DNA from: Chloroflexota bacterium
Lineage (GTDB): Bacteria > Chloroflexota > Dehalococcoidia > JACPQK01
Reading direction: 5' to 3'
Assembly (NCBI GenBank): GCA_016190505.1
Contig: JACPQM010000092.1
Span: 1-64,000, forward strand
Length of the DNA: 64,000 bases
How positions within the stretch are numbered: the stretch's first letter is position 1; each line of letters begins with the position of its first letter. The position numbers and the translations under genes were made by a program. The notes under the pieces were generated by a model. The model did not search any database. It worked only from the letters and a program-made list of their open reading frames with translations, and had not been told where the DNA came from. Of the stretch, positions 1 through 64,000 are shown piece by piece.

Positions 1-63
1 GGAAACCCTGAAGTACCCCACTGCCCGCTTGGTGGCAACTGCCATTGTCATACTGGCAACCTC

Positions 64-92
64 TTGTTACACTGAAGTCGCTCGTATTATAT
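64..92 (+). promoter_or_regulatory. possible promoter for gcvH
   Basis: A TTGTTA box at 64-69 is followed after 17 bases by TTATAT at 87-92, in an AT-richer patch of the leader. It would give a leader of about 150 bases before gcvH. I see no glycine riboswitch-like tandem aptamer. The match is weak and based on spacing only. Confidence 0.25.
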
Positions 93-165
93 GGGCCGTG
101 TGTCTTGTTGTCAATCCCTGCAAGGTTAGGATGGGGGTGAAGGGCGCAATACCCCCCATCTCGGT

Positions 166-185
166 CTTCCCCCGCAAGGGGGAAG
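166..185. repeat. short perfect hairpin with GCAA loop
   Basis: CTTCCCCC, GCAA, GGGGGAAG form an 8-bp perfect stem closed by a GNRA-type tetraloop, about 60 bases before gcvH. The same kind of hairpin (C-run, TTCGCAA, G-run) occurs after folC at about 12331-12350, so it is more likely a dispersed repeat than a gcvH-specific regulator. Bases 1-247 otherwise hold no convincing gene. Confidence 0.6.
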
Positions 186-247
186 AGGGTGGCTACGGAG
201 TGCCCGTGATTCGTGGCCGCTGTTGCAGCTAGGTATGAGGGACTACC

Positions 248-640
248 ATGAATCCACCAGACTGTCGTTACTCCCGAGAGCATGAGTGGGTCCGTCTGGA
301 GCCGGGCGGCACCGCCCAGGTGGGCATCACCGATTTCGCCCAGCAGGAGTTGGGCGACGTGGTGTTCCTTACCCTGCCCCAGGCGGGCGAGACGCTGGCC
401 CAGTTTCACAAGTTCGGTGAGATCGAGTCGGTCAAGGCGGTGTCTGACCTGTACGCCCCGATAAGTGGCGAGGTAGTGGAGGTCAACTCAGGTGTCGCTG
501 AGCACCCGGAGCTGGTCAACCAGGAGCCTTATGTGAGGGGCTGGCTGCTGCGCATAAGGGTGACGGACAAGAACGAGTTGGACAACCTGCTCTCCGCCAA
601 CGACTACGAGGCCCTGGTGGCCCTGAAGGGCCAGCACTGA
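248..640 (+). CDS. gcvH: glycine cleavage system H protein
   Basis: This is the lipoyl carrier of the glycine cleavage complex. It shuttles the aminomethyl group from P-protein to T-protein and then returns electrons to the lipoamide dehydrogenase. The 130-residue length is normal. The lipoylation site is clear: Lys63 in ESVKAVSDLYAP, with the usual GEIES lead-in and a hairpin-domain fold around it (WVRLEPGGTAQVGITDFAQ near the N-terminus). It begins at ATG 248, preceded by a GAGGGA sequence. It heads a gcvH, gcvPA, gcvPB run on the same strand. No gcvT lies in the window, so the aminomethyltransferase must be encoded elsewhere or just upstream. Confidence 0.97.
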   Translation: MNPPDCRYSREHEWVRLEPGGTAQVGITDFAQQELGDVVFLTLPQAGETLAQFHKFGEIESVKAVSDLYAPISGEVVEVNSGVAEHPELVNQEPYVRGWLLRIRVTDKNELDNLLSANDYEALVALKGQH

Positions 641-656
641 GCACAAGGGGGTGACC

Positions 657-1127
657 ATGGCAGCACTCGGTCCCCGGTTCTGTTCCCAATGCGGGCAGCC
701 GCTGGCGGAGGCGGCCAACTTCTGCAGCGCATGCGGCGCGCGGACCGGTCCGGCCCAGGCCCAGCCGCAAGCCCTACCGAGTGCCCCGGTTCGTGTGGCC
801 GTGCCCCCGAGTCCGAAGAGCATGGCCCTGGTCGTGGTGCTGGCGATCATACCGGCCTTTTTCGGCGTTTATGGAATAGGTCACTTCTACGTGGGGCGGG
901 TGGGCAGGGGGTTCGTCATCCTCCTGGGCGACTGGGCCATTGCTGTTGTCGGGGTAGCCCTCATTGTCATGGGATTTCTGCCTGACTTTCCTACCTCGTT
1001 GATTGTTCTGGCGTTCGTGTTTTTCGCGGGGACGCTGGCCCTCGGGATCTGGCAGGTGTTCGATGCTATCAGGCTGACGCGAGAGTGGAACGGGCGCGTG
1101 GCGCAGACTGGGCGGAGGCCGTGGTAA
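657..1127 (+). CDS. zinc-ribbon and TM2-like membrane protein
   Basis: The N-terminus carries two CxxC knuckles (CSQCG and CSACG, 13 residues between the pairs), a rubredoxin-like zinc ribbon. A proline/alanine linker follows, then about three hydrophobic segments including YGIGHFYVGRVGRGF, which is the TM2-type signature. Such proteins are common and mostly unassigned. I prefer ATG 657, with AAGGGGG just upstream, over the in-frame GTG at 651. It lies between gcvH (10-16 bases after its stop) and gcvPA, so it is probably cotranscribed, but nothing links it to glycine metabolism. Confidence 0.8.
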   Translation: MAALGPRFCSQCGQPLAEAANFCSACGARTGPAQAQPQALPSAPVRVAVPPSPKSMALVVVLAIIPAFFGVYGIGHFYVGRVGRGFVILLGDWAIAVVGVALIVMGFLPDFPTSLIVLAFVFFAGTLALGIWQVFDAIRLTREWNGRVAQTGRRPW

Positions 1128-1170
1128 CACACACGCCTGCGACCCAGTGGGTAGCGGCGCCTTAGTGGCT

Positions 1171-2469
1171 GTGTCCTATTCGTCCCACACTGAAGACCAG
1201 CGCCGGGCCATGCTCGACGCCGTCGGCGTGGCTTCGGTGGATGAGCTGTTCCAGGACATACCGCTCCTTTTCCGCAACCCCAGGCTGGACCTGCCGGCGC
1301 CTCTCTCAGAGCTGGAGCTAAGGCGGGAGCTTGGGGCGCTGGCGGGGCGCAACGCCAATCTGGAGGAGTATGCTTGCTTCCTGGGCGCCGGCGCCTATCG
1401 CCATTTCATTCCCGGCGTGGTGCATCATATCACCGGCCGCGGCGAGTTCTACACCTCTTACACACCTTACCAGGCGGAGATCAGTCAGGGCACCCTGCAA
1501 GCCATATATGAGTTCCAGTCGCTGGTCTGCTTGCTCACCGGGATGGATGTGGCCAATTCCGGGATGTATGACGGGGCCAGTGCTCTGGCCGAGGCAGCGC
1601 TCATGGCCTGCCGGGTGACCGGGCGGTATTTAGTGGCCGCCCTGGACACCGTGTCGCCCAACTACCGCTGGGTGGTGGAAACCTACCTCGGTCCCAAGGG
1701 GATACCCCTGGAAGTGGTGGCCCAGAGTGACCACACGCCCAAGGACGCGGCTTGCGTCCTGGTCCAGAGCCCCAACAACTTCGGCTATGTCGAGGACCTG
1801 GCGGCGCTGGTTGCCGGGGCCCACGAGGCGGGCGCCCTGGCGGTGGTGGCTGTGGACCCCATATCCCTGGGCCTGTTCCGGCCGCCGGGCGACCATGGGG
1901 CCGATATCGTGGTGGGTGAGGGGCAGGCCCTGGGCACGCCGCCCACCTTCGGCGGCCCCTACCTCGGGCTCTTCGCCTGCAAGCAGGAGTACCTGCGGCA
2001 GATGCCCGGGCGCATAGTGGGCCGCACTGTGGACACCGAAGGTCGCGAGGGCTTCGTGCTGACCCTGCAGACCAGGGAGCAACACATCCGGCGGGAGCGG
2101 GCCACCTCCAACATCTGCACCAGCCAGAACCTGGTGGCCCTGGCGGCCACAGTCTATCTGGCCACATTGGGCAAGAGCGGCCTGCGCCAGGTAGCGGAGC
2201 AGTGCTACCACAAGGCCCACTACGCCGCCTCGCGCATCTCACGCCTGCGGGGCTACTCCGTCCCACTGAGCGGGGTCTTCTTCAAGGAGTTCGTGGTGAG
2301 TTGCCCGCGGCCGCCGTGTGAGATAAACGAGGGCTTGCTGGAGCGCAGGGTCATCGGCGGCTTGGATATCTCGGACCTGGTGCCCAACGGCATGCTGCTC
2401 TGCGTCACGGAGATGAACACGAAGCAAGAGATAGACGCGCTGGTTGAAAGCCTCAAGGCTATTGCGTAG
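1171..2469 (+). CDS. gcvPA: glycine dehydrogenase (decarboxylating) subunit 1
   Basis: This is the N-terminal half of the split P-protein, which decarboxylates glycine with PLP and loads the aminomethyl group on GcvH. Recognisable family stretches are ACFLGAGAYRHFIPG, FYTSYTPYQAEISQGTLQ, FQSLVCLLTGMDVANSGMYDG and GRIVGRTVDTEGREGFVLTL. The PLP lysine is on the partner subunit. Family members start MSYxxHTxxDRRxML, which fits GTG 1171 (MSYSSHTEDQRRAML) better than the upstream GTG at 1147. The split architecture (PA plus PB) is the type seen in Firmicutes, Thermus and Chloroflexota. Unusually, gcvPB does not follow directly: four small unrelated genes lie between. Confidence 0.95.
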   Translation: MSYSSHTEDQRRAMLDAVGVASVDELFQDIPLLFRNPRLDLPAPLSELELRRELGALAGRNANLEEYACFLGAGAYRHFIPGVVHHITGRGEFYTSYTPYQAEISQGTLQAIYEFQSLVCLLTGMDVANSGMYDGASALAEAALMACRVTGRYLVAALDTVSPNYRWVVETYLGPKGIPLEVVAQSDHTPKDAACVLVQSPNNFGYVEDLAALVAGAHEAGALAVVAVDPISLGLFRPPGDHGADIVVGEGQALGTPPTFGGPYLGLFACKQEYLRQMPGRIVGRTVDTEGREGFVLTLQTREQHIRRERATSNICTSQNLVALAATVYLATLGKSGLRQVAEQCYHKAHYAASRISRLRGYSVPLSGVFFKEFVVSCPRPPCEINEGLLERRVIGGLDISDLVPNGMLLCVTEMNTKQEIDALVESLKAIA

Positions 2470-2563
2470 CGCAACGTACGTTGAATGGCTCGACGCATCG
2501 CAACCCCGTTCTACACAGCGGCTCGCCGTATGCTGACTGGCGATACAGCATACGACCTCGTTC

Positions 2564-2911
2564 ATGAAGCTACCCAACCGAGAAAGGGCGATTATCCCCA
2601 GGGCGAAGCTGACAGACTATCTCCTGTCAACGTCTCACTCATACGGACGCCATAAGGCCGCGTTCTTCCTGCGCTTCGGCTTCACTCCGGATTCCTGGGA
2701 GGTGCTGTTCACCGCCTTGCTAGCTCAGGCAGAGGAACATGAAGTGGCAATGGTCGAGGACACGCCGTTTGGGACGCGCTATACTGTGGAAGGTACATTG
2801 AGGGCCCCCGATGGCCGGGTTCCCCACGTTCGGGTTGTGTGGTTCATTGAACGAGGTGAAGAGGTGCCACGGCTGTTAACTGCCTATCCTCTGGGGAGGG
2901 GACTCCGATGA
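2564..2911 (+). CDS. DUF6883-type small protein
   Basis: The 115-residue protein opens MKLPNRERAIIPRAKLTDYLL followed by SHSYGRHKAAFFLRFGF, a strongly conserved start of the DUF6883 family, and ends with a beta-rich stretch. The biochemical role is unknown. It overlaps the next gene by 4 bases (ATGA), the arrangement in which DUF6883 and DUF4926 genes are commonly paired. That pairing and the small size suggest a toxin-antitoxin-like or immunity-type unit, but this is inference only. Confidence 0.75.
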   Translation: MKLPNRERAIIPRAKLTDYLLSTSHSYGRHKAAFFLRFGFTPDSWEVLFTALLAQAEEHEVAMVEDTPFGTRYTVEGTLRAPDGRVPHVRVVWFIERGEEVPRLLTAYPLGRGLR

Positions 2912-3126
2912 TTCGAGAGCTTGATAACGTCGTTTTGAATGCCGACCTGCCAAAGCTGGGTTTGAAAAGGGGTGACGTGGGAACGGTGGTGTTGGTGCAC
3001 CCCGCAGGCGGCTATGAAGTGGAGTTCATTACCCTCGGTGGTGAGACGCTCGCTGTGGTATCCCTGTCAGCCCAGCAGGTCCGTCCGGTTGGCCGCCGAG
3101 AGATCGCGCAGGCGCGCGCCGTCTAG
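2908..3126 (+). CDS. DUF4926-type small protein
   Basis: The 72-residue protein matches the DUF4926 pattern: LDNVVLNADLPKLGLKRGDVGTVV, then YEVEFIT and a final strand ending VRPV. It is a small SH3-like beta barrel by sequence pattern, function unknown. Its ATG overlaps the stop of the DUF6883 gene, so translation is probably coupled and the two products likely act together. Confidence 0.75.
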   Translation: MIRELDNVVLNADLPKLGLKRGDVGTVVLVHPAGGYEVEFITLGGETLAVVSLSAQQVRPVGRREIAQARAV

Positions 3127-3153
3127 AGTGGTGCAGACAGGCGGAAGACTACG

Positions 3154-3594
3154 ATGCCCCGAAAGGCCAGAGAAGCAAGAGCGGAATACGTAGGTCTCCA
3201 AGAGGGTCGCCCTCGCCCGGCCCTGGCTGCGGAACGACCTTCCCGGTGGGACCCCGCTACCAGCCTGCCTCAATGGCGGATCACCCGGGAAGCCAGGGCC
3301 CTACTGACAAGCCCGTTGAGGCCTATTGCAGAAGGCATATCAGCCATAATCCTGGCAAAGCTAAGACAGAACCCCATCAGGACCCGAGAGCTTGTGTTGT
3401 GCGCCTTCAGCGATCCCGAGGAGGACTGGAAGGAGGTCGTGTTTCAGATCCATGTTGCAGCACCGGCAGAGGAGGCGCTTGCCCTCTGGGATGCCATCGG
3501 CGGCGAGATAGACAAATGGAAGGAGACTTTGCCCCGGTCCCAGGTCAATTTGCTTTGTGAACGCGTCGGTATGCACGTTCTTTGGGAGGACTAG
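3154..3594 (+). CDS. unrecognised 146-residue protein
   Basis: I do not recognise the family. The first 45 residues are charged and look disordered. The rest alternates helix and strand (RELVLCAFSDPEEDWKEVV, then a helix around EEALALWDAIGGEIDKW, and a C-terminal VGMHVLWED). It is followed after one base by the HEPN-like gene, whose ribosome-binding site (GGGAGG) lies inside this gene's last codons, so the two are probably translated as a pair. It may be the partner (antitoxin) of that protein; no direct evidence. Confidence 0.55.
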   Translation: MPRKAREARAEYVGLQEGRPRPALAAERPSRWDPATSLPQWRITREARALLTSPLRPIAEGISAIILAKLRQNPIRTRELVLCAFSDPEEDWKEVVFQIHVAAPAEEALALWDAIGGEIDKWKETLPRSQVNLLCERVGMHVLWED

Positions 3595-3595
3595 C

Positions 3596-3982
3596 ATGCC
3601 GTTCCCTCCTGAAGGCTTCCTCAGTGTAGCCAGGGGACTTGCCAAAGATGGTTCCGGAGAGGCGGAGCTTAGGACCGCAGTCGGGAGAGCTTATTACTGT
3701 GCCTTCCTGATGTGCCGTGGACGTGTTAGGGACCGATTGTCCGAAGTCAGGCTCAGGGTCAGCGCGCATGCAAATGTGATTGCATTGGTCAGGAGCCGCA
3801 ACACCAATGTCGGCAACCAACTGGACCGCCTGCGTTGGCTAAGGGTGTGGGCAGACTATTGTCTATCTCCACTGGACTACGCGTTGTTCAGAGAGCAACC
3901 TCCTCATCTGGAATGGGACCGCCATTGGACTGAAGCGCTCGCCCTTACCGACGACATTCTCAAGACGGTTCACCGATTGTAG
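3596..3982 (+). CDS. HEPN-like small protein
   Basis: The 128-residue mostly helical protein carries the stretch ELRTAVGRAYYCAFLMCRGRV, typical of HEPN-type helical bundles (A/S-xSRAYYAAF in relatives), then RLRVSAH, which could serve as the R-x(4-6)-H nuclease signature of the superfamily. ATG 3596 is preferred because GGGAGG lies 6 bases upstream; an in-frame GTG at 3557 lies inside the previous gene. With the preceding gene it may form a toxin-antitoxin-like pair inserted between gcvPA and gcvPB. Family assignment is moderate; activity is unproven. Confidence 0.6.
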   Translation: MPFPPEGFLSVARGLAKDGSGEAELRTAVGRAYYCAFLMCRGRVRDRLSEVRLRVSAHANVIALVRSRNTNVGNQLDRLRWLRVWADYCLSPLDYALFREQPPHLEWDRHWTEALALTDDILKTVHRL

Positions 3983-3993
3983 GCTCAGCCAGT

Positions 3994-5469
3994 ATGAAAG
4001 TGGGAGCAGTTCCGAAGTCGGAGCAGGCGCGGCGCCGCCGGCTGCTTATGGACGCCAGCCAGCCCGGACGCGTCGGCTCGACGCTGCCTGACCTGGACGT
4101 GCCCGCAGCCAGACTGCCCCCGAAAGCGCTGCTGCGGTCGGACCTCCCCTTGCCCGAAGTCAGTGAGCCTGAGGTGGTCCGCTACTTCACCTACCTCAGC
4201 CGCCTGAACTACGGCGTGGACTCGGGGTTCTACCCCCTGGGCAGTTGCACCATGAAGTACAACCCCAAGCGCCACGAGGACATCGCCCGGCAGCCGGGCT
4301 GTGCGCAGGTCCACCCCCTCCAGCCAGAGGCGACTGTCCAGGGTGCGCTCCAGCTCATGTATGAGCTCCAGGGTATGCTTCAGGAGGTTACCGGGCTGGC
4401 TGCCTGCACCCTGGCCCCGGCGGCGGGCGCCCAGGGCGAGCTTACGGGCATGATGGTGACCCGGGCCTACCACCTGTCGCGGGAGGACACGCAGCGACGC
4501 GTGGTGCTGGTGCCCGACGCTGCCCACGGCACCAACCCTGCCTCGGCAGCCATGTGCGGCTTTCAGGTGGCCACGGTATCCTCAGACCCGCGGGGTAACG
4601 TAGACCTGGGTGCATTGGGACGCCTGGTCACGCCGGAAGTGGCCGCGATCATGCTCACCATGCCCAATACGCTGGGGCTGTTCGACCCGAACATCCTCCA
4701 GGTATGCGAGCTGGTACACCGGCACGGCGGTTTGGTCTATGGCGATGGTGCCAATATGAACGCGCTGCTGGGCCAGGTGAAGCTGGGTGAGCTGGGCTTC
4801 GACATCGTCCATCTGAACTTGCACAAGACCTTCTCCTCGCCCCACGGTGGTGGCGGTCCCGGGGCCGGTCCCATCTGCGTTTCAACCTCGCTGGCCCCGT
4901 TCCTGCCCTCTCCCGTTGTCGAGCTCCGGGACGGTCGATACCGTCTGGCGACGCCGGAACACTCCACCGGCAGGCTCAGCGCCTTCTCCGGCAACTTCGG
5001 CGTGCTTCTGCGGGCGTATTGCTACATACGCACCCTGGGCGAGGCTGGGCTGCGGCAGGCGAGCCAGGACGCTGTGCTCAATGCCAACTACATCCGCAGC
5101 CTGCTCCGTACCGCCTATCACCTGCCGTACGACCGGACGTGCCTGCACGAAGTGGTCTTCTCGGCCTCACGGCAGCGGGCCAGCGGCGTTAAGGCGCTGG
5201 ACGTGTGCAAACGTTTGATAGACTACGGCTTCCACCCGCCCACCATGTACTTCCCGCTGGTGGTCGAGGAGGCCCTGATGATCGAGCCTACGGAGACCGA
5301 GGACAAGGAGACGCTGGACGCCTTCATCGCTGCCATGCGGGCCATCGCTCGCGAGGCGGACACCGACCCCGATGTCGTCAGGTCCGCGCCCCACGACACG
5401 CCCAACACGCGCTTAGATGAAGCGCGGGCGGCCCGCCAGCCCGACCTGCGCTGGCGCCCGCAGGCGTAG
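3994..5469 (+). CDS. gcvPB: glycine dehydrogenase (decarboxylating) subunit 2
   Basis: This is the C-terminal half of split P-protein and carries the PLP Schiff-base lysine: Lys278 in HLNLHKTFSSPHGGGGPGAG. Other family landmarks are YPLGSCTMKYNPK, PLQPEATVQGALQLMYELQ and DAAHGTNPASAAMCG. Length (491) is normal. It pairs with gcvPA at 1171-2469, from which it is separated by the small-gene cassette. Its TAG stop (5467-5469) forms part of the palindromic repeat that follows, with GTAGGGG reading directly into TCCCGACGTGTCGGGA. Confidence 0.95.
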   Translation: MKVGAVPKSEQARRRRLLMDASQPGRVGSTLPDLDVPAARLPPKALLRSDLPLPEVSEPEVVRYFTYLSRLNYGVDSGFYPLGSCTMKYNPKRHEDIARQPGCAQVHPLQPEATVQGALQLMYELQGMLQEVTGLAACTLAPAAGAQGELTGMMVTRAYHLSREDTQRRVVLVPDAAHGTNPASAAMCGFQVATVSSDPRGNVDLGALGRLVTPEVAAIMLTMPNTLGLFDPNILQVCELVHRHGGLVYGDGANMNALLGQVKLGELGFDIVHLNLHKTFSSPHGGGGPGAGPICVSTSLAPFLPSPVVELRDGRYRLATPEHSTGRLSAFSGNFGVLLRAYCYIRTLGEAGLRQASQDAVLNANYIRSLLRTAYHLPYDRTCLHEVVFSASRQRASGVKALDVCKRLIDYGFHPPTMYFPLVVEEALMIEPTETEDKETLDAFIAAMRAIAREADTDPDVVRSAPHDTPNTRLDEARAARQPDLRWRPQA

Positions 5470-5488
5470 GGGTCCCGACGTGTCGGGA
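5466..5488. repeat. palindrome overlapping gcvPB stop
   Basis: GTAGGGG at 5466-5472 runs into the 16-base palindrome TCCCGACGTGTCGGGA at 5473-5488. The TAG within GTAG is the gcvPB stop. It belongs to two palindrome families seen across the window (GTAGGGG ends and TCCCGACnnGTCGGGA cores). The following bases to about 5590 hold a further CTCAGGGC/CAAAGGGAAAGGGG repeat mosaic and no gene. Confidence 0.7.
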
Positions 5489-5595
5489 TGCCCGCCCTGG
5501 GGCGGGGCCGTCCGGGTTAGCGTAGCCCTCAGCCCTGCGGCAAGCTCAGGGCATGCCTCGCTTTCGCCCAAAGGGAAAGGGGAGACGAAGCCGCC

Positions 5596-5624
5596 TTGAC
5601 ATCTGGGGGCGATTGTTAAAGAAT
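5596..5624 (+). promoter_or_regulatory. promoter upstream of the histidine kinase
   Basis: TTGACA at 5596-5601 is followed after 17 bases by AAGAAT at 5619-5624, inside the only AT-rich patch of this intergenic stretch. The -35 box is consensus, the -10 is moderate. It would drive the kinase/regulator pair. Confidence 0.45.
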
Positions 5625-5780
5625 TGTAAATGACATAACAATCGGGTGGGCCCGGCACCGCCGGGTACGGGCGGGGACGCGAAAACCAGTGGTGGCTATC
5701 TAACAGGAGGCCGAGTTGGTGGGACCCCGCAACCAGGGCGCTCGACTGCACAGGCACCCGTATGGGGCAACTTTCCCGAC

Positions 5781-8700
5781 ATGAATCCCCTGTCACCGCT
5801 GGCCCGGCTGAGCTTGCGCTGGCAGCTTTTCCTCATAGTTTTCGCCGGCGTCATGCCTGTGATCGCGTTGATGCTGTATGGCGCTTCCCGAGACCGGGCG
5901 CACGAAGTATGGGAGATCAAGCGGGAGGCGCGGGAGGCTGCCCTAGACGCTGCCTGGCGGCACGAACAGCTAGTCCGGGGAGGGCAGGAGTTGCTGGTGG
6001 TGCTGGCACAGCAGCGAGAGGTGACTGGTGGCGATGCGGCAGCGTGCTCGGCCCTTCTGGCCCGCGTACTCCAGCAGTCTTCTGGCTACACTATGCTGGG
6101 TGTGGCTGACCTGAGTGGCGACGTATTTTGCAGCGCCCTGCCCCTCTCCGTTCCGGCCATCACCGTGAGCGACAGGGCCTATTTTCAGCGCGCCTACTCC
6201 ACTAAGGACTTCGCTGTGGGTACGTACGTTATGGGCCGCGCCAGCGGTAAACCCACTTTACCCATTGCCTACCCTGTCACCGGTGCCTCGGGTGCTGTGC
6301 AGGCTGTCCTGTTCGCTGGCCTGGACTCTGGCTGGCTCGCTGAGTTCGCCACCGGGTCCGAGGTGCCCTTCGATGTTGAAATCTCGGTCATGGACCGTAA
6401 CGGCGCCGTGCTTGCCCATTACCCAGAAGCCCACGAGGCCGGCCAACACGATGGAATGGAGAGCGTGTTCAGGGCCAATGTGGGCCAGAGCGGGGGAGGC
6501 TCGGCGAGCGCCAAAGACCACACCGGTAGGGACCGCTATTACGCATTTGTGCCCTTGCGCTGGAACGCTGAAGAGCCCCTCGCCTTTGTCGGTATGAGCT
6601 TTCCAGAAGAGGGTGCCTTCGCTGACATAGACCTGGCGCTGCGACGGAACATCGGTGGCCTGGTGGCTGTGGCAGTACTGGCCCTGATGGCCGCCTGGTG
6701 GGTGAGTAGGCGCCTGATAACGGGTCCCACCCAGAAGCTGGTCCGGGCTGCCAGTAGGTTGGCCGCTGGCGACCTGCGGGAGCGCAGCGGTCTGCCCCAC
6801 GGGAGTGGCGAGATGGGCCAATTGGCTGCTACTTTTGACGACATGGCTGGGGCGCTCCAGGCCAGGCAGGCGGCCGTGGAGCGCCTGAGCCACCATAACC
6901 AGACCATTCTGGACGCGGCAGGGGAAGGCATTTGCGGTGTGGACCCCCAGGGTACGGTCACTTTCATCAATGTCGCCGGCGCCCGGATGCTGGGTTGGGA
7001 AGTGCAGGAGCTGATCGGGAAACCCGCTCACCAGACCTGGCACCACTCCAGAGCAGGAGGCACTCTCTCCCCTCCTGAGAGCTGTGCTATTCTAGCATCG
7101 GTGGGGGAGGGTGCGGTCCTTCATGGAGAGGATGAGGTCTACTGGCGCCAGGATGGGACTGGCTTCCCGGTGGAGTACACCAGCAGTCCGATCAGGGACG
7201 GCCGTGGCCAGGTAACCGGCGCGGTGGTCACCTTCCGGGACATTACGGAGCGTAAGCAGGCGGAAGCGGAGCTGCGGCAGCGCTACCACGAGCTGTCGGC
7301 GCTCAACCAGGTCAGCGAGGTGGTGGCCGCGTCCCTAAGCCTAAGGGTAGTTGCTGCCACCGCCCTCGAGGCAGTCCTCTGGGTACTCGAGTTGGATGCG
7401 GGCGTCGTCCGGTATTTGGACCCGCTGACCCAGGAACTGGTGGCGCTGACTGACCACGGGTTGCCCGAGGGCATGGTGCAGCAACTGCGGGCGGCCCCGC
7501 GCCAGCCGGTGAGCCGGGGCCTGGCGGGCGCCGTAGCTCAGACAGGAGAGCCGCTCATCGTGAGTGACCTGCCTGATGACCCGCGACTGGTCAGTGACGC
7601 CATGAGGACGTCGGGGTTCCTGGCCTACATCGGGATTCCCCTCAAGGTCCAGAATGAGGTGGTGGGGGTGTACAGCGGCTTCTCGCGCGCCCACCGCACG
7701 TTCACCGCCGCGGAGATCGGGCTGGCCACTAGCATCGGCAACGTGGTAGGCATGGCCATAGCCAACGCTCGCTTATTCAATCGGGTAGAGGCTGCTGGGC
7801 GTGAATGGGAACGCACCTTTGACATCATGAGCGAAGGTGTGGCCATTCTGGACCCCGAGTTCCGCATTGTGCGGGCGAACCAGGCCCTGGCGCAGTTGGC
7901 AGGCTGCTCCCCCGAGGCCCTGGTGGGGGAGCTGTGCTATCGGGTTATGCACGGGGTGGACAGCCCAGTGACGGGGTGCCCCAGCGTTGCATGTGTGACC
8001 GAGAAGCGGTCGTGTGAGATGGTGCGTCAGGAGCCTTACCTGGGCAACCGTTGGTTGTACTTGCGGAGTGACCCGGTGCTCGGACCGCAGGGCGAACCGG
8101 TGAGCGTTGTCCATACGGTGCAGGACATCACCGACCTCAAGCGTAGTGAAGATGAATTGAAGCGGCGTTACCAGGAGCTAAGCGCCCTCTACCAGGTGAG
8201 CGAAGTGGTGACCGCCTCCCTGGACTTGAAGGTCGTGGCGACGACAGCCTTGGATGCGGTACTGAGGGTCCTGGACATGGATAGCGGGACCATCAGGTAT
8301 CTGGATGAGGCCACTCAGGAACTGGTATTGCTGGCCGACCAGGGCATGCCAGAGGAGATGGTCCAGGAGTTCCATGACCGGCCCAGGGTCGCCCTGGGCT
8401 TGGGTCTGTCGGGCACAGTGGCCCAGACCGGGAAGCCCCTAATAATTGAGGACATACTGCATGATCCCAGAGTAGCCTATGAATCTTCAAGGCGCGCGGG
8501 CTTTCGGGTCTATCTCGGCCTGCCTGTCAAGGTGCAGTCCAAGGTAGTGGGGGTGATAAGCGCCCGTTCCCGGCGCCAGCGTGCCTTCACCCCGGAAGAT
8601 ATGCAGTTGGTTAACAGCATTAGCGAGGTGGTGGGCATGGCCATCGCTAACGCCCGCCTCTTTGAGCAGGTCGAGGCGTCACTGGCGGAGAAAGAGGCGC

Positions 8701-9287
8701 TGCTCAAGGAGGTGCACCACCGGGTCAAGAACAACCTTCAGGTGATCTCCAGCCTGCTCGACTTGCAGGCCGGCTCCGTAGAAGACGAGGGGGTCCTACA
8801 CCTGTTCCGGGAGATGCAGAACCGGGTGCGCTCCATGGCATTGATCCACGAGCAACTGTACCGGGCGCCCGACCTGGCCAGGATCCAGTTTGACGTTTTC
8901 GCGCGGACGTTGACCAGTAACCTGTACCGGTCATGGGGTGTCAACTCTGATGTCATTGAACTCAGGGTGAACGTGGAGTATGTCCTGGTGCCTGTGGACA
9001 AGGCGGTCCCATTTGGGCTAATCATCAACGAGTTAGTGTCCAATGCTCTTAAACACGCTTTTCCAGACGGGCGGCATGGCGTAGTCAGTATTGACTTTTC
9101 CCTGGAACATGGTAGATTTTCCCTTGTGGTCAGGGATAATGGCGTCGGGGTGCCGGCAGATCTTAGTATTGAGGACGCCAGGACTCTTGGGCTCCAACTG
9201 GTGAACGCCCTTACCAGGCAATGCCGGGGCGTGATGGAGGTACACAGCGATGGTGGCACAGAGTTCAGGCTTACGTTCCCGGCCTAG
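5781..9287 (+). CDS. multi-sensor histidine kinase (Cache-HAMP-PAS-GAF-PAS-GAF-HisKA_2)
   Basis: This is a membrane sensor kinase of about 1168 residues. Order from the chosen start: TM1 (about 15-35), extracytoplasmic double-Cache-like sensor (about 40-280), TM2 (289-310), HAMP (312-365), PAS (370-490), GAF (503-665), PAS (675-790), GAF (795-955), then a HisKA_2-type core with [20 protein letters not shown]; the phospho-acceptor is His979 or His980. The ATPase domain has [20 protein letters not shown] and [10 protein letters not shown]. The two GAF units, each with its lead-in ([28 protein letters not shown]), are clearly an internal duplication. ATG 5781 is preferred since the 45 upstream codons are Gly/Pro-rich and precede the first membrane segment. 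It is paired with the regulator that follows. Confidence 0.93.
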
Positions 9288-9312
9288 TCCGCAGTTGAGG
9301 GAGGAAAGATCT

Positions 9313-9927
9313 GTGCCCAGCGCGCGCATCCTGGTTGTGGAAGACGAAAGCATAGTGGCCATGGACATCCAGACCCGCCTTGGCCGCTTGGGGTACTCGG
9401 TAGTGGGAGTTGCGGCGTCGGCGGAGGGTGCAATTGCCAAGGCGGGCGAGACCCGGCCTGACCTGGTGCTCATGGACATCAGGCTGGAGGGCGAAATGGA
9501 CGGGATCGAAGCCGCGGGGCGCATTCGCTCTGACTTCAACATCCCTGTGGTCTATGTCACCGCCTACGCTGATGAAGAGACCCTCCAACGGGCCAAAGTC
9601 ACCGAGCCGTTTGGCTACATCCTCAAGCCTTTCGAGACCCGCGAGCTGTTCACCACCATCGAGATGGGCTTATGCAAGCACAAGGGAGAGCAAGCGCTGC
9701 TGCAGAAGAACCAGGAGTTGGAGCAACGGGTCCTGGAGCTATCTGCGCTCAATACCATGTTCCAGCAGCATTTGGACTTGAGCTTCGACGCGGAAGAGCA
9801 CTACCGCGAGCTCCACGGTGCCGTGTGCACCTTTCTGGGAAGGTTGGGCGAGCTGACCGCCGAGCTGGAGGGAAAGAGCCAGGTGCAACCGTCTCCAACG
9901 CAGGTGGGGGACATGCAGGGCCAGTAG
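9313..9927 (+). CDS. response regulator, CheY-like with coiled-coil tail
   Basis: A receiver domain of about 125 residues ([15 protein letters not shown], phospho-Asp55 in VLMDIRL, VTAYAD, conserved Lys in [11 protein letters not shown]) is followed by a helical tail with heptad character ([20 protein letters not shown]) and no DNA-binding domain. Output is probably by protein contact or phosphorelay. This receiver type is the usual partner of HisKA_2 kinases. GTG 9313 is preferred, with GGGAGGAAAG just upstream; an in-frame ATG at 9250 would overlap the kinase gene. The TAG stop at 9925-9927 is part of the palindromic repeat that follows. Confidence 0.9.
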
Positions 9928-9993
9928 GGGCGAAGCATCCCGGCGTCAATGGACAGTCTTCGCCACCTGTGACTCGGGATGCTTCGCCCCTAC
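9924..9993. repeat. REP-like inverted repeat, GTAGGGGCGAAGCAT family
   Basis: Perfect 19-base arms GTAGGGGCGAAGCATCCCG (9924-9942) and its complement (9975-9993) enclose a 32-base loop. The left end supplies the TAG stop of the response regulator. A second copy of the same family lies at 58624-58693. It may also act as a terminator hairpin, but there is no T-run. Confidence 0.85.
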
Positions 9994-10047
9994 AAAACGG
10001 GTCACGTTTGACACCTCACTTCCCGTCTGGTAGCCTGAACGCGGGAG

Positions 10048-10950
10048 GTGGGATTGATTCTCCTCACGGGAGCGACGGGGTTTGTGGGCCGCAACGTGGC
10101 CAGTGCCCTGGTGGAGCGCGGCCACCGGCTGCGCTGTCTGGTGCGCCAGACCGCCAATCTGTCCCCGCTCAAGGGCCTGGACGTTGAGTTCGCCTACGGC
10201 GATGTCACTGACCCAGCCTCGCTGGCGCCAGCCACCAGTGGCGTGGACACCGTAATACACCTGGTAGCCATCATCCGCGAGAAAGGGGAATATACCTTTC
10301 GACGGGTGAACTTTCTGGGCACGGGGAACCTGGTGGAGGCGGCCAAGAACAGCGGCATCGGGGCATTCTTGCACATCAGCGTTATCGGGGCCAGCAGCGA
10401 TCCGCGCTACCCCTACCTCTATTCCAAGTGGCTGGGCGAGCAAGAGGTCATCAACAGCGGTATCCCTTACACCGTCTTCCGGTCGTCCCTAATCTTTGGG
10501 GAAGGGGACATCTTCTTCAACCAGTTGGCGCAGATTGTCCGCGTATATCCGGTAGTACCTGTTGTCGGGCCGGGAAAAGTGCGATTTCAACCAGTTTGGG
10601 TCAAGGATGTGGCCCGGGCTTTTGTGCAGGCGGTGGAGGGCAATGCGTTCAGAGGAAGGACGTTGTACCTTGGGGGGCCGGAGCACATCAGCTACGAGGG
10701 CATAATAGACGCGATAGTGGATACGCTCAAACTGCCGCGGTGGAAGGTGCACGTGCCTCTGGGCCTGGTCCGGCCTGCGGTGACCGCCATGGAGGCGCTG
10801 CTGCCGAACCCGCCGATCACCACCGTGGAGCTGGGCATGGTCTCCATTGACAACGTGACCGAGCCGGACGCGGTCGAAAAGGCCTTTGGCTTCCGCCCCG
10901 TGGGCTTCCGGGAGGCTGCTGGCTATCTGGTCTCCCGGAAAGGGAGATGA
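10048..10950 (+). CDS. NAD(P)-binding atypical SDR, NDUFA9/epimerase-like
   Basis: The Rossmann fold opens with LLTGATGFVGRNVASALVERG, and YSKWLGEQ follows in the second half of the NAD domain. The sequence pattern (FVQPVWVKDVA-like FQPVWVKDVARAFVQAV, YLGGPEHISYEGI) is that of atypical short-chain dehydrogenases related to the complex I NDUFA9 subunit and NAD-dependent epimerases. Substrate is unknown. Start may be GTG 10048 or TTG 10054; the latter has better spacing to GGGAGG. It is followed at 24 bases by folC. Confidence 0.82.
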   Translation: MGLILLTGATGFVGRNVASALVERGHRLRCLVRQTANLSPLKGLDVEFAYGDVTDPASLAPATSGVDTVIHLVAIIREKGEYTFRRVNFLGTGNLVEAAKNSGIGAFLHISVIGASSDPRYPYLYSKWLGEQEVINSGIPYTVFRSSLIFGEGDIFFNQLAQIVRVYPVVPVVGPGKVRFQPVWVKDVARAFVQAVEGNAFRGRTLYLGGPEHISYEGIIDAIVDTLKLPRWKVHVPLGLVRPAVTAMEALLPNPPITTVELGMVSIDNVTEPDAVEKAFGFRPVGFREAAGYLVSRKGR

Positions 10951-10974
10951 GAGGCACATAACCCGGGCCAAGGT

Positions 10975-12330
10975 ATGGACTACCGCCAGGCGCTAGCCTA
11001 CATCCACAGCTTCACTGATTTCGAGAAGTCCCCCGCGCTGCTCTACAACGCGGCCAACTATGATTTGCGCCGCATGGAGGCCCTCCTGGGCGCTCTGGGG
11101 CACCCGGAAAGGGAGGTCCCCACCGTCCACATCGCCGGCACCAAGGGCAAGGGGAGCACCGCGGCCATGATCGCCTCGGTGCTGACGGCGGCGGGCTACC
11201 GGACGGGGCTTTATACCTCGCCTCACCTCCATACCCTTCGGGAGCGAGTGCAGGTGGATGGCCAGCTCATCGCCGAGGCGGCGGTGGCTTCGCTGGTGGA
11301 ACGCCTGTCCCGACTCGTCGGGATGGACGTCATCCACCGCGACAGCAGCTACGGGCAACTCACCACCTTTGAGGTGCTTACCGCGCTGGCCTTCCTTCAC
11401 TTCCGCGAGCAGCGGGCCAGCTTCCAGGTTGTGGAGGCAGGCCTCGGGGGGCGCCTCGACGCGACCAATGTGGTCCGGCCCACGGTGGCGGTGGTTACCC
11501 CCATCAGCTATGACCACATGGATATTCTGGGGCATACGCTGGCTGAGATCGCCACACAGAAGGCGGGCATAATCAAGCCCGGGGCTGCGGTGGTGGTCGG
11601 CCCGCAGCCCGGAGAGGCGCTTGAGGTCCTTCTGGCCAGGTGCCAGGAGACCGGGGTCACGCCCATTCTGGTCGGCCAGGACGTCCGGTGGGCGCCGGGG
11701 GCCTTCGGTCTCACAGGCCAGGATGGGAACATCATGGGCCGGCTGCGCAAGTACGGTGTCCACATACCCCTGCTGGGACAGCACCAACTGGAAAACGCGG
11801 CGGTGGCGGTAGCGTGTCTTGAGGCGCTACAGGAGCAGGGCGTGACCATCGGCGGGCTGGCGTTGAGGCAGGGCTTGGCCTCAGTGCGCTGGCACGGGCG
11901 TCTGGAGGTCCTGGGCGAGCGGCCATGGCTAATTGTGGACGGCGCTCACAACGGCGATTCGGCGAAGCGGCTGCGGGAGGCCATCGAGGATTACTTCCCT
12001 GCGCGGAAGGTGGTCCTGGTCATGGGCGCATCCCGGGACAAGGACATGTCTGCCATCGCCCGGGAGCTGGCTCCGGTGGCCCAGGCGGTGGTGGTGACGC
12101 AGTCCCGAAACCCCCGGGCAGCCTCAGGGGAAAACCTGGCTGCGGTGTGGGCTGATCTGGGCTACGGTGCCCTGAAGACAGCCAGCGTGCCTGGGGCTGT
12201 AGAGGAGGGCCGCGCCCTGGCCGGCGCACAAGGGGTGGTGCTGGTCACCGGCTCGCTGTTTGTGGTGGCCGAGGCCCGGGAACACGTCCTGGGCTTGCTC
12301 TCCGAGGATGCCTGCGGAACCCCCCCGTAG
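10975..12330 (+). CDS. folC: bifunctional folylpolyglutamate/dihydrofolate synthase
   Basis: This Mur-ligase-fold enzyme adds glutamate to folates, and in many bacteria also makes dihydrofolate from dihydropteroate. Family landmarks are the P-loop VHIAGTKGKGSTAAMI, YTSPHLHTLRERVQVDG, QVVEAGLGGRLDATNVV, PISYDHMDILGHTL and VDGAHN. Length 451 is normal. Folate is the one-carbon acceptor of the glycine cleavage system encoded nearby. A TCCCGACTCGTCGGGA palindrome (about 11309-11324) lies inside the gene and is translated as part of LSRLVGM. The TAG stop lies at the edge of a palindromic repeat. Confidence 0.95.
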   Translation: MDYRQALAYIHSFTDFEKSPALLYNAANYDLRRMEALLGALGHPEREVPTVHIAGTKGKGSTAAMIASVLTAAGYRTGLYTSPHLHTLRERVQVDGQLIAEAAVASLVERLSRLVGMDVIHRDSSYGQLTTFEVLTALAFLHFREQRASFQVVEAGLGGRLDATNVVRPTVAVVTPISYDHMDILGHTLAEIATQKAGIIKPGAAVVVGPQPGEALEVLLARCQETGVTPILVGQDVRWAPGAFGLTGQDGNIMGRLRKYGVHIPLLGQHQLENAAVAVACLEALQEQGVTIGGLALRQGLASVRWHGRLEVLGERPWLIVDGAHNGDSAKRLREAIEDYFPARKVVLVMGASRDKDMSAIARELAPVAQAVVVTQSRNPRAASGENLAAVWADLGYGALKTASVPGAVEEGRALAGAQGVVLVTGSLFVVAEAREHVLGLLSEDACGTPP

Positions 12331-12390
12331 TCCCCCTTCGCAAGGGGGACAACAGGGGGTTACCAATACCGAAGGGGGACAACAGGGGGT
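12327..12390. repeat. hairpin and direct repeat between convergent folC and aldolase genes
   Basis: GTCCCCCTTCGCAAGGGGGAC (about 12330-12350) is a hairpin like that at 166-185. The 19-base sequence AAGGGGGACAACAGGGGGT occurs at 12342-12360 and again at 12372-12390. GTAG at 12327-12330 supplies the folC stop. It could serve as a bidirectional terminator. Confidence 0.7.
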
Positions 12391-13046
12391 CAGACGCCAA
12401 CCTTGCGCTTGAAGTGTTCCCAGGCCCGCTGGTTGGAGGACTCGGTGAAGAAGTCCCGCGATAACTGAGCGGCGACTTCGCGGGGCATCTCTTTGGCCTG
12501 GCCCAGTGGGGCCAGCTCCAGGAGCATACGGGCGGTCTCCTCGAGATACAGGGTAAGCAGGCAGGCCTCTCGCAGCGCCTCGCCCGCTACGATGACCCCG
12601 TGCCCGCGCTGTAGCAGGGCGCGACAAGGACCCAGCGCCCGTCCGATTTCGTCCCCCCGCTCCCGGCCGCCGACGCGGCCCGGCGTCTCGTACAACGGGA
12701 CCCCCTGCCAAAACATGACGCTATTGTTGTGTACGGGCCTGATGGTCTGCCCGATGAGGCTCAGGGTGATGGCCCGGGGCGGATGGGCGTGCACCACGGC
12801 GCCCACGTCCGGGCGCATGCGGTAGATGGACTGATGGGCTGAGGACTGGGGCACGGGTTTGTCCAGGTCCACGACGAACACGTCCGAGTAGTCCACCAGG
12901 GCTGGGCTCTTTCCCGGCATGAATACCATGGTATCGGTGCCGGGCACGCGGGCGCTGACGTGGGCAAATGCGTCCGCCATGCCTTCGGCGGCAACAATGC
13001 GGCAGACGGCCAGCAGGTCCTGCTTGAGCTGGTCAAGGCTAGGCAT
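12390..13046 (-). CDS. class II aldolase/adducin family protein
   Basis: This is a zinc-dependent fuculose-phosphate-aldolase-like protein of 218 residues. Metal ligands are visible as HAHP (AVVHAHPPRA) and the distal His in LQRGHGVIVAG; the N-terminal half has the family pattern DAFAHVSARVPG and PGKSPALVDYSDV. Members of the family cleave or decarboxylate small sugar phosphates or hydroxy acids, and the substrate cannot be told from sequence. It is convergent with folC and sits downstream of the SWIM-finger gene on the same strand, with 5 bases between. Confidence 0.85.
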   Translation of the reverse strand: MPSLDQLKQDLLAVCRIVAAEGMADAFAHVSARVPGTDTMVFMPGKSPALVDYSDVFVVDLDKPVPQSSAHQSIYRMRPDVGAVVHAHPPRAITLSLIGQTIRPVHNNSVMFWQGVPLYETPGRVGGRERGDEIGRALGPCRALLQRGHGVIVAGEALREACLLTLYLEETARMLLELAPLGQAKEMPREVAAQLSRDFFTESSNQRAWEHFKRKVGV

Positions 13047-13051
13047 AGCGG

Positions 13052-13300
13052 CTAGGCTGGTGTGGCGACGGCGTGGGTCAGCAGGTCCCCCAGGACACGC
13101 TCCAGGGCCATGGTATGGCTACAGGTGCCGTGGCTCAGGAAGAATGAGCACTGGCAACGCCAGGAACCCGATGAATAGGACAATGTGTAGTTGCTGTGGT
13201 CCCCGCGGAAGTCCAAAGTTAGCTCTCGGATGCGGACCCTGTCGCGTTCCTGGGCATAGCGGCGGGCTTTCTCGATCTTCCCGATAAGGCTAGACTGCAC
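13052..13300 (-). CDS. small SWIM zinc-finger protein
   Basis: The C-terminal half has the SWIM pattern CxC...CxH (WRCQCSFFLSHGTCSHTMAL) after a strand-rich YTLSYSSGSW. The N-terminus is a basic helix (IGKIEKARRYAQERDRV). I place the start at GTG 13300, preceded on the minus strand by AAGGAGGG; this gives 82 residues. A longer reading from TTG 13372 is open but lacks a ribosome-binding site. SWIM domains bind zinc and contact DNA or protein. Function here is unknown. Confidence 0.75.
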   Translation of the reverse strand: MQSSLIGKIEKARRYAQERDRVRIRELTLDFRGDHSNYTLSYSSGSWRCQCSFFLSHGTCSHTMALERVLGDLLTHAVATPA

Positions 13301-13412
13301 CTGCTCCCTCCTTATGGAAAAGCGACTCCTGACGACAGCCCTATTGTAGCGCGCCTCGGACGGATAGGTCAACTTGACCGTTATCTTGGAGGCTGATAGA
13401 ATCCTGGCAGAC

Positions 13413-13488
13413 GGGCGGTTAGCTCAGGGGTTAGAGCGCTGCGTTGACATCGCAGAGGTCATTGGTTCAATTCCAATACCGCCCACCA
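13413..13488 (+). tRNA. tRNA-Val (anticodon GAC)
   Basis: The acceptor stem GGGCGGT pairs with ACCGCCC (13478-13484), and CCA is encoded at 13486-13488 after the discriminator A. The D arm has TAGCTCAGGGGTTAG. The anticodon stem CTGCG/CGCAG closes loop TTGACAT, with anticodon GAC at 13446-13448. The T arm has GGTTCAATTCC. All four arms are intact. Confidence 0.96.
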
Positions 13489-13551
13489 CTTGCTTGCAGC
13501 GCAGAGGTCATCCCGATAGCAATCGGGATACCGCCCACCACTTGCTTGCAG
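13451..13551. repeat. tandem partial duplication of the tRNA 3' half with replaced T arm
   Basis: CGCAGAGGTCAT (13451-13462) recurs at 13500-13511. The 24 bases from 13476 to 13499 (tRNA 3' end plus flank) recur at 13528-13551. Between them, the T-arm sequence of the tRNA is replaced in the second copy by CCCGATAGCAATCGGG, a palindrome of the family dispersed in this window. The copy cannot fold into a tRNA. Confidence 0.85.
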
Positions 13552-13589
13552 TCGCGGCCCTGTCCTGCGAGCTTCGGCAAGGCTGCTTT

Positions 13590-13892
13590 TTACGCCCTGG
13601 TAAGTACGCGTACTTCCTTGAGCAGCCGGTCGCCTATTTGCTCCCGTTTGACCTCCAGATCGTAACGCGTCTGCAAGTTCATCCAAAACCGTTCCGTTGT
13701 CCCAAAGTACCGGGACAGGCGCAGTGCAGTGTCCGCTGTTATGGCTCTTTTCCCCAGTACAATCTCGTTGATGCGTCGCGCGTCTACGTTGATGTCTCTT
13801 GCCAGACGGTATTGGCTGACCGCCATCGGTTTGAGGAATTCCTCAAGCATGACCTCTCCTGGGTGGATGGGTGCGATACTACGCTTCGCCAT
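13590..13892 (-). CDS. higA: HigA-type antitoxin, HTH (XRE) protein
   Basis: The 100-residue protein begins with the family pattern IHPGEVMLEEFLKPMAVSQYRLARDI and continues through a helix-turn-helix (VDARRINEIVLGKRAITADTALRLSRYFGT) to FWMNLQTRYDLEV. This is the HigA/VapI antitoxin signature: it neutralises the toxin and represses the operon. The gene lies 14 bases downstream of the HigB-like toxin gene, in the toxin-first order typical of higBA. Confidence 0.93.
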   Translation of the reverse strand: MAKRSIAPIHPGEVMLEEFLKPMAVSQYRLARDINVDARRINEIVLGKRAITADTALRLSRYFGTTERFWMNLQTRYDLEVKREQIGDRLLKEVRVLTRA

Positions 13893-13906
13893 GAGCTACC
13901 TCGTCC

Positions 13907-14191
13907 CTATGAGTGATAGTCCGTAATCTCCACGGAATACGCGTCACCGTCACGCCACTCGAAGCAAACTCGCCACTGGTCATTGACCCGGATGCTGTAT
14001 TGGCCTTCTCGATGGCCCCTGAGTTTCTCAAGCCGGTTGCCCGGCGGCACCTGCAGGTCCTGGAGGACATCCGCCGCATCGAGGACCAAGAGCTTTCGCA
14101 ACGCCGAGCGCAGCAGTTGAGAAGGCAGCCGACGAACGGCCTGACCCCGAAAGACGGCCTCGGTATCGGCGTCGGCAAACGACCTGATCAC
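13907..14191 (-). CDS. higB: HigB/RelE-type toxin
   Basis: The 94-residue RelE-fold protein has the family features FRGQAVRRLP, LRKLLVLDAADVLQDLQVPPGNRLEKLRG, and the C-terminal YSIRVNDQWRVCFEWRDGDAYSVEITDYH. Relatives are ribosome-dependent mRNA endonucleases. Basic and aromatic residues expected for catalysis (Arg in NDQWRVCF, the terminal Tyr-His) are present. It is followed by higA. The upstream 14192-14288 stretch carries only the promoter region and the hisIE terminator side. Confidence 0.92.
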   Translation of the reverse strand: MIRSFADADTEAVFRGQAVRRLPSQLLRSALRKLLVLDAADVLQDLQVPPGNRLEKLRGHREGQYSIRVNDQWRVCFEWRDGDAYSVEITDYHS

Positions 14192-14288
14192 CCCTGGTAA
14201 TGATAGCGCGTAGCGCTAATAGTGTCAAGCGCTAAGGGCGCGGCGGCCGGCTTGTGTTGGGCCTAAGGGGGGTTGTGAGCCGAACTAC

Positions 14289-14939
14289 CTACCGGCGCCG
14301 GCGCTCCAGCTCCTGACACACCGCCTGGGGCGGGACGCCCGCCGCGGCCAGCAGCAACAGGCTGTGGAACCACAGGTCCGCCATCTCCGACGCGATGGCC
14401 TGGGGGTCAGCATTCTTCGCCGCAATCACCGCCTCGCCGGCCTCCTCGATGACCTTCTGCCCCGCGCGGTCCACGCCGCCCTTGAGCACCGACGCAGTGT
14501 AGGAGCCTTCGGGCATGGTGCGCCGGCGCTCCAGGATGACCTGCCATAGCTCTTGGAGGACATGCGACCCTTCGACAGGCCTGTCCTGAGCGGAGCCGAA
14601 GGGCTCAGGGTGAGCGGGGGAGTCCCACTGCGGCTCGGTGACCGGGTTGAAGAAGCAAGACTGGGCGCCGGTGTGGCACACCGGGCCGGCCGGCTCCACC
14701 TGTACCAGTAGCGCGTCCTCATCGCAGTCCGAGGTGACCGAGCGCAAGTTTAGGTAGCTGCCCGAGGTCGCCCCCTTGTGCCACAGCTCCTGCCGGGAGC
14801 GGCTATAGAACCACACGTGGCCCTGGTCCAGGGTCAGCCGCAGGGACTCTGGGCTGACATAGCCCAGCATCAGCACCTGGCCCGTGTTCGCGTCCTGGAT
14901 TATGGCTGGTATCAGGCCTTTGTCATCTGGCTTAAGCAT
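14289..14939 (-). CDS. hisIE: phosphoribosyl-AMP cyclohydrolase / phosphoribosyl-ATP pyrophosphohydrolase
   Basis: This bifunctional enzyme does steps 2 and 3 of histidine synthesis. The HisI half (residues about 1-105) has [37 protein letters not shown], the metal/catalytic [12 protein letters not shown] and CHTGAQSCF. The HisE half (about 130-216) has [26 protein letters not shown] and [14 protein letters not shown]. The linker contains [15 protein letters not shown], encoded by a dispersed palindromic repeat (about 14568-14612), so the fusion joint has absorbed a repeat in frame. Other his genes lie on the same strand at 17.3-20.7 kb. Confidence 0.95.
14568..14612. repeat. palindromic repeat inserted in hisIE linker
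   Basis: CCTTCGACAGG, CCTGTCCTGAG and CCGAAGGGCTCAGGG form nested inverted repeats of a type dispersed in many environmental genomes; relatives in this window lie near 5530 and 21428 (CTTCGGCAAGCTCAGG). It is read in frame between the HisI and HisE domains. Confidence 0.75.
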
Positions 14940-14970
14940 GCTTCACCTTTCAAAAAGTGGCCGGTCCACC

Positions 14971-15789
14971 TGTCGTTGCGAGTCTTACAGGTCCCGACCC
15001 GTCGGGACCCAAAGAGCCATGGACCGAGATGGTGCGTTTCGTTGAGAGGAGCAGAGCGACGAAGCCATATTTCGTCATTGCGAGGAGTCCTTCCGGCGAA
15101 GGACGACGAAGCAACCTTCTGATGCGCACACAGGTCCCGACCTGTCGGGACTTCGCTGCGCTCGCAAGGACGGTTGGGCCGCCCAATGCACCGTTCGTGG
15201 CCACCCCGGGGTATGCACCGAAGATGTCCAAACCGCGGCCAGTAGTCTGTAGGGTGGGTGAAACAGATCCCGACCTGTCGGGACACCGCCGAAGGTAGGG
15301 GAGCAAAGCCTGTCATGTTGCGGACACGTCGTTCGCAGACCATTGGTCACCAGGGGACGGGAGGTGGGTTCCGCTGTGCTACACCCACCCTACTTGGCCC
15401 TACCTCACCAACCCCAAACGCCTTCGGTTCATTGAAAGTGCCCGCCAGGGCCGAAGCAACCCGCTCTCTCCACGTCTGACCAGGGGCATCCCGACGCGTC
15501 GGGACTTCGCCCTTCTGCGGAAGGACTTTCAATGAACCAGGCCCCCATGTCATTCTGGAGTCCCGACGGGGAGGTCAGGGTGGAGGACGGAGGTCGGGAC
15601 GAAGAATCTGGGGTGGGGCATGCGCCACGATGGACGGACCTCAGTCGTCCGTGGCAGGGCCAGGGAACGAGATTCTTCGGTCGTCCTTAACCGCAGGGAC
15701 TCCCTCAGAATGACAGTGAAACATGCGCTTTGGTTCATTGCTTTACATTGGGTCCCGACGCCTCGGGACCTGTAAGACTCGCAACGACA
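14971..15789. mobile_element. 819-bp non-coding block bounded by 40-bp inverted repeats
   Basis: Bases 14971-15010 and 15750-15789 are inverted copies differing at 2 of 40 positions; each contains a TCCCGAC...GTCGGGA-type core and TGTCGTTGCGAG at the outer end. Inside are further nested repeats: GTCATTGCGAGGAG, CCCGACCTGTCGGGA at about 15136 and 15269, and a second inverted pair GGTTCATTGAAAGT (15426-15439)/ACTTTCAATGAACC (15525-15538). No coding frame in it looks real. I read it as a MITE-like or composite palindromic element. I saw no clear target-site duplication. Confidence 0.6.
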
Positions 15790-15823
15790 TGGTTAGTCGT
15801 AGCGCGCGTGCCACAACGAACGC

Positions 15824-17242
15824 TCAGTGACCACGGGCTTGGGGCGCACTGGCCCTCAGGCTCGCCAGGCGGGGCAGAATGCCCTCGCAGCCCACGCCGA
15901 GGAAGGTGCGATAGGCCCACTCGATGTCGTGTGGCTCCAGCGTCTCGCCCTTGTCGGGATGCATGGACTTGTTGCGCAGGTTGATCAACCTCCACAGGTC
16001 ACTCTCGACGCTGAGAAGGAACTGATACTCCTGGGTGCCCAGGCCCAACGTCTTGGCGAACTCAGGGAACTGCGGGGCCTGCCACGTTACCTTCATCAGA
16101 TCGCTCAGGTCCGGCGCCTGCGACCCGTCAGCAAGGAGGCTCACAGCCTTCAGCTCGGCAAAGCCTTTGATGGGCCCGGAAGCGGCATACTGGCCAAAGG
16201 GGGTTACCAGCCTCTCCGGGACGAGTTGCCGCGTCGCCTTCCACAGGTTGTCCACCACGGCGCTCTTGGTAGACCTAGCTCTGGACCACCACACCACCTC
16301 GGCCTGAACCAGGGCATCCTGGGTGAGCTTCGGCAACCTCTCCCACGTCTCTTGAAAAAACATCTGTTGCATCACCCTGGTAGCGAGCTCTTGATCCTGA
16401 ATCGCCCTCAACTCCAGGTACTGGTCTCGGCTCAACCTCGAGATTGCGAAGCCCTCTGCAAATGTCCAAAAGGCCCCAATGGTTCTACTGATCCCGCCAT
16501 AGTCGACGAACTCCACCCCTTCTACAGACTCCCAACCTTCCACAAGGTGAGAGCAACGTGTGCCACCGCACAGGTGACACACAGTGGAATCTCGCAAATC
16601 CTCTATCAGCTCCCAATTTGCCGCGAGGTGGCGACAAGCGGTTGCAACCCGTCTCCAGTCCTTCACCACCTCCGGCTGCGCTCGTAAGTTGTCAAAACAC
16701 TTGGCGGCAAGGCGCAGCGTCCCTAGGTCTACGTTACCTAGCGGTAGTTTCGCCCATCGCGCATATTGGAGAGCGCCGACGTCTATGCCAGATTCACCTA
16801 CAGTGACCACGGCCTGCCGAATGTGCTGCATGCCGTCATCTAACACGAGCAAGGCACCCTCATACTCCCCATCTCTCGCCCTCATGCGGAAGCGCTCAAC
16901 ATCAATCATCCCCTGAAAGGCCACCACTTGGTCTATGTCCGTGTCGTCGGCGCTAGGGTGGCTTTGAATCAGGAACAAAGCGCGTTCGGCGCTGTCGAGC
17001 AATTCCCTGAATCGTTCAGTGAAGGCACCCTGAGTCCTCTCTTTTTCAAAGGCGGCCAAAGCGCATGCCCCTACCACATGCATCACAAGTACACTTGGGT
17101 TAAGGTCTCCTTCATGGTCCGGTACATGCTTGGCGGACCAGACCTCTAGAAGGCTCTGTGCTGCTTGCTCGCGCTCGTCACGAACAATTCTGTTGAACAA
17201 CCAGTAAACGGGAACCCTTCTTTCAGTCTCTTCAGGACACAT
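15824..17242 (-). CDS. unrecognised 472-residue protein with C-terminal HEPN-like motif
   Basis: It is largely helical with no membrane segment. A possible metal site is TVCHLCGGTRCSHL in the middle. Near the C-terminus RNKSMH (Arg423 to His428) in a helical context matches the R-x4-H signature of HEPN RNases. The start at ATG 17242 has GGAGG 7 bases upstream. Base composition is visibly lower in GC than the flanking his genes, and the gene sits between hisF and the inverted-repeat block that separates hisF from hisIE, so it looks acquired. I cannot assign a family; a defence or stress RNase is a guess. Confidence 0.6.
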   Translation of the reverse strand: MCPEETERRVPVYWLFNRIVRDEREQAAQSLLEVWSAKHVPDHEGDLNPSVLVMHVVGACALAAFEKERTQGAFTERFRELLDSAERALFLIQSHPSADDTDIDQVVAFQGMIDVERFRMRARDGEYEGALLVLDDGMQHIRQAVVTVGESGIDVGALQYARWAKLPLGNVDLGTLRLAAKCFDNLRAQPEVVKDWRRVATACRHLAANWELIEDLRDSTVCHLCGGTRCSHLVEGWESVEGVEFVDYGGISRTIGAFWTFAEGFAISRLSRDQYLELRAIQDQELATRVMQQMFFQETWERLPKLTQDALVQAEVVWWSRARSTKSAVVDNLWKATRQLVPERLVTPFGQYAASGPIKGFAELKAVSLLADGSQAPDLSDLMKVTWQAPQFPEFAKTLGLGTQEYQFLLSVESDLWRLINLRNKSMHPDKGETLEPHDIEWAYRTFLGVGCEGILPRLASLRASAPQARGH

Positions 17243-17284
17243 GTGCTGCCTCCGCTACGATCGCCCCTGACGCAGACGCAGGGC

Positions 17285-18085
17285 TCACACCCGCACCGCC
17301 ACACCACGCTGGCCCAAATATGCCTTGGCCTCAGCGATGCGGTAGGTGCCGTAGTGGAAGATGGAGGCGGCCAGCACGGCGTCGGCCTTGCCGGCCACAA
17401 TGGCCTCGTAGAGGTGCTCCAGGGTGCCCGCCCCACCGGAGGCGATGACGGGCACGGGCACTGCCTCGGAGACGGCCCGGGTCAGCTCCAGGTCGTAGCC
17501 GTCCTGGTGGCCGTCGGCGTCCATGCTGGTGAGCAGTATCTCGCCCGCCCCCAGGCGCACCGCCTCGACGGCCCACCTGACCGCGTCTATGCCCGTGGGC
17601 TTTCTGCCCCCGTAGGTATTGACCTCCCAACGCGAATCGGCCTGAAGGCCCAGGGGGCCGCCAGCGGACTTCGTACTTCCCGCGATGCGCCGGGCATCTA
17701 TGGCCACCACCACGCACTGGGAGCCAAAGCGCTCGGCACCCTGGGAGATGAGGATGGGGTTTTCCACGGCCGCCGTGTTGATGGCCACCTTGTCGGCCCC
17801 GGACTCCAACATACGGCGCATGTCGTCGCTGGTGCGCAGGCCGCCGCCCACGGTGAAGGGGATGAACACCTGGTCAGAGACGCCCTTGACCACCTCCACC
17901 ATGGTCTCCCGGCCCTCGGCGGAGGCGGTGATGTCCAGGAAGACCAGCTCGTCGGCCCCTTCGCGGTCGTAGGTGGCGGCCAGCTCCACCGGGTCACCCG
18001 CATCCCGAAGCTGGACAAACGATATGCCCTTGACCACGCGGCCGGCGGTCACGTCCAGGCAGGGGATGATGCGCTTGGTGAGCAC
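17285..18085 (-). CDS. hisF: imidazole glycerol phosphate synthase cyclase subunit
   Basis: This (beta/alpha)8 enzyme uses ammonia from HisH to make imidazole glycerol phosphate and AICAR. Landmarks are [16 protein letters not shown] (catalytic Asp), [46 protein letters not shown] (second catalytic Asp) and VIASGGAG. Start GTG 18085 ([12 protein letters not shown]) fits the family. It begins one base after the stop of the methyltransferase gene, so translation is probably coupled. HisH is encoded at 20095-20709 on the same strand. Confidence 0.95.
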
Positions 18086-18086
18086 G

Positions 18087-18656
18087 TCAACCCTTGAACA
18101 CCAGCATGTAGTGGCGGTCATTCACCTCCACTTCCTGGTCTAGCTGGAGCCCGATCTCCGCGGCCAGGGCGGTGACCTCATCCCGGGCGATGCGCTCGGC
18201 CTGGGGCGGGCCTGCCTCCATCTCCCTTTTCTCCCATTCCAGCACAGCCATCCAGGCACCCCGCTTGAGGAGGTCCCCCACGGCGCCAAGGAAACGACGC
18301 CGCCCCTCGTTTTCGTGCAAGACCAGGGACAGGAAGGCGCCATCCAGGCTGGCCGGCGGCAGGGGTATGTCTGAGTCCCTGGAGAGGACTGTCTCCACGT
18401 TGTCCAGGGGTGTCTGGGCCAGCTTCTCGCGCACCGTCTCCAGCATGTCTTCCTGGACGTCCACCGCGTACACCTTGCCCCGGGGCAGCCGCTGGGCCAG
18501 GGGCAGCGAGAAGAAGCCGGTGCCACAGCCGATGTCCGCGATGACGTGGTCAGGCTTCAGGGGCAGCAACGGGAGTATGCGGTCGGGGTCCAGGAGGCGG
18601 CGCCGCTCGGGGCTGTCCAGGCGGGCTTTCCTGGCTGCGTCGAATTTCTCGGGCAT
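18087..18656 (-). CDS. class I SAM-dependent methyltransferase
   Basis: The SAM-binding motif I is [18 protein letters not shown], followed by [18 protein letters not shown] (acidic loop) and an [19 protein letters not shown] stretch. Length is 189. The methyl acceptor is unknown. It is directly upstream of hisF with one base between, and downstream of the BrnTA pair, so it probably travels in the his transcript without a known link to histidine. Confidence 0.85.
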
Positions 18657-18682
18657 AGTGCTCCTTTCAACGGTACACGGTC

Positions 18683-19054
18683 TCAGCTTGCGGCGGCGAC
18701 CGGCTGCGCAATGTCGTCGAGACGCTGTTTGACGGCTGCCAGCTCGGCTTCCAGCACAGCCACCCGCTTGGCCAGATCGGCTTGGCCCTCCGTCTGGTCC
18801 AGGCCCTGGAGGATCAGCGCTCTGGCCAACTCGGAGGGCTTCATGCCCCGGCTTTCTGCCGCCGCTGCCAGCCGGTCAATGTCTTCGCCATGCAAGCGCA
18901 GCGCAAAGTACATCATGCGGTCAGGCGGGCCTGTGATGCGCTGGAACCGAACCTTCTTACCCTGGCGCAAAGGGTCCTGGGCATCCCAATAGGCCCGTTC
19001 CTCCTCCGGGGTCATCTTGTCGAGCATGTCCTGTAGTTCTTGTCTCTTGCTCAT
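18683..19054 (-). CDS. BrnA/CopG-like antitoxin
   Basis: The 123-residue protein has an N-terminal acidic helix (DMLDKMTPEEERAYWDAQDP), a ribbon-helix-helix-like middle (DRMMYFALRLHGEDIDRLAAAAESRGMKPSELARALIL split over two helices) and a C-terminal coiled coil (LAKRVAVLEAELAAVKQRLDDI). It follows the BrnT-like toxin gene by 3 bases. In such pairs the antitoxin binds toxin and operator DNA. Confidence 0.78.
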   Translation of the reverse strand: MSKRQELQDMLDKMTPEEERAYWDAQDPLRQGKKVRFQRITGPPDRMMYFALRLHGEDIDRLAAAAESRGMKPSELARALILQGLDQTEGQADLAKRVAVLEAELAAVKQRLDDIAQPVAAAS

Positions 19055-19057
19055 TTT

Positions 19058-19345
19058 CTAGCCTCGCACCTTACGATGATACAGGCGACGGTCTGCCTCA
19101 TCCATGTCATAAGCTGTCACGGGGTGGAACCGGCGACCCTCTCCCTTGTCCAAGACCACCTTGAGATACCGGCCAGCGTCACTTTGACCGTACACCAGGT
19201 AGCGGCTACGGGCTACCCGCACCACCAAATGGCGGGAACCGAACACGACCTCCGCCACCTCCGCTGTAGACACCCGGTGGGCAGCAATCTTGTGTAATGC
19301 GCGGTCATCCCAGTCTAGCTCTGAACTGCCTTGTCTGTTAAACAT
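19058..19345 (-). CDS. brnT: BrnT-like toxin
   Basis: The 95-residue protein follows the BrnT pattern: LDWDDRALHKIAAHRVSTAEVAEVVFG, a central YLVYGQSDAGRYLKVVLDKGEG, and the final RFHPVTAYDMDEADRRLYHR. BrnT folds like RelE and cleaves RNA. It lies between hisA and the antitoxin gene, interrupting the histidine cluster. Confidence 0.85.
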   Translation of the reverse strand: MFNRQGSSELDWDDRALHKIAAHRVSTAEVAEVVFGSRHLVVRVARSRYLVYGQSDAGRYLKVVLDKGEGRRFHPVTAYDMDEADRRLYHRKVRG

Positions 19346-19368
19346 AGTGTAACACAGAAGCGAAGCTT

Positions 19369-20094
19369 CTACGGTCCTCGCTCAGCGAGCGCCCTGAGCG
19401 CTTCCTTCAGGTCCATCCTTCCTGTGTACAGCGCCATGCCCACGATGGCCCCCTCCACCCCCAGCGAGGACAGTCGTTTGAGGTGATCTACAGAGGCGAT
19501 GCCCCCCGCCACTAGCAGGCGCAGGTGGGTGGAGGCGACCACCGAGGAGACCGCCTCGAAGTTAGGCTCAGTCAGGGTGCCATCGCGGGACACGTCGGTG
19601 TAGAGCAGGCGGCGCACACCCCAGGCCTCAAGCTGGGGCAGCAGCTCGCCCACGCGGAATGCGGACACCTGCTTCCAGCCGCGCAACGCGACCTGGCCGG
19701 CGCGGGCGTCCACCGCTACCACGATGGCCTCCGGGTGCTCGTGGCACAGCTCCTGGACCAGTGCCGGTTGTTCGATGGCCGCAGTGCCCAGGACTGCCCG
19801 GTCTACCCCCAGCCGCAGCACTTCCTCCACGGTATTCTGGTGGCGCAGCCCGCCACCCACCTGGACGGGGATAGTGACTGCCTGGAGGATGGAGCCGATA
19901 ACGTCTTTGTGCACGACAATTCCGGTGGCCGCCCCGTCCAGGTCTACCACGTGGAGGCGCTTGGCCCCTTGTTCCTGCCACCCCCGGGCCACCGCCGCCG
20001 GGTCGTCGGAGAATGCCGTCTCCTGGGAGTAGTCGCCCTGGAAGAGGCGAACGCAGCGCCCGCCTCTCAGGTCAATGGCAGGGATGACTTCCAT
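19369..20094 (-). CDS. hisA: phosphoribosylformimino-5-aminoimidazole carboxamide ribotide isomerase
   Basis: This TIM-barrel isomerase makes the substrate of HisF. Landmarks are MEVIPAIDLRGGRCVRLFQGDY (catalytic Asp8), LHVVDLDGA, IPVQVGGGLR, RAVLGTAAIEQP, VDARAGQVALRGW, LLYTDVSRDGT and VAGGIAS. Length 241 is normal. Its ATG abuts the hisH stop with no gap. Confidence 0.96.
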   Translation of the reverse strand: MEVIPAIDLRGGRCVRLFQGDYSQETAFSDDPAAVARGWQEQGAKRLHVVDLDGAATGIVVHKDVIGSILQAVTIPVQVGGGLRHQNTVEEVLRLGVDRAVLGTAAIEQPALVQELCHEHPEAIVVAVDARAGQVALRGWKQVSAFRVGELLPQLEAWGVRRLLYTDVSRDGTLTEPNFEAVSSVVASTHLRLLVAGGIASVDHLKRLSSLGVEGAIVGMALYTGRMDLKEALRALAERGP

Positions 20095-20709
20095 CTAGCC
20101 CGTTGGGAAGTGAGTGAGGAAGTTGTGGTACAGGCGGAGCCCCAGGTCGCCGCTCTTTTCGGGGTGGAACTGGGTGGCCACCAGGTTGCCTCGGGCCAGA
20201 ACGCTGCCAAAAGTCACCCCGTACTCTGTCTGGCCCACAATGAGCGAGGGGTCTACGGGGTAGCCGTAGTAGCTGTGGACGAAGTAGAAGTTGGCGCCGT
20301 CCGGGGTCCCTTCGAAAAGCCAGTGGTCCCGACTTGTCGGGATTACCTGGTTCCAGCCCATGTGCGGGACCTTGAGGCCAGAAGGCAGGCGCCGGACGAC
20401 TCCCGGCAGGATGCCCAGGCAGCGGGCGCCACCGTCTTCCTCGGTCCTGTCAAACAGCAGTTGCAGGCCCAGGCACACGCCAAACATGGGTCTGTTTTCG
20501 TCTATGGCATGTCGCAACGCACGGTCGAGGCCACGCTCGGCAAGCTGGCGCATGGCCTCGGCGGCAGCGCCCACGCCGGGCAGGATGATGGCCTGCGCCG
20601 CGGCCACTGTCTGGGGGTCCGAGGTCACCTGCGCCGGGAAGCCCAGCTTTTCCAGGGCGCGCGCCACGCTGCGCAGATTGCCCGCCCCGTAGTCCACGAT
20701 GGCGATCAT
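20095..20709 (-). CDS. hisH: imidazole glycerol phosphate synthase glutaminase subunit
   Basis: This class I glutamine amidotransferase feeds ammonia to HisF. The catalytic triad is visible: Cys in MFGVCLGLQLLFD, His and Glu in TQFHPEKSGDLG. ATG 20709 (MIAIVDYGAGNLRSVARAL) fits the family; an upstream in-frame extension lacks support. A TCCCGACTTGTCGGGA palindrome (about 20326-20341) lies inside the gene and is translated in the variable loop before WLFEGTPDG. It is the first gene of the minus-strand his run and is divergent from cobO. Confidence 0.95.
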   Translation of the reverse strand: MIAIVDYGAGNLRSVARALEKLGFPAQVTSDPQTVAAAQAIILPGVGAAAEAMRQLAERGLDRALRHAIDENRPMFGVCLGLQLLFDRTEEDGGARCLGILPGVVRRLPSGLKVPHMGWNQVIPTSRDHWLFEGTPDGANFYFVHSYYGYPVDPSLIVGQTEYGVTFGSVLARGNLVATQFHPEKSGDLGLRLYHNFLTHFPTG

Positions 20710-20773
20710 TTGCCCCGCAATTATAGCATCGGACTGCCCGAGGATGTGGATGAGCACATGGAGCCGACTCACC

Positions 20774-20803
20774 TTGACGCCCCAAGCTACGCGCTGCTAC
20801 ACT
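20774..20803 (+). promoter_or_regulatory. promoter for cobO, near-leaderless
   Basis: TTGACG at 20774-20779 is followed after 18 bases by TACACT at 20798-20803. Transcription would begin only a few bases before the ATG at 20814, giving a leaderless or very short leader, consistent with the lack of a ribosome-binding site there. Confidence 0.45.
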
Positions 20804-20813
20804 GGCCCTGTCC

Positions 20814-21380
20814 ATGACATTATCCGAGCATTACGCCATCGCCCACGCGCCCTCCCCCTGGCCCAGGGGCTTGGTCCAGGTCTATACCGGCGATGGCAAG
20901 GGCAAGACCACCGCCGCCCTGGGCCTGGCGCTCCGCGCTCTGGGACACGGCCTCAGAGTACACGTCATCCATTTCATGAAGGGAGACACCCGCTACGGTG
21001 AGCAGGCCATCCTGGCGCAGCTCCCTGGCGTGACCGTGGAGCGCTTCGGCCTGCCCACGTTGTGCAATCCCAAGAACCCCCGGCCCGAGGAGCGCCTGCA
21101 GGCCCACAAGGCCCTGGAGGCCGCTCAAAACGCGGTGCTGGGGGGCCAGTACCACGTGGTGGTGCTCGACGAGATCAATGTGGCTCTGGCGTTTGGGCTG
21201 ATCCCCGTGGACGCGGTGATGGAACTCATCCGGCAGAGGCCCCCAGCGGTCGAGCTTGTCCTTACCGGGCGCAAGGCGCCCCCGGAGCTTATCGCCATCG
21301 CCGACCTGGTGACGGAGATGCGAGAGGTTAAGCACCCTTTCCAGCAAGGTGTGCTGGCCCGCCCGGGGATAGACTATTGA
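20814..21380 (+). CDS. cobO: cob(I)yrinic acid a,c-diamide adenosyltransferase
   Basis: This CobO/CobA/BtuR-family protein transfers the adenosyl group of ATP to cob(I)alamin precursors. The P-loop is VQVYTGDGKGKTTAALGLALRA, and the Walker-B-like stretch is VVVLDEINVALAFGL, followed by ELVLTGRKAP. Length 188 is normal. The acyl-CoA mutase gene 216 bases downstream needs adenosylcobalamin, so the neighbourhood is coherent. Confidence 0.95.
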   Translation: MTLSEHYAIAHAPSPWPRGLVQVYTGDGKGKTTAALGLALRALGHGLRVHVIHFMKGDTRYGEQAILAQLPGVTVERFGLPTLCNPKNPRPEERLQAHKALEAAQNAVLGGQYHVVVLDEINVALAFGLIPVDAVMELIRQRPPAVELVLTGRKAPPELIAIADLVTEMREVKHPFQQGVLARPGIDY

Positions 21381-21423
21381 CCCCGTGTCACTGCCCTGAA
21401 CATGCGCCGGGCCGCTGCCCTAA

Positions 21424-21520
21424 CCTCCTTCGGCAAGCTCAGGACGGCGCCTGGCCCCTTCCCGAAGCGGGACTGGGAATTCAACTCCTCTCCCCGTGTC
21501 GGGGAGAGGCAGGGAGAGAG
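21424..21520. repeat. repeat mosaic between cobO and the mutase
   Basis: The stretch includes CTTCGGCAAGCTCAGGAC (relative of the hisIE insert) and CTCTCCCCGTGTCGGGGAGAGG, a hairpin of the CTCTCCC...GGGAGAG family. No gene is evident between 21381 and 21596. Confidence 0.6.
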
Positions 21521-21596
21521 GGCCGAACTAGGCGCTTTCATGCTTCCTGGTGAGTATGTCAATACTGAGAGATATTCCGGAATAATACGCGACTAG

Positions 21597-23270
21597 ATGG
21601 CATCTATGTTCGACCCTAACGTCTTAGACGAGGTCTGCCGCCGCAAGCGGGAGTGGGAGCAGCGCCACGCCTCTGCCGCCGAGCGGCGAGACTCGTTCAC
21701 TACGCTCTCCGGCCAGGCCGTAGAGCGCGTCTACACCCCGGCTGACATAGCCGACCTGGACTACGAGCGCGACCTGGGGTTGCCAGGCGAGTTCCCCTTC
21801 CTCCGCGGCGTGCACCCCACAGGCTACCGGGGCAGGCTGTGGACCATGCGCATGTTCTCTGGCTTTGGCTCCGCCGAGGAGTCCAACGCCCGCTACAAGT
21901 TCCTCCTCCAGCATGGTGAGACCGGCCTGTCCGTAGCCTTCGACTTCCCCACCCTGGTGGGCTATGACACCGACCACCGCGCGGCGCGGGGCGAGTTCGG
22001 CAAGTGCGGGGTCGCGGTCAACTCCCTGGCCGATATGGAGCTGCTCTTCGACGGCATCCCGGTGGACCAGATCACCACCTCCATGACCATCAACGGCCCC
22101 GCCGCGGTCGTCTGGGCTATGTACCTTGCCGCTGCCGAGAAGAGGGGCATCCCTATGGCGGCCCTGGGCGGGACAATCCAGAATGACATCCTTAAAGAGT
22201 ACAGCGCCCAGAACACCTACATCATTCCGCCGCGGCCTGCCCTGCGCATAGTGGTGGACACCTTCGAGTTCGGCACCAGGCACGTGCCCAGGTGGAACAC
22301 CATCAGCATCAGCGGCTACCACATCCGCGAGGCGGGGGCCACCGCCGTCCAGGAGTTGGCCTTCACCCTGGCCGACGGGCTGACGTATGTGGAGGCGGGG
22401 GTGGAGCGCGGGCTGAAGGTGGAGGAGTTCGCCCCCCGGCTGTCGTTCTTTTTCAACGTTCACAATGACTTTTTCGAAGAGATCGCCAAGTACCGGGCGG
22501 CCCGACGCATCTGGGCGCGAGAGTTGGCCCACCGCCACAGCGTCGAGGACCCACGCGCCCTGTGGCTGCGCTTCCACGCCCAGACCGCCGGCTGCGCGCT
22601 GACCGCCCAGCAGCCCGAGAACAACGCCGCCCGGGTGGCCCTTCAGGCCCTGGCCGCCGTGCTGGGCGGCGCTCAGTCGCTCCACACCAACAGTATGGAC
22701 GAGGCCCTGGCCCTGCCCTCCGAGCTGGCGGCGCGGGTAGCCCTGCGCACTCAGCAGATCATCGCCCACGAGTCCGGCGTGACCAATACCGTGGACCCCC
22801 TGGGCGGCTCGTACTACGTCGAGTGGCTCACCAACCAGATGGAGGCGGCCGTCTACGACTACTTCGACCGCATCGAGAAGTGGGGCGGGATGCTGGCCGC
22901 CGTCGAGCACGGGCACATCCAGCGGGAGATCGCCGACAGCGCCGCCCGCTACCAGCATGAAGTTGAGGCCCGCCAGCGCATCGTGGTGGGGGTCAACGAC
23001 TACGTGACCGAAGAGGCGGTCCAGATCCCCATACTCAAGATGGACCCCGAGGGGGAGCGCCGTCACCGGGCGCGGCTCAATCGGGTCCGCCGGGAGCGGG
23101 ACAACGAGGCCGTATCCGCGCGCCTGGCTGCCCTGGAAGCGGCCGCCCGGCGCTCAGACAACCTCATGCCCTGCATCCTGGACGCGGTGCGCGCCTACGC
23201 CACCCTGGGCGAAACCTGCGATGTCCTCCGCAAGGTCTTCGGGGAATACCAGCCGCTGGACATAGTGTAG
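21597..23270 (+). CDS. adenosylcobalamin-dependent acyl-CoA mutase large subunit
   Basis: This is the TIM-barrel substrate subunit of the methylmalonyl-CoA mutase family (557 residues). Landmarks are [74 protein letters not shown] (active-site His242) and [14 protein letters not shown]. There is no B12-binding DxHxxG domain, so a separate small subunit must exist elsewhere. At the substrate pocket, Phe87 and Gln205 replace the Tyr and Arg that contact the carboxylate in classical methylmalonyl-CoA mutase; Phe/Gln is the isobutyryl-CoA mutase pattern. I therefore avoid naming the substrate. Its TAG stop is part of the repeat downstream. Confidence 0.9.
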
Positions 23271-23341
23271 GTCGGGTTTCCCGCCCCGACCTACACGTGC
23301 CAGAGACAAACGTAGGGGCGGGTTTCAAACCCGCCCCTACG
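23267..23341. repeat. two palindromes after the mutase gene
   Basis: GTAGGTCGGG...CCCCGACCTAC at about 23267-23294 includes the mutase TAG stop. A second, 31-base palindrome at 23311-23341 has perfect 15-base arms beginning CGTAGGGGCGGGTTT. Both belong to the GTAG...CTAC set in this window. Confidence 0.85.
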
Positions 23342-23376
23342 CTCTTCTACGCCTTCTTAATTCGGGCGCTGCGCCT

Positions 23377-25335
23377 TTACGGCGCCGGGTTGCGCTGGGC
23401 CGGGGTCAGGGCGTCTACCCAGCCCTGGACCTCGGCGGATAGCCGCCCGGTGCCGGAGAGGGCCACCGTGTCCTGCACCCAGCCATCGTAGACGTTGGGC
23501 AGCGGCTTGAGGCCCTGGCCGCCGGTACCATCAGTGGCGCCAGCGCCAGCGCTGCCATTGGCCAGCACGATGCGCCCGACCACTGCGGCGTCGCTGGCAC
23601 TGCCGTCGCCGTTGGGGTCGGCGTCAATGATGGTCAGGGCGTTGGAGTGCTGGTTGGTGACGTAGAGGTAGTAGCCGCCGCCTGCCTTGGCCCCCCAATG
23701 AGCGCCGTGGGTGCCCGCCGGAGTCGCCAGGTACTTCACCACGGTGTCGGTGGCCGTGTCAATGATGGCCACGTGGTCCGCCGAGCCCGTGGGCGACCGC
23801 GGCACGGTGGTGAGGGACAGCACGGCCACACCCACGAACCTCCCGTCGGGACTGACCGGCGGTTGTATCGGCACCTGGAGGGTGTCGAAGATGCCGAACT
23901 GTGGCCCCTGAAGGCCGTTGGGGGTGAAGGTGACCGGGATGTTCTTGACCAGCCTCATCAGATTCAAGTCAACGACGCTGACCTGTCCGCTGGCCAGGCT
24001 GGTCACATAGGCCTTGCTGCTGCCCTTGATGCCCGAGGCTATGGGCAGCAGCAGCGCCGATTCCAGCCCCTGCGGCTGGTGCCGGATTTCCTTGAGCACG
24101 GCGCCGGAGGTAGCATCCATGATGGAGATGGAGCCGGCGATGCCCAGGCCCTTGAACACGTTGGGAACGACGATCTTCTTGCCGTCCGCGCTGATCCAGT
24201 GGCCGTGGGGATGATTGTGCCCCGCGCCGGTTGCATGACTGCTGGCTACGGACAGCCCGCCCGCTGCGTCCCGCATCTTTACCAGGTCGTCGTCCGCGCT
24301 CAGCGGCGTGGTAAGCACTCCGAACTGTGCTGAGGCCTGGTCCGGTATGGTGACGATGTGGGTGGGCGCCTCGCCAATCTCGATGGTGTCCAGGATGCGA
24401 CCGGTGTTACGGTCTATCTTGTTGATGGCCCTACCGAACCAGTTGCCGTTGTAGACCACGCTCAGGCTGTCGTTGGCCCACATGTTGTGCGGGTTGTTCC
24501 ATTTGCCGTTGGCTCCAGGGTCCAGCCCGTTGATCTCTCGCTCGATGGTGAACGTAGCCGCGTTCAGCACCGTGATGGACCCTGGCTTGGCGATCCCCGC
24601 TCCATCCGCCTGGCCGGGCACGCGCTCGAACTGAGAGTCTACCCACACCTCGCCCACGCCGGGCACAGCGGGTTTGAACTCGTCCCCGGGCCCGAAGATG
24701 TCCCACTTGGCCAGCTTGTCGGCATCCGAGGCGGCTACAGTGGTCAGCACACCGAGCACCGTGGTCGCCGGCAGCGAGGCTGCCCCCAGATGTCCAATGA
24801 ACGGAAGCTCTGCTTTAGGGACGTCCGGTATGTTCCCCGCCGCGTCCTTCACGGCCACCACGCCGGTCATGTAGGGATGGACCTTGCATCCGAACAGGTA
24901 TACCCCGGGAACGTCGAACTTGACGGTGACCTTCCCGTTTATGGAGCTGGCCTGGTCGGAGGCAACCTTTGAGCTCGGGGGGCGCAGCAGTAGAGTCACC
25001 GTATGCCTGGTCCCGGTGAACTGCCCCAGCCGGAAGTCCACCTCGACGCTATCCCCGATGTCTACGACGGACAGCGGTATGCCGGTGGTGGCGCTCCGGA
25101 ACCAGTTGCCAGGGTCATCAGTGAGGTACATCGTGTCTGTGGTGACAGGGGCGGCGGCCTTTGAGGCTCCAACTGCGGACCCCGTGGCCCCAAACAGGAG
25201 GCCTGGAGGTGTAGCGCTCGAATCGGTCCCCGAAAACGGAGTAGCACCGTTGACGCCCAGGAAGACTAACCCGGACATCATGGCGAACCGCAGGCCCAGG
25301 GATCGGCGAAGCCATCTCCAATTCACTTTTCTCAC
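23377..25335 (-). CDS. secreted cupredoxin/beta-propeller fusion protein
   Basis: A signal peptide (residues about 1-30, basic start then LRFAMMSGLVFLGVNGA) precedes a plastocyanin-like domain (about 65-165). The type 1 copper ligands appear complete: His111 (GTRHTVTLLL), Cys150, His153, Met156 (YLFGCKVHPYMTG). Residues about 185-640 form a YVTN-type beta-propeller with repeated strands (GSITVLNAATFTIEREING, RAINKIDRNTGRILDTIEIG, GSISIMDATSGAVLKEI, DHVAIIDTATDTVVKYLAT). The loop ATGAGHNHPHGHW is His-rich. The layout resembles a rearranged nitrous-oxide-reductase fold, but CuA and CuZ ligand sets are not seen. Possibly an electron-transfer or copper-oxidase-like extracellular protein; no assigned reaction. 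Confidence 0.78.
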   Translation of the reverse strand: MRKVNWRWLRRSLGLRFAMMSGLVFLGVNGATPFSGTDSSATPPGLLFGATGSAVGASKAAAPVTTDTMYLTDDPGNWFRSATTGIPLSVVDIGDSVEVDFRLGQFTGTRHTVTLLLRPPSSKVASDQASSINGKVTVKFDVPGVYLFGCKVHPYMTGVVAVKDAAGNIPDVPKAELPFIGHLGAASLPATTVLGVLTTVAASDADKLAKWDIFGPGDEFKPAVPGVGEVWVDSQFERVPGQADGAGIAKPGSITVLNAATFTIEREINGLDPGANGKWNNPHNMWANDSLSVVYNGNWFGRAINKIDRNTGRILDTIEIGEAPTHIVTIPDQASAQFGVLTTPLSADDDLVKMRDAAGGLSVASSHATGAGHNHPHGHWISADGKKIVVPNVFKGLGIAGSISIMDATSGAVLKEIRHQPQGLESALLLPIASGIKGSSKAYVTSLASGQVSVVDLNLMRLVKNIPVTFTPNGLQGPQFGIFDTLQVPIQPPVSPDGRFVGVAVLSLTTVPRSPTGSADHVAIIDTATDTVVKYLATPAGTHGAHWGAKAGGGYYLYVTNQHSNALTIIDADPNGDGSASDAAVVGRIVLANGSAGAGATDGTGGQGLKPLPNVYDGWVQDTVALSGTGRLSAEVQGWVDALTPAQRNPAP

Positions 25336-25766
25336 TCCTTACTCGCGATATTCGCAGCCTATTCTACGGACAGCATCTCAATTTGTTCACAAGCGACGCT
25401 ACGCTGTTTTGACCTCCTTTCTCTCGCTTCTACGCCTGATACCGTCCAGGTCTGCGCAGGCCCTCAACCGCTGGCCCGGCTCGGGCCAGGCGGTGGCCCA
25501 GGCCGGCGACCAGATACTACCAGCAGCCGCCGATTTTGTCAACTATATTACGTTTTTATCGTTAAAACCACACATCACAGCTATCTGTCAGGCGATGCCA
25601 TATTGCGCAAGTGCGCGCAAACGCACCTCCGGACCCTCGCTGAGTCTGCCCCCAAGCCTGTAACCCGTAGCCCGCTTGGCCGTTGATACAACCCCGTTGT
25701 TTAGGGTATGCTATAGTCTGTCTTCGCCAAGCCCCAAACCCAAATTGCTAAGGAGGAACAGCGACC
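25336..25766. other. 431-bp divergent intergenic region
   Basis: The region between the copper protein (minus) and FBP aldolase (plus) is mostly non-coding. It includes an unusually AT-rich stretch at about 25535-25600 suitable for promoters of the minus-strand gene. For the plus strand, TTGATA at 25683-25688 is followed after 18 bases by TATGCT at 25707-25712, ahead of AGGAGG and GTG 25767. No RNA gene is recognised. Confidence 0.5.
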
Positions 25767-26894
25767 GTGATAACCCTCAGCGTGATCAAGGCAGATGTTG
25801 GCGGCTACGTGGGCCACTCCAGTATGCACCCAGCGCTCATTGAAAAGGCACAGGAGAAGCTGTCACAGGCATTGCAGAGCGGCATTCTCATTGACTTCAA
25901 GGTCATGCGCTGCGGAGACGACCTTGAGCTGATCATGACCCATAACCACGGCGAAGACGATGAGCGGATCCACCAGCTTGCCTGGCACGTATTCGAGGAG
26001 TGCACGGCCGTCGCCCGGAAGCTGAAGCTGTACGGGGCTGGCCAGGACCTGCTGGCCGATTCCTTCTCGGGCAATGTCAAGGGCATGGGGCCGGGTGTGG
26101 CCGAGATGGTCATTGAGGAGCGTCTTTCCGAGCCTATCGTCATCTTCATGGCCGACAAAACGTCGGCGGGATCGTGGAACCTGCCCCTGTACAAGGCCTT
26201 CGCCGACCCCTTCAATACCGCAGGGCTGGTCATTGCCGCGTCCTTGCACGGCGGCTTCTCCTTCGAGATCCACGACGTCAAGGGGCATAAGAAGGTCACC
26301 CTCAACGCTCCCGAAGAGATATACGACATGCTGGCCTTCATGGGCAGCCCCAGCCGCTACGCGGTGAAGGCGGTCTACCATCGGGCCACCGGCCAGGTGG
26401 GCGCCGTGTCCTCAACCCAACGCCTGTCCCTGGTAGCCGGACGCTACGTGGGCAAGGACGACCCCGTGTGCGTCGTGCGCTGCCAGGGCAACTTCCCGGC
26501 CGTAGGGGAGGTCCTCGAGCCTTTCGCCTTCCCCCAGATTGTGGAGGGCTGGATGCGCGGCTCCCACCACGGCCCCTTCATGCCCACGTCCTTCGCCCAG
26601 TGCAATCCCACCAGGTTCGATGGCCCGCCCCGGGTCATTGCCGCGGGCTTCCAGCTCGCCGAGGGCAAGCTCATCGGCCCTACTGACCTGTTTGACGACC
26701 CGGCCTTCGACAACGCCCGCAAGCAGGCCAACGACATCGCCGACTACCTGCGCCGCCACGGCCCCTTCGAGCCCCACCGGCTGCCGGCGGACGAGATGGA
26801 ATACACCACCATGCCCGAGGTGATGGCGAAGCTGGGCAGCCGGTTCCAGGAGATCGAGGCCGACTCCAGGAAGGCGGTCCACTCCGGGCATTGA
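25767..26894 (+). CDS. fbp: fructose-1,6-bisphosphate aldolase/phosphatase
   Basis: This is the bifunctional archaeal-type (class V) enzyme that condenses triose phosphates and dephosphorylates the product to fructose 6-phosphate, making gluconeogenesis unidirectional. Family stretches are TLSVIKADVGGYVGHSSMHP (metal-binding Asp), MTHNHGEDD, DSFSGNVKGMGPGVAEM, MADKTSAGSWNLPLYKAFADP and GSHHGPFMP. Length 375 is normal. GTG 25767 has AGGAGG upstream. It is known from archaea and early-branching bacteria including Chloroflexota. The next gene's ATG overlaps its TGA by one base. Confidence 0.96.
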   Translation: MITLSVIKADVGGYVGHSSMHPALIEKAQEKLSQALQSGILIDFKVMRCGDDLELIMTHNHGEDDERIHQLAWHVFEECTAVARKLKLYGAGQDLLADSFSGNVKGMGPGVAEMVIEERLSEPIVIFMADKTSAGSWNLPLYKAFADPFNTAGLVIAASLHGGFSFEIHDVKGHKKVTLNAPEEIYDMLAFMGSPSRYAVKAVYHRATGQVGAVSSTQRLSLVAGRYVGKDDPVCVVRCQGNFPAVGEVLEPFAFPQIVEGWMRGSHHGPFMPTSFAQCNPTRFDGPPRVIAAGFQLAEGKLIGPTDLFDDPAFDNARKQANDIADYLRRHGPFEPHRLPADEMEYTTMPEVMAKLGSRFQEIEADSRKAVHSGH

Positions 26895-27496
26895 TGCCCC
26901 GGCTGCTGTTGGCCACCGGCAACAAGGCCAAGCTGGCCGAGTACCGGCTGCTGCTCCACGGTCTGCCCTACGAGATGGTGGGCTTGGGCGACGTGGGCAT
27001 CAACGATATCGTGGAGGAGACCGGCGCCACCCTGGAGGAGAACGCCGCCTTCAAGGCGCGAGCCTACGCGCAGCGTAGCGGCCTGCTCTCCCTGGCCGAT
27101 GACTCGGGCCTGGAGGTGGATGTGCTGGGTGGAGAGCCAGGGCCGCTGTCACGCCGCTACGCCGGAGAAGGCGCCACCGACCCCGAGCGTGTGACCTACC
27201 TGCTGCGGAAGCTGGACGGAGTGCCCTGGGACAAGCGGACTGCCCGCTTCCAGTGCGTCATCGCTCTGGCGTACCCTGATGACCGCCTGGAGTTGGCCGT
27301 CGGGGAGGCCCGGGGCTACATCGCCTTCGAGCCATCGGGAAAGGGCGGCTTCGGCTATGACCCCGTTTTCTTCTACCCTCCGCTGCGCCGGACCTTCGCC
27401 GAGCTTTCCCCGGAGGAAAAGAACCGCGTCAGCCACCGGGGCCGGGCGGCGACCCAGGCGCGCGCCACCCTGGAACGACTGGCGTGGCAGCCGTGA
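26894..27496 (+). CDS. rdgB: XTP/dITP pyrophosphatase (RdgB/HAM1 family)
   Basis: This enzyme hydrolyses non-canonical purine NTPs. Landmarks are LLLATGNKAKLAEYRLLL, ETGATLEENAAFKARAYA, SLADDSGLEVDVLGGEPGPLSRRYAG (catalytic Asp), FEPSGKGGFGYDPVFFYP and AELSPEEKNRVSHRG. Length 200 is normal. It overlaps the FBP aldolase stop (TGATG), so it is coupled to it. Confidence 0.95.
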   Translation: MPRLLLATGNKAKLAEYRLLLHGLPYEMVGLGDVGINDIVEETGATLEENAAFKARAYAQRSGLLSLADDSGLEVDVLGGEPGPLSRRYAGEGATDPERVTYLLRKLDGVPWDKRTARFQCVIALAYPDDRLELAVGEARGYIAFEPSGKGGFGYDPVFFYPPLRRTFAELSPEEKNRVSHRGRAATQARATLERLAWQP

Positions 27497-27699
27497 TTGA
27501 CTGGGCTGCCTTGCAGCCCACGGCCAAAAGTTGCACAATGCCTTTGACAAGAGGACTTGCTTTGGGGACGGCGGCGAACAACCCCAAGAAGGTCGAGCAG
27601 GTCCAAGGTGTTGTGTCCGCGTGTCAAAGTTCATTGGCGATACAACATTGTGGCGTGACACGGACCACGTTCAACGGCGCTGCTCGCGGGGGCACAGCT

Positions 27700-28920
27700 A
27701 TGTCGGGCACAGAGACCTTCATCAAGACAATAAGGCTGACCAACCTCCTCTCCTTCGGTGCTTCGACAGAAGAAACGAGACTTGGGCCTCTCAATGTCCT
27801 GATTGGACCCAACGCTGTCGGCAAGTCGAACCTTATTGAGGCTCTGGGTGTTCTACAAGCTGCGCCGAGAGACCTAACCGAACCCTTTCGCAAAGGAGGC
27901 GGAATAGGGGAATGGCTGTGGAAAGGTACAGAACCTAAGCCCACAGCCGAGATAGCAGTGGTTTTGGACAACCCCGCTGGCTCGCAGCCGCTTCGGTACA
28001 AACTCAGCTTCACCATGGTGGGGCAACGGCTTGAACTGATTGACGAAGCTCTTGAGAACTTGGAGAAATCAAGCCCACGCGAACAAGACGTGTACTTCTA
28101 CTACCGGTTCCAACGCGGGAACCCAGTTCTGAACGTGCGTGACATCGCCCACGGCGCCAAAGCGCCCTTTGGGCACCCCAAACCCCGCTACCTCAAGCGA
28201 GAAGACTTGCATCCCGAGCAGTCGGTACTGTCACAACGGAAAGACCCCGAACAATATCCAGAACTGACGTTAGTTGCGAAGCAGTTCTCCAGGATGGTAA
28301 TGTACCGGGAATGGCACTTGGGACGCCAGACGGCTCCTCGCCTTCCTCAGAAGCCCGACTTGCCCCAAGATTTCCTGCTCGAGGATGCCAGCAACCTGGT
28401 GCTGGTTCTGAATTCTCTGGAGCACAAGCCCGGGGTGAAGGCGGCTCTAATCGCGCGATTGAAGAGCTTCTACCGGGACGTTGACAATTTCACCGCCAAG
28501 ATTGAACAGGGCACGGTGCAACTGTTCTTCCATGAAAAGGGCCTCCGAGAACCTGTCCCGGCTACACGCCTGTCTGACGGCACTTTGAGATACCTCTGCC
28601 TGCTAAGTGTTCTCTGCCATCCAACCCCGCCCCCCTTAGTGTGCATCGAAGAGCCGGAGTTGGGCCTTCACCCAGATGCTCTGAAAAGCGTTGCCGAGCT
28701 TCTTGTTGACGCCTCTACGCGTACACAACTGATCGTCACCACGCATTCCGACACCCTTGTGTCTGACTTGAGCACTGTTCCCGAGAGTGTCATCGTGTGC
28801 GAACGTGGCGAGGACGGGACCACGTTGAGGCGGCTTGACAGAGCGAGCCTTGAAGAGTGGCTCGAACGTTACACTTTGGGAGAGCTATGGCGTATGGGCG
28901 AGATAGGTGGAAACCCGTGA
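27700..28920 (+). CDS. AAA ATPase (OLD/RecF-like, AAA_21 type)
   Basis: The single ABC/SMC-like ATPase has Walker A GPNAVGKS (36-43), preceded by IRLTNLLSFG, and ends with LVCIEEPELGLHPDAL (Walker B plus D-loop) and LIVTTHSDTLVSDL (switch His). Such ATPases pair with a nuclease-like partner in many anti-phage systems. Start ATG 27700 is chosen because the upstream 72 codons do not resemble the family. It overlaps the DUF4276 gene by 4 bases (GTGA). Base composition is lower in GC than neighbours, suggesting transfer. Confidence 0.85.
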   Translation: MSGTETFIKTIRLTNLLSFGASTEETRLGPLNVLIGPNAVGKSNLIEALGVLQAAPRDLTEPFRKGGGIGEWLWKGTEPKPTAEIAVVLDNPAGSQPLRYKLSFTMVGQRLELIDEALENLEKSSPREQDVYFYYRFQRGNPVLNVRDIAHGAKAPFGHPKPRYLKREDLHPEQSVLSQRKDPEQYPELTLVAKQFSRMVMYREWHLGRQTAPRLPQKPDLPQDFLLEDASNLVLVLNSLEHKPGVKAALIARLKSFYRDVDNFTAKIEQGTVQLFFHEKGLREPVPATRLSDGTLRYLCLLSVLCHPTPPPLVCIEEPELGLHPDALKSVAELLVDASTRTQLIVTTHSDTLVSDLSTVPESVIVCERGEDGTTLRRLDRASLEEWLERYTLGELWRMGEIGGNP

Positions 28921-29534
28921 CGCGGGAGATCCGCATCTACGTCGAGGGAGGTGGGGATAGCGCCCATGGGAAGGGGAGACTTCGGCAGGGATTCAACAGT
29001 TTCTTCCGGAGCTTCCACGACGACGCGAGAAGCCAGAAGATCCGGTTGGACGTTGTGGCAATGGGGCCACGCAATAAGTGTTTCGACGCTTTCTGCACCG
29101 CCCTGAGGAGCCACCCCGGCGCTTTCAATATCTTGCTCGTAGATTCAGAAGGTCCGGTATCATCAACAGTGCGCCAGCACCTGCGCGAGCGTGATGCCTG
29201 GGATGTGAATGCGCCTGAACACAACTGCCACTTGATGGTACAGACCATGGAAGCGTGGCTTGTGGCTGACATAGAAGCGCTCAAGCAGTACTATGGGCAG
29301 GGGTTCGCGGAAAGAGCGATTCCTGCTAGGCCAAACGTCGAGCAGATTGAAAAGGCCGACCTTGAAGCTGCGCTGATCAAGGCAACCCAGCATACCCAAA
29401 AGGGCGGGTACAAGAAGCTTCAACACGGGGCCGAGTTGCTGGAGCAGCTAGACACAATCGTCGTGCGCCGCAAGGCGCAACATTGCGACCGGTTGTTTCA
29501 TACGCTCCACTCGGTGATTGGCGGCACATCGTAG
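28917..29534 (+). CDS. DUF4276 protein, TOPRIM-like partner of the ATPase
   Basis: Starting at GTG 28917 this 205-residue protein has IRIYVEGGGD (acidic Glu10) and later FNILLVDSEGPV (Asp76, Glu78), the two acidic motifs expected of a TOPRIM-type metal site, and a central TMEAWLVADIEALKQYYG. DUF4276 proteins are regularly found next to AAA ATPases. The 4-base overlap indicates coupled translation. The pair is a candidate OLD-like or abortive-infection defence unit; no activity is proven. Confidence 0.75.
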   Translation: MTREIRIYVEGGGDSAHGKGRLRQGFNSFFRSFHDDARSQKIRLDVVAMGPRNKCFDAFCTALRSHPGAFNILLVDSEGPVSSTVRQHLRERDAWDVNAPEHNCHLMVQTMEAWLVADIEALKQYYGQGFAERAIPARPNVEQIEKADLEAALIKATQHTQKGGYKKLQHGAELLEQLDTIVVRRKAQHCDRLFHTLHSVIGGTS

Positions 29535-29646
29535 GCTCCGAAAGGAAACTGGCCTTGTTTGTGAGCCCACCGGGACGTTTCGCGCCACCTTCGGCGATGA
29601 GAATGCTTTGCGCCGCTGCTGAGCCAGAGCGGATTGAATCTGCCTA

Positions 29647-29674
29647 TTGCAAAAAGCCTGACGGCGTGTAGAAT
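29647..29674 (+). promoter_or_regulatory. promoter for the small membrane protein gene
   Basis: TTGCAA at 29647-29652 and TAGAAT at 29669-29674 are separated by 16 bases, about 40 bases before ATG 29715. Confidence 0.4.
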
Positions 29675-29714
29675 TAGGGCATTCCACAGTGGCGCCGGCC
29701 AGAAAGGAGGGGGC

Positions 29715-30128
29715 ATGCAGGTTTCTTCCGGCAAGCTGACTGGCATCAAGGTGGTGCTGGCGGTGACCATGCTTCTGGGGCTTTTCTGGGGAGTGGGCAA
29801 TCTTCTTTTCACTGAGTCCATGTTCGAGGCCACGGCACCGGCCGGAGAGCAGTTCACTAGCTCTGTGGACGTGCTCAGCAAGCTGACCGCAGGCTTCATG
29901 CTGGCCTGGGTGGTGGCCGCTGGCCTGGCCTTCCGCAATGTGCTGGGCAACCTGGGCCTTCTCAAAGCCATCATCATCGCCCTGGGCATCTTTGCGGCGG
30001 TGGGCTTCTACATAGACCTGACTGTGGCGGAGCGCACGGCGGCCATAGCTTGGGCCACCGATGTGCTGTTGCTTGTCCTATTTGTGGCCTTGCTGGTTCT
30101 CTACCCCCGTGAGGTGGGTCGAGCGTGA
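29715..30128 (+). CDS. small four-helix membrane protein
   Basis: The 137-residue protein has about four hydrophobic segments (TGIKVVLAVTMLLGLFWGVG, LTAGFMLAWVVAAGLAF, LKAIIIALGIFAAVGFYIDL, IAWATDVLLLVLFVALLVL). ATG 29715 has AAAGGAGG upstream. No family recognised. It precedes moaA by 51 bases. Confidence 0.7.
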   Translation: MQVSSGKLTGIKVVLAVTMLLGLFWGVGNLLFTESMFEATAPAGEQFTSSVDVLSKLTAGFMLAWVVAAGLAFRNVLGNLGLLKAIIIALGIFAAVGFYIDLTVAERTAAIAWATDVLLLVLFVALLVLYPREVGRA

Positions 30129-30179
30129 GCCCCGTCGTGCGGCAACGCACTAATGGGGAAATGGTAAACTGGGAATAGC

Positions 30180-31187
30180 ATGACGGGGCTTTCTGACTCC
30201 TTCCAGCGGCCCATCAACTACCTGCGCATCTCGGTCACCGACAGGTGCAACCTGCGTTGCCTGTACTGCATGCCGGAGGAAGGGGTGCGCCTGCTGCCTC
30301 GCGAGGATATCCTGACCTACGAGGAGCTGCGCGCCATCGTCCAGGCGGCGGCTGAGCTGGGGGTGAGCCGCGTCCGCCTCACCGGCGGCGAGCCGCTGGT
30401 ACGTGGTGACATCGTGGACCTGGTGGCCATGCTGTCCTCGGTGGCGGGCATCGAGGACATCTCGCTGACCACCAACGGCCTTCTCCTGGCCCACAACGCC
30501 CGGCGGCTCAAGGAGGCAGGACTGCACCGCATCAACGTGAGCCTGGACACGCTCCGCCCGGAGCGTTTCCAGCGCATCACGCGGTGGGGCAAGCTCGAAC
30601 AGGTCATGGCGGGTATTCAGGCGGCCCGGGAGGCTGGTCTGCACCCGGTCAAGGTCAACATGGTGGTGCTGCGTGGGGTCAACGACGATGAGCTGCTGGA
30701 CATGGCGCGGCTCACGCTGTCGGGCGAGTGGCATGTCCGTTTCATCGAGCTGATGCCTTTTGGCAGCCTCCAGGATGCAGCCACTTGCGGAGAGGCCAGG
30801 ACGGCCTTACAATTCGTTCCGGTGTCCGAGATCAGGCGCAAGCTGGAGCAACTAGGTACGCTGGAGCCGGTGAAGGACCGCTTGGGGGCCGGCCCCGCCA
30901 GGTACTATCGCTGGCCAGGGGCTCCGGGCACTGTGGGCTTCATTAGCCCCATCAGCGAGTGTTTCTGCTCCGAATGTAATCGCCTGCGGCTCACCGCCGA
31001 TGGCAAGCTGCGGCCATGCCTACTTCAGGACAAGGAAACCGACCTTCGCCAGTGCATCAGGCAGGGTGCCACTAACGGACATCTCCAGGAGGTCATCCGG
31101 CAGGTGGTGACTCTCAAGCCCGAGTCGCATCTTTTGGACCAGGGCCGTTCTCCCCTGGCTCGCCTCATGTCGCAGATCGGGGGCTAG
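30180..31187 (+). CDS. moaA: GTP 3',8-cyclase (molybdenum cofactor synthesis)
   Basis: This radical SAM enzyme does the first step of molybdopterin synthesis with MoaC. The N-terminal cluster is ISVTDRCNLRCLYCMPEEG (CxxxCxxC). RLTGGEPLVRGD follows, and the C-terminal second cluster is CFCSECNRLRLTADGKLRPCL. Length 335 is normal; the usual C-terminal GG is present as IGG. The RNase H-MoaC fusion gene follows after 14 bases, and three molybdopterin enzymes lie within 25 kb. Confidence 0.96.
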   Translation: MTGLSDSFQRPINYLRISVTDRCNLRCLYCMPEEGVRLLPREDILTYEELRAIVQAAAELGVSRVRLTGGEPLVRGDIVDLVAMLSSVAGIEDISLTTNGLLLAHNARRLKEAGLHRINVSLDTLRPERFQRITRWGKLEQVMAGIQAAREAGLHPVKVNMVVLRGVNDDELLDMARLTLSGEWHVRFIELMPFGSLQDAATCGEARTALQFVPVSEIRRKLEQLGTLEPVKDRLGAGPARYYRWPGAPGTVGFISPISECFCSECNRLRLTADGKLRPCLLQDKETDLRQCIRQGATNGHLQEVIRQVVTLKPESHLLDQGRSPLARLMSQIGG

Positions 31188-31201
31188 TCCCGGTCATCAC
31201 A

Positions 31202-32086
31202 ATGGAATACCGGATATACACCGATGGCGCCTATAACCCGGCCCTCGAGCAAGGGGCGTGGGTTAGCATACTCTACTCCGACGGCAACAGAGAGACCATT
31301 AAAGGTACTGAGCCCAAGACCACCAGCAACCGCATGGAGATGATGGCCGCTATCAAGGGACTGGAGCGCGTCCCCGAAGGGGCCGGCGTTACCCTGTTCA
31401 GCGACAGCCAGTACCTGGTCAATACCATGGCCCGGGGCTGGAAGCGGCAGGCCAACCTCGACCTGTGGCAAAAGCTGGACAGCCTGGTAGCCGACCGGCA
31501 CGTAAGGTGGGAGTGGGTCCAGGGGCATGCCGGTCTCAAGGAGAACGAAGAGGCCAACCGGCTGGCCAACGAGCTGGCCGGAATTGCCGGCCAGGGCGCC
31601 CACCAGGTTGAGGACAACGGGCGACAGCGGTCGCCGCGCGGCGCTCGCATGGTGGACGTGGGCACCAAGCCTGAGACGGAGCGCGAGTCGGTGGCCCGCG
31701 GGCGCGTGGTGCTCTCACCGGCTACGGTGGAGGCCATCCAGCAGGGGCGCGTGCCCAAGGGCGACGTGCTGACCACGGCCCAAGTGGCGGGCATCATGGG
31801 GGCCAAGCAGGTCCCCTATATCTTGCCCCTGTGCCACCCCATCCCGCTGACTGAAGTGCAGGTCAGGCTCGACGTGAACGTCGAGGCCAGCGCCATTGAG
31901 ATCGAGGCCCTGGCCCGCACCACCGCCCGCACCGGCGTGGAGATGGAGGCGCTGACCGCTGTGGCCGTGGCCAGCCTCACCATCTACGACATGTGCAAGG
32001 GCATAGACAACGCCATTCGCATCGAATCGGTCCGCCTTGCCCGCAAGAGCGGCGGCAAAAGCGGCCTAGTAGTGATGGAGCAATAA
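31202..32086 (+). CDS. moaC: RNase H / MoaC fusion protein
   Basis: Residues about 1-128 are an RNase HI-like domain: YTDGA (Asp8), NRMEMMAAI (Glu46), SDSQYLVN (Asp68), WVQGHAG (His109). The fourth metal ligand, usually Asp, is Asn119 in NEEANRLAN. A short Gln/Gly/Arg-rich linker leads to a full MoaC domain (about 145-294): ARMVDVGTKPETERESVARG, VPKGDVLTTAQVAGIMGAK, LPLCHPIPLT, EMEALTAVAVASLTIYDMCKGID (catalytic Asp and Lys). MoaC makes cyclic pyranopterin monophosphate from the MoaA product. The reading frame is continuous with no internal stop. I know of no functional reason for this fusion. Within the moaA operon. Confidence 0.9.
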   Translation: MEYRIYTDGAYNPALEQGAWVSILYSDGNRETIKGTEPKTTSNRMEMMAAIKGLERVPEGAGVTLFSDSQYLVNTMARGWKRQANLDLWQKLDSLVADRHVRWEWVQGHAGLKENEEANRLANELAGIAGQGAHQVEDNGRQRSPRGARMVDVGTKPETERESVARGRVVLSPATVEAIQQGRVPKGDVLTTAQVAGIMGAKQVPYILPLCHPIPLTEVQVRLDVNVEASAIEIEALARTTARTGVEMEALTAVAVASLTIYDMCKGIDNAIRIESVRLARKSGGKSGLVVMEQ

Positions 32087-32092
32087 TCTTCT

Positions 32093-32842
32093 ATGGAAAT
32101 CCTACCTCAAGTCCACTGGGTGAAGGGCATGCGGGGGGCCAACTGCTATCTGCTGGCCGGCGAAACCCTGGTGCTGATAGACACCGGCTGGCCGGGAAAC
32201 ACCCAGCGGGTGCTGGCCTACCTCAAGCAGATCGGGCGCCGCCCCGAGGACCTGGCCTACATCCTGCTTACCCACAACCACCTGGACCATGCCGGCAGCG
32301 CCGCCGAGATAAAAGAGGCAACGGGGGCCAAGCTGCTGGCTCATGCCGACGATTGTGACATAATTAACGATGAGCCTTTTCTGGTGCCCAAGACCAGGGT
32401 CCACGAGCGTATGGCCCGCAAGTCCCGTATCCTGCCTGCCCGCGTGGACCAGTGGGTTATTGATGGCGAGGTGCTGCCCTTCCTCGATGGGGCGCGTGTC
32501 GTCCACGTTCCGGGCCACACGCCAGGGAGCATATGCTTATACCTGGACAAACGCCGGGTCCTGCTCACGGGTGACGTGCTGCTAAATGACGAAGGCCACC
32601 TCGAGCGCGCCCGCCATCCCGACGGCACCGTGTTCCAGTTCGAGGAGTCTCTGGACAAGCTCGTCCGGCTGTACCCGGACGCTTGCTTCTTTTCCCACGG
32701 CCAACCCATCCTCAAGGGGGCGTGGCGGTGGCTAAGGGACATGGCTGTGCTCTATCCGCCGGCCCCAAGCTGGCGCCGCACTGTCCGCAACTTCCCCCGC
32801 CTGCTCCACTTCGCGTTGCGCACCATACGCCAGGGGATATAG
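32093..32842 (+). CDS. MBL-fold metallohydrolase
   Basis: The metal-binding motif is LLTHNHLDHAG (His61, His63, Asp65, His66), with distal ligands in VVHVPGHTPGS, VLLTGDVLL and FFSHGQP. LVLIDTGWPGN is the usual first loop. Length 249. Substrate unknown; it is in the glyoxalase-II-like part of the superfamily. It follows the fusion gene by 6 bases, so it is in the same operon. Confidence 0.88.
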   Translation: MEILPQVHWVKGMRGANCYLLAGETLVLIDTGWPGNTQRVLAYLKQIGRRPEDLAYILLTHNHLDHAGSAAEIKEATGAKLLAHADDCDIINDEPFLVPKTRVHERMARKSRILPARVDQWVIDGEVLPFLDGARVVHVPGHTPGSICLYLDKRRVLLTGDVLLNDEGHLERARHPDGTVFQFEESLDKLVRLYPDACFFSHGQPILKGAWRWLRDMAVLYPPAPSWRRTVRNFPRLLHFALRTIRQGI

Positions 32843-32867
32843 GAGCCCGTGCCGGGGAGAGGCAGGT

Positions 32868-32895
32868 GTAGGGGCGCACGGCCGTGCGCCCCTAC
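32868..32895. repeat. perfect 28-bp palindrome, GTAGGGGC family
   Basis: Each 14-base arm begins GTAGGGGCGCACGG. It ends the moaA operon region and lies before the MmgE/PrpD gene; it could form a cruciform or transcript hairpin. Confidence 0.9.
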
Positions 32896-32978
32896 GGTGT
32901 GCCGGTCCCTCGTTGTCGGCAAGGAACTGTCGTCATTAAGGCGCGGTGAGCGGACTACCGAGCTAGAGTGGTAAACGT

Positions 32979-34352
32979 ATGAGCATCACTGAAACCATCT
33001 CCCGCCACCTGGTGCGCACCAGCTATGAGGACCTGCCCCCAGAGGCGGTGGCCGCCACCAAGCAGCATATCCTGCACACGCTGGCCACCATCATGGGCGG
33101 CTCCGCAGCGCCCGGCTGTCCCCAGTTGGTGGACCTCGTGCGAAGCTGGGCCGGACGCGAAGAGAGCACGGTGCTGGTCCACGGCCACCGGGCACCGGCG
33201 CCCCACGCGGTGCTGGCCAACAGCACCATGGCCCACGCCCTGGACTTCTGCTGCAACGACGACCGCATCGCCTACAAGAGCAGCGTGTGCGCCGTTCCGG
33301 CGGCCCTGGCCCTGGCCGAGGGGCAGGGCGCCTCCGGCAAAGCGCTGATCACCGCCACCTGTCTGGGCATAGACCTGGGCATCCGCATCGGCCTCAACGC
33401 AGAGCCCAAACCCCAGCACATTGTGTCGCCCGTAGTAGGCCCCTTCGCATCGGCGGCCGCCGCGAGCAAGCTGCTGGGCCTGAGTGAAGAGGGCATGGCC
33501 AGCGCCCTGGGCATCGCCCTCTCCGAGTGCCGCGGCAGCGGCACCTCCACCAGCTCGCCAGCCCTCACCAAGCGCCTGGGCCCTGGCCTGGCCGCCCAGG
33601 GGGGCGTGACCGCCGCCCTGCTGGCCGCCAACGGCTTCCCGGCCCAGAGCGATGTGTTCGAGGGCCCTCGCGGCTACTATCAGACCTACCACCGGCGGGA
33701 GGGAGACCTGGAAGGACTCGTGGCCGGCCTGGGCCAGACCTTCGAGGTGGTCAACGTGTGGCCCAAGCCCTACCCGTCGTGCCGCTACACCCACGCCTCG
33801 ATTAACGCTGCCCTCTTGCTCCACCAGCAAGGCATCCGTGCCTCTGAGATCGCCGAGGTTAGGGTCCACCTTTGCCCCCGGGATGACCAGTCGGTGGGTC
33901 GTGGACGCAACCCCGAGGCCAAGGTGCACCCCCGGGGGGTAGTAGACGCCCAGTTCAGTGTGCCCTGGACCGTGGCTACGGCCCTGGTCAAGGGTCGGGT
34001 GTCCGTGGGCGACATGCTGCCTGAGGCCCTGGCCAACCCAGATGTCCATCGCTTCACGGACAAGGTCACGGTAGTCGTTGAGCCCGAGTTGGACGTCGGC
34101 CAGCGCGAGGTCAAGCCAGCTATCGTGGAAGTGCGAATGCGGAACGGGCAGACGTACTCGCAGCGGGTGGACTTCCCCAGGGGGAGCCCCGAGCAACCGG
34201 TGACGGCCGATGAGACCAGGCAGGTCTTTCGGGACTGCGCCGCCTACGCCGCCCGCCCCCTGTCTCCGGCCCAGGTGGAGGAGGCCATCGCTCTGGTAGA
34301 CCGGCTGGAGACGGTGGAGAACGTGTCCCTGCTAGTGAAAGTGCTGGTGTAG
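32979..34352 (+). CDS. MmgE/PrpD family protein (first copy)
   Basis: This 457-residue member of the 2-methylcitrate dehydratase/cis-aconitate decarboxylase family has STMAHALDFCCND (family HALD motif) and VWPKPYPSCRYTHASINAAL (Lys-Tyr/Pro-Cys-xx-His active region). It diverges from the two copies at 50-53 kb, which have HALDYD. Substrate unknown. Its TAG stop reads into GTAGGCCGGGTTTCC, the start of a palindrome-like repeat. Neighbours include other probable catabolic genes. Confidence 0.88.
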   Translation: MSITETISRHLVRTSYEDLPPEAVAATKQHILHTLATIMGGSAAPGCPQLVDLVRSWAGREESTVLVHGHRAPAPHAVLANSTMAHALDFCCNDDRIAYKSSVCAVPAALALAEGQGASGKALITATCLGIDLGIRIGLNAEPKPQHIVSPVVGPFASAAAASKLLGLSEEGMASALGIALSECRGSGTSTSSPALTKRLGPGLAAQGGVTAALLAANGFPAQSDVFEGPRGYYQTYHRREGDLEGLVAGLGQTFEVVNVWPKPYPSCRYTHASINAALLLHQQGIRASEIAEVRVHLCPRDDQSVGRGRNPEAKVHPRGVVDAQFSVPWTVATALVKGRVSVGDMLPEALANPDVHRFTDKVTVVVEPELDVGQREVKPAIVEVRMRNGQTYSQRVDFPRGSPEQPVTADETRQVFRDCAAYAARPLSPAQVEEAIALVDRLETVENVSLLVKVLV

Positions 34353-34393
34353 GCCGGGTTTCCTGGTCGTTGAGTCAGTATGGCGACGTTTCA

Positions 34394-34565
34394 TGTCATT
34401 CTGAGAGAGCGCAGCGAATGAAGAATCCGCGCCCGGGCGCTGAATACCAGCCAGGGTACGGATTCTTCGCCGCCCCTTCGCTACGCTCAGGGTTTCGGCT
34501 CAGAATGACAGAATCAAATCGCTTCCACATCATGTGAACACTGGGCAGTCCCGACACATCGGGAC
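34394..34565. repeat. inverted-repeat block between MmgE/PrpD and radical SAM genes
   Basis: Outer arms TGTCATTCTGA (34394-34404) and TCAGAATGACA (34501-34511) enclose GAAGAATCCG (34420-34429) and CGGATTCTTC (34459-34468). TCCCGACACATCGGGA follows at 34550-34565. There is no gene between 34353 and 34607. Confidence 0.75.
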
Positions 34566-34607
34566 CTCTCCTTGCTCAGAATGACATGTGGAGAAAGGGC
34601 ATGAGCC

Positions 34608-36002
34608 ATGGCTAAGACCACAGAAGGCAAGCGTTTACGTGAGATCGAGGCTTACTTCCAGAAGTACCCCAACGTGCCCCGGGAGATTATTGTCAAGGCC
34701 GACCTGCTCAACCTGGGACATAGCTTCAGCGACGCCGCCCTGGAAGCTGCCTCCGGCGCCCTGGTCAAGTCCTACCGCCTGTTTTCCTACGACCTCATGA
34801 CCATGGCCCAGATGGAGCGCCGCGAGTTCGCCAAGGTCCCCGAGTGGTTTACGATCTTCCAGGGGGACTACGGGCTGCGGCCGGTGACCGTCCAGACCAC
34901 GCTGGCCACCGACTCACCCTATTTGGTGGATGTGATTGATGGGCGTCTGGGCCTGCGCCTGGACGGCCACTCCATTGCCAGCGTCTCTTACCCGCGTCCC
35001 TTCGCCTACTACGCCAGGTCCTTCCCCGACGGCACCGCTTACCGTGACGTCATTGCCTTCGGCGCCTTCGTCACCATCTTCCGAGCTTGCCAGTACTGGG
35101 GCGTCAAAGAGGAGTGCAAGTTCTGCGACATTAACGAGAACGCCCGCCAGATGAAGGAGACGCAGTCCTACACGTTGTCCGCCCCGGTCAAGACGGTGGA
35201 GCAAATCGCCGAGGTGGCCCGAGAGATCGGCCGCGAGGCTGCTTCCGCCGGCTATCCCACGCCGGTGCGTTTCATCCTCACCGGTGGCACCATCACCACC
35301 CAACTCCACGGCAAGGCCGAGGACGACTTCTACCTGGAGTACGCCCAGGCGGTGAAAGGGAGCGGACACCGGCTGCACGTCACCCTACAGACCAACGCCA
35401 AGGACCTGGCGACGCTCAAACGCTACCGGTCGGGAGGTGTGGACTCCCATCACGCCAACATGGAGGTATGGGACGAGCGCTTGTTCCCGTGGGTCTGCCC
35501 GGGCAAGGCCCGCCGGGTAGGGAGAGATGCCTGGATACGCTCGATGCTAGACTCGGTGGACGTATTTGGGGAGGGCGTAGTGCGCCCCAACTTCGTGTGT
35601 GGCGTGGAGATGGCCCGGCCCAACGGCTTCGCCACTGTGGAGGAGGCGGTGCGCTCCACCACCGAGGGCATCGAGTTCCTGATGTCCCACGGGGTAGTGC
35701 CGCGCTTCAACCACTGGCGGCGGGAGCCCCGGGCCTACCTGGCCCGCGAGCACGTTCAGCCTCCGCCGCCCCTCGACTTTTACATCCAGCTTATGCGCAA
35801 CCGGTACGAAGTCTGGAAGAAACACGCCCTGCCCCTACCCTACAGCTACGGCCCTCACCCCGAGGTCAGGTACATGGGCGCGGCGCACGGCACCTACGAT
35901 GACTACGTGTTGCTTACGGAGAAAAAAGACTACGCGCAGCAGGCCATGGCCGCGCTCCAAGACGAAAAGGCCATCATAGGCCTGGGCCTGACGTTCGGCT
36001 AG
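34608..36002 (+). CDS. radical SAM protein with CX8CX2C cluster motif
   Basis: The 464-residue protein has FRACQYWGVKEECKFCDINEN, giving Cys161, Cys170, Cys173 (C-x8-C-x2-C instead of C-x3-C-x2-C), then FILTGGTITTQLHG (the GGE-like SAM region) and LHVTLQTNAKD. The N-terminal 100 residues are family-specific and unrecognised. Function unknown; the fold follows a radical SAM barrel. It stands alone between repeats, near MmgE/PrpD and molybdopterin enzyme genes. Confidence 0.8.
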   Translation: MAKTTEGKRLREIEAYFQKYPNVPREIIVKADLLNLGHSFSDAALEAASGALVKSYRLFSYDLMTMAQMERREFAKVPEWFTIFQGDYGLRPVTVQTTLATDSPYLVDVIDGRLGLRLDGHSIASVSYPRPFAYYARSFPDGTAYRDVIAFGAFVTIFRACQYWGVKEECKFCDINENARQMKETQSYTLSAPVKTVEQIAEVAREIGREAASAGYPTPVRFILTGGTITTQLHGKAEDDFYLEYAQAVKGSGHRLHVTLQTNAKDLATLKRYRSGGVDSHHANMEVWDERLFPWVCPGKARRVGRDAWIRSMLDSVDVFGEGVVRPNFVCGVEMARPNGFATVEEAVRSTTEGIEFLMSHGVVPRFNHWRREPRAYLAREHVQPPPPLDFYIQLMRNRYEVWKKHALPLPYSYGPHPEVRYMGAAHGTYDDYVLLTEKKDYAQQAMAALQDEKAIIGLGLTFG

Positions 36003-36029
36003 AACGTCGGCTTGCGCTGAGCCATGCCA

Positions 36030-36060
36030 GGGCGCCCCGATGCATCGGGGTGCCCCTACG
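36030..36060. repeat. palindrome supplying the stop of the collagen-like gene
   Basis: The perfect core CCCCGATGCATCGGGG (36035-36050) is flanked by AGGGCG and TGCCCCTACG. The CTA at 36056-36058 is the TAG stop of the minus-strand gene. Confidence 0.8.
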
Positions 36061-36730
36061 GCCTTCGGATGAAAATGGGAGCCACGGCCACGACCGCGCC
36101 ACCGACTGAGGCCTTGACTACGTAGCCGTCCGCGATGGTCATCAAGGGGATGGGCACGGCGGCGAAGATGGCGCCGGCAGCGTTGGCGTCAACCGGCTGG
36201 GACCACTTTTGAGGGCCGCCCGTGGTGGTAGCATAGCTCCATTCCAGCACGACCTGCTCGCCGGCGGTAAACCCGGCGCCGTATATCGCGAAGGTGTCCC
36301 CGGCTACAGTGGTAACAGGCAGGACCACCAGGTTCCTGGTGTTGGCTGGGCCAACCGGTCCCGGAACTCCCGGCGGGCCTGGCGGTCCCGCGTCCCCGAT
36401 AGCGCCGGCTGGTCCTTGGGGTCCTTGGGGCCCAACTGGCCCCGTTGATCCCTGGGGTCCCGCGGGGCCGGTAGGCCCTTGAGGTCCTGTGGCGCCTGCC
36501 TCACCGGCTGGCCCTGTCGGGCCGGTTGGCCCTCCTGGCCCCGTCGGGCCGGCAGGCCCGGTAGCGCCGGCTGGTCCGGTGGCGCCGGCTGGGCCAATAG
36601 CGCCCGCGGGGCCGGCAGGGCCGGTTGGCCCAGCGGGACCGGCCACGAACACCGCCGAGACCAGGGCCACCAAAGCCACCAGTAGAGCCCCTGCGGCAAG
36701 AACTCGGGAAACGGTATCTTTCTGGTTCAT
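36056..36730 (-). CDS. collagen-like membrane-anchored protein
   Basis: From ATG 36730: a short basic start, one membrane segment ([21 protein letters not shown]), then about 33 Gly-X-Y triplets ([13 protein letters not shown]...), and a C-terminal beta-rich domain of about 95 residues ([23 protein letters not shown]). It probably forms an extracellular trimeric stalk carrying a small Ig-like head. The gene family has no fixed role. The upstream open stretch to 36853 has no start support. Confidence 0.8.
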
Positions 36731-36866
36731 TGTTGATTGGACCTCAACAGGACCCTGCGGGTTCCAGACCCTTTTTGTACCTTCCGTCACGAGGCCCATA
36801 GCCGGGCCTCGGCATATCGGCCCGAGAATATACCCCTGATTGTCCAGTGTCAAGCCCCAACGGGAT

Positions 36867-37024
36867 GCGGGCTACAGGCTTCGGGCTACAGGCCACGGGC
36901 TACGGGCTACGGGCTACAGGCTTCGGGCCACGGGCTACAGGCTACGGGCTACGGGCTAAGGTCAACGGTCAGCAGACCACGGGCCGTACCTTCCTGAAGT
37001 CTGAAGCCCGCAGCCTGTAGCCCG
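36867..37024. repeat. CGGGCTAC tandem array with inverted copy
   Basis: Repeats of CGGGCTACAGG, CGGGCTACGGG and similar (36867-36959) are followed by an inverted copy (GAAGCCCGCAGCCTGTAGCC, about 37001-37020). The units are too irregular and have no spacers, so this is not a CRISPR. The gap 36731-37163 holds no gene apart from this and the promoter. Confidence 0.7.
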
Positions 37025-37034
37025 GATAGCCCGG

Positions 37035-37063
37035 TTGACAGGCCGCAGCCCTGGTGCTAACGT
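37035..37063 (+). promoter_or_regulatory. promoter for molybdopterin oxidoreductase
   Basis: TTGACA at 37035-37040, 17-base spacer, TAACGT at 37058-37063; about 100 bases before ATG 37164. It shares the consensus -35 with the solute-binding protein genes. Confidence 0.5.
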
Positions 37064-37163
37064 AGGGCCATCCTGAAAAAGCCTGCTCATTGTGGCTCCG
37101 CTTCCCTGAAGCCAAACCGATGGGAGGTGGGACATTGCTTGTGTCAGGAAAGGGAGACTGGTC

Positions 37164-39716
37164 ATGGACCAAACTACAGCAGCGAAAAACCCCAAGGAAG
37201 ACGTGTGGGTGCCCAGCGTGTGCCGCATGTGCGGCAACTGCTGCGGGGTCAAGGTACACCGCGTCAACGGAGTGGTGGTGAAGATCGAGGGGCACCCCGA
37301 TAACCCCCATAACTCCGGACGCATCTGTGCCAAGGGGTTGGCCAACATAATGGGCATCTATGACCCCGTCCGCCCCAAGAAGCCCATGGTCAGGACCAAC
37401 CCTGAGAAAGGGCCGGGCATCGACCCCAAGTGGCGCGAGGCCACCTGGGAGGAGGCGTTGGACCTGGTGGCGTCCGGCATCAAAAAAGTGGTTGCCGAGG
37501 ACCCCCGCAAGCTGGTGGTGTTCCGTGGTACGGGCGAGCCCGACTGGGTGGGCAGCATCATCGCCGCACTGGTGGATGTCTTGGGCACCCCCAACTGGGC
37601 GGGGGGCCCTTTCTTTGCCACCCACGTGGATGCCTGCTACCTGATCAACGGCACCATGCATGTGGAAATTGACTTGCCCCGCTGCAAGTACCTGCTGCTT
37701 TTCGGCTCGCAGCGTGGGGGCAGCGTGGGCCACGATACCATGCGGGCCGCCCGGGAGATGGCCGAAGCTCGTGCCCGGGGCATGAAGCTGGTGGTGATAG
37801 ACCCTATGCGCTCTCCCATCGGCTCCCAGGCCAACGAGTGGGTGCCCATCAGGCCCGGCACCGATGGGGCGATGGCCCTGGCCATGGCCCACGTGTTGGT
37901 CAACGAGTTGGGGCTATACGACGCGCCCTTCTTCCAGAAACATACCAATGCCCCATACCTCGTACAGCCCGATGGCCACTACGCTCGGGAAAGGGCGACG
38001 GGCAAGCCCCTGGTGTGGGACCCAACAAAGCAGAAAGCTTGCCCGTTCGACGCTTGTGCAGCGCCAGCCATAGAGGGGATTTACCAGGTGGATGGCGCAT
38101 CTTGCCAGCCCGCCTTCCTCAAGCTGAAGGAACAGCTCAAGCAATACACGCCCGAGGCTGCGGAGAAGGCGACCACGGTGCCCGCCGGCACCATCCGGCG
38201 GTTGGCGCGGGAGTTCGGTGAGGCGGCCTGCATTGGCAGCACCACCGTGATCGAGGGCCATGAGATGCCCTACCGGCCAGCCTGCACCTTCTGCGATAGC
38301 CGGGGCCTGTCCTCCCACCAGTTTGGCCTGTGGGGCAGCATGAACGTGCATTTGCTGAACCTCATTGTGGGCGCCCTGGATATGCCTGGGGGCAGCCTGA
38401 GCACAAATGCCATCGGCCCCGGCGGCAAACTGCGCGTGGAAGTGAGCAACGAAGGGCTGGCGGTCGCCGATTCCGCAGAGGTCCGCTCCTACCCGCCCCG
38501 GCAGCCCCAGCCGCCTCAGACGGTACACATGCGGGAGCTACTGCCCTTGGGCCGGGCCATGGGCACCATCATGATGAATACCAGCGTGCTCCAGCGCCCT
38601 GACCTCCTGCCCTACAAGCCCGAGATGCTGGTCCTCAACAACTTCAACATGATGATGTCTGGCGTTGACCCGGCCACCCTGTCCGCGGCGCTGCGCAAGT
38701 TCTCCTTCGTGGTCGTCATGTCGGACAAGATGACCGAGACCGCTGAGATGGCCGACGTGTTTCTCCCCATGCTCCAGCCGGCGCAACGGATGGACTTCCC
38801 CATGAACTCCATTCGGGGCTGGATCAATGGCGACCAGTGGTACTACACGTTTCGCCAGCCGGTGCTGCCCGCCGAGATGGTGGGCAAGCACATCGCCGAC
38901 GTGTATTTCGAGCTGGCCGAGCGACTGGGGGTCCTGGGCCAGGTCAACGCCCGGCTGAGCTCGTCACTGAACCTGAAGGGGCCACTCCAACTGACGGCGG
39001 CCCGGAAGCATAGTCCGGGCGAGGTGCTGGACCGCTCGATGAAGTCCATGTTCGACGAGGAGCACGGGCTACAGTGGTTCAGGGAGAAGAGCTTTCTGGC
39101 TTTCCCCCGCACACTGGACCAGAAGTACCCGCGGGGCGCGACCGACAGGTTGCCCCGGGTGCCCATTTACTTCGAGTTCCTGATTGACACCGGACAGCAG
39201 TTGGAGAGCGTGGTCAAGGAGCTGGGGCTGGACCTCGATACCAAAGGCTATCAGCCGCTGCCCTGCTGGCACCCGTGCTCCGCCCAGAAGGATGCCCCCC
39301 GCGACTACGACCTGTCGCTGGTCAACTACAAGCTGGCCTTCCACAGCTATACCATGACCCAGGACAACCCCTGGCTGGCTGAGGTGGCCGACCATCATCC
39401 TTACGCCTACAAGGTGATCCTGAACCAGGAGACCGCCGCTCGCAAAGGCATCAAGGACGGTGAGCCGGTGGTCATCGAGACGGCGTGGGGCCACAAGGAG
39501 CAGGCTATCGCCAAGCTGTCGCAGTGTATCCATCCGGAGGTCATTGGTGTCGCTGGGTCCTTCGGCCACTGGTCCCTGGGGCGGCCCCTCAAGCGGCACC
39601 ACGGCATCCACTTCAACTCCATGGTGCCCTACAACCTGAAGCAGGTTGATGCCATGGCCGGGCTCATGGACGCCTGCGTGCGGGTGAAGATCAGCCCGGG
39701 ACGCCACAGGGCCTAG
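37164..39716 (+). CDS. molybdopterin oxidoreductase catalytic subunit (paralogue A)
   Basis: This is an 850-residue DMSO-reductase-family protein. The [4Fe-4S] site is VCRMCGNCCG...GRICAKG (Cys20, Cys23, Cys27, Cys55). Cys158 in THVDACYLINGTMH aligns with the Mo-ligand Cys of the thiosulfate/polysulfide reductase type. IRPGTDGAMALAMAHVL, MPGGSLSTNAIG and DVFLPMLQPAQRMDFPMNS follow the family order, and the C-terminal MGD domain is complete. No Tat signal, so cytoplasmic. No iron-sulphur or membrane subunit is adjacent. A close paralogue lies at 53565-56135. Confidence 0.9.
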   Translation: MDQTTAAKNPKEDVWVPSVCRMCGNCCGVKVHRVNGVVVKIEGHPDNPHNSGRICAKGLANIMGIYDPVRPKKPMVRTNPEKGPGIDPKWREATWEEALDLVASGIKKVVAEDPRKLVVFRGTGEPDWVGSIIAALVDVLGTPNWAGGPFFATHVDACYLINGTMHVEIDLPRCKYLLLFGSQRGGSVGHDTMRAAREMAEARARGMKLVVIDPMRSPIGSQANEWVPIRPGTDGAMALAMAHVLVNELGLYDAPFFQKHTNAPYLVQPDGHYARERATGKPLVWDPTKQKACPFDACAAPAIEGIYQVDGASCQPAFLKLKEQLKQYTPEAAEKATTVPAGTIRRLAREFGEAACIGSTTVIEGHEMPYRPACTFCDSRGLSSHQFGLWGSMNVHLLNLIVGALDMPGGSLSTNAIGPGGKLRVEVSNEGLAVADSAEVRSYPPRQPQPPQTVHMRELLPLGRAMGTIMMNTSVLQRPDLLPYKPEMLVLNNFNMMMSGVDPATLSAALRKFSFVVVMSDKMTETAEMADVFLPMLQPAQRMDFPMNSIRGWINGDQWYYTFRQPVLPAEMVGKHIADVYFELAERLGVLGQVNARLSSSLNLKGPLQLTAARKHSPGEVLDRSMKSMFDEEHGLQWFREKSFLAFPRTLDQKYPRGATDRLPRVPIYFEFLIDTGQQLESVVKELGLDLDTKGYQPLPCWHPCSAQKDAPRDYDLSLVNYKLAFHSYTMTQDNPWLAEVADHHPYAYKVILNQETAARKGIKDGEPVVIETAWGHKEQAIAKLSQCIHPEVIGVAGSFGHWSLGRPLKRHHGIHFNSMVPYNLKQVDAMAGLMDACVRVKISPGRHRA

Positions 39717-40390
39717 CCCTTGATTTCTATGCCCCCGAAGACGACGGTGCCGGTGACCACCAGGTGCGGGGCGCCGTCGCCGCTGGCAGTTTCGACCCGG
39801 TGGCGCTTGTCTTCGGTGCCTCCGAACAGCACGAAGGCGTCGGTCCGGACCACCCAATCGGGGGGGACCTTGATTTCCACCCCGCCCATGACCGCGGTCA
39901 CCTCTAGAGTGGCGGGCCGTTCCGCGACCTCGGCGCCCCGCAAGTCCAGGTCTACGCCTCCCATCACCGCCGTCACCTGGCCACCCTTGTAGCCTCGGGA
40001 GGTCACCCGCCGTTCGGCCCCGCCCATGACGGCCACCACGTCTATGTCGTCATGCCCGGCCTGTTCTCTGGCCCTGCCCCGCAGGTGGGAGCCGCCGATC
40101 AGCACCAATATGCCCACGAAGATGAGCAGGGCCGGCCACCACTTGCCTAGAGGCTCACCCAGGACCAGGAGTTGGACGAAGCCGGCGATGGCGATCATCC
40201 AGAGCGGGCCGACGATGTCCCTGAACCCGCTGGCCGCCATTCGCCAGACCGCCCACAGGATGAACGCTGATGGTATCCATCGGGCTACGCCTATGGTGAC
40301 GGCGCCGGTGGTGTTGAGGAGAAGAAGTACGCCAAGAAGTACGACTATTACCCCGATGACTACGCGGTCCGGGACAGCTCTCTGCTTCAT
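39713..40390 (-). CDS. LiaF-like membrane protein
   Basis: From ATG 40390 (225 residues): four hydrophobic segments (VVIGVIVVLLGVLLLL, IPSAFILWAVWRMA, VGPLWMIAIAGFVQLLVL, WWPALLIFVGILVLIGG) then a soluble beta-rich domain with repeated VMGG units (VVAVMGGAERRV, VTAVMGGVDLDL, VTAVMGGVEIKV). This is the LiaF/cell-wall-stress response pattern. Its stop overlaps that of the convergent oxidoreductase gene in a shared CTAG. Confidence 0.8.
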   Translation of the reverse strand: MKQRAVPDRVVIGVIVVLLGVLLLLNTTGAVTIGVARWIPSAFILWAVWRMAASGFRDIVGPLWMIAIAGFVQLLVLGEPLGKWWPALLIFVGILVLIGGSHLRGRAREQAGHDDIDVVAVMGGAERRVTSRGYKGGQVTAVMGGVDLDLRGAEVAERPATLEVTAVMGGVEIKVPPDWVVRTDAFVLFGGTEDKRHRVETASGDGAPHLVVTGTVVFGGIEIKG

Positions 40391-40659
40391 GGCACCCTCC
40401 CGTTGGCACGTGGTCCGATGCTGGCGAACGCCATCTCCTGGGCCCATTCAGGGGGCCTGGCCAGGGGGGGCCTGGTCAGGGCAGTCCAATTATAGCACGC
40501 ACCGAGGCGTGAATAGGCCAGGCTGGCCTTGGCATCTTCGCCTTCTCGTCTGTGGTGGTCCCCACCACCGGTCCGGCGGGCGGCCTCTGCTATACTGGTG
40601 TGAATGCCCTGGTCGGGGGGCCAGGCCATCAGTCTGTAGAGGGTAAGGAGGAGGAGGGG

Positions 40660-40905
40660 ATGCCCAAGTACATGGACTACCACAGGACGTTGCCTCCAGC
40701 GGACATAGTGGAGAAAGTCGCCAGCGCCATAAGGCAGGGGCGGCCCAACGAGTTCGGCATGAGGCCGATAAACGTGTTCGCGGGCAAGAGAGAGGTCTGG
40801 TGCTTGACTGAGGCCCCCAATGCTGAAGCTGTCCTGAAGAGCCATGAGTCTCTCGGAGTCAAAATCGGTGCGGGGGATGTTTCGGAGGTAAGCACGCTGG
40901 TCTAG
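40660..40905 (+). CDS. DUF4242-type small protein
   Basis: The 81-residue ferredoxin-fold-like protein begins MPKYMDYHRTLPP and has VWCLTEAPNAEAVLKSHESLG, matching DUF4242 (some relatives bind nickel). ATG 40660 has AAGGAGGAGGGG upstream. A hairpin terminator follows closely, so it is probably monocistronic. Confidence 0.75.
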   Translation: MPKYMDYHRTLPPADIVEKVASAIRQGRPNEFGMRPINVFAGKREVWCLTEAPNAEAVLKSHESLGVKIGAGDVSEVSTLV

Positions 40906-40921
40906 GGTCTACAGCATCATC

Positions 40922-40957
40922 AACGTAGAGGGCCCCACCCACGGGCCCTCTACGTTT
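40922..40957 (+). terminator. intrinsic terminator after DUF4242 gene
   Basis: A stem of at least 12 bp (CGTAGAGGGCCC/GGGCCCTCTACG, extended by two A-T pairs) with a 7-base loop is followed by TTTATT. It is the best terminator in the window. Confidence 0.8.
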
Positions 40958-41077
40958 ATTATGCGTGGGTTGTGGGGCCCATTGGTGAGTAACCCATACA
41001 CCAGCGCTCAGGGGTGTTGACCCCTTGCGCCGCGTCGGCGCTTGGGGTTAAAGTAAGCCCATCCTGCCGTGCGATGT

Positions 41078-41101
41078 AGTGGCGATTCATGAATCGCCAC
41101 T
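41078..41101. repeat. perfect 24-bp palindrome
   Basis: Arms begin AGTGGCGATTCA and meet without a loop. It lies upstream of the OYE-like gene, in a gap (40958-41168) with no gene. It could be an operator, but the sequence style fits the dispersed palindromes better. Confidence 0.7.
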
Positions 41102-41168
41102 GCGTTGCCTCTGCGGCAGTGACGGAGCCGCCAGGCCCGGCGACTCGTAACATGAAAGGAGATTGTGC

Positions 41169-43100
41169 GTGACCTCGCTAACCAAACTGTTTGATCCGGC
41201 CAGTATCAAGGGAGTACCCGTACGCAACCGCCTGGTCTTTCCCCCCATGGCTACCTACTTCGCCCGGGATGGTCATGTCAGCGACGAACAGATAGCCTAC
41301 TACACCGAGAAGGCGCGTGGGGGCGCCGGACTGGTCATCGTCGAGGCCAACCTGGTCTTGGAGCAGGGCGCCGAGCCCATGCACATGGCCATCTATCACG
41401 ACCGGTTTATTCCCGGGCTTCGGGAGCTGGCCCGGGCCATCAAGGCGCAGGGGGCCATGGCCGGCATCCAGCTCTGCCACTTCGGCGAGGCCACGCCCGA
41501 CCCGGTGGGGCCCTCTGCCTCACCTTTCAAGTATCTCGACTCAAACACCCGTGCGCTCTCCCGCCAGGACATCGCCGGTCTGGTGGAGGCCTTTGCCGAA
41601 GGGGCTCGCCGCGCCCGTGAGTCCGGTTTTGATCTGGCGGAGTTCCACGGCGCCCGCGGCTACCTCATCAGCGCTTTCCTCTCCCCCTTGAGCAACCGTC
41701 GCTCTGACGAGTACGGTGGCAGCGTTGAAGGCCGCACCCGCTTCGCCCGGGAGATCGTCATCGCTGCCCGGGAGAGGGTGGGCGCCAGCTTTGCGCTGGG
41801 GTTCCGCATGAACGGCTCGGACTTCGTGGAGGGAGGCATCACCATCGAAGACGCGGTGGAGCAAGCCCGGCTCCTGGTGGGTGCCGGAATAGACGTGCTC
41901 CACGTCATGGGAGGCACCCGCTGGGGTGGGGCCTGGCGCGGCTTCAGCTTCCTTTCGCCGCCGGCGCCCATGGTGTCCCTGGCCGAGGCGGTGAAGAAGG
42001 CGTTGCCTCAAGTGCCGGTGATCACCGTGGGCCGCATCCACGACCCGCCCCTGGCCGACCGCATATTGCGCGAGGGCAAGGCCGACTTCGTGGCTATGGG
42101 ACGCGGCCTGCTGGCCGATCCTGAGTTGCCCAACAAGGCCCGCGAGGGGCGACTGGACGACATCCGCCGCTGCATCGCCTGCTACTGGTGCACCGCCGAC
42201 GCGGGCAGCCGGGACACCGTCAAGTACCCGGGGCTGTGCTGCTGTGTCAATCCCTCCCTGTCCTTCATCTGGCGCAGGCAGAGCTACCCCGGGGAGCGGG
42301 TCACCAGCGGCAAGAAGGTCATGGTAATTGGGGGTGGGCTGGCCGGAATGGAGGCTGCCAAGGACCTGGCGCTGCGGGGCCACCGGGTATCCCTGTACGA
42401 GCGGACTGGTCGGCTGGGTGGGCAGTGGAACATCGCCGAGGTCCAGGACTATAAGAAGGACAACGAGTTCCCTCGCCTTCCCCGGCAACTGGAGGCGGCG
42501 CTGGCGCCGGCGGGCGTGGAGGTCCACCTCAACGCCGAGGTCAACCGGAGCGTGGTCGAGGCGGAGCGCCCTGACGCCATCATCGTGGCCACCGGGGCCA
42601 GCCCGCTTACCCCGGACATCCCGGGCGCGGACTTGCCCAACGTGGTTCAGGCGGTGGATGTGCTGGAGGGCACGGCCCGCGTGGGCGACACGGTGGCTGT
42701 GCTGGGCGGGCGCTATGTGGGGTTGGAGACTGCCCTCCATCTGGCAGAGCGGGGCAAGCAACGGGTGTATCTGCTAACGCGCAGCAAGCTGGGGCGGGGG
42801 CTTCACCCGCACATCAAAAAGAGCCTCAAGGACAAGCTCATCGAGCACGGGGTCTACCTGTTCTCTGATTCTCCCGTGGTGGAGATACTGCCCAATGGCC
42901 TGCGCTTCCTGGATGACGACGAGTACCGGTTCCTGCCCGTGGACACCGTGGTGCTGGCCCTGGGCTACAAGACCGAAGATGGGCTGGCGCGGGAGCTGAA
43001 GGGCCTGGCGCCCGAGGTGCACGTCATCGCCGATGCCCTGGAGCCTCGGGACGCCTTCACCGCCATGCACGAGGCGGCGGACATCGCCAGCCGGCTTTAG
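41169..43100 (+). CDS. old-yellow-enzyme/FAD-dependent oxidoreductase (dienoyl-CoA reductase-like)
   Basis: The N-terminal FMN TIM barrel (about 1-335; LFDPASIKGVPVRNRLVFPPM, HGARGYLISAFLSPLSNRRSDEYGG, FVAMGRGLLADP) is followed by a Cys-rich segment (CIACYWC...LCCCVNP) and a C-terminal FAD/NAD domain (VMVIGGGLAGMEAAKDLALRG, VAVLGGRYVGLETA). The layout is that of 2,4-dienoyl-CoA reductase, BaiCD and trimethylamine dehydrogenase. The Fe-S spacing C-x2-C-x2-C differs from the usual C-x2-C-x3-C. GTG 41169 is preferred, with AAAGGAG upstream. Probably a reductase of an unsaturated acyl or cyclic substrate. Confidence 0.88.
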   Translation: MTSLTKLFDPASIKGVPVRNRLVFPPMATYFARDGHVSDEQIAYYTEKARGGAGLVIVEANLVLEQGAEPMHMAIYHDRFIPGLRELARAIKAQGAMAGIQLCHFGEATPDPVGPSASPFKYLDSNTRALSRQDIAGLVEAFAEGARRARESGFDLAEFHGARGYLISAFLSPLSNRRSDEYGGSVEGRTRFAREIVIAARERVGASFALGFRMNGSDFVEGGITIEDAVEQARLLVGAGIDVLHVMGGTRWGGAWRGFSFLSPPAPMVSLAEAVKKALPQVPVITVGRIHDPPLADRILREGKADFVAMGRGLLADPELPNKAREGRLDDIRRCIACYWCTADAGSRDTVKYPGLCCCVNPSLSFIWRRQSYPGERVTSGKKVMVIGGGLAGMEAAKDLALRGHRVSLYERTGRLGGQWNIAEVQDYKKDNEFPRLPRQLEAALAPAGVEVHLNAEVNRSVVEAERPDAIIVATGASPLTPDIPGADLPNVVQAVDVLEGTARVGDTVAVLGGRYVGLETALHLAERGKQRVYLLTRSKLGRGLHPHIKKSLKDKLIEHGVYLFSDSPVVEILPNGLRFLDDDEYRFLPVDTVVLALGYKTEDGLARELKGLAPEVHVIADALEPRDAFTAMHEAADIASRL

Positions 43101-43218
43101 TCTCGCCGGACGCTGGACGTCGCTGCGCTGCCGGCGCCGCGCCCATCCGGCCACGGTTAAACGTAGCCAGACGCAACTCAATAGCTGTTAGGCGCCGGTT
43201 TCGGGCGGGATGCACGGC

Positions 43219-43247
43219 TTGACAGCAGGACGTTGCCGTGATAGACT
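43219..43247 (+). promoter_or_regulatory. promoter of first solute-binding protein gene
   Basis: TTGACA (43219-43224), 17-base spacer, TAGACT (43242-43247). The same elements occur before the tandem paralogue at 45220, including a following CGGCGCA, so the leader was duplicated with the gene. Confidence 0.75.
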
Positions 43248-43292
43248 CGGCGCATCTTCCCCAAGCCAGTACGGTCTAGCCAGGAGGGTGCG

Positions 43293-45074
43293 ATGTCCCC
43301 ACGAAAAGCCGGTGCTCTGCTCGGCGTATTGGCGCTTCTGGTGGCTGCATGTGGACCAGCGGCCACAGCCATACCCACGGCCACAGCCACACCCACACCA
43401 ACTGTTTCAGGGGCGAGACCCACAGCCACAACAGTCCAGGCCACCGTTGCGCCCACACCGACAAAGGCGCAAGGGGTGACTGCTGCGGCGACGCCCACCT
43501 CAGCACCGTCGCCCAGTCCAGCCGCGGCCAAGCCGAAGTATGGTGGTGTGTTTCGCAACTACGTCATCAGGGACATAAGGTCCTGGGACTTGCAGAAGGA
43601 CCCGGGTTCCGACTACCCATTGCAGTACAGCCAGACGGCTGCTTTCAGTCGCCTGGTCCAGTGGGAGCATGCCAGCGCGGACTCTTGCAACAACCCCCTG
43701 GGCCTCAACCTCGCCGAGTCTTACAAGTTCGTGGACGACCGCACGCTGGAGGTGAAGATCAGGGGTGACGTACGTTTCCACAACAAGCCACCGGTCAACG
43801 GCAGGCTTCTCACCGCCGATGACGTCGTATTCAGCTTCAGACGCGCCAAAGAGGTGGGGCGCTCAGGTGCCATAACGCCTTATACAGCCCTTATGGAGAA
43901 GGTGGAGGCCACCGGGACGCTGACCGTTCGCTTCTATTTCACCGAGCCATACGCCATGGCGGTACAGACTTTGCTTGCCGCCAATATGGTGGCCTTCGTC
44001 CTGCCACCAGAGGCCGGGGGGCCAGGCCCAGATAAGGACTACGGCAATCCCAGCAAGACCTGGATTGGCACTGGCCCATTCATGTTCAAGGACCACGTCC
44101 CCGGGGTGAAGATCAGTTTCACCCGCAACCCCGACTACTTCAAGCCGGGGAAGCCCTATCTCGACGGCCTGGACCACATGATAATACCTGACCCGGCTAC
44201 CCAGAGCGCTTCTTTCATCTCGGGAAAGCTGGACGCGCAGCTGCGGGTGCCCCCCACCGTGGTGGACATGTACCGGAAGACACAGCCCAAGGTGGTTATC
44301 AGCGGCTGCCCATACTACGCTGGCTTCGGCACCATCTGGATCCGGACCGACAAAGCCCCGTTTAACGATGTCCGGGTGCGCCGTGCCCTGAATATGGCCA
44401 TAGACCGTCAAGCTATTATTGACACGCTGTTCTTGGGCGAAGGGGAGATACTCACCCTGGTACCCAGCCAATACGGTGGGTATTCACTGGCGCCCAAAGA
44501 CCTGCCGCCGGAGCTCCGACAGTATATCGAGTATCGCCCTGAGGAGGCCAAGAAGCTGCTGGCCGAGGCCGGTTTCCCCAATGGCTTCAAGACCACCCTG
44601 GAGACGACCCGTTCTTTCGGCTCACCATTCAACGAGTCGCAGGAAGCCATGATCGCCATGTGGGCCAAAGTGGGGATCAAGGTGGACCCCATTTGGTACG
44701 AGACGGGGCGGTACTCGGAGACCACGTTGCAGGGCAACTATGACAATCTGGGCTGGACGCGCTCGCAGCAGGCTTCGGACCCCTTTGCCCTGTCCTCCTT
44801 GCACAGCAAGTCAGAGTTCGGGTCCAACCGCAGCCACGTGGCCGATCCCGAGCTGGACAAGATAATCGAGAAGTACCGGGCGGCCTTCGACGTCAATGAC
44901 CAGATGCTCTACACCCGCCAAATCCAGGCTCGGGCTGTGGACCAGGCGTACGTGGTCCAGCAGCCCAATCAGTTGGAGTACGCTGCCCTCCACCCCTACG
45001 TGAAGGACTTTGGGCGCATGAGCCACCAGAGCCGCAGCGCGAACCTGTTCGAAAGGATGTGGTTCGACAAGTAG
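43293..45074 (+). CDS. extracellular solute-binding lipoprotein, family 5 (copy 1)
   Basis: This is an oligopeptide/nickel-type substrate-binding lipoprotein of 593 residues. The signal peptide ends in lipobox LVAAC, followed by a Pro/Thr/Ala-rich linker (about 20-80) and the SBP_bac_5 domain (YGGVFRNYVIRDIRSWDLQ; VRRALNMAIDRQAII; SSLHSKSEFGSNRSHVADPELD). No permease or ATPase genes are adjacent. Its twin follows at 45295. Substrate unknown. Confidence 0.92.
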   Translation: MSPRKAGALLGVLALLVAACGPAATAIPTATATPTPTVSGARPTATTVQATVAPTPTKAQGVTAAATPTSAPSPSPAAAKPKYGGVFRNYVIRDIRSWDLQKDPGSDYPLQYSQTAAFSRLVQWEHASADSCNNPLGLNLAESYKFVDDRTLEVKIRGDVRFHNKPPVNGRLLTADDVVFSFRRAKEVGRSGAITPYTALMEKVEATGTLTVRFYFTEPYAMAVQTLLAANMVAFVLPPEAGGPGPDKDYGNPSKTWIGTGPFMFKDHVPGVKISFTRNPDYFKPGKPYLDGLDHMIIPDPATQSASFISGKLDAQLRVPPTVVDMYRKTQPKVVISGCPYYAGFGTIWIRTDKAPFNDVRVRRALNMAIDRQAIIDTLFLGEGEILTLVPSQYGGYSLAPKDLPPELRQYIEYRPEEAKKLLAEAGFPNGFKTTLETTRSFGSPFNESQEAMIAMWAKVGIKVDPIWYETGRYSETTLQGNYDNLGWTRSQQASDPFALSSLHSKSEFGSNRSHVADPELDKIIEKYRAAFDVNDQMLYTRQIQARAVDQAYVVQQPNQLEYAALHPYVKDFGRMSHQSRSANLFERMWFDK

Positions 45075-45219
45075 GAGGGAGCGGTGTATACGCCTGAAAA
45101 CGGCTGATACAATGACACCATATCCTGTGACCGAATAGCAATACGGTATTGGCTCACGTGTACTGGTTCATCGTGCGCCCCGGTGTGAGTCTCGCGCCAT
45201 GCGTGTGGCGGCAGCCGGG

Positions 45220-45248
45220 TTGACAGCCAAACGCTGAGGTGGTAGACT
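45220..45248 (+). promoter_or_regulatory. promoter of second solute-binding protein gene
   Basis: TTGACA (45220-45225), 17-base spacer, TAGACT (45243-45248), like the promoter at 43219. Each of the twins therefore has its own promoter. Confidence 0.75.
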
Positions 45249-45294
45249 CGGCGCAATTTCCACAAATCACCTGAGAAGGGTCAGGAGGAATGCT

Positions 45295-47076
45295 ATGGCA
45301 GCAAGGAAGCTCGGCGCACTTCTAGGAGTGCTGGCGCTACTGCTGGCCGCCTGCTCATCGGCGGCACCCACGGCTACAACGGCGCCGACCGTTGCCGCGC
45401 CCCGGGCCACGGCCGCGCCAACTCCCACCACGGCCCCCGTGGCAACCGCGGTGGGCAAAGCAACCCCAGTGGCCCAGGCAACCCCGGTGGCTACGCCCAC
45501 CCAGGCGCCGTCGGGCAAGCCGGCTGCGGCAACGCCCAAGCAGGGTGGAGTGCTGCGCACCTTCGTGCCTTGGGACGTGCTGGTATGGGACCTCCAGAAG
45601 GAGCCCGGCCAGGCCTACCCCATGCAGTACTCCCAGACGGCGGTCTTCAGCCGCCTTGTCCAGTGGGAGCACGCCATGGCAGACACCTGTGGCAACCCGT
45701 TGGTCCTTAACGCCGCCGAGTCCTTCAACTACGTGGACGACAAGACCATGGAAGTGAAGCTCAGGCCCGACATACGCTTCCACGACAAGGCGCCGGTCAA
45801 TGGAAGGGCTGTCACTGCCGAGGACGTAGCCTTCAGCTTTAACCGGGCCAAGCAAGTGGCCATATCCGGGTCCATCACCCCGGCACTGAAGTACCTGGAC
45901 AAGGTTGAGGCTACTGGTCCGCTGACTGTCCGGTTCCTTTTCAACTCCCCCTATTCCATGGCCCCGATGACCTTGCTTGCCTCCAACATGGTGTCCTTCA
46001 TCCTGGCTCCGGAGGCTGGTGGTGCCGGGCCGGAGAAGGACTACAGCAACCCGGACAAGAACTGGATCGGCACCGGCCCGTTCCTGTTCAAAGAGTGGCG
46101 GCCCGGAGTGAAGATAGTCTTCTCCAGGAACCCCAACTACTTCAGGAAGCCCCAACCCTACCTGGAGGGCCTGGAGGTCATAACCATACCGGATGCCGGT
46201 ACCCAGTTCGCTGCGTTTACCGCCGGGAAACTGGACATGTTGCTCCGGGCGGCGGGCCCGATAGTGGAGAACATCCGCAGTACCCGCCGGGACGTGCAGA
46301 TCAATGGCTGTCCATACTATGCCGGCTTCGGTACCTTCTGGATGCGCAACGACAAACCACCCTTTGACGACATACGGGTGCGCCGGGCGTTGAACATGGC
46401 TGTGGACCGGAAAGCCATGATAGACTCCCTGTTTAGCGGTGATGGGGAGGTGCTGGTGGCTGTATCCACCATCTGGGATGCCTTCTCTGTAAAACCCAGT
46501 GAACTACCCTCAGACCTGCAGAAGTACCTCGAGTACCGGCCCGATGAGGCCAAGAAGCTCTTGGCCGAGGCTGGATACCCCAATGGCTTCAAGGCAACCC
46601 TGGAGACTACAAGGCAGTTCGGCTCGCCGTTCAATGAGTCCCAGGAGGCGTTCATCGCCATGATGGCCAAGGTTGGCGTGACCGTGGAGGGCAAGTGGTA
46701 CGAGCGGGGTCAGTTCTCCAGCGGGCCGCTCCAGGGAAAATACGATGACATAGGCTGGACCCGCTCCGCAGAGGTGGGACAGCCCGACCTGCTCGGCTCA
46801 CTTCACAGCAAGAGCCCCATAGGCGCCAACCGGAGCCGGGTCAACGACCCGGAGATGGACAAGCTGGTGGACCAGTATTCGGCGGCCTTCAAGACCGAGG
46901 ACCGCATCAAGCTGGCCCGCCAGATACAGGTCAGGGCGGTGGACCAGGCGTACTTCATTCAGTTGCCCACGCCCCTGGAGTACGCGGTGCTCCAGCCCTA
47001 TGTGCGGGACTTCGGCCGCATGAGCCACATGAGCCGCAGTGCCTCCTTCTACGATAGGGTCTGGTTTGACAAGTAA
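45295..47076 (+). CDS. extracellular solute-binding lipoprotein, family 5 (copy 2)
   Basis: A tandem paralogue of the preceding gene, also 593 residues. Lipobox LLAAC and a Pro/Thr/Ala linker precede the SBP domain (QGGVLRTFVPWDVLVWDLQ, VRRALNMAVDRKAMID, GSLHSKSPIGANRSRVNDPEMD). The C-terminal FGRMSHMSRSASFYDRVWFDK matches copy 1 closely. AGGAGG precedes ATG 45295. A terminator-like hairpin follows. Confidence 0.92.
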   Translation: MAARKLGALLGVLALLLAACSSAAPTATTAPTVAAPRATAAPTPTTAPVATAVGKATPVAQATPVATPTQAPSGKPAAATPKQGGVLRTFVPWDVLVWDLQKEPGQAYPMQYSQTAVFSRLVQWEHAMADTCGNPLVLNAAESFNYVDDKTMEVKLRPDIRFHDKAPVNGRAVTAEDVAFSFNRAKQVAISGSITPALKYLDKVEATGPLTVRFLFNSPYSMAPMTLLASNMVSFILAPEAGGAGPEKDYSNPDKNWIGTGPFLFKEWRPGVKIVFSRNPNYFRKPQPYLEGLEVITIPDAGTQFAAFTAGKLDMLLRAAGPIVENIRSTRRDVQINGCPYYAGFGTFWMRNDKPPFDDIRVRRALNMAVDRKAMIDSLFSGDGEVLVAVSTIWDAFSVKPSELPSDLQKYLEYRPDEAKKLLAEAGYPNGFKATLETTRQFGSPFNESQEAFIAMMAKVGVTVEGKWYERGQFSSGPLQGKYDDIGWTRSAEVGQPDLLGSLHSKSPIGANRSRVNDPEMDKLVDQYSAAFKTEDRIKLARQIQVRAVDQAYFIQLPTPLEYAVLQPYVRDFGRMSHMSRSASFYDRVWFDK

Positions 47077-47104
47077 GCGGTTCCTTCTCTAGCAGATACC
47101 CACG

Positions 47105-47133
47105 CCCTGGCCCGCCTCATCGGCGGGCCAGGG
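47105..47133 (+). terminator. hairpin after the solute-binding protein genes
   Basis: CCCTGGCCCGCC (47105-47116) pairs with GGCGGGCCAGGG (47122-47133), loop TCATC, followed by TTACTTT. The T-run is short, so termination may be partial and the next gene may be read through. Confidence 0.65.
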
Positions 47134-47160
47134 TTACTTTGAGGAACGACGGAGGCTGTT

Positions 47161-49605
47161 TTGGAAGACGAGCGACAAACCAGGATCATCCAGGCGCTCA
47201 TAGACAGGCACGCCGGGGAGGAGACCACCTACACCGGCTGCCTCACCAACTGCGGGGCCAACTCCGCCTGTGCCCTGAAGATGCGCGTCAAAGATGGGCG
47301 CATCACCGTGGTGGAGCCCGATGACCGCTACAACACTGGCATTGGCCGGGAGGACCGCATCCTGTCGGACATGGACCTGGTCCATGCCAAGGTGCAGCGG
47401 CGCGGCTGTCCCATGGCCTGGGCCTGGGACAAGCTCCTGTACCAGCCGGACCGCATCCTCTATCCCATGTTGCGGGAGCCGGGCAGCCGCCGGGGCGAGG
47501 GCCGGTTCCGGCGCATCTCCTGGGACGACGCTCTCGACATTATCGTGGAGAAGATGGAGGAGTGCCGCCGGAAGTACGGTCCGTACTCCCTGATGACACC
47601 GTACATGCCCAACAAGCAGGTGGAGCGCCTGTTCTCCTTCTGGGGCGCTGGGGTGGACACCTGGGGCTGGTGCTCCGCAGACCCCGAGCGGCTGGGCGGA
47701 CACCTGATGGCAGGCAAGTGCTCCTGGAGCGGCGATGAGCGGCGCTCCTCGTCCGCGGCGGACATGATGATGAACTCCAAGCTCATCGTGCTCTGGGGGC
47801 TCGACCCCGCCATGGGCCACTACGGGCCAGGTCACCAGCTCGCCTGGTACATGAAAATGGCCCGCGAGCGGGGCACTCCTGTCATCTGTCTGGACCCCCG
47901 CTACTCCACTGGCGCCGAGGTGATGGCTGACCAGTGGTTGCCCATCAAGCCCGGCACCGACATGGCCTTCATTCTGGCCGTGGCCTATGTCCTGTTTAAG
48001 GAGGACCTGTACAACAAGGAGTTCGTCGCCCGCACCGTGGAGCCTAGCGGGTTCCAGAAGTGGCGCCGCCAGGTGATGGGCGAAGAGGACGGGGTCCCCA
48101 AGACGCCACAGTGGGCTGAGGCTATCTGCGGCCTGCCAGCCCAGACCATCGTCGAGTTCACGCGCCTCTACGCGCGTAGCAAGCCCACCTGGCTCTACAA
48201 GCACTGGGCGGTGGCCCGCAAGAGCTACGGGGAGAACTCGGTGCGGGGCGCCGCCACCCTCCAGGCCATGATGGGCTACTTCGGCGTCCCCGGGGGCATG
48301 CTGCCCTTCGAGATCGGGTCTTGGCCGCTCCCTGAAGCAGTCACCAACTGGCCCACCGGAGGTTGGGGGGAATACGAGGTGCCCAAGATCTGCCGCAGCC
48401 ACAAGTGGGCGCAGGCGGTGCTGCTGCTCGACCAGGTGAAGAGCGTGCAGATGACTGCTGCCCAGTGGCGGACTATCGTGGGCTACCGCGCGGACCCGCA
48501 GCTCCCCATACCCCAGGAGTTCAATCCCAAGTTCCTGTGGTGGGGCAGCCACCACCATACCGCCAGCAACTTCCTCAATACGGCCACTGACTCCACGGGT
48601 GATCAGTTGAAGGCCCTGGCACGTATTGAGTTCATGCCCCATATGCACACCACCTGGACTCCTACAGCCCGCTATGCCGACCTTGTCCTACCTGCCCTGG
48701 ACTGGATGTTCGAGGGGCAACGTCTGCTTACCAGCGCCTACGGTGGCTTCTCCTCGCTCAGCTACTGCCCCGGCGTGGTCAAGCCAGCCGGAGAGGTCCG
48801 TTCCGTGGACTGGGTGTTCACCAAGCTCGCCCAGCGGCTCGGCTTTGCCGACAAGTTCAACCCGTACTACACCACCGACGAGAGCTGGGAGGCCGACTGG
48901 GACCGGTTCCAGCAGGACCTGTACCGTACCAAGGTCAGCCCAGTGCTCAGCTCACATGGCATCGAGGCCCCTCCCTGGGACAAGTTCAAGGAGTCCCGCT
49001 TTATACACCTGGACGAGTACCACGATCAGCCCTTTCAGGGCTATGAGCACGAGGTGAAGCTGGGGTTCAAGACTGGCTCCGGGAAGTTCGAGGTCAGCGC
49101 CGAGTTCCTGGACGAGGACTCCGAGCGGGGTGAGCAGCACTATGACACCGAGGGCAGACTATACAGCGACCTGCCCAACGATTTCCGGGACCTGCCCTCC
49201 ATACCGCGCTATCAGCCGTCGGTCGGGGGGATGGAGGACCCGGCGGTTGCGCGCTATCCCTTGATGATGCTGTCCTGCCACAGCCGCTACCGGGTGCATT
49301 CCACATTCTGGAACGTGCCCTGGGTCCGGGGTGACTGCTACCGCCATGCCGTGTGGCTCAGCGTGGCCGACGCCAAGGCGCGGGGCATCGCGGACGGCGA
49401 GACGGCGCGCGTGTTCAACGACAAAGGGGAAATACGCCTTCCCGCCTACGTCACCAGCCGCCTCATGCCCGGAATCATCGTGGTCAGGCAAGGCTCCTGG
49501 TACCAGGAGGAGAACGGGAATGTATCCCACGTGCTCCTGGGCGACTCCAAGAGCCCGTTGACTGCGCCCCATACCACCGCCGCGGTGCAGGTGGAGAAGG
49601 CGTAG
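47161..49605 (+). CDS. DMSO-reductase-type molybdopterin oxidoreductase
   Basis: This 814-residue catalytic subunit resembles DmsA: IKPGTDMAFILAVAYVLF, HHHTASNFLNTA, ARYADLVLPALDWMFEG and the C-terminal MLSCHSRYRVHSTFWNVPWV. Iron-sulphur cysteines appear as Cys27, Cys31, Cys37 and Cys83, with C-x3-C-x5-C spacing rather than C-x3-C-x3-C. No Tat signal. It starts at TTG 47161 with GGAGG about 8 bases upstream. The small dimeric-barrel gene follows by 17 bases; no electron-transfer subunit is adjacent. Confidence 0.85.
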   Translation: MEDERQTRIIQALIDRHAGEETTYTGCLTNCGANSACALKMRVKDGRITVVEPDDRYNTGIGREDRILSDMDLVHAKVQRRGCPMAWAWDKLLYQPDRILYPMLREPGSRRGEGRFRRISWDDALDIIVEKMEECRRKYGPYSLMTPYMPNKQVERLFSFWGAGVDTWGWCSADPERLGGHLMAGKCSWSGDERRSSSAADMMMNSKLIVLWGLDPAMGHYGPGHQLAWYMKMARERGTPVICLDPRYSTGAEVMADQWLPIKPGTDMAFILAVAYVLFKEDLYNKEFVARTVEPSGFQKWRRQVMGEEDGVPKTPQWAEAICGLPAQTIVEFTRLYARSKPTWLYKHWAVARKSYGENSVRGAATLQAMMGYFGVPGGMLPFEIGSWPLPEAVTNWPTGGWGEYEVPKICRSHKWAQAVLLLDQVKSVQMTAAQWRTIVGYRADPQLPIPQEFNPKFLWWGSHHHTASNFLNTATDSTGDQLKALARIEFMPHMHTTWTPTARYADLVLPALDWMFEGQRLLTSAYGGFSSLSYCPGVVKPAGEVRSVDWVFTKLAQRLGFADKFNPYYTTDESWEADWDRFQQDLYRTKVSPVLSSHGIEAPPWDKFKESRFIHLDEYHDQPFQGYEHEVKLGFKTGSGKFEVSAEFLDEDSERGEQHYDTEGRLYSDLPNDFRDLPSIPRYQPSVGGMEDPAVARYPLMMLSCHSRYRVHSTFWNVPWVRGDCYRHAVWLSVADAKARGIADGETARVFNDKGEIRLPAYVTSRLMPGIIVVRQGSWYQEENGNVSHVLLGDSKSPLTAPHTTAAVQVEKA

Positions 49606-49622
49606 GTGAAGGAGGGGGGACC

Positions 49623-49961
49623 ATGGCCCGCTGGCTCTACATGATCCATAGCAACTGCGCTGACCCCTCGAGGGAGGCCGAGTTCAACCAGTGGTATGAC
49701 CAGACCCACATACCCGATGTGCTGACCACGCCGGGCTTCCTACGTGCGTGGCGGTTTGAGAACCCGAAGCCGGGGCCAGGAGAGGGCAAGTTCGTAGCCG
49801 CGTACGAGATCGAGTCCGATGATATTGACGCCAGCCTGGCCGCCCTGATGGAGGGCGTCGCCCAGCGGCGGGCGCAAGGCCGTAGCTCGCCCCTCCTTAA
49901 GGTGACGGGCCGGAGCCTATACCGCCTGACCACCCCGGCCCGATCCCGGGCCGAACCATAG
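49623..49961 (+). CDS. EthD-like dimeric alpha/beta-barrel protein
   Basis: From ATG 49623 (112 residues, GGAGGGGGG upstream): EFNQWYDQTHIPDVLTTPGFLRAWRF is the N-x2-WY-x3-H-x-PD signature of small dimeric alpha/beta-barrel proteins (EthD-like group), which include degradation-pathway helpers and monooxygenases. It is coupled to the DMSO-reductase-like gene and may act on or near its product. Confidence 0.72.
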   Translation: MARWLYMIHSNCADPSREAEFNQWYDQTHIPDVLTTPGFLRAWRFENPKPGPGEGKFVAAYEIESDDIDASLAALMEGVAQRRAQGRSSPLLKVTGRSLYRLTTPARSRAEP

Positions 49962-49978
49962 TGGGGTGATCCATGCCG

Positions 49979-50043
49979 TAGGGGCGCTCCTGGGTGTGCG
50001 CCCTCGGGGGGACGGGGGGCAGACACGCCGGTCTGCCCCTACG
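49979..50043. repeat. double palindrome supplying MmgE/PrpD stop
   Basis: GTAGGGGCGC at about 49979 opens the block. GGGGCAGACACGCC/GGTCTGCCCC at its right end is a hairpin repeated at about 51483-51506. CTA at 50039-50041 is the TAG stop of the minus-strand gene. Confidence 0.8.
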
Positions 50044-51427
50044 GCTCTGATGCTGACAGGATGTCCGTAAGCTCGCGGACGTCTGGTACCTGGTCCAGGG
50101 CAAGCACCAGCTCGCTGCTGCGCTGGATGTCCGCCGGGTCGAGCAGGTGCTGGGCGCAGTCCCTGTACTTCCCGAGCACGTGTTCATCGCTCAAAGGTTG
50201 TGCTGGGTCTCCGCGGAGGACGTCCACCCGGTTGCTGTAGCTCCGGCCATCCACGGTGCGCACGGTCACGGGGTTGCCCACGAACACGGTGCCGGGGCCG
50301 ACGTCCGCCGAGCCAGGCCAGATGGGCAGGTACGGGCGGGACATGGTGACCTTTTGCATGGCGTGCACGATCTGGGCATCGTGCAGCTTCACAGCGGCGA
50401 AGGTGTCCAGCGTCAGCCGGCGGTCCACCAGGGCAGCAGCGATGCAGAAGGGCATGCTGAACATGGCCTCGTAGGGAGTTGCGGGATCATGGAAGGGGAG
50501 TACGTGTAGCGCCCTTTCCGACATGCCTACGTCTACCCCGGCGATGTCGCCGTCGGTAAGGCTGTGCTCATCCATTATCTTGAACAGAGCGTCTATGGCC
50601 CTGTGGGCATGCAGACCACAGGGGTATTTCTTGAGGCCGATGCCCGGTGACACGATGTAAAAGGGGTTGCCCAGATCTCTCGACATCCCTTCCGTATCGT
50701 AGCGCCCGGGCCCCACCAGGGTCTCGCAGAAGCCGTTCCTGGCCTCGATGATGCCGGGGTTGGCGGTGACGCCCTCTCGGGACATCAGGGCAGCCACCAC
50801 TCCGCTGCGGCCGGCGTTGCCCGCCCCTACGGGGACGAGCATAGTGCCGTGGTTGGCTGTCAGGCCGCAGGCCAGGTTGGCCGCGATGCCCAGGGCCATC
50901 CTGGTCTGGCGGACATCCAGCCGCAGGAGCCTGGCGCAAGCGGCGGCGGCCCCCAGGGAGCCGTACCAGCTCATCTGGTTCAGGCTCCGCTCCAGGCGCT
51001 TGTAGTCGCCATGGAGGGCCACCTTGCCCTCTACCTCCAGTCCCAGGACATAGGCGGTAAGCACCTCACGGCCTGAGGCCCGGAGCCAGTCACCCAGGGC
51101 GAGCACGGCGGGGAGGACCATGACGCAGGGATGGCCTGTTCGCATCCCGTAGGGATCGTAGTCCAGGGCGTGGGCCATGGTGCCGTTGGCCAGGGCGGCA
51201 TCGGCCACCTCGGTACGGAAGCCTCCGCCAATAACGGAGGCCTGGGGCGGGCTGCCCAGGGTCTTGACATAATGCACCACTGCCTGGCTGCCCGGCTCGC
51301 TGGAGCCAGCCATCGCCGCCGCCAGCGTGTCCAATGCGGTGCGCTTGGCCAGGTCTATGGCCTGGCGAGGTATGTCCTCGAAGGTGGTTTGTACCAGAAA
51401 TTGGGCGATCTTCTCGGTAGCACCCAT
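50039..51427 (-). CDS. MmgE/PrpD family protein (second copy)
   Basis: From ATG 51427 (GAGGAA upstream on its strand; 462 residues): MGATEKIAQFLVQTTFEDIPRQAIDLAKRTALDTLAAAMAG split over the family start, TMAHALDYDPYGM (HALD), and KKYPCGLHAHRAIDALF (active-site region). Close paralogue of the next gene on the same strand; long stretches of the last 100 codons are nearly identical at the base level. Substrate unknown. Confidence 0.9.
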   Translation of the reverse strand: MGATEKIAQFLVQTTFEDIPRQAIDLAKRTALDTLAAAMAGSSEPGSQAVVHYVKTLGSPPQASVIGGGFRTEVADAALANGTMAHALDYDPYGMRTGHPCVMVLPAVLALGDWLRASGREVLTAYVLGLEVEGKVALHGDYKRLERSLNQMSWYGSLGAAAACARLLRLDVRQTRMALGIAANLACGLTANHGTMLVPVGAGNAGRSGVVAALMSREGVTANPGIIEARNGFCETLVGPGRYDTEGMSRDLGNPFYIVSPGIGLKKYPCGLHAHRAIDALFKIMDEHSLTDGDIAGVDVGMSERALHVLPFHDPATPYEAMFSMPFCIAAALVDRRLTLDTFAAVKLHDAQIVHAMQKVTMSRPYLPIWPGSADVGPGTVFVGNPVTVRTVDGRSYSNRVDVLRGDPAQPLSDEHVLGKYRDCAQHLLDPADIQRSSELVLALDQVPDVRELTDILSASEP

Positions 51428-51472
51428 GGCGCATTCCTCATTATTACGTGGCAATGGCGCGTAGGCTTCGCG

Positions 51473-51511
51473 TAGGGGTGTGGGGGCAGACACGCCGGTC
51501 TGCCCCTACGC
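51473..51511. repeat. palindrome between the two MmgE/PrpD genes
   Basis: GTAGGGGTGTGGGGGCAGAC and GTCTGCCCCTAC form the arms; the inner hairpin equals that at about 50018-50041. CTA at 51506-51508 is the TAG stop of the third MmgE/PrpD gene. Confidence 0.8.
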
Positions 51512-52903
51512 CTGCCTCCCGTGTGACGCCATCAGGATGTCCATGACCTGCCGGATGTCCTCCACCTGGTCCAGGGCAAGCACCAGCTCGCTGCTGCGCT
51601 GGATGTCCGCCGGGTCGAGCAGGTGCTGGCCGCAGTCCCGGTACTTGGCGAGCAGATCGGTGTCGCTCAAGGGCTTCTCCGGGTCGCCGCGTAAGATGTC
51701 CACCCGGGCGCTGAAGGTCCTGCCATCCCTGGTGCGCACACTCACCGGATTGCCCACGAACACGGTGTCGGGGCCTACGTCGGCCAGCCCAGGCCAGATA
51801 GGCACGTTCGGGAAAGAGAGGTGCACTTTCTTGCGGGCCTCTACGATGCGCGCGTCGCTCAGCTTCTCCGGCGTGAACGTGCCCAGCGACACCTTGCGGT
51901 CTACCATGGCCGCCGCGATGCAGTGGGGCATACTGAACTTGGCCTGATAGGGCGTGCCTGGCTCGGAGTAGGCGAGCACCCGCAATGCCCGCTCCGAGGT
52001 GCCCACGTCCACTTCGGCGATATCCTTGTCGCCGAGGTCATGCTCGGCCATGAGCTGGAACATGGCGTCCAGCGCCCGGTGGGTGTGATAGCAGCTCGGG
52101 TATTTCTTGATCCCGATGCCGGGTGAAACGATGTAGAACGGGTTGCCCAGGCCGTCAGCCAAGTGGTCGGTGTGATAGTTTCCCGGCCCGACCAGAGTGT
52201 ACAGGAAACCACTTTTTGTCTCGATGATGTCGGGGTTGGCGGTGATGTTCTCGCGGGCCATGAGGGCAGCCACCACCCCATTGCGGCAGGCATTGCCGGC
52301 GCTCATAGGGGCGATCATCGTGCCGTGGCTAGCGGACACCCCACAGGCGAAGTTGGCGGCGAGGCCCAGGGCGTGCCTGGTCTGGTTGGCGTCGAGGCGG
52401 AGTAGCCTGGCGCAGGCGGCTGCGGACCCCAGGGTCCCGTACCAGGACTGGTTGTTGAGGCTGCGCTCCATGAGCTTGAAGTCGGCATGGAGGGCTACCT
52501 TGCCCTCCACCTCCAGTCCTACGATGTAGGCGGTGAGCACTTCCCGGCCCGAGGCGCCGAGCTGGTCGCCCAGGCTGAGCAACGCGGGCAGGACCATGAC
52601 GCTAGGGTGGCCCATCTTCATGCCGCAGTCGTCGTAGTCCAAGGCATGTGCAATGCAACCGTTGGCCAGGGCGGCATCGGCCACGGCAGCCCGGAAACCT
52701 CCGCTGACGATGGAGGCCTGGGGCGGGCCGCCCAGGTTCTTGACATAACGGGTGATAGCCAGGCTTCCGGGCTCGGCGGTCCCGGCCAGGGCTGCCGCCA
52801 GCGTATCCAGGGCGGTGCGCTTGGCCAGCTCCACCGCCTGTCGAGGTATGTCCTCAAAGGTGGTCTGGGCCACAAACTGGGCGATCTTCTCTGTTGTACC
52901 CAC
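51506..52903 (-). CDS. MmgE/PrpD family protein (third copy)
   Basis: From GTG 52903 (AAGGAGGAA upstream on its strand; 465 residues): TTEKIAQFVAQTTFEDIPRQ, CIAHALDYDDCGMKMGHPSV (HALDYDD intact), KKYPSCYHTHRALDAMF. The tandem copy at 50039-51427 is clearly a duplication. The upstream in-frame stretch overlaps the transposase gene and is not used. Reaction: a dehydratase or decarboxylase of a small polycarboxylate is the family expectation. Confidence 0.9.
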   Translation of the reverse strand: MGTTEKIAQFVAQTTFEDIPRQAVELAKRTALDTLAAALAGTAEPGSLAITRYVKNLGGPPQASIVSGGFRAAVADAALANGCIAHALDYDDCGMKMGHPSVMVLPALLSLGDQLGASGREVLTAYIVGLEVEGKVALHADFKLMERSLNNQSWYGTLGSAAACARLLRLDANQTRHALGLAANFACGVSASHGTMIAPMSAGNACRNGVVAALMARENITANPDIIETKSGFLYTLVGPGNYHTDHLADGLGNPFYIVSPGIGIKKYPSCYHTHRALDAMFQLMAEHDLGDKDIAEVDVGTSERALRVLAYSEPGTPYQAKFSMPHCIAAAMVDRKVSLGTFTPEKLSDARIVEARKKVHLSFPNVPIWPGLADVGPDTVFVGNPVSVRTRDGRTFSARVDILRGDPEKPLSDTDLLAKYRDCGQHLLDPADIQRSSELVLALDQVEDIRQVMDILMASHGRQA

Positions 52904-52952
52904 GGTGTATTCCTCCTTGGCGCTTGTTAGGCGGGCCCTACCACAATCTCCT

Positions 52953-53525
52953 TCAGGTGAGCCACGCGTCCTCCGGTTCCGGTCCGACGGCCGCTGGGTT
53001 CTCGGGATCAAATGTCCAACGGGCCGGATTGTTGGCAATGTATTGGCGGATGTGGTGTAGGGACGCTTCGTTGCGGATGATGTGTTCGTAGTAGTTGCGT
53101 TGCCAGACAGGCAGGCCCGGTGCAACTCTAACGACATTGATACGTTTGGTCGTCGCCGACTTGAACCCGCGGACAATCGCGCCGACGGTCTGTGATGGCG
53201 AGCGAAACGTAGGGGCGTATTGCGTAGGGGCGTATTGCAATACGCCCCTACGTTCGCCAATTATTACAACGATGGCATGGAAATGGTTGGGCATGACTAC
53301 GTATTCGTCCAATACCGCTTGCGGGCGTAGTTGTGGTGTATTCAGCCATTGGCTCTCGATGGCAAGGCCGGCGGAGTTTGGGCTCATGCCGCCGTTCACG
53401 ATTTCCCCAAACAAGCATTCCCTGTCATGCGCAACGATGGTCAAGAAATACGCCCCGGCCTGTGCGTAGTCATATCCTGGTAGGCGAATTGAACGACGGT
53501 GGTAGCCTTCAAGAACAGCGCTCAT
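52953..53525 (-). CDS. REP-associated tyrosine transposase (RAYT)
   Basis: This Y1_Tnp/HUH single-strand transposase-like protein has RRSIRLPGYDYAQAGAYFLTI, the HUH motif VVMPNHFHAIVVI, and the late Tyr segment VWQRNYYEHIIRNE, with a final IRQYIANNPARW. RAYTs act on short palindromic REP sequences. It is flanked by, and contains, GTAGGGGCGTATTG palindromes; the internal copy is translated as RRGVLQYAPTQYAPT. ATG 53525 is chosen; GTG 53540 is also possible. It is probably the source of the REP family dispersed in this window. Confidence 0.93.
   Translation of the reverse strand: MSAVLEGYHRRSIRLPGYDYAQAGAYFLTIVAHDRECLFGEIVNGGMSPNSAGLAIESQWLNTPQLRPQAVLDEYVVMPNHFHAIVVIIGERRGVLQYAPTQYAPTFRSPSQTVGAIVRGFKSATTKRINVVRVAPGLPVWQRNYYEHIIRNEASLHHIRQYIANNPARWTFDPENPAAVGPEPEDAWLT
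53208..53252. repeat. REP palindrome inside the transposase gene
   Basis: A perfect 30-base palindrome (53223-53252; arm CGTAGGGGCGTATTG) is preceded by an extra half-copy at 53208-53222. It is in frame with the transposase. Confidence 0.9.
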
Positions 53526-53539
53526 GGCACGAGTCAGCA

Positions 53540-53569
53540 CGTAGGGGCGTATTGCAGTACGCCCCTACG
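53540..53569. repeat. REP palindrome between transposase and oxidoreductase genes
   Basis: The same CGTAGGGGCGTATTG arms as the copy in the transposase gene, with one mismatch at the centre. CTA at 53565-53567 is the TAG stop of the minus-strand oxidoreductase gene. Confidence 0.9.
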
Positions 53570-56135
53570 CCTTGCGCACCTTCACCCTGGCGCAAAGGTC
53601 CACCTGGCCGGAGACCATATCCAGGTGGTCCCAGCCGTAGGGGACCAGGGTGTTGAAATGGGGGCCTTTACCTTTGGCCACAGGCAGACCCCTGGCCCAG
53701 TGGCCCAGGCAGGAAGCGATGCCCACCACCTCCGGATGGATGCACTGGGAGACCTTCGCTTCCGCCTTGACGCTGGTGCCCGCCGTGGACTCCACCAGCA
53801 CCACGTCGCCGTCGTTGATGCCTTTCCTGAAGGCGGTATCCGGGTTGATCATGACCCGGTAGGCGTAGCTGTGGCGGTCGGAGACCTCGGTGAGCCAGGG
53901 GTTGGCGTGAGTCACCGAGGTCATGTGGTAGGCCAGCTTGTAGTTGACGGCGAACAGGTCGTGGTCACCCGGGTCGCCGGTGTGGGCTGTGCAGCCCGTC
54001 CACAGGGGCAAGGGCTGGAAGCAAGAGAGGTCCAGCTTCAGGCCCAGCTCGCCGGCCAGGGCGCCCGTCTGCTGTCCGGCTTGCATCAGGAACTCGAAAT
54101 AGATGGGGAAGCGGGGCAGGGTCCGCAGTGGCCTACCCTCTCCCTCTGGGAGAGGGCGAGGCTGAGGGCCCCACACCGCGCGCGGGAAGCGCTCCACCAG
54201 CGACCGGGGGATAGAGACCAGGCCATGCTCTTTGAACCAGGGCAGGCCCTTACCCTCACCGAACATCGTCTTCATCCGCCGGTCCAGGATGTCGTCGCAG
54301 GTGTGGGTGAGGGCGTCGGACAGGCGGTACTGTCCCTTCAGCTCAAGCCGGTCGTTCAACCGCTCGTTGAGCTTGCCCAGCAGGCCAAGGCGCTGGGCCA
54401 CGTTCTGGAAGGTCTCCGCAATGTGAGGCACGCCAGCGGCGGGCTCGACCACCGGCTGCCTGAGGGTGTAGTACCAGTGGTCGCCGGTGACCCAGCCGCG
54501 CATGGAGTTCATGGGGAAGTCCAGCCGCTCCAGGACGTGCCTGATGGGGATGAACACGTCGGCGAGCTCGGCGGTCTCGTTCAGCTTGTCCCCCATGAAC
54601 ACCACAAACGGTATTGTGGGTAGCGCCTGGGCGAGAACATGGGGGATTCCCACCATCATCACGTTGGCGAAATTGATGATGAGTACCTCGGGGTGATAGG
54701 GCAGGATGCTGGGCTGGCGGAGCAGGCTCAGCCCCATCATGACCTGGGCCGAGCCCCGCCCGGCGGGGAAAATCTCGCCCATATGCACGGTCTGGGGCGC
54801 CCTGGGCACCTTGGGTGGGTAGGGCTTCTCCGACTGCGGCTCCGGCGAGCCCGTGACCAGCAGCCCGTCCGGGCTGGCGCTGATCCGCGGCTGGCCCCCT
54901 GGTCCCACGGTGTTGGTGCTGATAACACCTCCGGGCACGTCTACAGACCCTACCACTACATTGAGTAGCTCGATGGCGGTCCCCGTCCACAGACCATCCC
55001 GGTGGGCGGTGGCGCCCCGGCTATCGGGGAAGGCGCACACCGGGCGGAAGGGAAGAGTCTGCCCCTCCATGACCATAGTGCTGCCGATGGAGGCGGTCTC
55101 GGCGAACTCCTGGGCCAGGGAACGGATGGCCGCCGCGGGCAGCGTGGTGATTTCCGAAACGCGCTCGGGGTTGTAGCCCGCTATGTGGTCGCGCAGCTTG
55201 CGGAAAGCGGGCGAGCAGGCGATGCCGGCTACGCGGTATTCTCGATCCAGGGCCGGGCGCTGGACGTTTGGGTCGTCGAAGGGGCGGGCGGCGCCCACGG
55301 CCTCGTCCCACACCAGTGGCTTCCTGGTGGCCGCATCCCGCACGTAGTGCCCGTCGGACCCCACCAGGTAGGCGGCGTTGGTCTGGGTGCTAAGGAAAGG
55401 CCCGTCCCACACCTTGAGCTCGTTGAGCAACACGTGGAGCATGGACAACGCCAGGGCGCCGTCGGTCCCCGGCCGGATGGGGAGCCACTGGTTGGCCTTG
55501 GAGGCAATGGGCGAACAAATGGGGTCAATGACCACCAGCTTCATGCCCCGGGCGCGGGCCTCGGCCAGGCCCAGGGCGGAGCGCATGTTGTCGTGGCCGG
55601 CGATGCCGCCCTTCTGCGAGCCGAACAAGATAAGCAGGCGGCAGCGCGCCCAGTCCACCTCGGTGTGCATGGCGCCGTTGTTCAGGTAGTGGGCAGTGAC
55701 GTGGGCGCCCGAGAAGCCGCCCTGGCTCCAGTTGGGCGTGCCACAGACCTCGGCGAAGGCGCCGATAGTGGCGGTCACCCAGTCGGCTTCCCCCGTTCCC
55801 TGGAAGACCACCAGTTTGCGGGGGTCGTCGGCCAGCACCGGCTTGATGCGCGACGCCACCATGTCCAGGGCCTCGTCCCAGCCTATCTCTTGCCATCTGG
55901 GGTCAACGCCCACACCCTTCTCCGGGTTGGTACGGCGCAGGGGGCGAGTCACCCGGTTGGGGTCGTACAGCGTCATGAGGTGGGCCATGCCCTTGGCGCA
56001 GATGCGCCCGTTGTTGTGGGGGTTATCAGGGTTGCCCTCGATCTTGACGATAACCCCATCTTTGCGGTGCACCTTGAGGCCGCAGCAGTTGGGGCACACC
56101 CGGCACACGCTGGGAATCCAGACGTCGTCAGGCAT
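53565..56135 (-). CDS. molybdopterin oxidoreductase catalytic subunit (paralogue B)
   Basis: This 856-residue paralogue of 37164-39716 is colinear over most of its length. [4Fe-4S] cysteines are Cys11, Cys14, Cys18 and Cys46 (GRICAKG). At the position of Cys158 in paralogue A it has His149 (AHVTAHYLNNGAMH), so the expected Mo ligand is not Cys. The stretch WGPQPRPLPEGEGRPLRT is encoded by an inserted CCCTCTCCC...GGGAGAGGG palindrome and is absent from paralogue A. No Tat signal; no partner subunit adjacent. Confidence 0.9.
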   Translation of the reverse strand: MPDDVWIPSVCRVCPNCCGLKVHRKDGVIVKIEGNPDNPHNNGRICAKGMAHLMTLYDPNRVTRPLRRTNPEKGVGVDPRWQEIGWDEALDMVASRIKPVLADDPRKLVVFQGTGEADWVTATIGAFAEVCGTPNWSQGGFSGAHVTAHYLNNGAMHTEVDWARCRLLILFGSQKGGIAGHDNMRSALGLAEARARGMKLVVIDPICSPIASKANQWLPIRPGTDGALALSMLHVLLNELKVWDGPFLSTQTNAAYLVGSDGHYVRDAATRKPLVWDEAVGAARPFDDPNVQRPALDREYRVAGIACSPAFRKLRDHIAGYNPERVSEITTLPAAAIRSLAQEFAETASIGSTMVMEGQTLPFRPVCAFPDSRGATAHRDGLWTGTAIELLNVVVGSVDVPGGVISTNTVGPGGQPRISASPDGLLVTGSPEPQSEKPYPPKVPRAPQTVHMGEIFPAGRGSAQVMMGLSLLRQPSILPYHPEVLIINFANVMMVGIPHVLAQALPTIPFVVFMGDKLNETAELADVFIPIRHVLERLDFPMNSMRGWVTGDHWYYTLRQPVVEPAAGVPHIAETFQNVAQRLGLLGKLNERLNDRLELKGQYRLSDALTHTCDDILDRRMKTMFGEGKGLPWFKEHGLVSIPRSLVERFPRAVWGPQPRPLPEGEGRPLRTLPRFPIYFEFLMQAGQQTGALAGELGLKLDLSCFQPLPLWTGCTAHTGDPGDHDLFAVNYKLAYHMTSVTHANPWLTEVSDRHSYAYRVMINPDTAFRKGINDGDVVLVESTAGTSVKAEAKVSQCIHPEVVGIASCLGHWARGLPVAKGKGPHFNTLVPYGWDHLDMVSGQVDLCARVKVRKA
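54136..54156. repeat. palindrome inserted in oxidoreductase gene
   Basis: CCCTCTCCC (54136-54144) and GGGAGAGGG (54148-54156) form a perfect hairpin, translated in frame as part of PLPEGEG. The same family occurs at 56260-56320 and 21485. Confidence 0.8.
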
Positions 56136-56251
56136 AGTCAGATACCTTCAACCTTATTCCCTGAAACGTCAGTTGTATTGCACGCGCTCAGTTGCCACAT
56201 GATACCGGCGCCTCTGGACAAGACTCACGTTTCGGGCGTCAGGCCTCCCCC

Positions 56252-56698
56252 TCACTCTAACTCTCTCCCTCCAGGGGAGAGAGTCCCGATTGCATCGGGA
56301 TCCCTCGAAGGGAGAGGGCCAGGGTGAGGGTGAGGCTCGACCAGCGCCATCGCGATGGCATCAACCACGGAGTTCGTGTGCGCCAGGACGTCGTTGTTCC
56401 AGAATCTGAGAACGAGATAGCCCCTCGCCTCCAGCCAGTCCGTCCTTTTCTGGTTAGCTTCTGCCACGGTGTCACTATTGTGCTGCCCCCCATCCAGCTC
56501 AACTACGAGCTTCTTTTCGAGGGCCACGAAGTCCACGATGTAAGGCCCTATCGGCTGCTGCCTGCGGAACTTGGCGCCTGCCGCCCGCCTACCGCCCAAC
56601 TTCGCCCAGAGCAACCGCTCGGCGTCGGTTTGCTGTCGGCGAAGCCTCCGCGCGACACGTGTCAGGGTCACGCTTTGCTCCAGCAAGTCTCCCGCCAA
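56252..56698 (-). CDS. DUF559 (Vsr-like) endonuclease-fold protein
   Basis: The core (residues about 14-120) is DUF559: ARRLRRQQTDAERLLWAKLGGRR, KFRRQQPIGPYIVDFVALEKKLVVELDGGQHN over two strands (catalytic D-x(n)-ExxGxxH-like), and FWNNDVL. The C-terminal PHPGPLPSRDPDAIGTLSPG is not part of the domain; it is encoded by the palindromic repeat at 56260-56320, which has extended the protein. Such proteins are widespread and of unclear role. Confidence 0.85.
   Translation of the reverse strand: MAGDLLEQSVTLTRVARRLRRQQTDAERLLWAKLGGRRAAGAKFRRQQPIGPYIVDFVALEKKLVVELDGGQHNSDTVAEANQKRTDWLEARGYLVLRFWNNDVLAHTNSVVDAIAMALVEPHPHPGPLPSRDPDAIGTLSPGGRELE
56260..56320. repeat. nested palindrome forming the DUF559 tail
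   Basis: CTCTCCCTCCAGGGGAGAGAG, TCCCGATTGCATCGGGA and CGAAGGGAGAGGG are interleaved inverted repeats; the middle one belongs to the TCCCGA...TCGGGA family, here sitting within a CTCTCCC-type repeat. Confidence 0.75.
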
Positions 56699-56737
56699 TC
56701 TAGCGCTCTCCCTTCTGGGGAGAGAGGAAGGGTCCCC

Positions 56738-58492
56738 CTACCGGGCCAGCCACATCTTCTCCGCCCAGGCCAGGGACATCTGGGTAGTCATGGAGTCAAT
56801 GAGCGGGAAGCCCCGCACGCGAGGCCCCAGCAAGCGGAAGTCGTCATGGGACGGCGCGCGCACCACGTAGGCCTGGTCCACAATGCGGACCTGTATCTGC
56901 CGGGCCAGGTCCTTGGCCCTGTTCATGTCCACGGTGGACCGGAAGTCATCTATCAGCTTGTCCAGCGCCGGGTCATTGACGTAGCTCTTGTTGGTGCCCC
57001 CACCCGCCTCACTGTGCAGGAAGCTCAGGAAGTAGTAGGGGTCAATATCCATGGTGCGGCTCTCGGCCATCTCCTGGTAGTTTGCGCTATTAGTGATGCG
57101 CTCCTGATACTCACCTCTGGGTAGGGACTTGAGCTTGAGCTTTACGCCCACCCGAGACCACATGTCCACCAGCCCCTCGAGGTTCTGGTTGTAGATGGAG
57201 GCCACGGTGGGGTCGAACTCCATCAGGGCCTCGAAGCCGCTGGTGTAGCCGGCCTCGGCCAGCAGCTTCTTGGACTCGTCGGGGTGGAATTCAAGGTAGC
57301 GGCGCACCTCCGGCGGATACTCGTCAACCTTCAGCATCCAGTTGTGGGCGGGCGCGGCATAGCCGATGACGGTGCCTCTACCCTGCATGACGGATTTGAC
57401 CAGACCTTCCCGGTCCACGGCCATGGCCAGTGCCCGGCGGACCCGGATGTCGTCGAAGGGCTTCTTGTCGGTGCGCATGAACCAGATGCTGGGGGCGGTC
57501 TCCAGGCAGGAAAGCACCTTGATGTCGCTGTTCAGGAAGGGTGCCGCCTGGGGATAGGCCAGGTCGCGCGCCCACAGCTCTACCTTCCCCGCCCTCATGG
57601 CGGCCAGCGCAGTGGCCACATCGGTGAGCAGTATCCACTCGATGCCATCCATATAGGGCAGGCCCTGCTTGTAGTAGTTAGGGTTACGCTCTATCACCAG
57701 CTTCACCGCGTTGACCCACTCTTTGAGATAGAAGGGGCCGGTCCCTAGCCATCCCGTATGGTCAATCTGCCCGTCCTTCTCAACCTCTTTGGGCAGAATG
57801 AGGCCGCCGTAGTGGTTGGCAAATACGCTGTCTACAATGGCGGGATAGGGGCTTTCCATGGTGAAACGGATGGTCAGAGGGTCCACCGCGGTAATAGATG
57901 TTATGGGCTTCATGGCGATGGCGCCCCGGCTCTGGAACTCCCTGTAGCGCTGGAGGCCCCAGATGACGTCGTCGGCTGTAGCCATGCGGCCGTTGACTGG
58001 AGGCTTGTCCACGAACTTGAGGTCCGGGCGCAGCTTCACCTCCAGGGTAGTATCGTTGGTCCACTTCCAGCTCTCGGCGCCTTCAGGCCCCACTGAGAAC
58101 TGGCAGGGCCCAGCCGGCTGGCGTTGGGCCAGCGGGGTGTAGATGATGTCATACACCATGGAACCGTCAGACCCCAGGAATCCCCGCTTGTGAGGCTCAA
58201 AAGTGACCACCTGCCGGCGCCAGCGGGCCTTGAGCATGCCGCCGGACTGCGGCTGGTCTGCTTTGGGTGCGGCCGTGGCCGGTGGTGGGGTTGGCGAGGC
58301 AACAGGTGCCGCGGTGGGCTGCCCGGTGGCCCCGGTGGCGGTTGGGATGGCGGTGGCCGCAGGTGCAGCGCGGGCCGCCGTAGTAGGCGTGGCGCGGGGT
58401 GGGGTGGTGGGCGTGGCGGCGGGTGCCGCCGAGGAGCATGCCGCGAACACCAGGAGCCCCAGGGCCAGCATGCTTACCAGTTTGTTGCGCAT
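56738..58492 (-). CDS. extracellular solute-binding lipoprotein, family 5 (third)
   Basis: From ATG 58492 (AGGAGG upstream; 584 residues): lipobox LVFAAC, a long Ala/Pro/Thr linker (about 20-85), and an SBP_bac_5 domain (SGGMLKARWRRQVVTFEPHK, VRRALAMAVDREGLVKSV). More distant from the tandem pair at 43-47 kb. No transporter permease is adjacent. It lies beside a molybdopterin oxidoreductase, as the other pair does. Confidence 0.92.
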   Translation of the reverse strand: MRNKLVSMLALGLLVFAACSSAAPAATPTTPPRATPTTAARAAPAATAIPTATGATGQPTAAPVASPTPPPATAAPKADQPQSGGMLKARWRRQVVTFEPHKRGFLGSDGSMVYDIIYTPLAQRQPAGPCQFSVGPEGAESWKWTNDTTLEVKLRPDLKFVDKPPVNGRMATADDVIWGLQRYREFQSRGAIAMKPITSITAVDPLTIRFTMESPYPAIVDSVFANHYGGLILPKEVEKDGQIDHTGWLGTGPFYLKEWVNAVKLVIERNPNYYKQGLPYMDGIEWILLTDVATALAAMRAGKVELWARDLAYPQAAPFLNSDIKVLSCLETAPSIWFMRTDKKPFDDIRVRRALAMAVDREGLVKSVMQGRGTVIGYAAPAHNWMLKVDEYPPEVRRYLEFHPDESKKLLAEAGYTSGFEALMEFDPTVASIYNQNLEGLVDMWSRVGVKLKLKSLPRGEYQERITNSANYQEMAESRTMDIDPYYFLSFLHSEAGGGTNKSYVNDPALDKLIDDFRSTVDMNRAKDLARQIQVRIVDQAYVVRAPSHDDFRLLGPRVRGFPLIDSMTTQMSLAWAEKMWLAR

Positions 58493-58565
58493 GGTCTCGA
58501 TACCTCCTGGCCAGTATGTGGCGCAGCCCAGGCCGTGCTGCGACCGGTGCGATAGAGATACGCAG

Positions 58566-58594
58566 TCTATAACACAGCCCTGCGCCCCTGTCAA
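58566..58594 (-). promoter_or_regulatory. promoter of third solute-binding protein gene
   Basis: On the minus strand, TTGACA (58594-58589) and TATAGA (58571-58566) are separated by 17 bases; the TAGACT of the other two promoters also occurs, offset by two bases. All three lipoprotein genes thus share a near-consensus housekeeping promoter. Confidence 0.75.
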
Positions 58595-58623
58595 GAGGAA
58601 CCCTACGGCTCTACGGCCAACGT

Positions 58624-58693
58624 GTGGGGGCGAAGCATGCGTGTCACAGGCAAAGGCCGGTCCCCTGACGTGCCCAGGATGCTTCGCCCCTAC
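58624..58693. repeat. REP-like inverted repeat, GGGGGCGAAGCAT family
   Basis: Arms GGGGGCGAAGCAT and ATGCTTCGCCCCTAC enclose about 40 bases; same family as 9924-9993. It lies in the 348-base gap between divergent genes (58493-58840), which holds no other gene. Confidence 0.85.
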
Positions 58694-58840
58694 GGGCCCG
58701 CGGGCCCCTCAAACGGATTCTTAACCTTCCCTTAACCAAAGCCCCTGGCACCAGGAAGGAATATTTCATTACACTTCTTATTGTTCAGTAGCCACATGGG
58801 GCCTGGCACGGGCACACTTATCGTAACGGAAGGGGGGACC

Positions 58841-60343
58841 ATGAAGACTCTGAACAGGCGAGATTTCCTCAAGTACGCCATGGGCGGCACTGCCGTGCTA
58901 TTGGTGGGCAGCAAGCTGGGCTGGATGCTGAAAAGCCCCGGGCAGGTTGCTGCCGCTAGCCAGACCATCAACCTGCGCATCACCGATGCCATGAAGGAGA
59001 TGGTGACCCATAACGCTGTCAACCCCGCCCGGTGCTACTTCTGGGTGTACAAGAGCGTTGTACCCGACTACCTGCCCGAGGTCCCGGGTCCAATTATCAT
59101 GGCGACCAAAGGAGACCAGGTAGGCATCACCATAACTAATGCCCTGGACGAGCCTCATGCCTTCTACATCCCGGGCATCTTCGACAGCGCCACGGTGGGG
59201 CCAGGCGGCCCCATACAACCGGGCGAGACCCGCACCGGCACCATAGACCTGACCAACGCACCGTCCGGCGCCCACCTCTACTACGACAACCTGAATGGCC
59301 CGGTGAACCGGATGATGGGGCTTCACGGCACTTTGATCGTCATGCCCACGGCGGCGGCTGCCGGGCACAAGTTCACCCCGTATGACAGTCCGACCCTTGC
59401 CGTGCAGAAGCTGTTCGACGATTTCGGGCCTACCGCCCACTTCCCCGGCCTGGCCTGGGAGGAGGGTGACAGTACCCCCTGGGCACTGGACCCCGCCATG
59501 CCCAACACCACCCCTTTCCGGCAGTACGTCTGGCTGACGCACCAGGCCAGCCCCAAGCTGTTCGCCGAGGTGGGGGACTACACTGCCGGACAGGACTACC
59601 CGGCTGAGGAGTTCATGGAGAAGTTCCTGCGGGGACCGTTCAAGGTCAACAACAGCCGGGTGAGCACCGACCCCGCCTACACGCCGCAGTTCTTCACCAT
59701 CAACGGCCAGTCCGGGATGTTCGCCCACTTCAGCCCGTACCTTACCCCCATAGGCCGCGTAGGTGAGCCGGTGGTGGTCCACATCCTGAACGCCGGGCTG
59801 TGGACCCATTCCATGCACCTTCATGCCAATCACATGTACATTACTTCCGTCAACGGCGAGGTCCAGGAGAACCCCATCTGGGTGGATGTCTACAACATCC
59901 ACCCCATGGACAGGGTTGACTACACCGTGCCCGTCACCAGGCCGCCGGACGTGCCCAACGCCCGGGGCATCGGCTTCCCAGACACCCCCTTGACCACCAT
60001 CAACGGCCACCCGGTCTGGCCGCCCGTTGAAGAGATGAATGTGTACATGCCGCCCAAGGGGACCAAGGCCAAAGCCGCCGATGGGGTTACCGATGTTGAA
60101 CTGGGGCAGCGGATGTCGCCCCTGTGTTTCCCCATGCACGACCACTCCGAGCCTTCCCAGACCGCCCAGGGCGGCAACTACAACAATGGGCTTATCGCCG
60201 GCATCTACTACACCGGCGACCGGAACACCCCCGGCCATTTCGACTTCCCCATGGAGGAGGACTTCCTCATGGCCTATCAGAACATCCGTGGTTGCATCGA
60301 GACAGAGCGGGCAGCCCCACCCCTGGGGGAGGAGCACCACTAA
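58841..60343 (+). CDS. Tat-exported multicopper-oxidase-like protein
   Basis: The Tat signal NRRDFLKYAMGGTAVLLVG leads a 500-residue protein with cupredoxin domains. The distal domain keeps HSMHLHANH (His323, His326, His328), and the C-terminal motif is CFPMHDHSE (Cys429, Met432, His433, His435), which departs from the usual HCHxxxH. The N-terminal domain has lost the HWHG and HxH pairs (EPHAFYIPG, HLYYDN). ATG 58841 has GGGGGGACC upstream. The next gene carries the missing first-domain motifs, so the two may work as one oxidase. Confidence 0.85.
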   Translation: MKTLNRRDFLKYAMGGTAVLLVGSKLGWMLKSPGQVAAASQTINLRITDAMKEMVTHNAVNPARCYFWVYKSVVPDYLPEVPGPIIMATKGDQVGITITNALDEPHAFYIPGIFDSATVGPGGPIQPGETRTGTIDLTNAPSGAHLYYDNLNGPVNRMMGLHGTLIVMPTAAAAGHKFTPYDSPTLAVQKLFDDFGPTAHFPGLAWEEGDSTPWALDPAMPNTTPFRQYVWLTHQASPKLFAEVGDYTAGQDYPAEEFMEKFLRGPFKVNNSRVSTDPAYTPQFFTINGQSGMFAHFSPYLTPIGRVGEPVVVHILNAGLWTHSMHLHANHMYITSVNGEVQENPIWVDVYNIHPMDRVDYTVPVTRPPDVPNARGIGFPDTPLTTINGHPVWPPVEEMNVYMPPKGTKAKAADGVTDVELGQRMSPLCFPMHDHSEPSQTAQGGNYNNGLIAGIYYTGDRNTPGHFDFPMEEDFLMAYQNIRGCIETERAAPPLGEEHH

Positions 60344-60409
60344 TAGGTGGGTAGGTCGGGTTCGCTAACCCGATGCGCCAGGCCGGCGGACTGATTAAGG
60401 AGAAGGACG

Positions 60410-62455
60410 ATGTCAGCCACAAATCCAGAGTTTGGCGGTTCGGACCCCAACAAACCAGCGATACCTCGCCAGTCGGTGGTGGGCATGGAGGGGATGTGGG
60501 TCAAGATGTTCGACCCGCCCACCGATAGTCCCCCTACGCCCGACAAGGTGGCCCCCACCAACCCGGTGCCCGAGGTAATGGCCGCGGCGGGTTTTCAGAT
60601 CACGCCCAGTGTGCCCCATACCGTGGTGCGCGACCTGCAGCACAGCCAGGACATGGCTACCTGGGACGCCCGCCCCGGCGGCATGAACTTCATGCTTATC
60701 CGGGCTGGGGACAATCCGGCGGCCGTGGGGACGTTCCCTGGGCCTACTCTTCGGGTGCCCAGGGGCGTGGTGTTCCACGGAGGCGTCCAGGGCCACAGCC
60801 CGCCGCCGCACACCATCCACTGGCACGGCATCGAGCCTACTCCCATCAACGACGGGGTGGGGCACTGCTCCATGGAGGTGGGCCACTACACCTACCAGTG
60901 GCAGCCCAACTTCATGGGCTTCTACTTCTACCACTGCCACCGGAACACGGTGCAGCACTTCGAGTTCGGCCTGTACGGCGCCCTGCTCATAGACCCGCCG
61001 GACGCCTTCTTCGCCACCCAGTGGAACCCGGCCATCGCCATCGGCGCCTGCCGGGACGGCAAGCGCCGGGTGGCGGCCAACCTCAGCAACATCCGCGGTC
61101 CCACGGGTGGCGGAGTACCCCTGCGCCCCACCAGCGGGGCCGGATTCGAGGGTGACATCATCCCGAACCCGTTCCCAGGGTTCAACGGAAACCTGCTTAC
61201 CGCGCCGGACCCGGAAGGACAGAACCCCGATCTTCCGGGCTACCTCAAGTTTCCCACGGACCCCCACGCCATGACCGTCCCCTATGACGTGGAGGCGCTG
61301 TGGGTGGTGGACGACCGCGACTCCAGGTGGAGCGACCTGGCGAAAAACGCCAAGGCCACCTACCCCAGGTACGGCAGCATACCGGGTGTTAACGACAACT
61401 TTGCTGGCAACGCTGGCAGCGGTCTCAATGCCGACGGTTTCTTTGCCTTCAACGACTTCCATTCCGATTACTATTACGTCACCGGAGTTCCGGTGCCGGC
61501 GGCGCGGGCGGACAGGGGTGGGACCGGCGTGGGCACCATCCCCGGGGGGATAGTGATCCCGCCGGCCCTGAATAGTGGCGTCAGCGGGACGCAGGTGTCC
61601 ATCAACGCCGAGACAGGACAGAGCGTCCTGGTGCGCTGCCTCAATGCGGCCTACAACTGCGTGGCCTGGAGCTTCCCGGTGGACATCGTGGTCATCGCCT
61701 GGGACGGGCGGGCGCTGGGCGTGCCGCCCTTCGGGGAGTACAACCACGCCTACAAGGTGCCCGCGGGCACGCGCATCCATGCCAGTGTGGCCCGGCGCTT
61801 CGATGCGCTGATCAGGTCGGACGTGCCCGTGGATGCACTGGCCACGGTGGAGTTTATTGATACCCGGGGCCAGGTCCCGGGCTTCCCCGAGCAGGTGCTG
61901 ATGACCGCCAGGATACCTGTGGTGATCACAAATGCGCCGGCGGGAGCCATCTCGGGCACGGTGACCAAAGACTCCAGCTCGGTGTTCTCCGGAGTCACCA
62001 TCACCCTCACCGGGCCTGTCACCAGGACCACGGTGACCGACGAGGACGGCAACTACAGCCTGGTCGGGCTGCCCAACGGCAACTACACGGCTACCGCCTC
62101 CTTCCCCAACAAGGCGTTCACGCCAGCCAGCGCTGATGTGACCATTGGCGGCACCCCTGTAACCGGCGTCGACTTCGTCAAGGCGGCGCCTGCGGGGGCT
62201 TACTCCATCACCGGCACGGTGCTCGGAAAAGGGAAGGGAACGCCCGTCCAGGGCGTCCAGGTGAACCTCATCGGTCCCGTCAACTGCATCGCCGTCACCG
62301 ATTACTTCGGCGGATACAGCTTCACCGGCCTGCCCGACGGCCGCTATACGGTGGTGCCTTCCCACCAGGACCTGAGGTTCCGCCCGCGACAGAGGAAGGT
62401 GAGAGTCAGAAGCGGTGACCAGAACGCCCAGCACTTCAACGCCAGAGAGCTGTAG
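60410..62455 (+). CDS. multicopper-oxidase-like protein with two carboxypeptidase-regulatory-like domains
   Basis: The 681-residue protein has cupredoxin copper motifs HTIHWHG (His134, His137, His139) and FYHCHRNTVQHFEFG (His175, Cys176, His177, His183; five residues between HCH and His instead of three). A second cupredoxin domain (about 360-515) lacks ligands. Two beta-sandwich repeats follow: GAISGTVTKDSSSVFSGVTI and YSITGTVLGKGKGTPVQGVQ. No signal peptide is seen, so export could be by hitchhiking on the Tat-exported neighbour 66 bases upstream. AAGGAGAAGG precedes ATG 60410. Confidence 0.83.
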   Translation: MSATNPEFGGSDPNKPAIPRQSVVGMEGMWVKMFDPPTDSPPTPDKVAPTNPVPEVMAAAGFQITPSVPHTVVRDLQHSQDMATWDARPGGMNFMLIRAGDNPAAVGTFPGPTLRVPRGVVFHGGVQGHSPPPHTIHWHGIEPTPINDGVGHCSMEVGHYTYQWQPNFMGFYFYHCHRNTVQHFEFGLYGALLIDPPDAFFATQWNPAIAIGACRDGKRRVAANLSNIRGPTGGGVPLRPTSGAGFEGDIIPNPFPGFNGNLLTAPDPEGQNPDLPGYLKFPTDPHAMTVPYDVEALWVVDDRDSRWSDLAKNAKATYPRYGSIPGVNDNFAGNAGSGLNADGFFAFNDFHSDYYYVTGVPVPAARADRGGTGVGTIPGGIVIPPALNSGVSGTQVSINAETGQSVLVRCLNAAYNCVAWSFPVDIVVIAWDGRALGVPPFGEYNHAYKVPAGTRIHASVARRFDALIRSDVPVDALATVEFIDTRGQVPGFPEQVLMTARIPVVITNAPAGAISGTVTKDSSSVFSGVTITLTGPVTRTTVTDEDGNYSLVGLPNGNYTATASFPNKAFTPASADVTIGGTPVTGVDFVKAAPAGAYSITGTVLGKGKGTPVQGVQVNLIGPVNCIAVTDYFGGYSFTGLPDGRYTVVPSHQDLRFRPRQRKVRVRSGDQNAQHFNAREL

Positions 62456-62506
62456 AGCGGACAGGTCCGACTACCAGTTGCAGAAGAGGAGGAGAGGGCA
62501 GCTACC

Positions 62507-64000
62507 ATGAAATCGAGGCTACCGGCCATCGCAGCAGTGTTCCTGGTCCTGACGTCGTTACTACCTATCACGGCGCCCGCCCAGGCCCAGTCGGCGCCGC
62601 AGATAACCCTGGTGCACCCGGCGCTATCCGCGGTGCAGTTGGGCAGCGGAGCGCCCAACGTCATCAGCGTGTCCGTTTCCTCACCGGGCTCCACCATTAC
62701 CTCGGCGGAGTACCAGTTCCTGTTCGGGGAACCGGCGACCACCATGGTGGCCACCGAGGTGTTCGCCCAGCAACCCGGGCTGTCCGTCGTACCAGAGCCC
62801 ACGGCGGGGGTGGGCGCCACGGCGGACAACACGGCTATACCCCAGGGGGTGCCCCAGGACTCCATAGTCGAGATGGTCATCTGGGGTACAGTCACCGGGG
62901 TGAACTCCGCCACCGGCGAGTGGCGGATCGGCACTCCGCCGGTGTTGGTCTATGAAAGCCAGTCCACCAACCGGCAGGGCAACCCGGCGGTGGGCGACGC
63001 GGTCAGGGTGCAGGCCGTCCGGACGCTGGCACCGGGGCCCATCGTGGCCAGCGTCGTCAGCCGGCTGGCTGGCGGTGTCTCCACCACCGCACCCACCATA
63101 GACGTGTCGTTCCTGGTCAACGGTACTGTCCAGTCCGTCCAGACTCCTGTGCAGTCTGCCGGCATCAAAGTCGGGGGGACCACCTGGACCATGGGGACCG
63201 CAGCCTTCCGCACCGATGCCCCGAGCTCCCCCGCCTTCATTGACCAGGGTGTGGGACCGAACTCTGCGGTCACCATGCGGTTCACGACAGCAACCGCTGG
63301 AGGGGCTATTAACACGGCCCTGGAGATCTCCGCCCAGGAAACAGCAAACCTGACCCCCGTGCATCCCAACCCCGTGGCCAACAGCGAGCTTTCACCCCTC
63401 GACCTACCGGCCGGCGCCTGGAGGCAGTCCGAGATCGCGGGTGTGGTTTCTGGTGCCAACGCCAACGGCGAATGGCTGATCGGCACTCCCCCCGTTGCTG
63501 TATACGAGCACGCCGCCACCCAGTTCAGCGGCTCCAGGTTGCCCACGGTGGGTGACGAGGTCCGCATCCTGGCCAACCGCACGGCGGCGCCGGGCCCCCT
63601 GGTGGCTGCCAGGATAGACTTCCGAAGAGGCGGGCCACTGGCCCAGGCCCCGGCCTCGGTATCCAGCACGCTCCTCTTCAACGGGACCGTTCAGGCCACC
63701 GGGGCTGACACCTGGACAGTCGGCGGCGCCAGCTTCGCGGTGAGTGAGGCGGACATACGCTCCGGGGTGGGCATGGGCAGCGCGGTAACGGTGGAGTTCA
63801 CCTCTGCGGGGCCGCTGCCACCGGACGAGGCCCGCTGGGCGCCCCTGGCCCTGGACCCGGCCACCGGGCGGCGTAGCGCCGTGCTCAGCGTTCCCGCGGT
63901 GAACGCCGACCGGGCTGGCACCCTGTTCCTGCGGGCCTCCAACGCCCAGCAGCAGGTCACTACCACTGTGCTCGCCGCCAGCCTGCTGGCTGTGCCGGCG
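62507..64000 (+). CDS. secreted DUF5666-type repeat protein, partial
   Basis: From ATG 62507 (AGGAGGAGAGGG upstream) the frame stays open to the window end (at least 498 residues). A signal peptide (LPAIAAVFLVLTSLLPITAPAQAQ) is followed by repeated modules of the DUF5666 kind: GTVTGVNSATGEWRIGTPPV, NGTVQSVQ...GGTTWTMG, GVVSGANANGEWLIGTPPV, NGTVQATGADTWTVGG, with GDxVRVxA/RIxA returns. Function unknown; it follows the copper proteins by 51 bases and may be cosecreted with them. C-terminus beyond the window. Confidence 0.8.
   Translation, partial: MKSRLPAIAAVFLVLTSLLPITAPAQAQSAPQITLVHPALSAVQLGSGAPNVISVSVSSPGSTITSAEYQFLFGEPATTMVATEVFAQQPGLSVVPEPTAGVGATADNTAIPQGVPQDSIVEMVIWGTVTGVNSATGEWRIGTPPVLVYESQSTNRQGNPAVGDAVRVQAVRTLAPGPIVASVVSRLAGGVSTTAPTIDVSFLVNGTVQSVQTPVQSAGIKVGGTTWTMGTAAFRTDAPSSPAFIDQGVGPNSAVTMRFTTATAGGAINTALEISAQETANLTPVHPNPVANSELSPLDLPAGAWRQSEIAGVVSGANANGEWLIGTPPVAVYEHAATQFSGSRLPTVGDEVRILANRTAAPGPLVAARIDFRRGGPLAQAPASVSSTLLFNGTVQATGADTWTVGGASFAVSEADIRSGVGMGSAVTVEFTSAGPLPPDEARWAPLALDPATGRRSAVLSVPAVNADRAGTLFLRASNAQQQVTTTVLAASLLAVPA

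Follow-up and report, generated by a model that had tools for sequence, protein, structure and literature searches.

GTAG-type REP elements coincide with the TAG stop codons of many genes in an uncultured Chloroflexota genome

Why do palindromic repeats so often begin on the stop codon of a gene? This question was raised by the window, that is, the whole 64,000-nucleotide stretch analysed here (contig C84). A preliminary description had named nine genes whose TAG stop overlaps a repeat. It proposed that the repeats supply the stop, through insertion aimed at TAG/CTA where genes end or through selection for elements that terminate cleanly. Checking the window sequence, we found all nine TAG/CTA triplets in place. 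Pfam searches show that all nine ORFs are real genes, encoding the C-terminal part of GcvP, a response regulator, a Mur ligase (folC), a methylmalonyl-CoA mutase, three MmgE/PrpD proteins, a collagen-repeat protein, and a molybdopterin oxidoreductase. The overlap with repeats was confirmed: a clear hairpin lies at eight of the nine stops, and at the remaining one it is decayed.

Five of these genes lie on the plus strand. The stop of gcvPB (3994 to 5469) falls in the REP GTAGGGGTCCCGACGTGTCGGGATGCCC at 5466 to 5493. The response regulator gene (9250 to 9927) ends in a two-ended REP of 70 nt at 9924 to 9993, with perfect 19-bp arms and a spacing of 32 nt. At the folC stop (10975 to 12330), the hairpin GTAGTCCCCCTTCGCAAGGGGGAC occupies 12327 to 12350 and has the ends GTAGTCCCCCTT..AAGGGGGAC. 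The mutase gene (21597 to 23270) shares its TAG with the palindrome GTAGGTCGGGTTTCCCGCCCCGACCTAC at 23267 to 23294, with the ends GTAGGTCGGG..CCCCGACCTAC; a second palindrome, GTAGGGGCGGGTTTCAAACCCGCCCCTAC, is intergenic and shortly 3′ of it (23312 to 23340, strand not given). The stop of the MmgE/PrpD 1 gene (32979 to 34352) lies in the stem GTAGGCCGGGTTTCCTGGTC at 34349 to 34368; this element, GTAGGCCGGGTTTCCTGG, is the decayed one and pairs by G-U pairs only.

The other four genes and their elements are on the minus strand. The collagen-repeat gene (36056 to 36853) ends in GTAGGGGCACCCCGATGCATCGGGGCGCCC at 36030 to 36059. The MmgE/PrpD 2 (50039 to 51493) and MmgE/PrpD 3 (51506 to 53260) genes end in the same element, GTAGGGGCAGACCGGCGTGTCTGCCCC, at 50016 to 50042 and 51483 to 51509, respectively. 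The stop of oxidoreductase B (53565 to 56135) is part of the 28-bp palindrome GTAGGGGCGTACTGCAATACGCCCCTAC at 53541 to 53568. A tenth case, missed by the preliminary description, fits partially: the gene at 56738 to 58492 (minus strand) carries GTAGGGG at its stop (56735 to 56741, minus strand) and ends with GTAGGGGGACCC, without a clean REP stem. For comparison, the 28-bp palindrome GTAGGGGCGCACGGCCGTGCGCCCCTAC at 32868 to 32895 (strand not given) is intergenic and off any stop.

In six of the nine, the element starts with GTAGGGG, at 5466 and 9924 on the plus strand and, reading down the minus strand, at 36059, 50042, 51509, and 53568. The folC, mutase, and MmgE/PrpD 1 elements belong to other families, with the stems GTAGTCCCCC, GTAGGTCGGG, and the decayed GTAGGCCGGG. 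Performing short-range folding, we find that the stem starts within 3 bases of the G preceding the stop in eight of the nine genes; the response-regulator element is the exception and becomes visible only over a longer stretch. Two other features of the region were noticed. Positions 36909 to 36976 hold a short, degenerate tandem array built from GTAGCCT/GTAGCCC units, which is found near REPs on contigs C19, C27, C44, and C51 too. The large neighbouring genes at 62537 to 65008 and 65565 to 68363 (plus strand) agree exactly in their last bases and in what follows the stop (CTAGGCAGACTCAGGCAATAGGCATTGTAGGGGCGA); they are a recent duplication.

The elements belong to the GTAG-type REPs, short hairpins whose 5′ foot is GTAG, the kind linked to RAYT (IS200-like HUH) transposases. 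They are palindromic with one or two GTAG ends, occur in high copy number and in many stem families, and are mostly extragenic, and the genome has a RAYT gene. Exact GTAGGGGC...GCCCCTAC palindromes number 185 genome-wide, compared with 1 for the pattern read backwards. Within 2.08 Mb, a search restricted to 20 to 75 nt gave 181 two-ended elements against 26 in the reversed control, and their commonest length is 28 nt. Of 161 GTAG hairpins, 115 have no overlap with a called gene, 27 sit at the edge of one, and 19 are inside. A second abundant palindrome family, GTAGCGGCAATTCATGAATTGCCGCTAC (for example, C4:4810-4837), has a start that occurs 40 times in the sample described below (both ends counted) and once on a stop. 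Similar palindromes are present in 15 of 40 class-level relatives, mostly in fewer copies.

These features match the GTAG-tagged REPs of Di Nocera et al. 2013 (PMC3733652), which are short palindromes with a GTAG end, sometimes two-ended, form many families per genome, are mostly extragenic and downstream of genes, and have Chloroflexi among their listed hosts. The likeness concerns such class features rather than individual stem families, and many elements here differ in being 28-bp palindromes that are nearly perfect and have a GTAG at each end. In the words of the same authors, GTAG termini "often provide" flanking ORFs with their TAG stop; REPs directly 3′ of rayt stop codons were described by Nunvar et al. 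2010 (PMC2817692). The overlap, which the preliminary description did not know as a described property of REPs, is therefore not new. A literature search for stop codons overlapped by REPs or MITEs returned nothing further beyond these two papers and PMC12306157. The strength of the overlap in this lineage and the occupancy-per-GTAG test given below may be new.

We counted the overlap in 60 contigs (2,075,487 bp, 64% of this single genome of 3.23 Mb in 100 contigs), using 1616 gene calls from a home-made hexamer model. In this sample, 108 of the 1616 genes (~7%) end with GTAG followed by GGG, while the same ending with the other stops, GTGA+GGG and GTAA+GGG, was seen in 7 genes each. Relative to the stop, GTAGGGG occurs 108 times at offset 0 and at most 5 times at every other single offset. 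More than 50 distinct 14-base beginnings are found at the stops, so the overlap characterises the class as a whole rather than a single family. Could dense repeats and heavy TAG usage produce this by coincidence? The repeats are abundant, and TAG is the commonest stop (842 of 1616 genes, 52%). Nevertheless, uniform intergenic placement would give about 1.1 cases at offset 0 where 108 are seen, and the peak is one base wide. The offset histogram thus refutes coincidence, to which we give practically no credence: the overlap exceeds what repeat density and TAG usage predict, as the preliminary description had supposed. The scarcity of GTAGGGG at offsets +1 to +7 was dropped as a signal; the sequence itself rules out +1 and +2, and the other offsets hold too few cases to judge. 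As a separate observation, the TAG share stays at ~49% without the GTAGGGG cases, which is unusual for a bacterium of 64% GC; in long ORFs, TAG makes up 50% of stops here and 44% in the relative G083, compared with 22% across a mixed sample of other bacteria.

The next question is whether the elements brought these stops with them. According to such a stop donation, elements carrying GTAG would insert randomly in gene tails, an in-frame TAG would become the new stop of a slightly shortened or lengthened protein, and insertions in other frames would be purged. It is the reading implied by the word "provide" in Di Nocera et al. 2013 (PMC3733652), and as purging predicts, read-through insertions are rare: GTAGGGG occurs 15 times over the last 90 nt of genes (-90 to -1) and 107 times over the next 90 (+1 to +90). 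To this extent the proposed selection for elements that terminate cleanly holds, but alone it cannot yield 108 cases. Random tail insertion implies two read-through frames for each clean stop. Counting hairpins with perfect arms, we find 48 at offset 0; the final 90 nt of genes hold 5 that are read through, and 81 lie in the first 90 nt downstream of stops. Donation predicts about 2 to 3 at offset 0 if this frame was purged like the others, and about 27 to 30 without any purging.

Donated stops should also shift gene ends, and we compared these in 137 genes ending with GTAG+GG, a set slightly looser than GTAG+GGG. Homologues were mostly below 70% identity, the sampled relatives sharing only the class. 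The gcvPB stop lies between -1 and +9 amino acids from the ends of 29 orthologues; in a separate contig search, gcvPB reached at most 66% identity. The end positions of genes with an element did not differ from those of other genes, neither against orthologues (n = 14, p = 0.29) nor against paralogues without the element (n = 54, p = 0.96). In the paralogue comparison, 43% of the element genes and ~57% of the others end within 2 amino acids of the homologue, a slightly larger displacement in the former that counts against ancestral stops. In the paralogue pairs C59_66523/C59_65667 and C35_91094/C35_90328, one member carries an element and the other does not, and both end with the same G-TAG stop. 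The partner has G-TAG at its homologous stop in 6 of 18 cases against ~18% in controls, a difference that is not significant. A DNA-level search for empty sites with joined element flanks gave no clean case, only self hits, overlaps, and low-complexity matches.

Most of the shared TAGs look ancestral, because orthologues and paralogues stop at the same place, and for most genes the claim that the stop comes from the repeats seems wrong. Donation does occur in single cases: in C34_471, the TAG of the partner is missing and the reading frame ends ten codons further on, at a REP; in C2_31783, the frame runs through a first element and ends at the following one. Donation thus looks like a minority of cases, and as the general account we consider it unlikely. 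We also note the close paralogues at C14:2802 and C52:35844, which have identical G-TAG stops but differ in what comes next, a REP hairpin (GGGCGCGATTCATCGCGCCC) in one and a different repeat (GGGCTTCAGACTTCAGACTACGGGC) in the other.

We then asked how often a GTAG is followed by a hairpin at stops and elsewhere; the comparison is partly circular, since the elements themselves carry GTAG. Hairpins follow 78 of 391 GTAGs at stops (19.9%) and 561 of 3233 other intergenic GTAGs (17.4%; p = 0.21). With perfect arms, the values are 12.3% and 10.1% (p = 0.19). In coding DNA, they fall to 6.5% and, with perfect arms, 0.6%. Donation offers no reason for this equal occupancy. Compared with intergenic DNA, stop positions are 61-fold denser in GTAG and 73-fold denser in hairpins, which means that most of the excess at offset 0 follows from the density of GTAG. 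A C before the GTAG goes with higher occupancy both at stops and between genes, and this C may be part of the element. The simpler GTAG+GGG count speaks against parity, with 27.6% of stop GTAGs occupied against 13.2% of intergenic GTAGs. We tentatively explain this gap by the decay of elements in which selection maintains the TAG.

TAG stops after A, C, or T, as well as TGA and TAA stops, have hairpins at background levels (0 to 6.6%). The proposed targeting to TAG/CTA at gene ends therefore stands only in part: GTAG is occupied, but CTAG, ATAG, and TTAG stops are at background, and intergenic GTAGs elsewhere are occupied as often as those at stops. The same data bear on a functional role, in which a hairpin at the stop codon would tune termination, mRNA stability, or transcription and would be retained preferentially at offset 0. 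PMC12306157 cites a report that REPs of E. coli lower translation when they lie no more than 15 nt from a stop, and occupancy here is higher in the first 100 nt past stops than farther off. However, at the same distance from stops other than G-TAG, hairpins are not in excess. This confinement argues against function, as a need for a hairpin should not depend on GTAG. Stop GTAGs are also no more occupied than nearby downstream GTAGs (17 to 22%, perfect arms). We regard function as improbable, more so than donation.

Searching for the enzymes that might move the elements, we found three matches to Y1 transposases in the genome. A clear RAYT gene is on contig C59 (NF047646, 198 bits, cut-off 80). 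A borderline RAYT-like gene at C77:13690-14259 scores 70 bits, under the NCBIfam cut-off of 80. GTAGGGG REPs flank it on both sides: its own stop lies in the GTAG of one, and the other, on the 5′ side, is nearly symmetric, so its orientation is ambiguous. This arrangement and the clear C59 gene resemble the REPtrons and RAYT genes described before (PMC2817692; PMC8266576); unlike in those systems, the C77 gene falls below the cut-off, and we infer the mobilisation of REPs by RAYT proteins here. The third match is nearer to IS200. It is an IS200-type transposase gene beside the hairpins GCCCCGCCGTTCGCGGCGGG and CCCGCCCTGAAGGGCGGGGCTA (C18:12093-13200), apparently a separate IS200/IS605 element. 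The IS200/IS605 elements (IS608, ISDra2) are comparable in having single-strand, hairpin-recognising Y1 transposases and site choice through a tetranucleotide, with this IS200-type match as a further likeness. In contrast to them, the REPs here are 20 to 75 nt and without a transposase of their own, being too short to encode one.

In summary, we favour the reading that the overlap arises mainly from elements occupying GTAG beyond coding sequence or right at its border, with a probability of roughly 0.6. Elements moved by RAYT proteins would settle at GTAG tetranucleotides present before their arrival, used as a target or as homology on insertion; for this step and its chemistry, we rely on inference. 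A gene ending with G-TAG would offer a GTAG with a non-coding 3′ side, a harmless site, since a hairpin directly after such a stop costs nothing. Purifying selection would clear insertions inside genes, and selection on the stop would preserve the shared TAG while the rest of the element decays. A TAG frozen in this way would explain why two-ended elements are found at 27 stops against 108 GTAGGGG stops, the far-end CTAC being kept in only about one-quarter. In a minority of genes, the element does supply a new or back-up stop. We put forward GTAG as the target as a hypothesis, because experiments on other RAYTs treat GTAG as a guide adjoining the hairpin and not as the target, with cleavage at CT or CA (PMC8266576). 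The stricter form, that host GTAG is the landing site of REPs, G-TAG gene ends are safe harbours, and the overlap results from target choice plus purifying selection and not from donation, is possible, at somewhat less than even odds.

The overlap is thus a REP property reported before, apparently unquantified in the literature found, and very strong (~7% of genes) in this lineage of uncultured Chloroflexota. Whether REPs donate stops or land on them becomes a simple count: what share of GTAGs is followed by a hairpin at stops, and what share elsewhere. If GTAG is where REPs land, the choice of TAG after G as a stop would shape where the elements can live.

Follow-up and report, generated by a model that had tools for sequence, protein, structure and literature searches.

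To our knowledge, every copper ligand of the multicopper oxidases (MCOs) described so far is supplied by one and the same gene product, also where the trinuclear copper cluster (TNC) lies between identical subunits. The closest solved relatives, by sequence, of the two proteins reported here (P1 and P2) are the type-C two-domain MCOs 3G5W of Nitrosomonas europaea and 2ZWN, a metagenomic laccase. In type-C MCOs the N-terminal domain is the one with the type-1 copper (PMC13151041). Two-domain laccases form homotrimers, in which the active site lies where two monomers meet (PMC3192119). P1 and P2 share with the type-C enzymes the pair of cupredoxin domains, the type-1 copper site in a domain 1, the His-Asp-His that 2ZWN has in domain 2, and, as predicted here, a cluster between domains of adjacent subunits. 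However, a type-C enzyme is a homotrimer encoded by one gene, with all ligands on each chain, whereas in P1 and P2 the ligand sets are distributed over two proteins. Heterodimeric fungal laccases of the POXA3 type are two-subunit laccases by name, but their small subunit does not correspond to half of a cupredoxin enzyme and lacks cluster ligands. A heteromeric bacterial MCO complex is also represented by Mnx (MnxEFG, the Bacillus Mn(II) oxidase; 9BXA), in which MnxG is encoded by the only MCO gene of the operon and MnxE and MnxF are accessory proteins of about 12 kDa (PMC5622069). In contrast to P1 and P2, MnxE and MnxF are not oxidase halves. Among open-licence papers, we found nothing relevant on split, heteromeric or four-domain MCOs.

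The stretch of DNA analysed here (the window) comprises 64,000 nt from a Chloroflexota bacterium (Dehalococcoidia; JACPQK01), namely positions 1–64,000 of the forward strand of contig JACPQM010000092.1 in assembly GCA_016190505.1. The following genes are located at its end.

58841–60343, forward strand: P1, a subunit with two cupredoxin domains and predicted Tat export, bearing half of the TNC and no type-1 copper (76 homologues aligned)
60410–62455, forward strand: P2, a subunit with two cupredoxin domains and no signal peptide, bearing the type-1 copper site and half of the TNC (homologue alignment)
62507–64000, forward strand: probable third gene of the operon, encoding a secreted or surface protein of 833 aa and extending beyond the window end

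An earlier, sequence-only reading had proposed a split MCO here, and rechecking on the sequence showed that its coordinates and both reading frames were correct: P1 (500 aa) starts with the ATG at 58841, and P2 (681 aa) with that at 60410. The third gene starts about 50 bp after P2; its product gave weak DUF5666 and fn3 matches and has a C-terminal membrane anchor, and homologues were located close downstream in nine loci. P1 and P2 are in the same frame in the window and only 66 bp apart, as would also be seen if a frameshift or assembly error had broken one long gene. This explanation was ruled out by the in-frame TAA, TAG and TGA stops in the gap and by a ribosome-binding sequence (AAGGAG) of P2's own. 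At the majority of other loci, moreover, the two genes differ in frame, and the arrangement occurs in 70 pairs, finished chromosomes among them; such recurrence makes an artefact untenable.

The features of P1 are as follows.

58841–58952, forward strand: Tat signal peptide (MKTLNRRDFLKYAMGGTAVLLVGSKLGWML...), recognised from the sequence, with Pfam TAT_signal just under the cut-off and twin arginines in 76/76 homologues
58964–59356, forward strand: domain 1 (Cu-oxidase_3), without TNC motifs (Pfam and alignment)
59678–60226, forward strand: domain 2, bearing half of the TNC (Pfam, 2ZWN alignment and homologue alignment)
59816–59824, forward strand: H326-x-H328, two TNC histidines within HSMHLHANH (76/76)
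60137–60145, forward strand: H433-x-H435, two TNC histidines (MHDHSE), followed by E437 (75/76, one gap)

Pfam matched P1 with Cu-oxidase_3 and Cu-oxidase_2. The HxxHxH motif of a late MCO domain, which the sequence-only reading had reported as kept in P1, is present in domain 2 as THSMHLHANH, and the HWHG motif is gone as it had stated: domain 1 has HAFYIPG at the position of HTIHWHG and YYDN at that of YHCH. The conserved residues of this domain are instead H106, Y147, D149, R157 and H162. The MHDHSE segment of domain 2 aligned to FHDHVD of 2ZWN, and the absence of the Cys from P1 is therefore the normal type-C state, since domain 2 of 2ZWN also has His-Asp-His.

The features of P2 are as follows.

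60617–61009, forward strand: domain 1 (Cu-oxidase_3; Pfam and structure–sequence match)
60809–60826, forward strand: H134-T-I-H137-W-H139, the type-1 His (H134) and two TNC histidines (76/76; H137 and H139 belong to the search bait)
60851–60853, forward strand: D148 of the DGV motif (76/76; also in the search bait)
60932–60958, forward strand: H175-C176-H177...H183, two TNC histidines with the type-1 Cys and His, and axial L188 (76/76)
61277–61924, forward strand: domain 2, ligand-free (no conserved HxH)
61949–62428, forward strand: two CarboxypepD_reg domains at the C-terminus (Pfam)

Domain 1 of P2 contains the stretches HTIHWHGIEPTPINDGVG and HCHRNTVQHFEFGLYG, which carry HTIHWHG and HCHRNTVQH. 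No conserved HxH was found in domain 2 when 76 P2 proteins were aligned, so P2 has HWHG and HCH with a ligand-free second domain, as had been read from the sequence. The CarboxypepD_reg domains are present in some P2 homologues only, judged from P2 length.

Taken jointly, P1 and P2 hold the ligands of exactly one MCO active site: eight TNC histidines, four on each protein, plus a type-1 site. The sequence-only reading had stated that the pair holds most of the ligands; the complementarity stood, but "most" was too low, because P1 also retains the last His-x-His (H433-D-H435), which makes the set of eight complete. The type-1 set is also complete, consisting of H134, C176 and H183 of P2 with Leu188 in the axial position, and it is wholly located in domain 1 of P2, because HTIHWH is itself an HxxHxH motif; P1 has none of it. 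The four HxH motifs with eight histidines and the type-1 Cys-His2 that define an MCO were thus found in the pair and in neither protein alone. The second-sphere acids of MCOs, Asp and Glu residues with a functional role, also seem to be divided in the alignments, the Asp of DGV lying in P2 and the Glu after the last HxH in P1. D148 of P2, which we take to be the usual second-sphere Asp with the role it has in Fet3p and CueO, was conserved in 76/76 homologues, and E437 of P1, which follows the last His at a distance of two residues, in 74/76.

Among 76 P1 homologues, H326 and H328 were invariant and H433 and H435 were each present in 75, with one gap; among 76 P2 homologues, H134, H137, H139, H175, C176, H177 and H183 were all invariant, and the axial residue was Leu in 66 of them and Met in the other 10. 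The ligand sets are therefore not due to chance, being near-invariant in both alignments. The invariance of H137, H139 and D148 is partly circular, since those stretches served as bait in the collection scan; the other conserved ligands of P1 and P2 are outside the bait, and the P2 homologues reached through P1 (L126–L128) retain the His pattern as HTIHHHG. Domain 1 of P1 and of P2 also matches NirK-like proteins, and the two proteins could in principle associate as a copper enzyme other than an oxidase, for example one resembling nitrite reductase, with one catalytic copper at the interface and no TNC. The interface copper of NirK uses three histidines, whereas P1 and P2 retain all eight TNC histidines together with the DGV Asp and the Glu after HxH that are typical of MCOs, which makes such an enzyme highly improbable.

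The P1–P2 pair also exists as natural fusions. In a deltaproteobacterium, one frame of 858 aa (L116) encodes a Tat signal, P1 and P2 with all eight histidines, so that the full MCO ligand set including the type-1 Cys-His2 is found within one chain, and three Arthrobacter proteins are more distant P1–P2 fusions. The motifs of L116 occur in the order HLH, HCH, HWH, HCH, which differs from that of three-domain laccases and CueO (HWHG and HxH in domain 1; HxxHxH and HCHxxxxH in domain 3). Scores with the NCBIfam CueO and laccase models were far below cut-off. L116 was modelled by AlphaFold2 with pLDDT 90 and pTM 0.90, and the window pair, translated across the stops between the genes to give a single chain, with pLDDT 88 and pTM 0.92; these pTM values express global confidence, say nothing on His–His distances and were not taken as proof. 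For the window pair, about 23 translated intergenic codons join the two proteins and may bias their arrangement, and its pTM alone is no proof of an interface.

Two cupredoxin domains per chain were recognised from PDB matches and AlphaFold2, and by Pfam for the first domain of both proteins and the second domain of P1. Each of P1 and P2 matched the corresponding type-C domain of 2ZWN and 3G5W. Foldseek gave TMt values of 0.72–0.73 against the type-C chain 3G5W (rmsd 2.9 Å for L116). A single 3G5W chain aligned to L116 across the P1/P2 boundary, with domain 1 of 3G5W on the P2 half and domain 2 on the P1 half. P1 and P2 therefore each contain one of the two working type-C domains, joined to a domain that is dead. 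P2 has its type-1 copper site in domain 1, as type-C enzymes do (H134, C176 and H183 in 76/76), and P1 has none; in place of eight TNC histidines on one chain there are four per protein, so a homotrimer of P1 or of P2 alone would be short of half the cluster ligands.

The Foldseek matches were multidomain MCOs; for L116 they included MnxG and ceruloplasmin (TMq about 0.51), MnxG being the best structural match. Ceruloplasmin and coagulation factors V and VIII are likewise built from several fused cupredoxin domains, and the whole of L116 aligned to them with TMq of about 0.45–0.52. They have six such domains in one chain, which in factor VIII is cut later, and in ceruloplasmin it is domains 1 and 6 that enclose the cluster, whereas P1–P2 comprises four domains from two genes, with the cluster predicted between the second and third.

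The P2 profile was used to scan a collection of 84,980 species genomes and gave 79 loci in several phyla, many of them in Chloroflexi metagenome-assembled genomes with the pair; apart from fusions and truncation by a contig end, P1 immediately preceded P2 at every locus. Conserved pairing in other genomes had been named beforehand as a check on the heteromeric reading, and it was borne out: when both profiles were run against 23 whole genomes, 39/39 full-length P1 genes proved to adjoin P2 (one of them fused), the few unpaired matches being fragments at contig ends. With P1 alone as bait, 11 of 97 Geobacterales genomes gave matches and 12/12 full-length P1 genes adjoin P2, in addition to one weak match (83 bits) near a contig end without an adjacent P2. 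No full-length P1 or P2 without its partner was found among the loci and genomes examined. OmpB and MofA of Geobacter and Leptothrix are, like P1 and P2, MCOs of metal-cycling bacteria with accessory domains, such as the fibronectin III domain of OmpB (PMC5566968); unlike them, they are single-gene proteins, and the P1 profile matched in only 11 of the 97 Geobacterales genomes. Two Indioceanicola replicons (plasmids) also carry the pair. A P1 search of 400 Chloroflexota genomes gave no strong match beyond the source genome itself, in which a second, diverged pair on contig 36 (44% identical for P1 and 39% for P2) has the same ligand split. Groundwater Chloroflexota, Geobacteraceae and further lineages known to cycle metals account for many of the hosts.

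The P1 and P2 trees were compared, and their distances correlated at 0.90, while none of 200 permutations exceeded 0.20; well-supported splits common to both trees numbered 26/43 and 26/38. When the two profiles were compared, homology between P1 and P2 extended across 243 columns (98.9%, E 2e-17), in keeping with an old duplication. They may have originated by duplication of one type-C gene.

Of 81 loci, 16 have a neighbouring gene for a MauG-like diheme protein, about 10 one for an SCO1-like protein and 9 one for a CusB-like protein; a looser neighbour cluster (24 loci) was set aside because it mixed MauG-like with other proteins. These neighbours suggest, but do not prove, chemistry of copper or another metal, and are too patchy to name a substrate. 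The presence of copper-handling genes (SCO1, CusA/CusB) near some loci would also suit two degenerate MCOs without a TNC that act separately, P2 as a type-1 copper electron carrier and P1 as a copper-binding or structural protein, and with four TNC ligands per protein no cluster is possible in a homomer. However, separate roles would not demand the near-invariance of the four unused-looking histidines of P1 and the four TNC histidines of P2, and the genes are always paired and at times fused; we consider separate action very unlikely.

In the sequence-only reading, a Tat signal had been assigned to P1 and none to P2, consistent with export of a folded complex. The Tat motif of P1 is MKTLNRRDFLKY, and its twin arginines are present in all 76 homologues. 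A strict Tat-like pattern was found in 67 of the 76 P1 proteins, against a mean of 1.1 in shuffled controls, and in 0/76 P2 proteins; this pattern was used for the signals, and a hydrophobicity scan separated P1 from P2 poorly. No signal peptide was found on P2 in the window, where the open frame reaches only 5 codons upstream of the ATG. The pair thus shows the twin-arginine signal on one partner and none on the other that characterises hitch-hikers, and co-export of P2 with P1 fits the sequences, both because of the distribution of signals and because an interface site would have to be assembled before export.

Alternatively, P2 of the heteromeric MCO could stay in the cytoplasm or be exported by another route, since a Tat-like signal is found on no P2 and the P1 part is also without a recognisable Tat motif in some relatives, namely the Arthrobacter fusions and the split pair L133; Tat export is therefore not universal in the wider family. 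Against this alternative, which we regard as unlikely, twin arginines are conserved throughout the P1 alignment, L116 places P2 behind a Tat signal, and P2 of the window ends in CarboxypepD_reg domains, a domain type characteristic of extracytoplasmic proteins. Overall, we consider it very likely that P1 and P2 form a heteromeric MCO with an inter-subunit TNC and that P2 is exported by Tat hitch-hiking on P1.

In the proposed enzyme, P1 and P2 would be obligate subunits derived from the type-C fold, each having lost the ligands of the opposite domain. The TNC would be built at their interface from domain 2 of P1 (H326, H328, H433 and H435) and domain 1 of P2 (H137, H139, H175 and H177), in a presumed geometry like that of the between-subunit sites of two-domain homotrimers. 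One P1 and one P2 cannot close the six-domain ring of a two-domain MCO trimer, and the stoichiometry would probably be one site per P1–P2 pair. The complex, presumably loaded with copper and active as an oxidase, would take electrons from the substrate at the type-1 copper of P2 (H134, C176, H183 and axial Leu), pass them over the His-Cys-His bridge to the TNC and reduce O2 to water there. Leu in the axial position suggests a high potential, so the potential of this type-1 copper is probably high. The dead domains probably serve as scaffold, like the middle domain of laccases. Folding of the complex would take place in the cytoplasm, before Tat export with P2 carried by the P1 signal. The substrate may be a phenol or a metal ion in reduced form, for instance Cu(I), Fe(II) or Mn(II).

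In summary, the suggestion of the sequence-only reading that a TNC forms between the two subunits is supported by the ligand sets, their conservation, the strict gene pairing and the fusions. An inter-subunit cluster is already known from two-domain MCOs, and the new element supported here is a heteromeric MCO with complementary ligand loss. P1–P2 likely represents a widespread and undescribed family of such enzymes, with the TNC contributed by two gene products, ligands lost in a complementary manner after a type-C-like duplication, and at least one fusion. Surveys that demand four motifs per chain would miss this enzyme, as would automatic annotation, which yields "multicopper oxidase domain-containing protein" or "hypothetical protein"; the Indioceanicola pairs, where annotated, carry exactly these two names. 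Two genes share the ligands of one active site, a division that has been kept across phyla. Since fused and unfused forms coexist, the family provides a natural test of how multidomain MCOs of the ceruloplasmin type may have arisen from two-domain ancestors, by duplicating, losing opposite ligands and fusing.

The adjacent P1 and P2 genes, proposed to encode a single heteromeric multicopper oxidase (MCO), are followed at the window locus (L005) by genes for two surface-type proteins:

L005 6508-9009 and 9539-12364 (from window position 62507 on): weak DUF5666/fn3 matches; four PKD domains

The C-terminal tails and membrane anchors of these two proteins are highly alike, and homologues of the first were found shortly downstream of the pair at nine loci. 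Diheme MauG/CCP-like proteins were detected at 16 of 81 loci, and SCO1-like proteins lie immediately 3' of the pair in Skermanella; loci with such neighbours include L043, L055, L061, L094 and L108.

The source genome (G000) also carries a further copy of the pair:

G000 contig 36, 20063-22433 (L006 6064-8434), second, diverged P1-P2 pair

A molybdopterin oxidoreductase gene is located near this copy on the opposite strand, and such oxidoreductases also occur near the window pair. Skermanella aerolata KACC 11604 (L101-L110) contains the pair seven times in a single genome. The Arthrobacter relatives (L109, L113, L118 and L133) are fused or overlapping, and no recognisable Tat motif was found in them; one is plasmid-borne, close to an Nramp metal transporter.

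Other window genes also stand side by side:

50039-53260, minus strand, two adjacent MmgE/PrpD-family genes with similar domain scores
43293-45074 and 45295-47076, two consecutive open frames of 593 aa each

The equal-length frames are possibly tandem duplicates.

MCO motifs are absent from P1 domain 1, and conserved residues remain at window 59156-59326. Y147, D149 and R157 are each kept in all 76 homologues, H106 in 75/76 and H162 in 73/76; D149 occupies the position of the type-1 Cys. These residues may form some other metal site or act at an interface.
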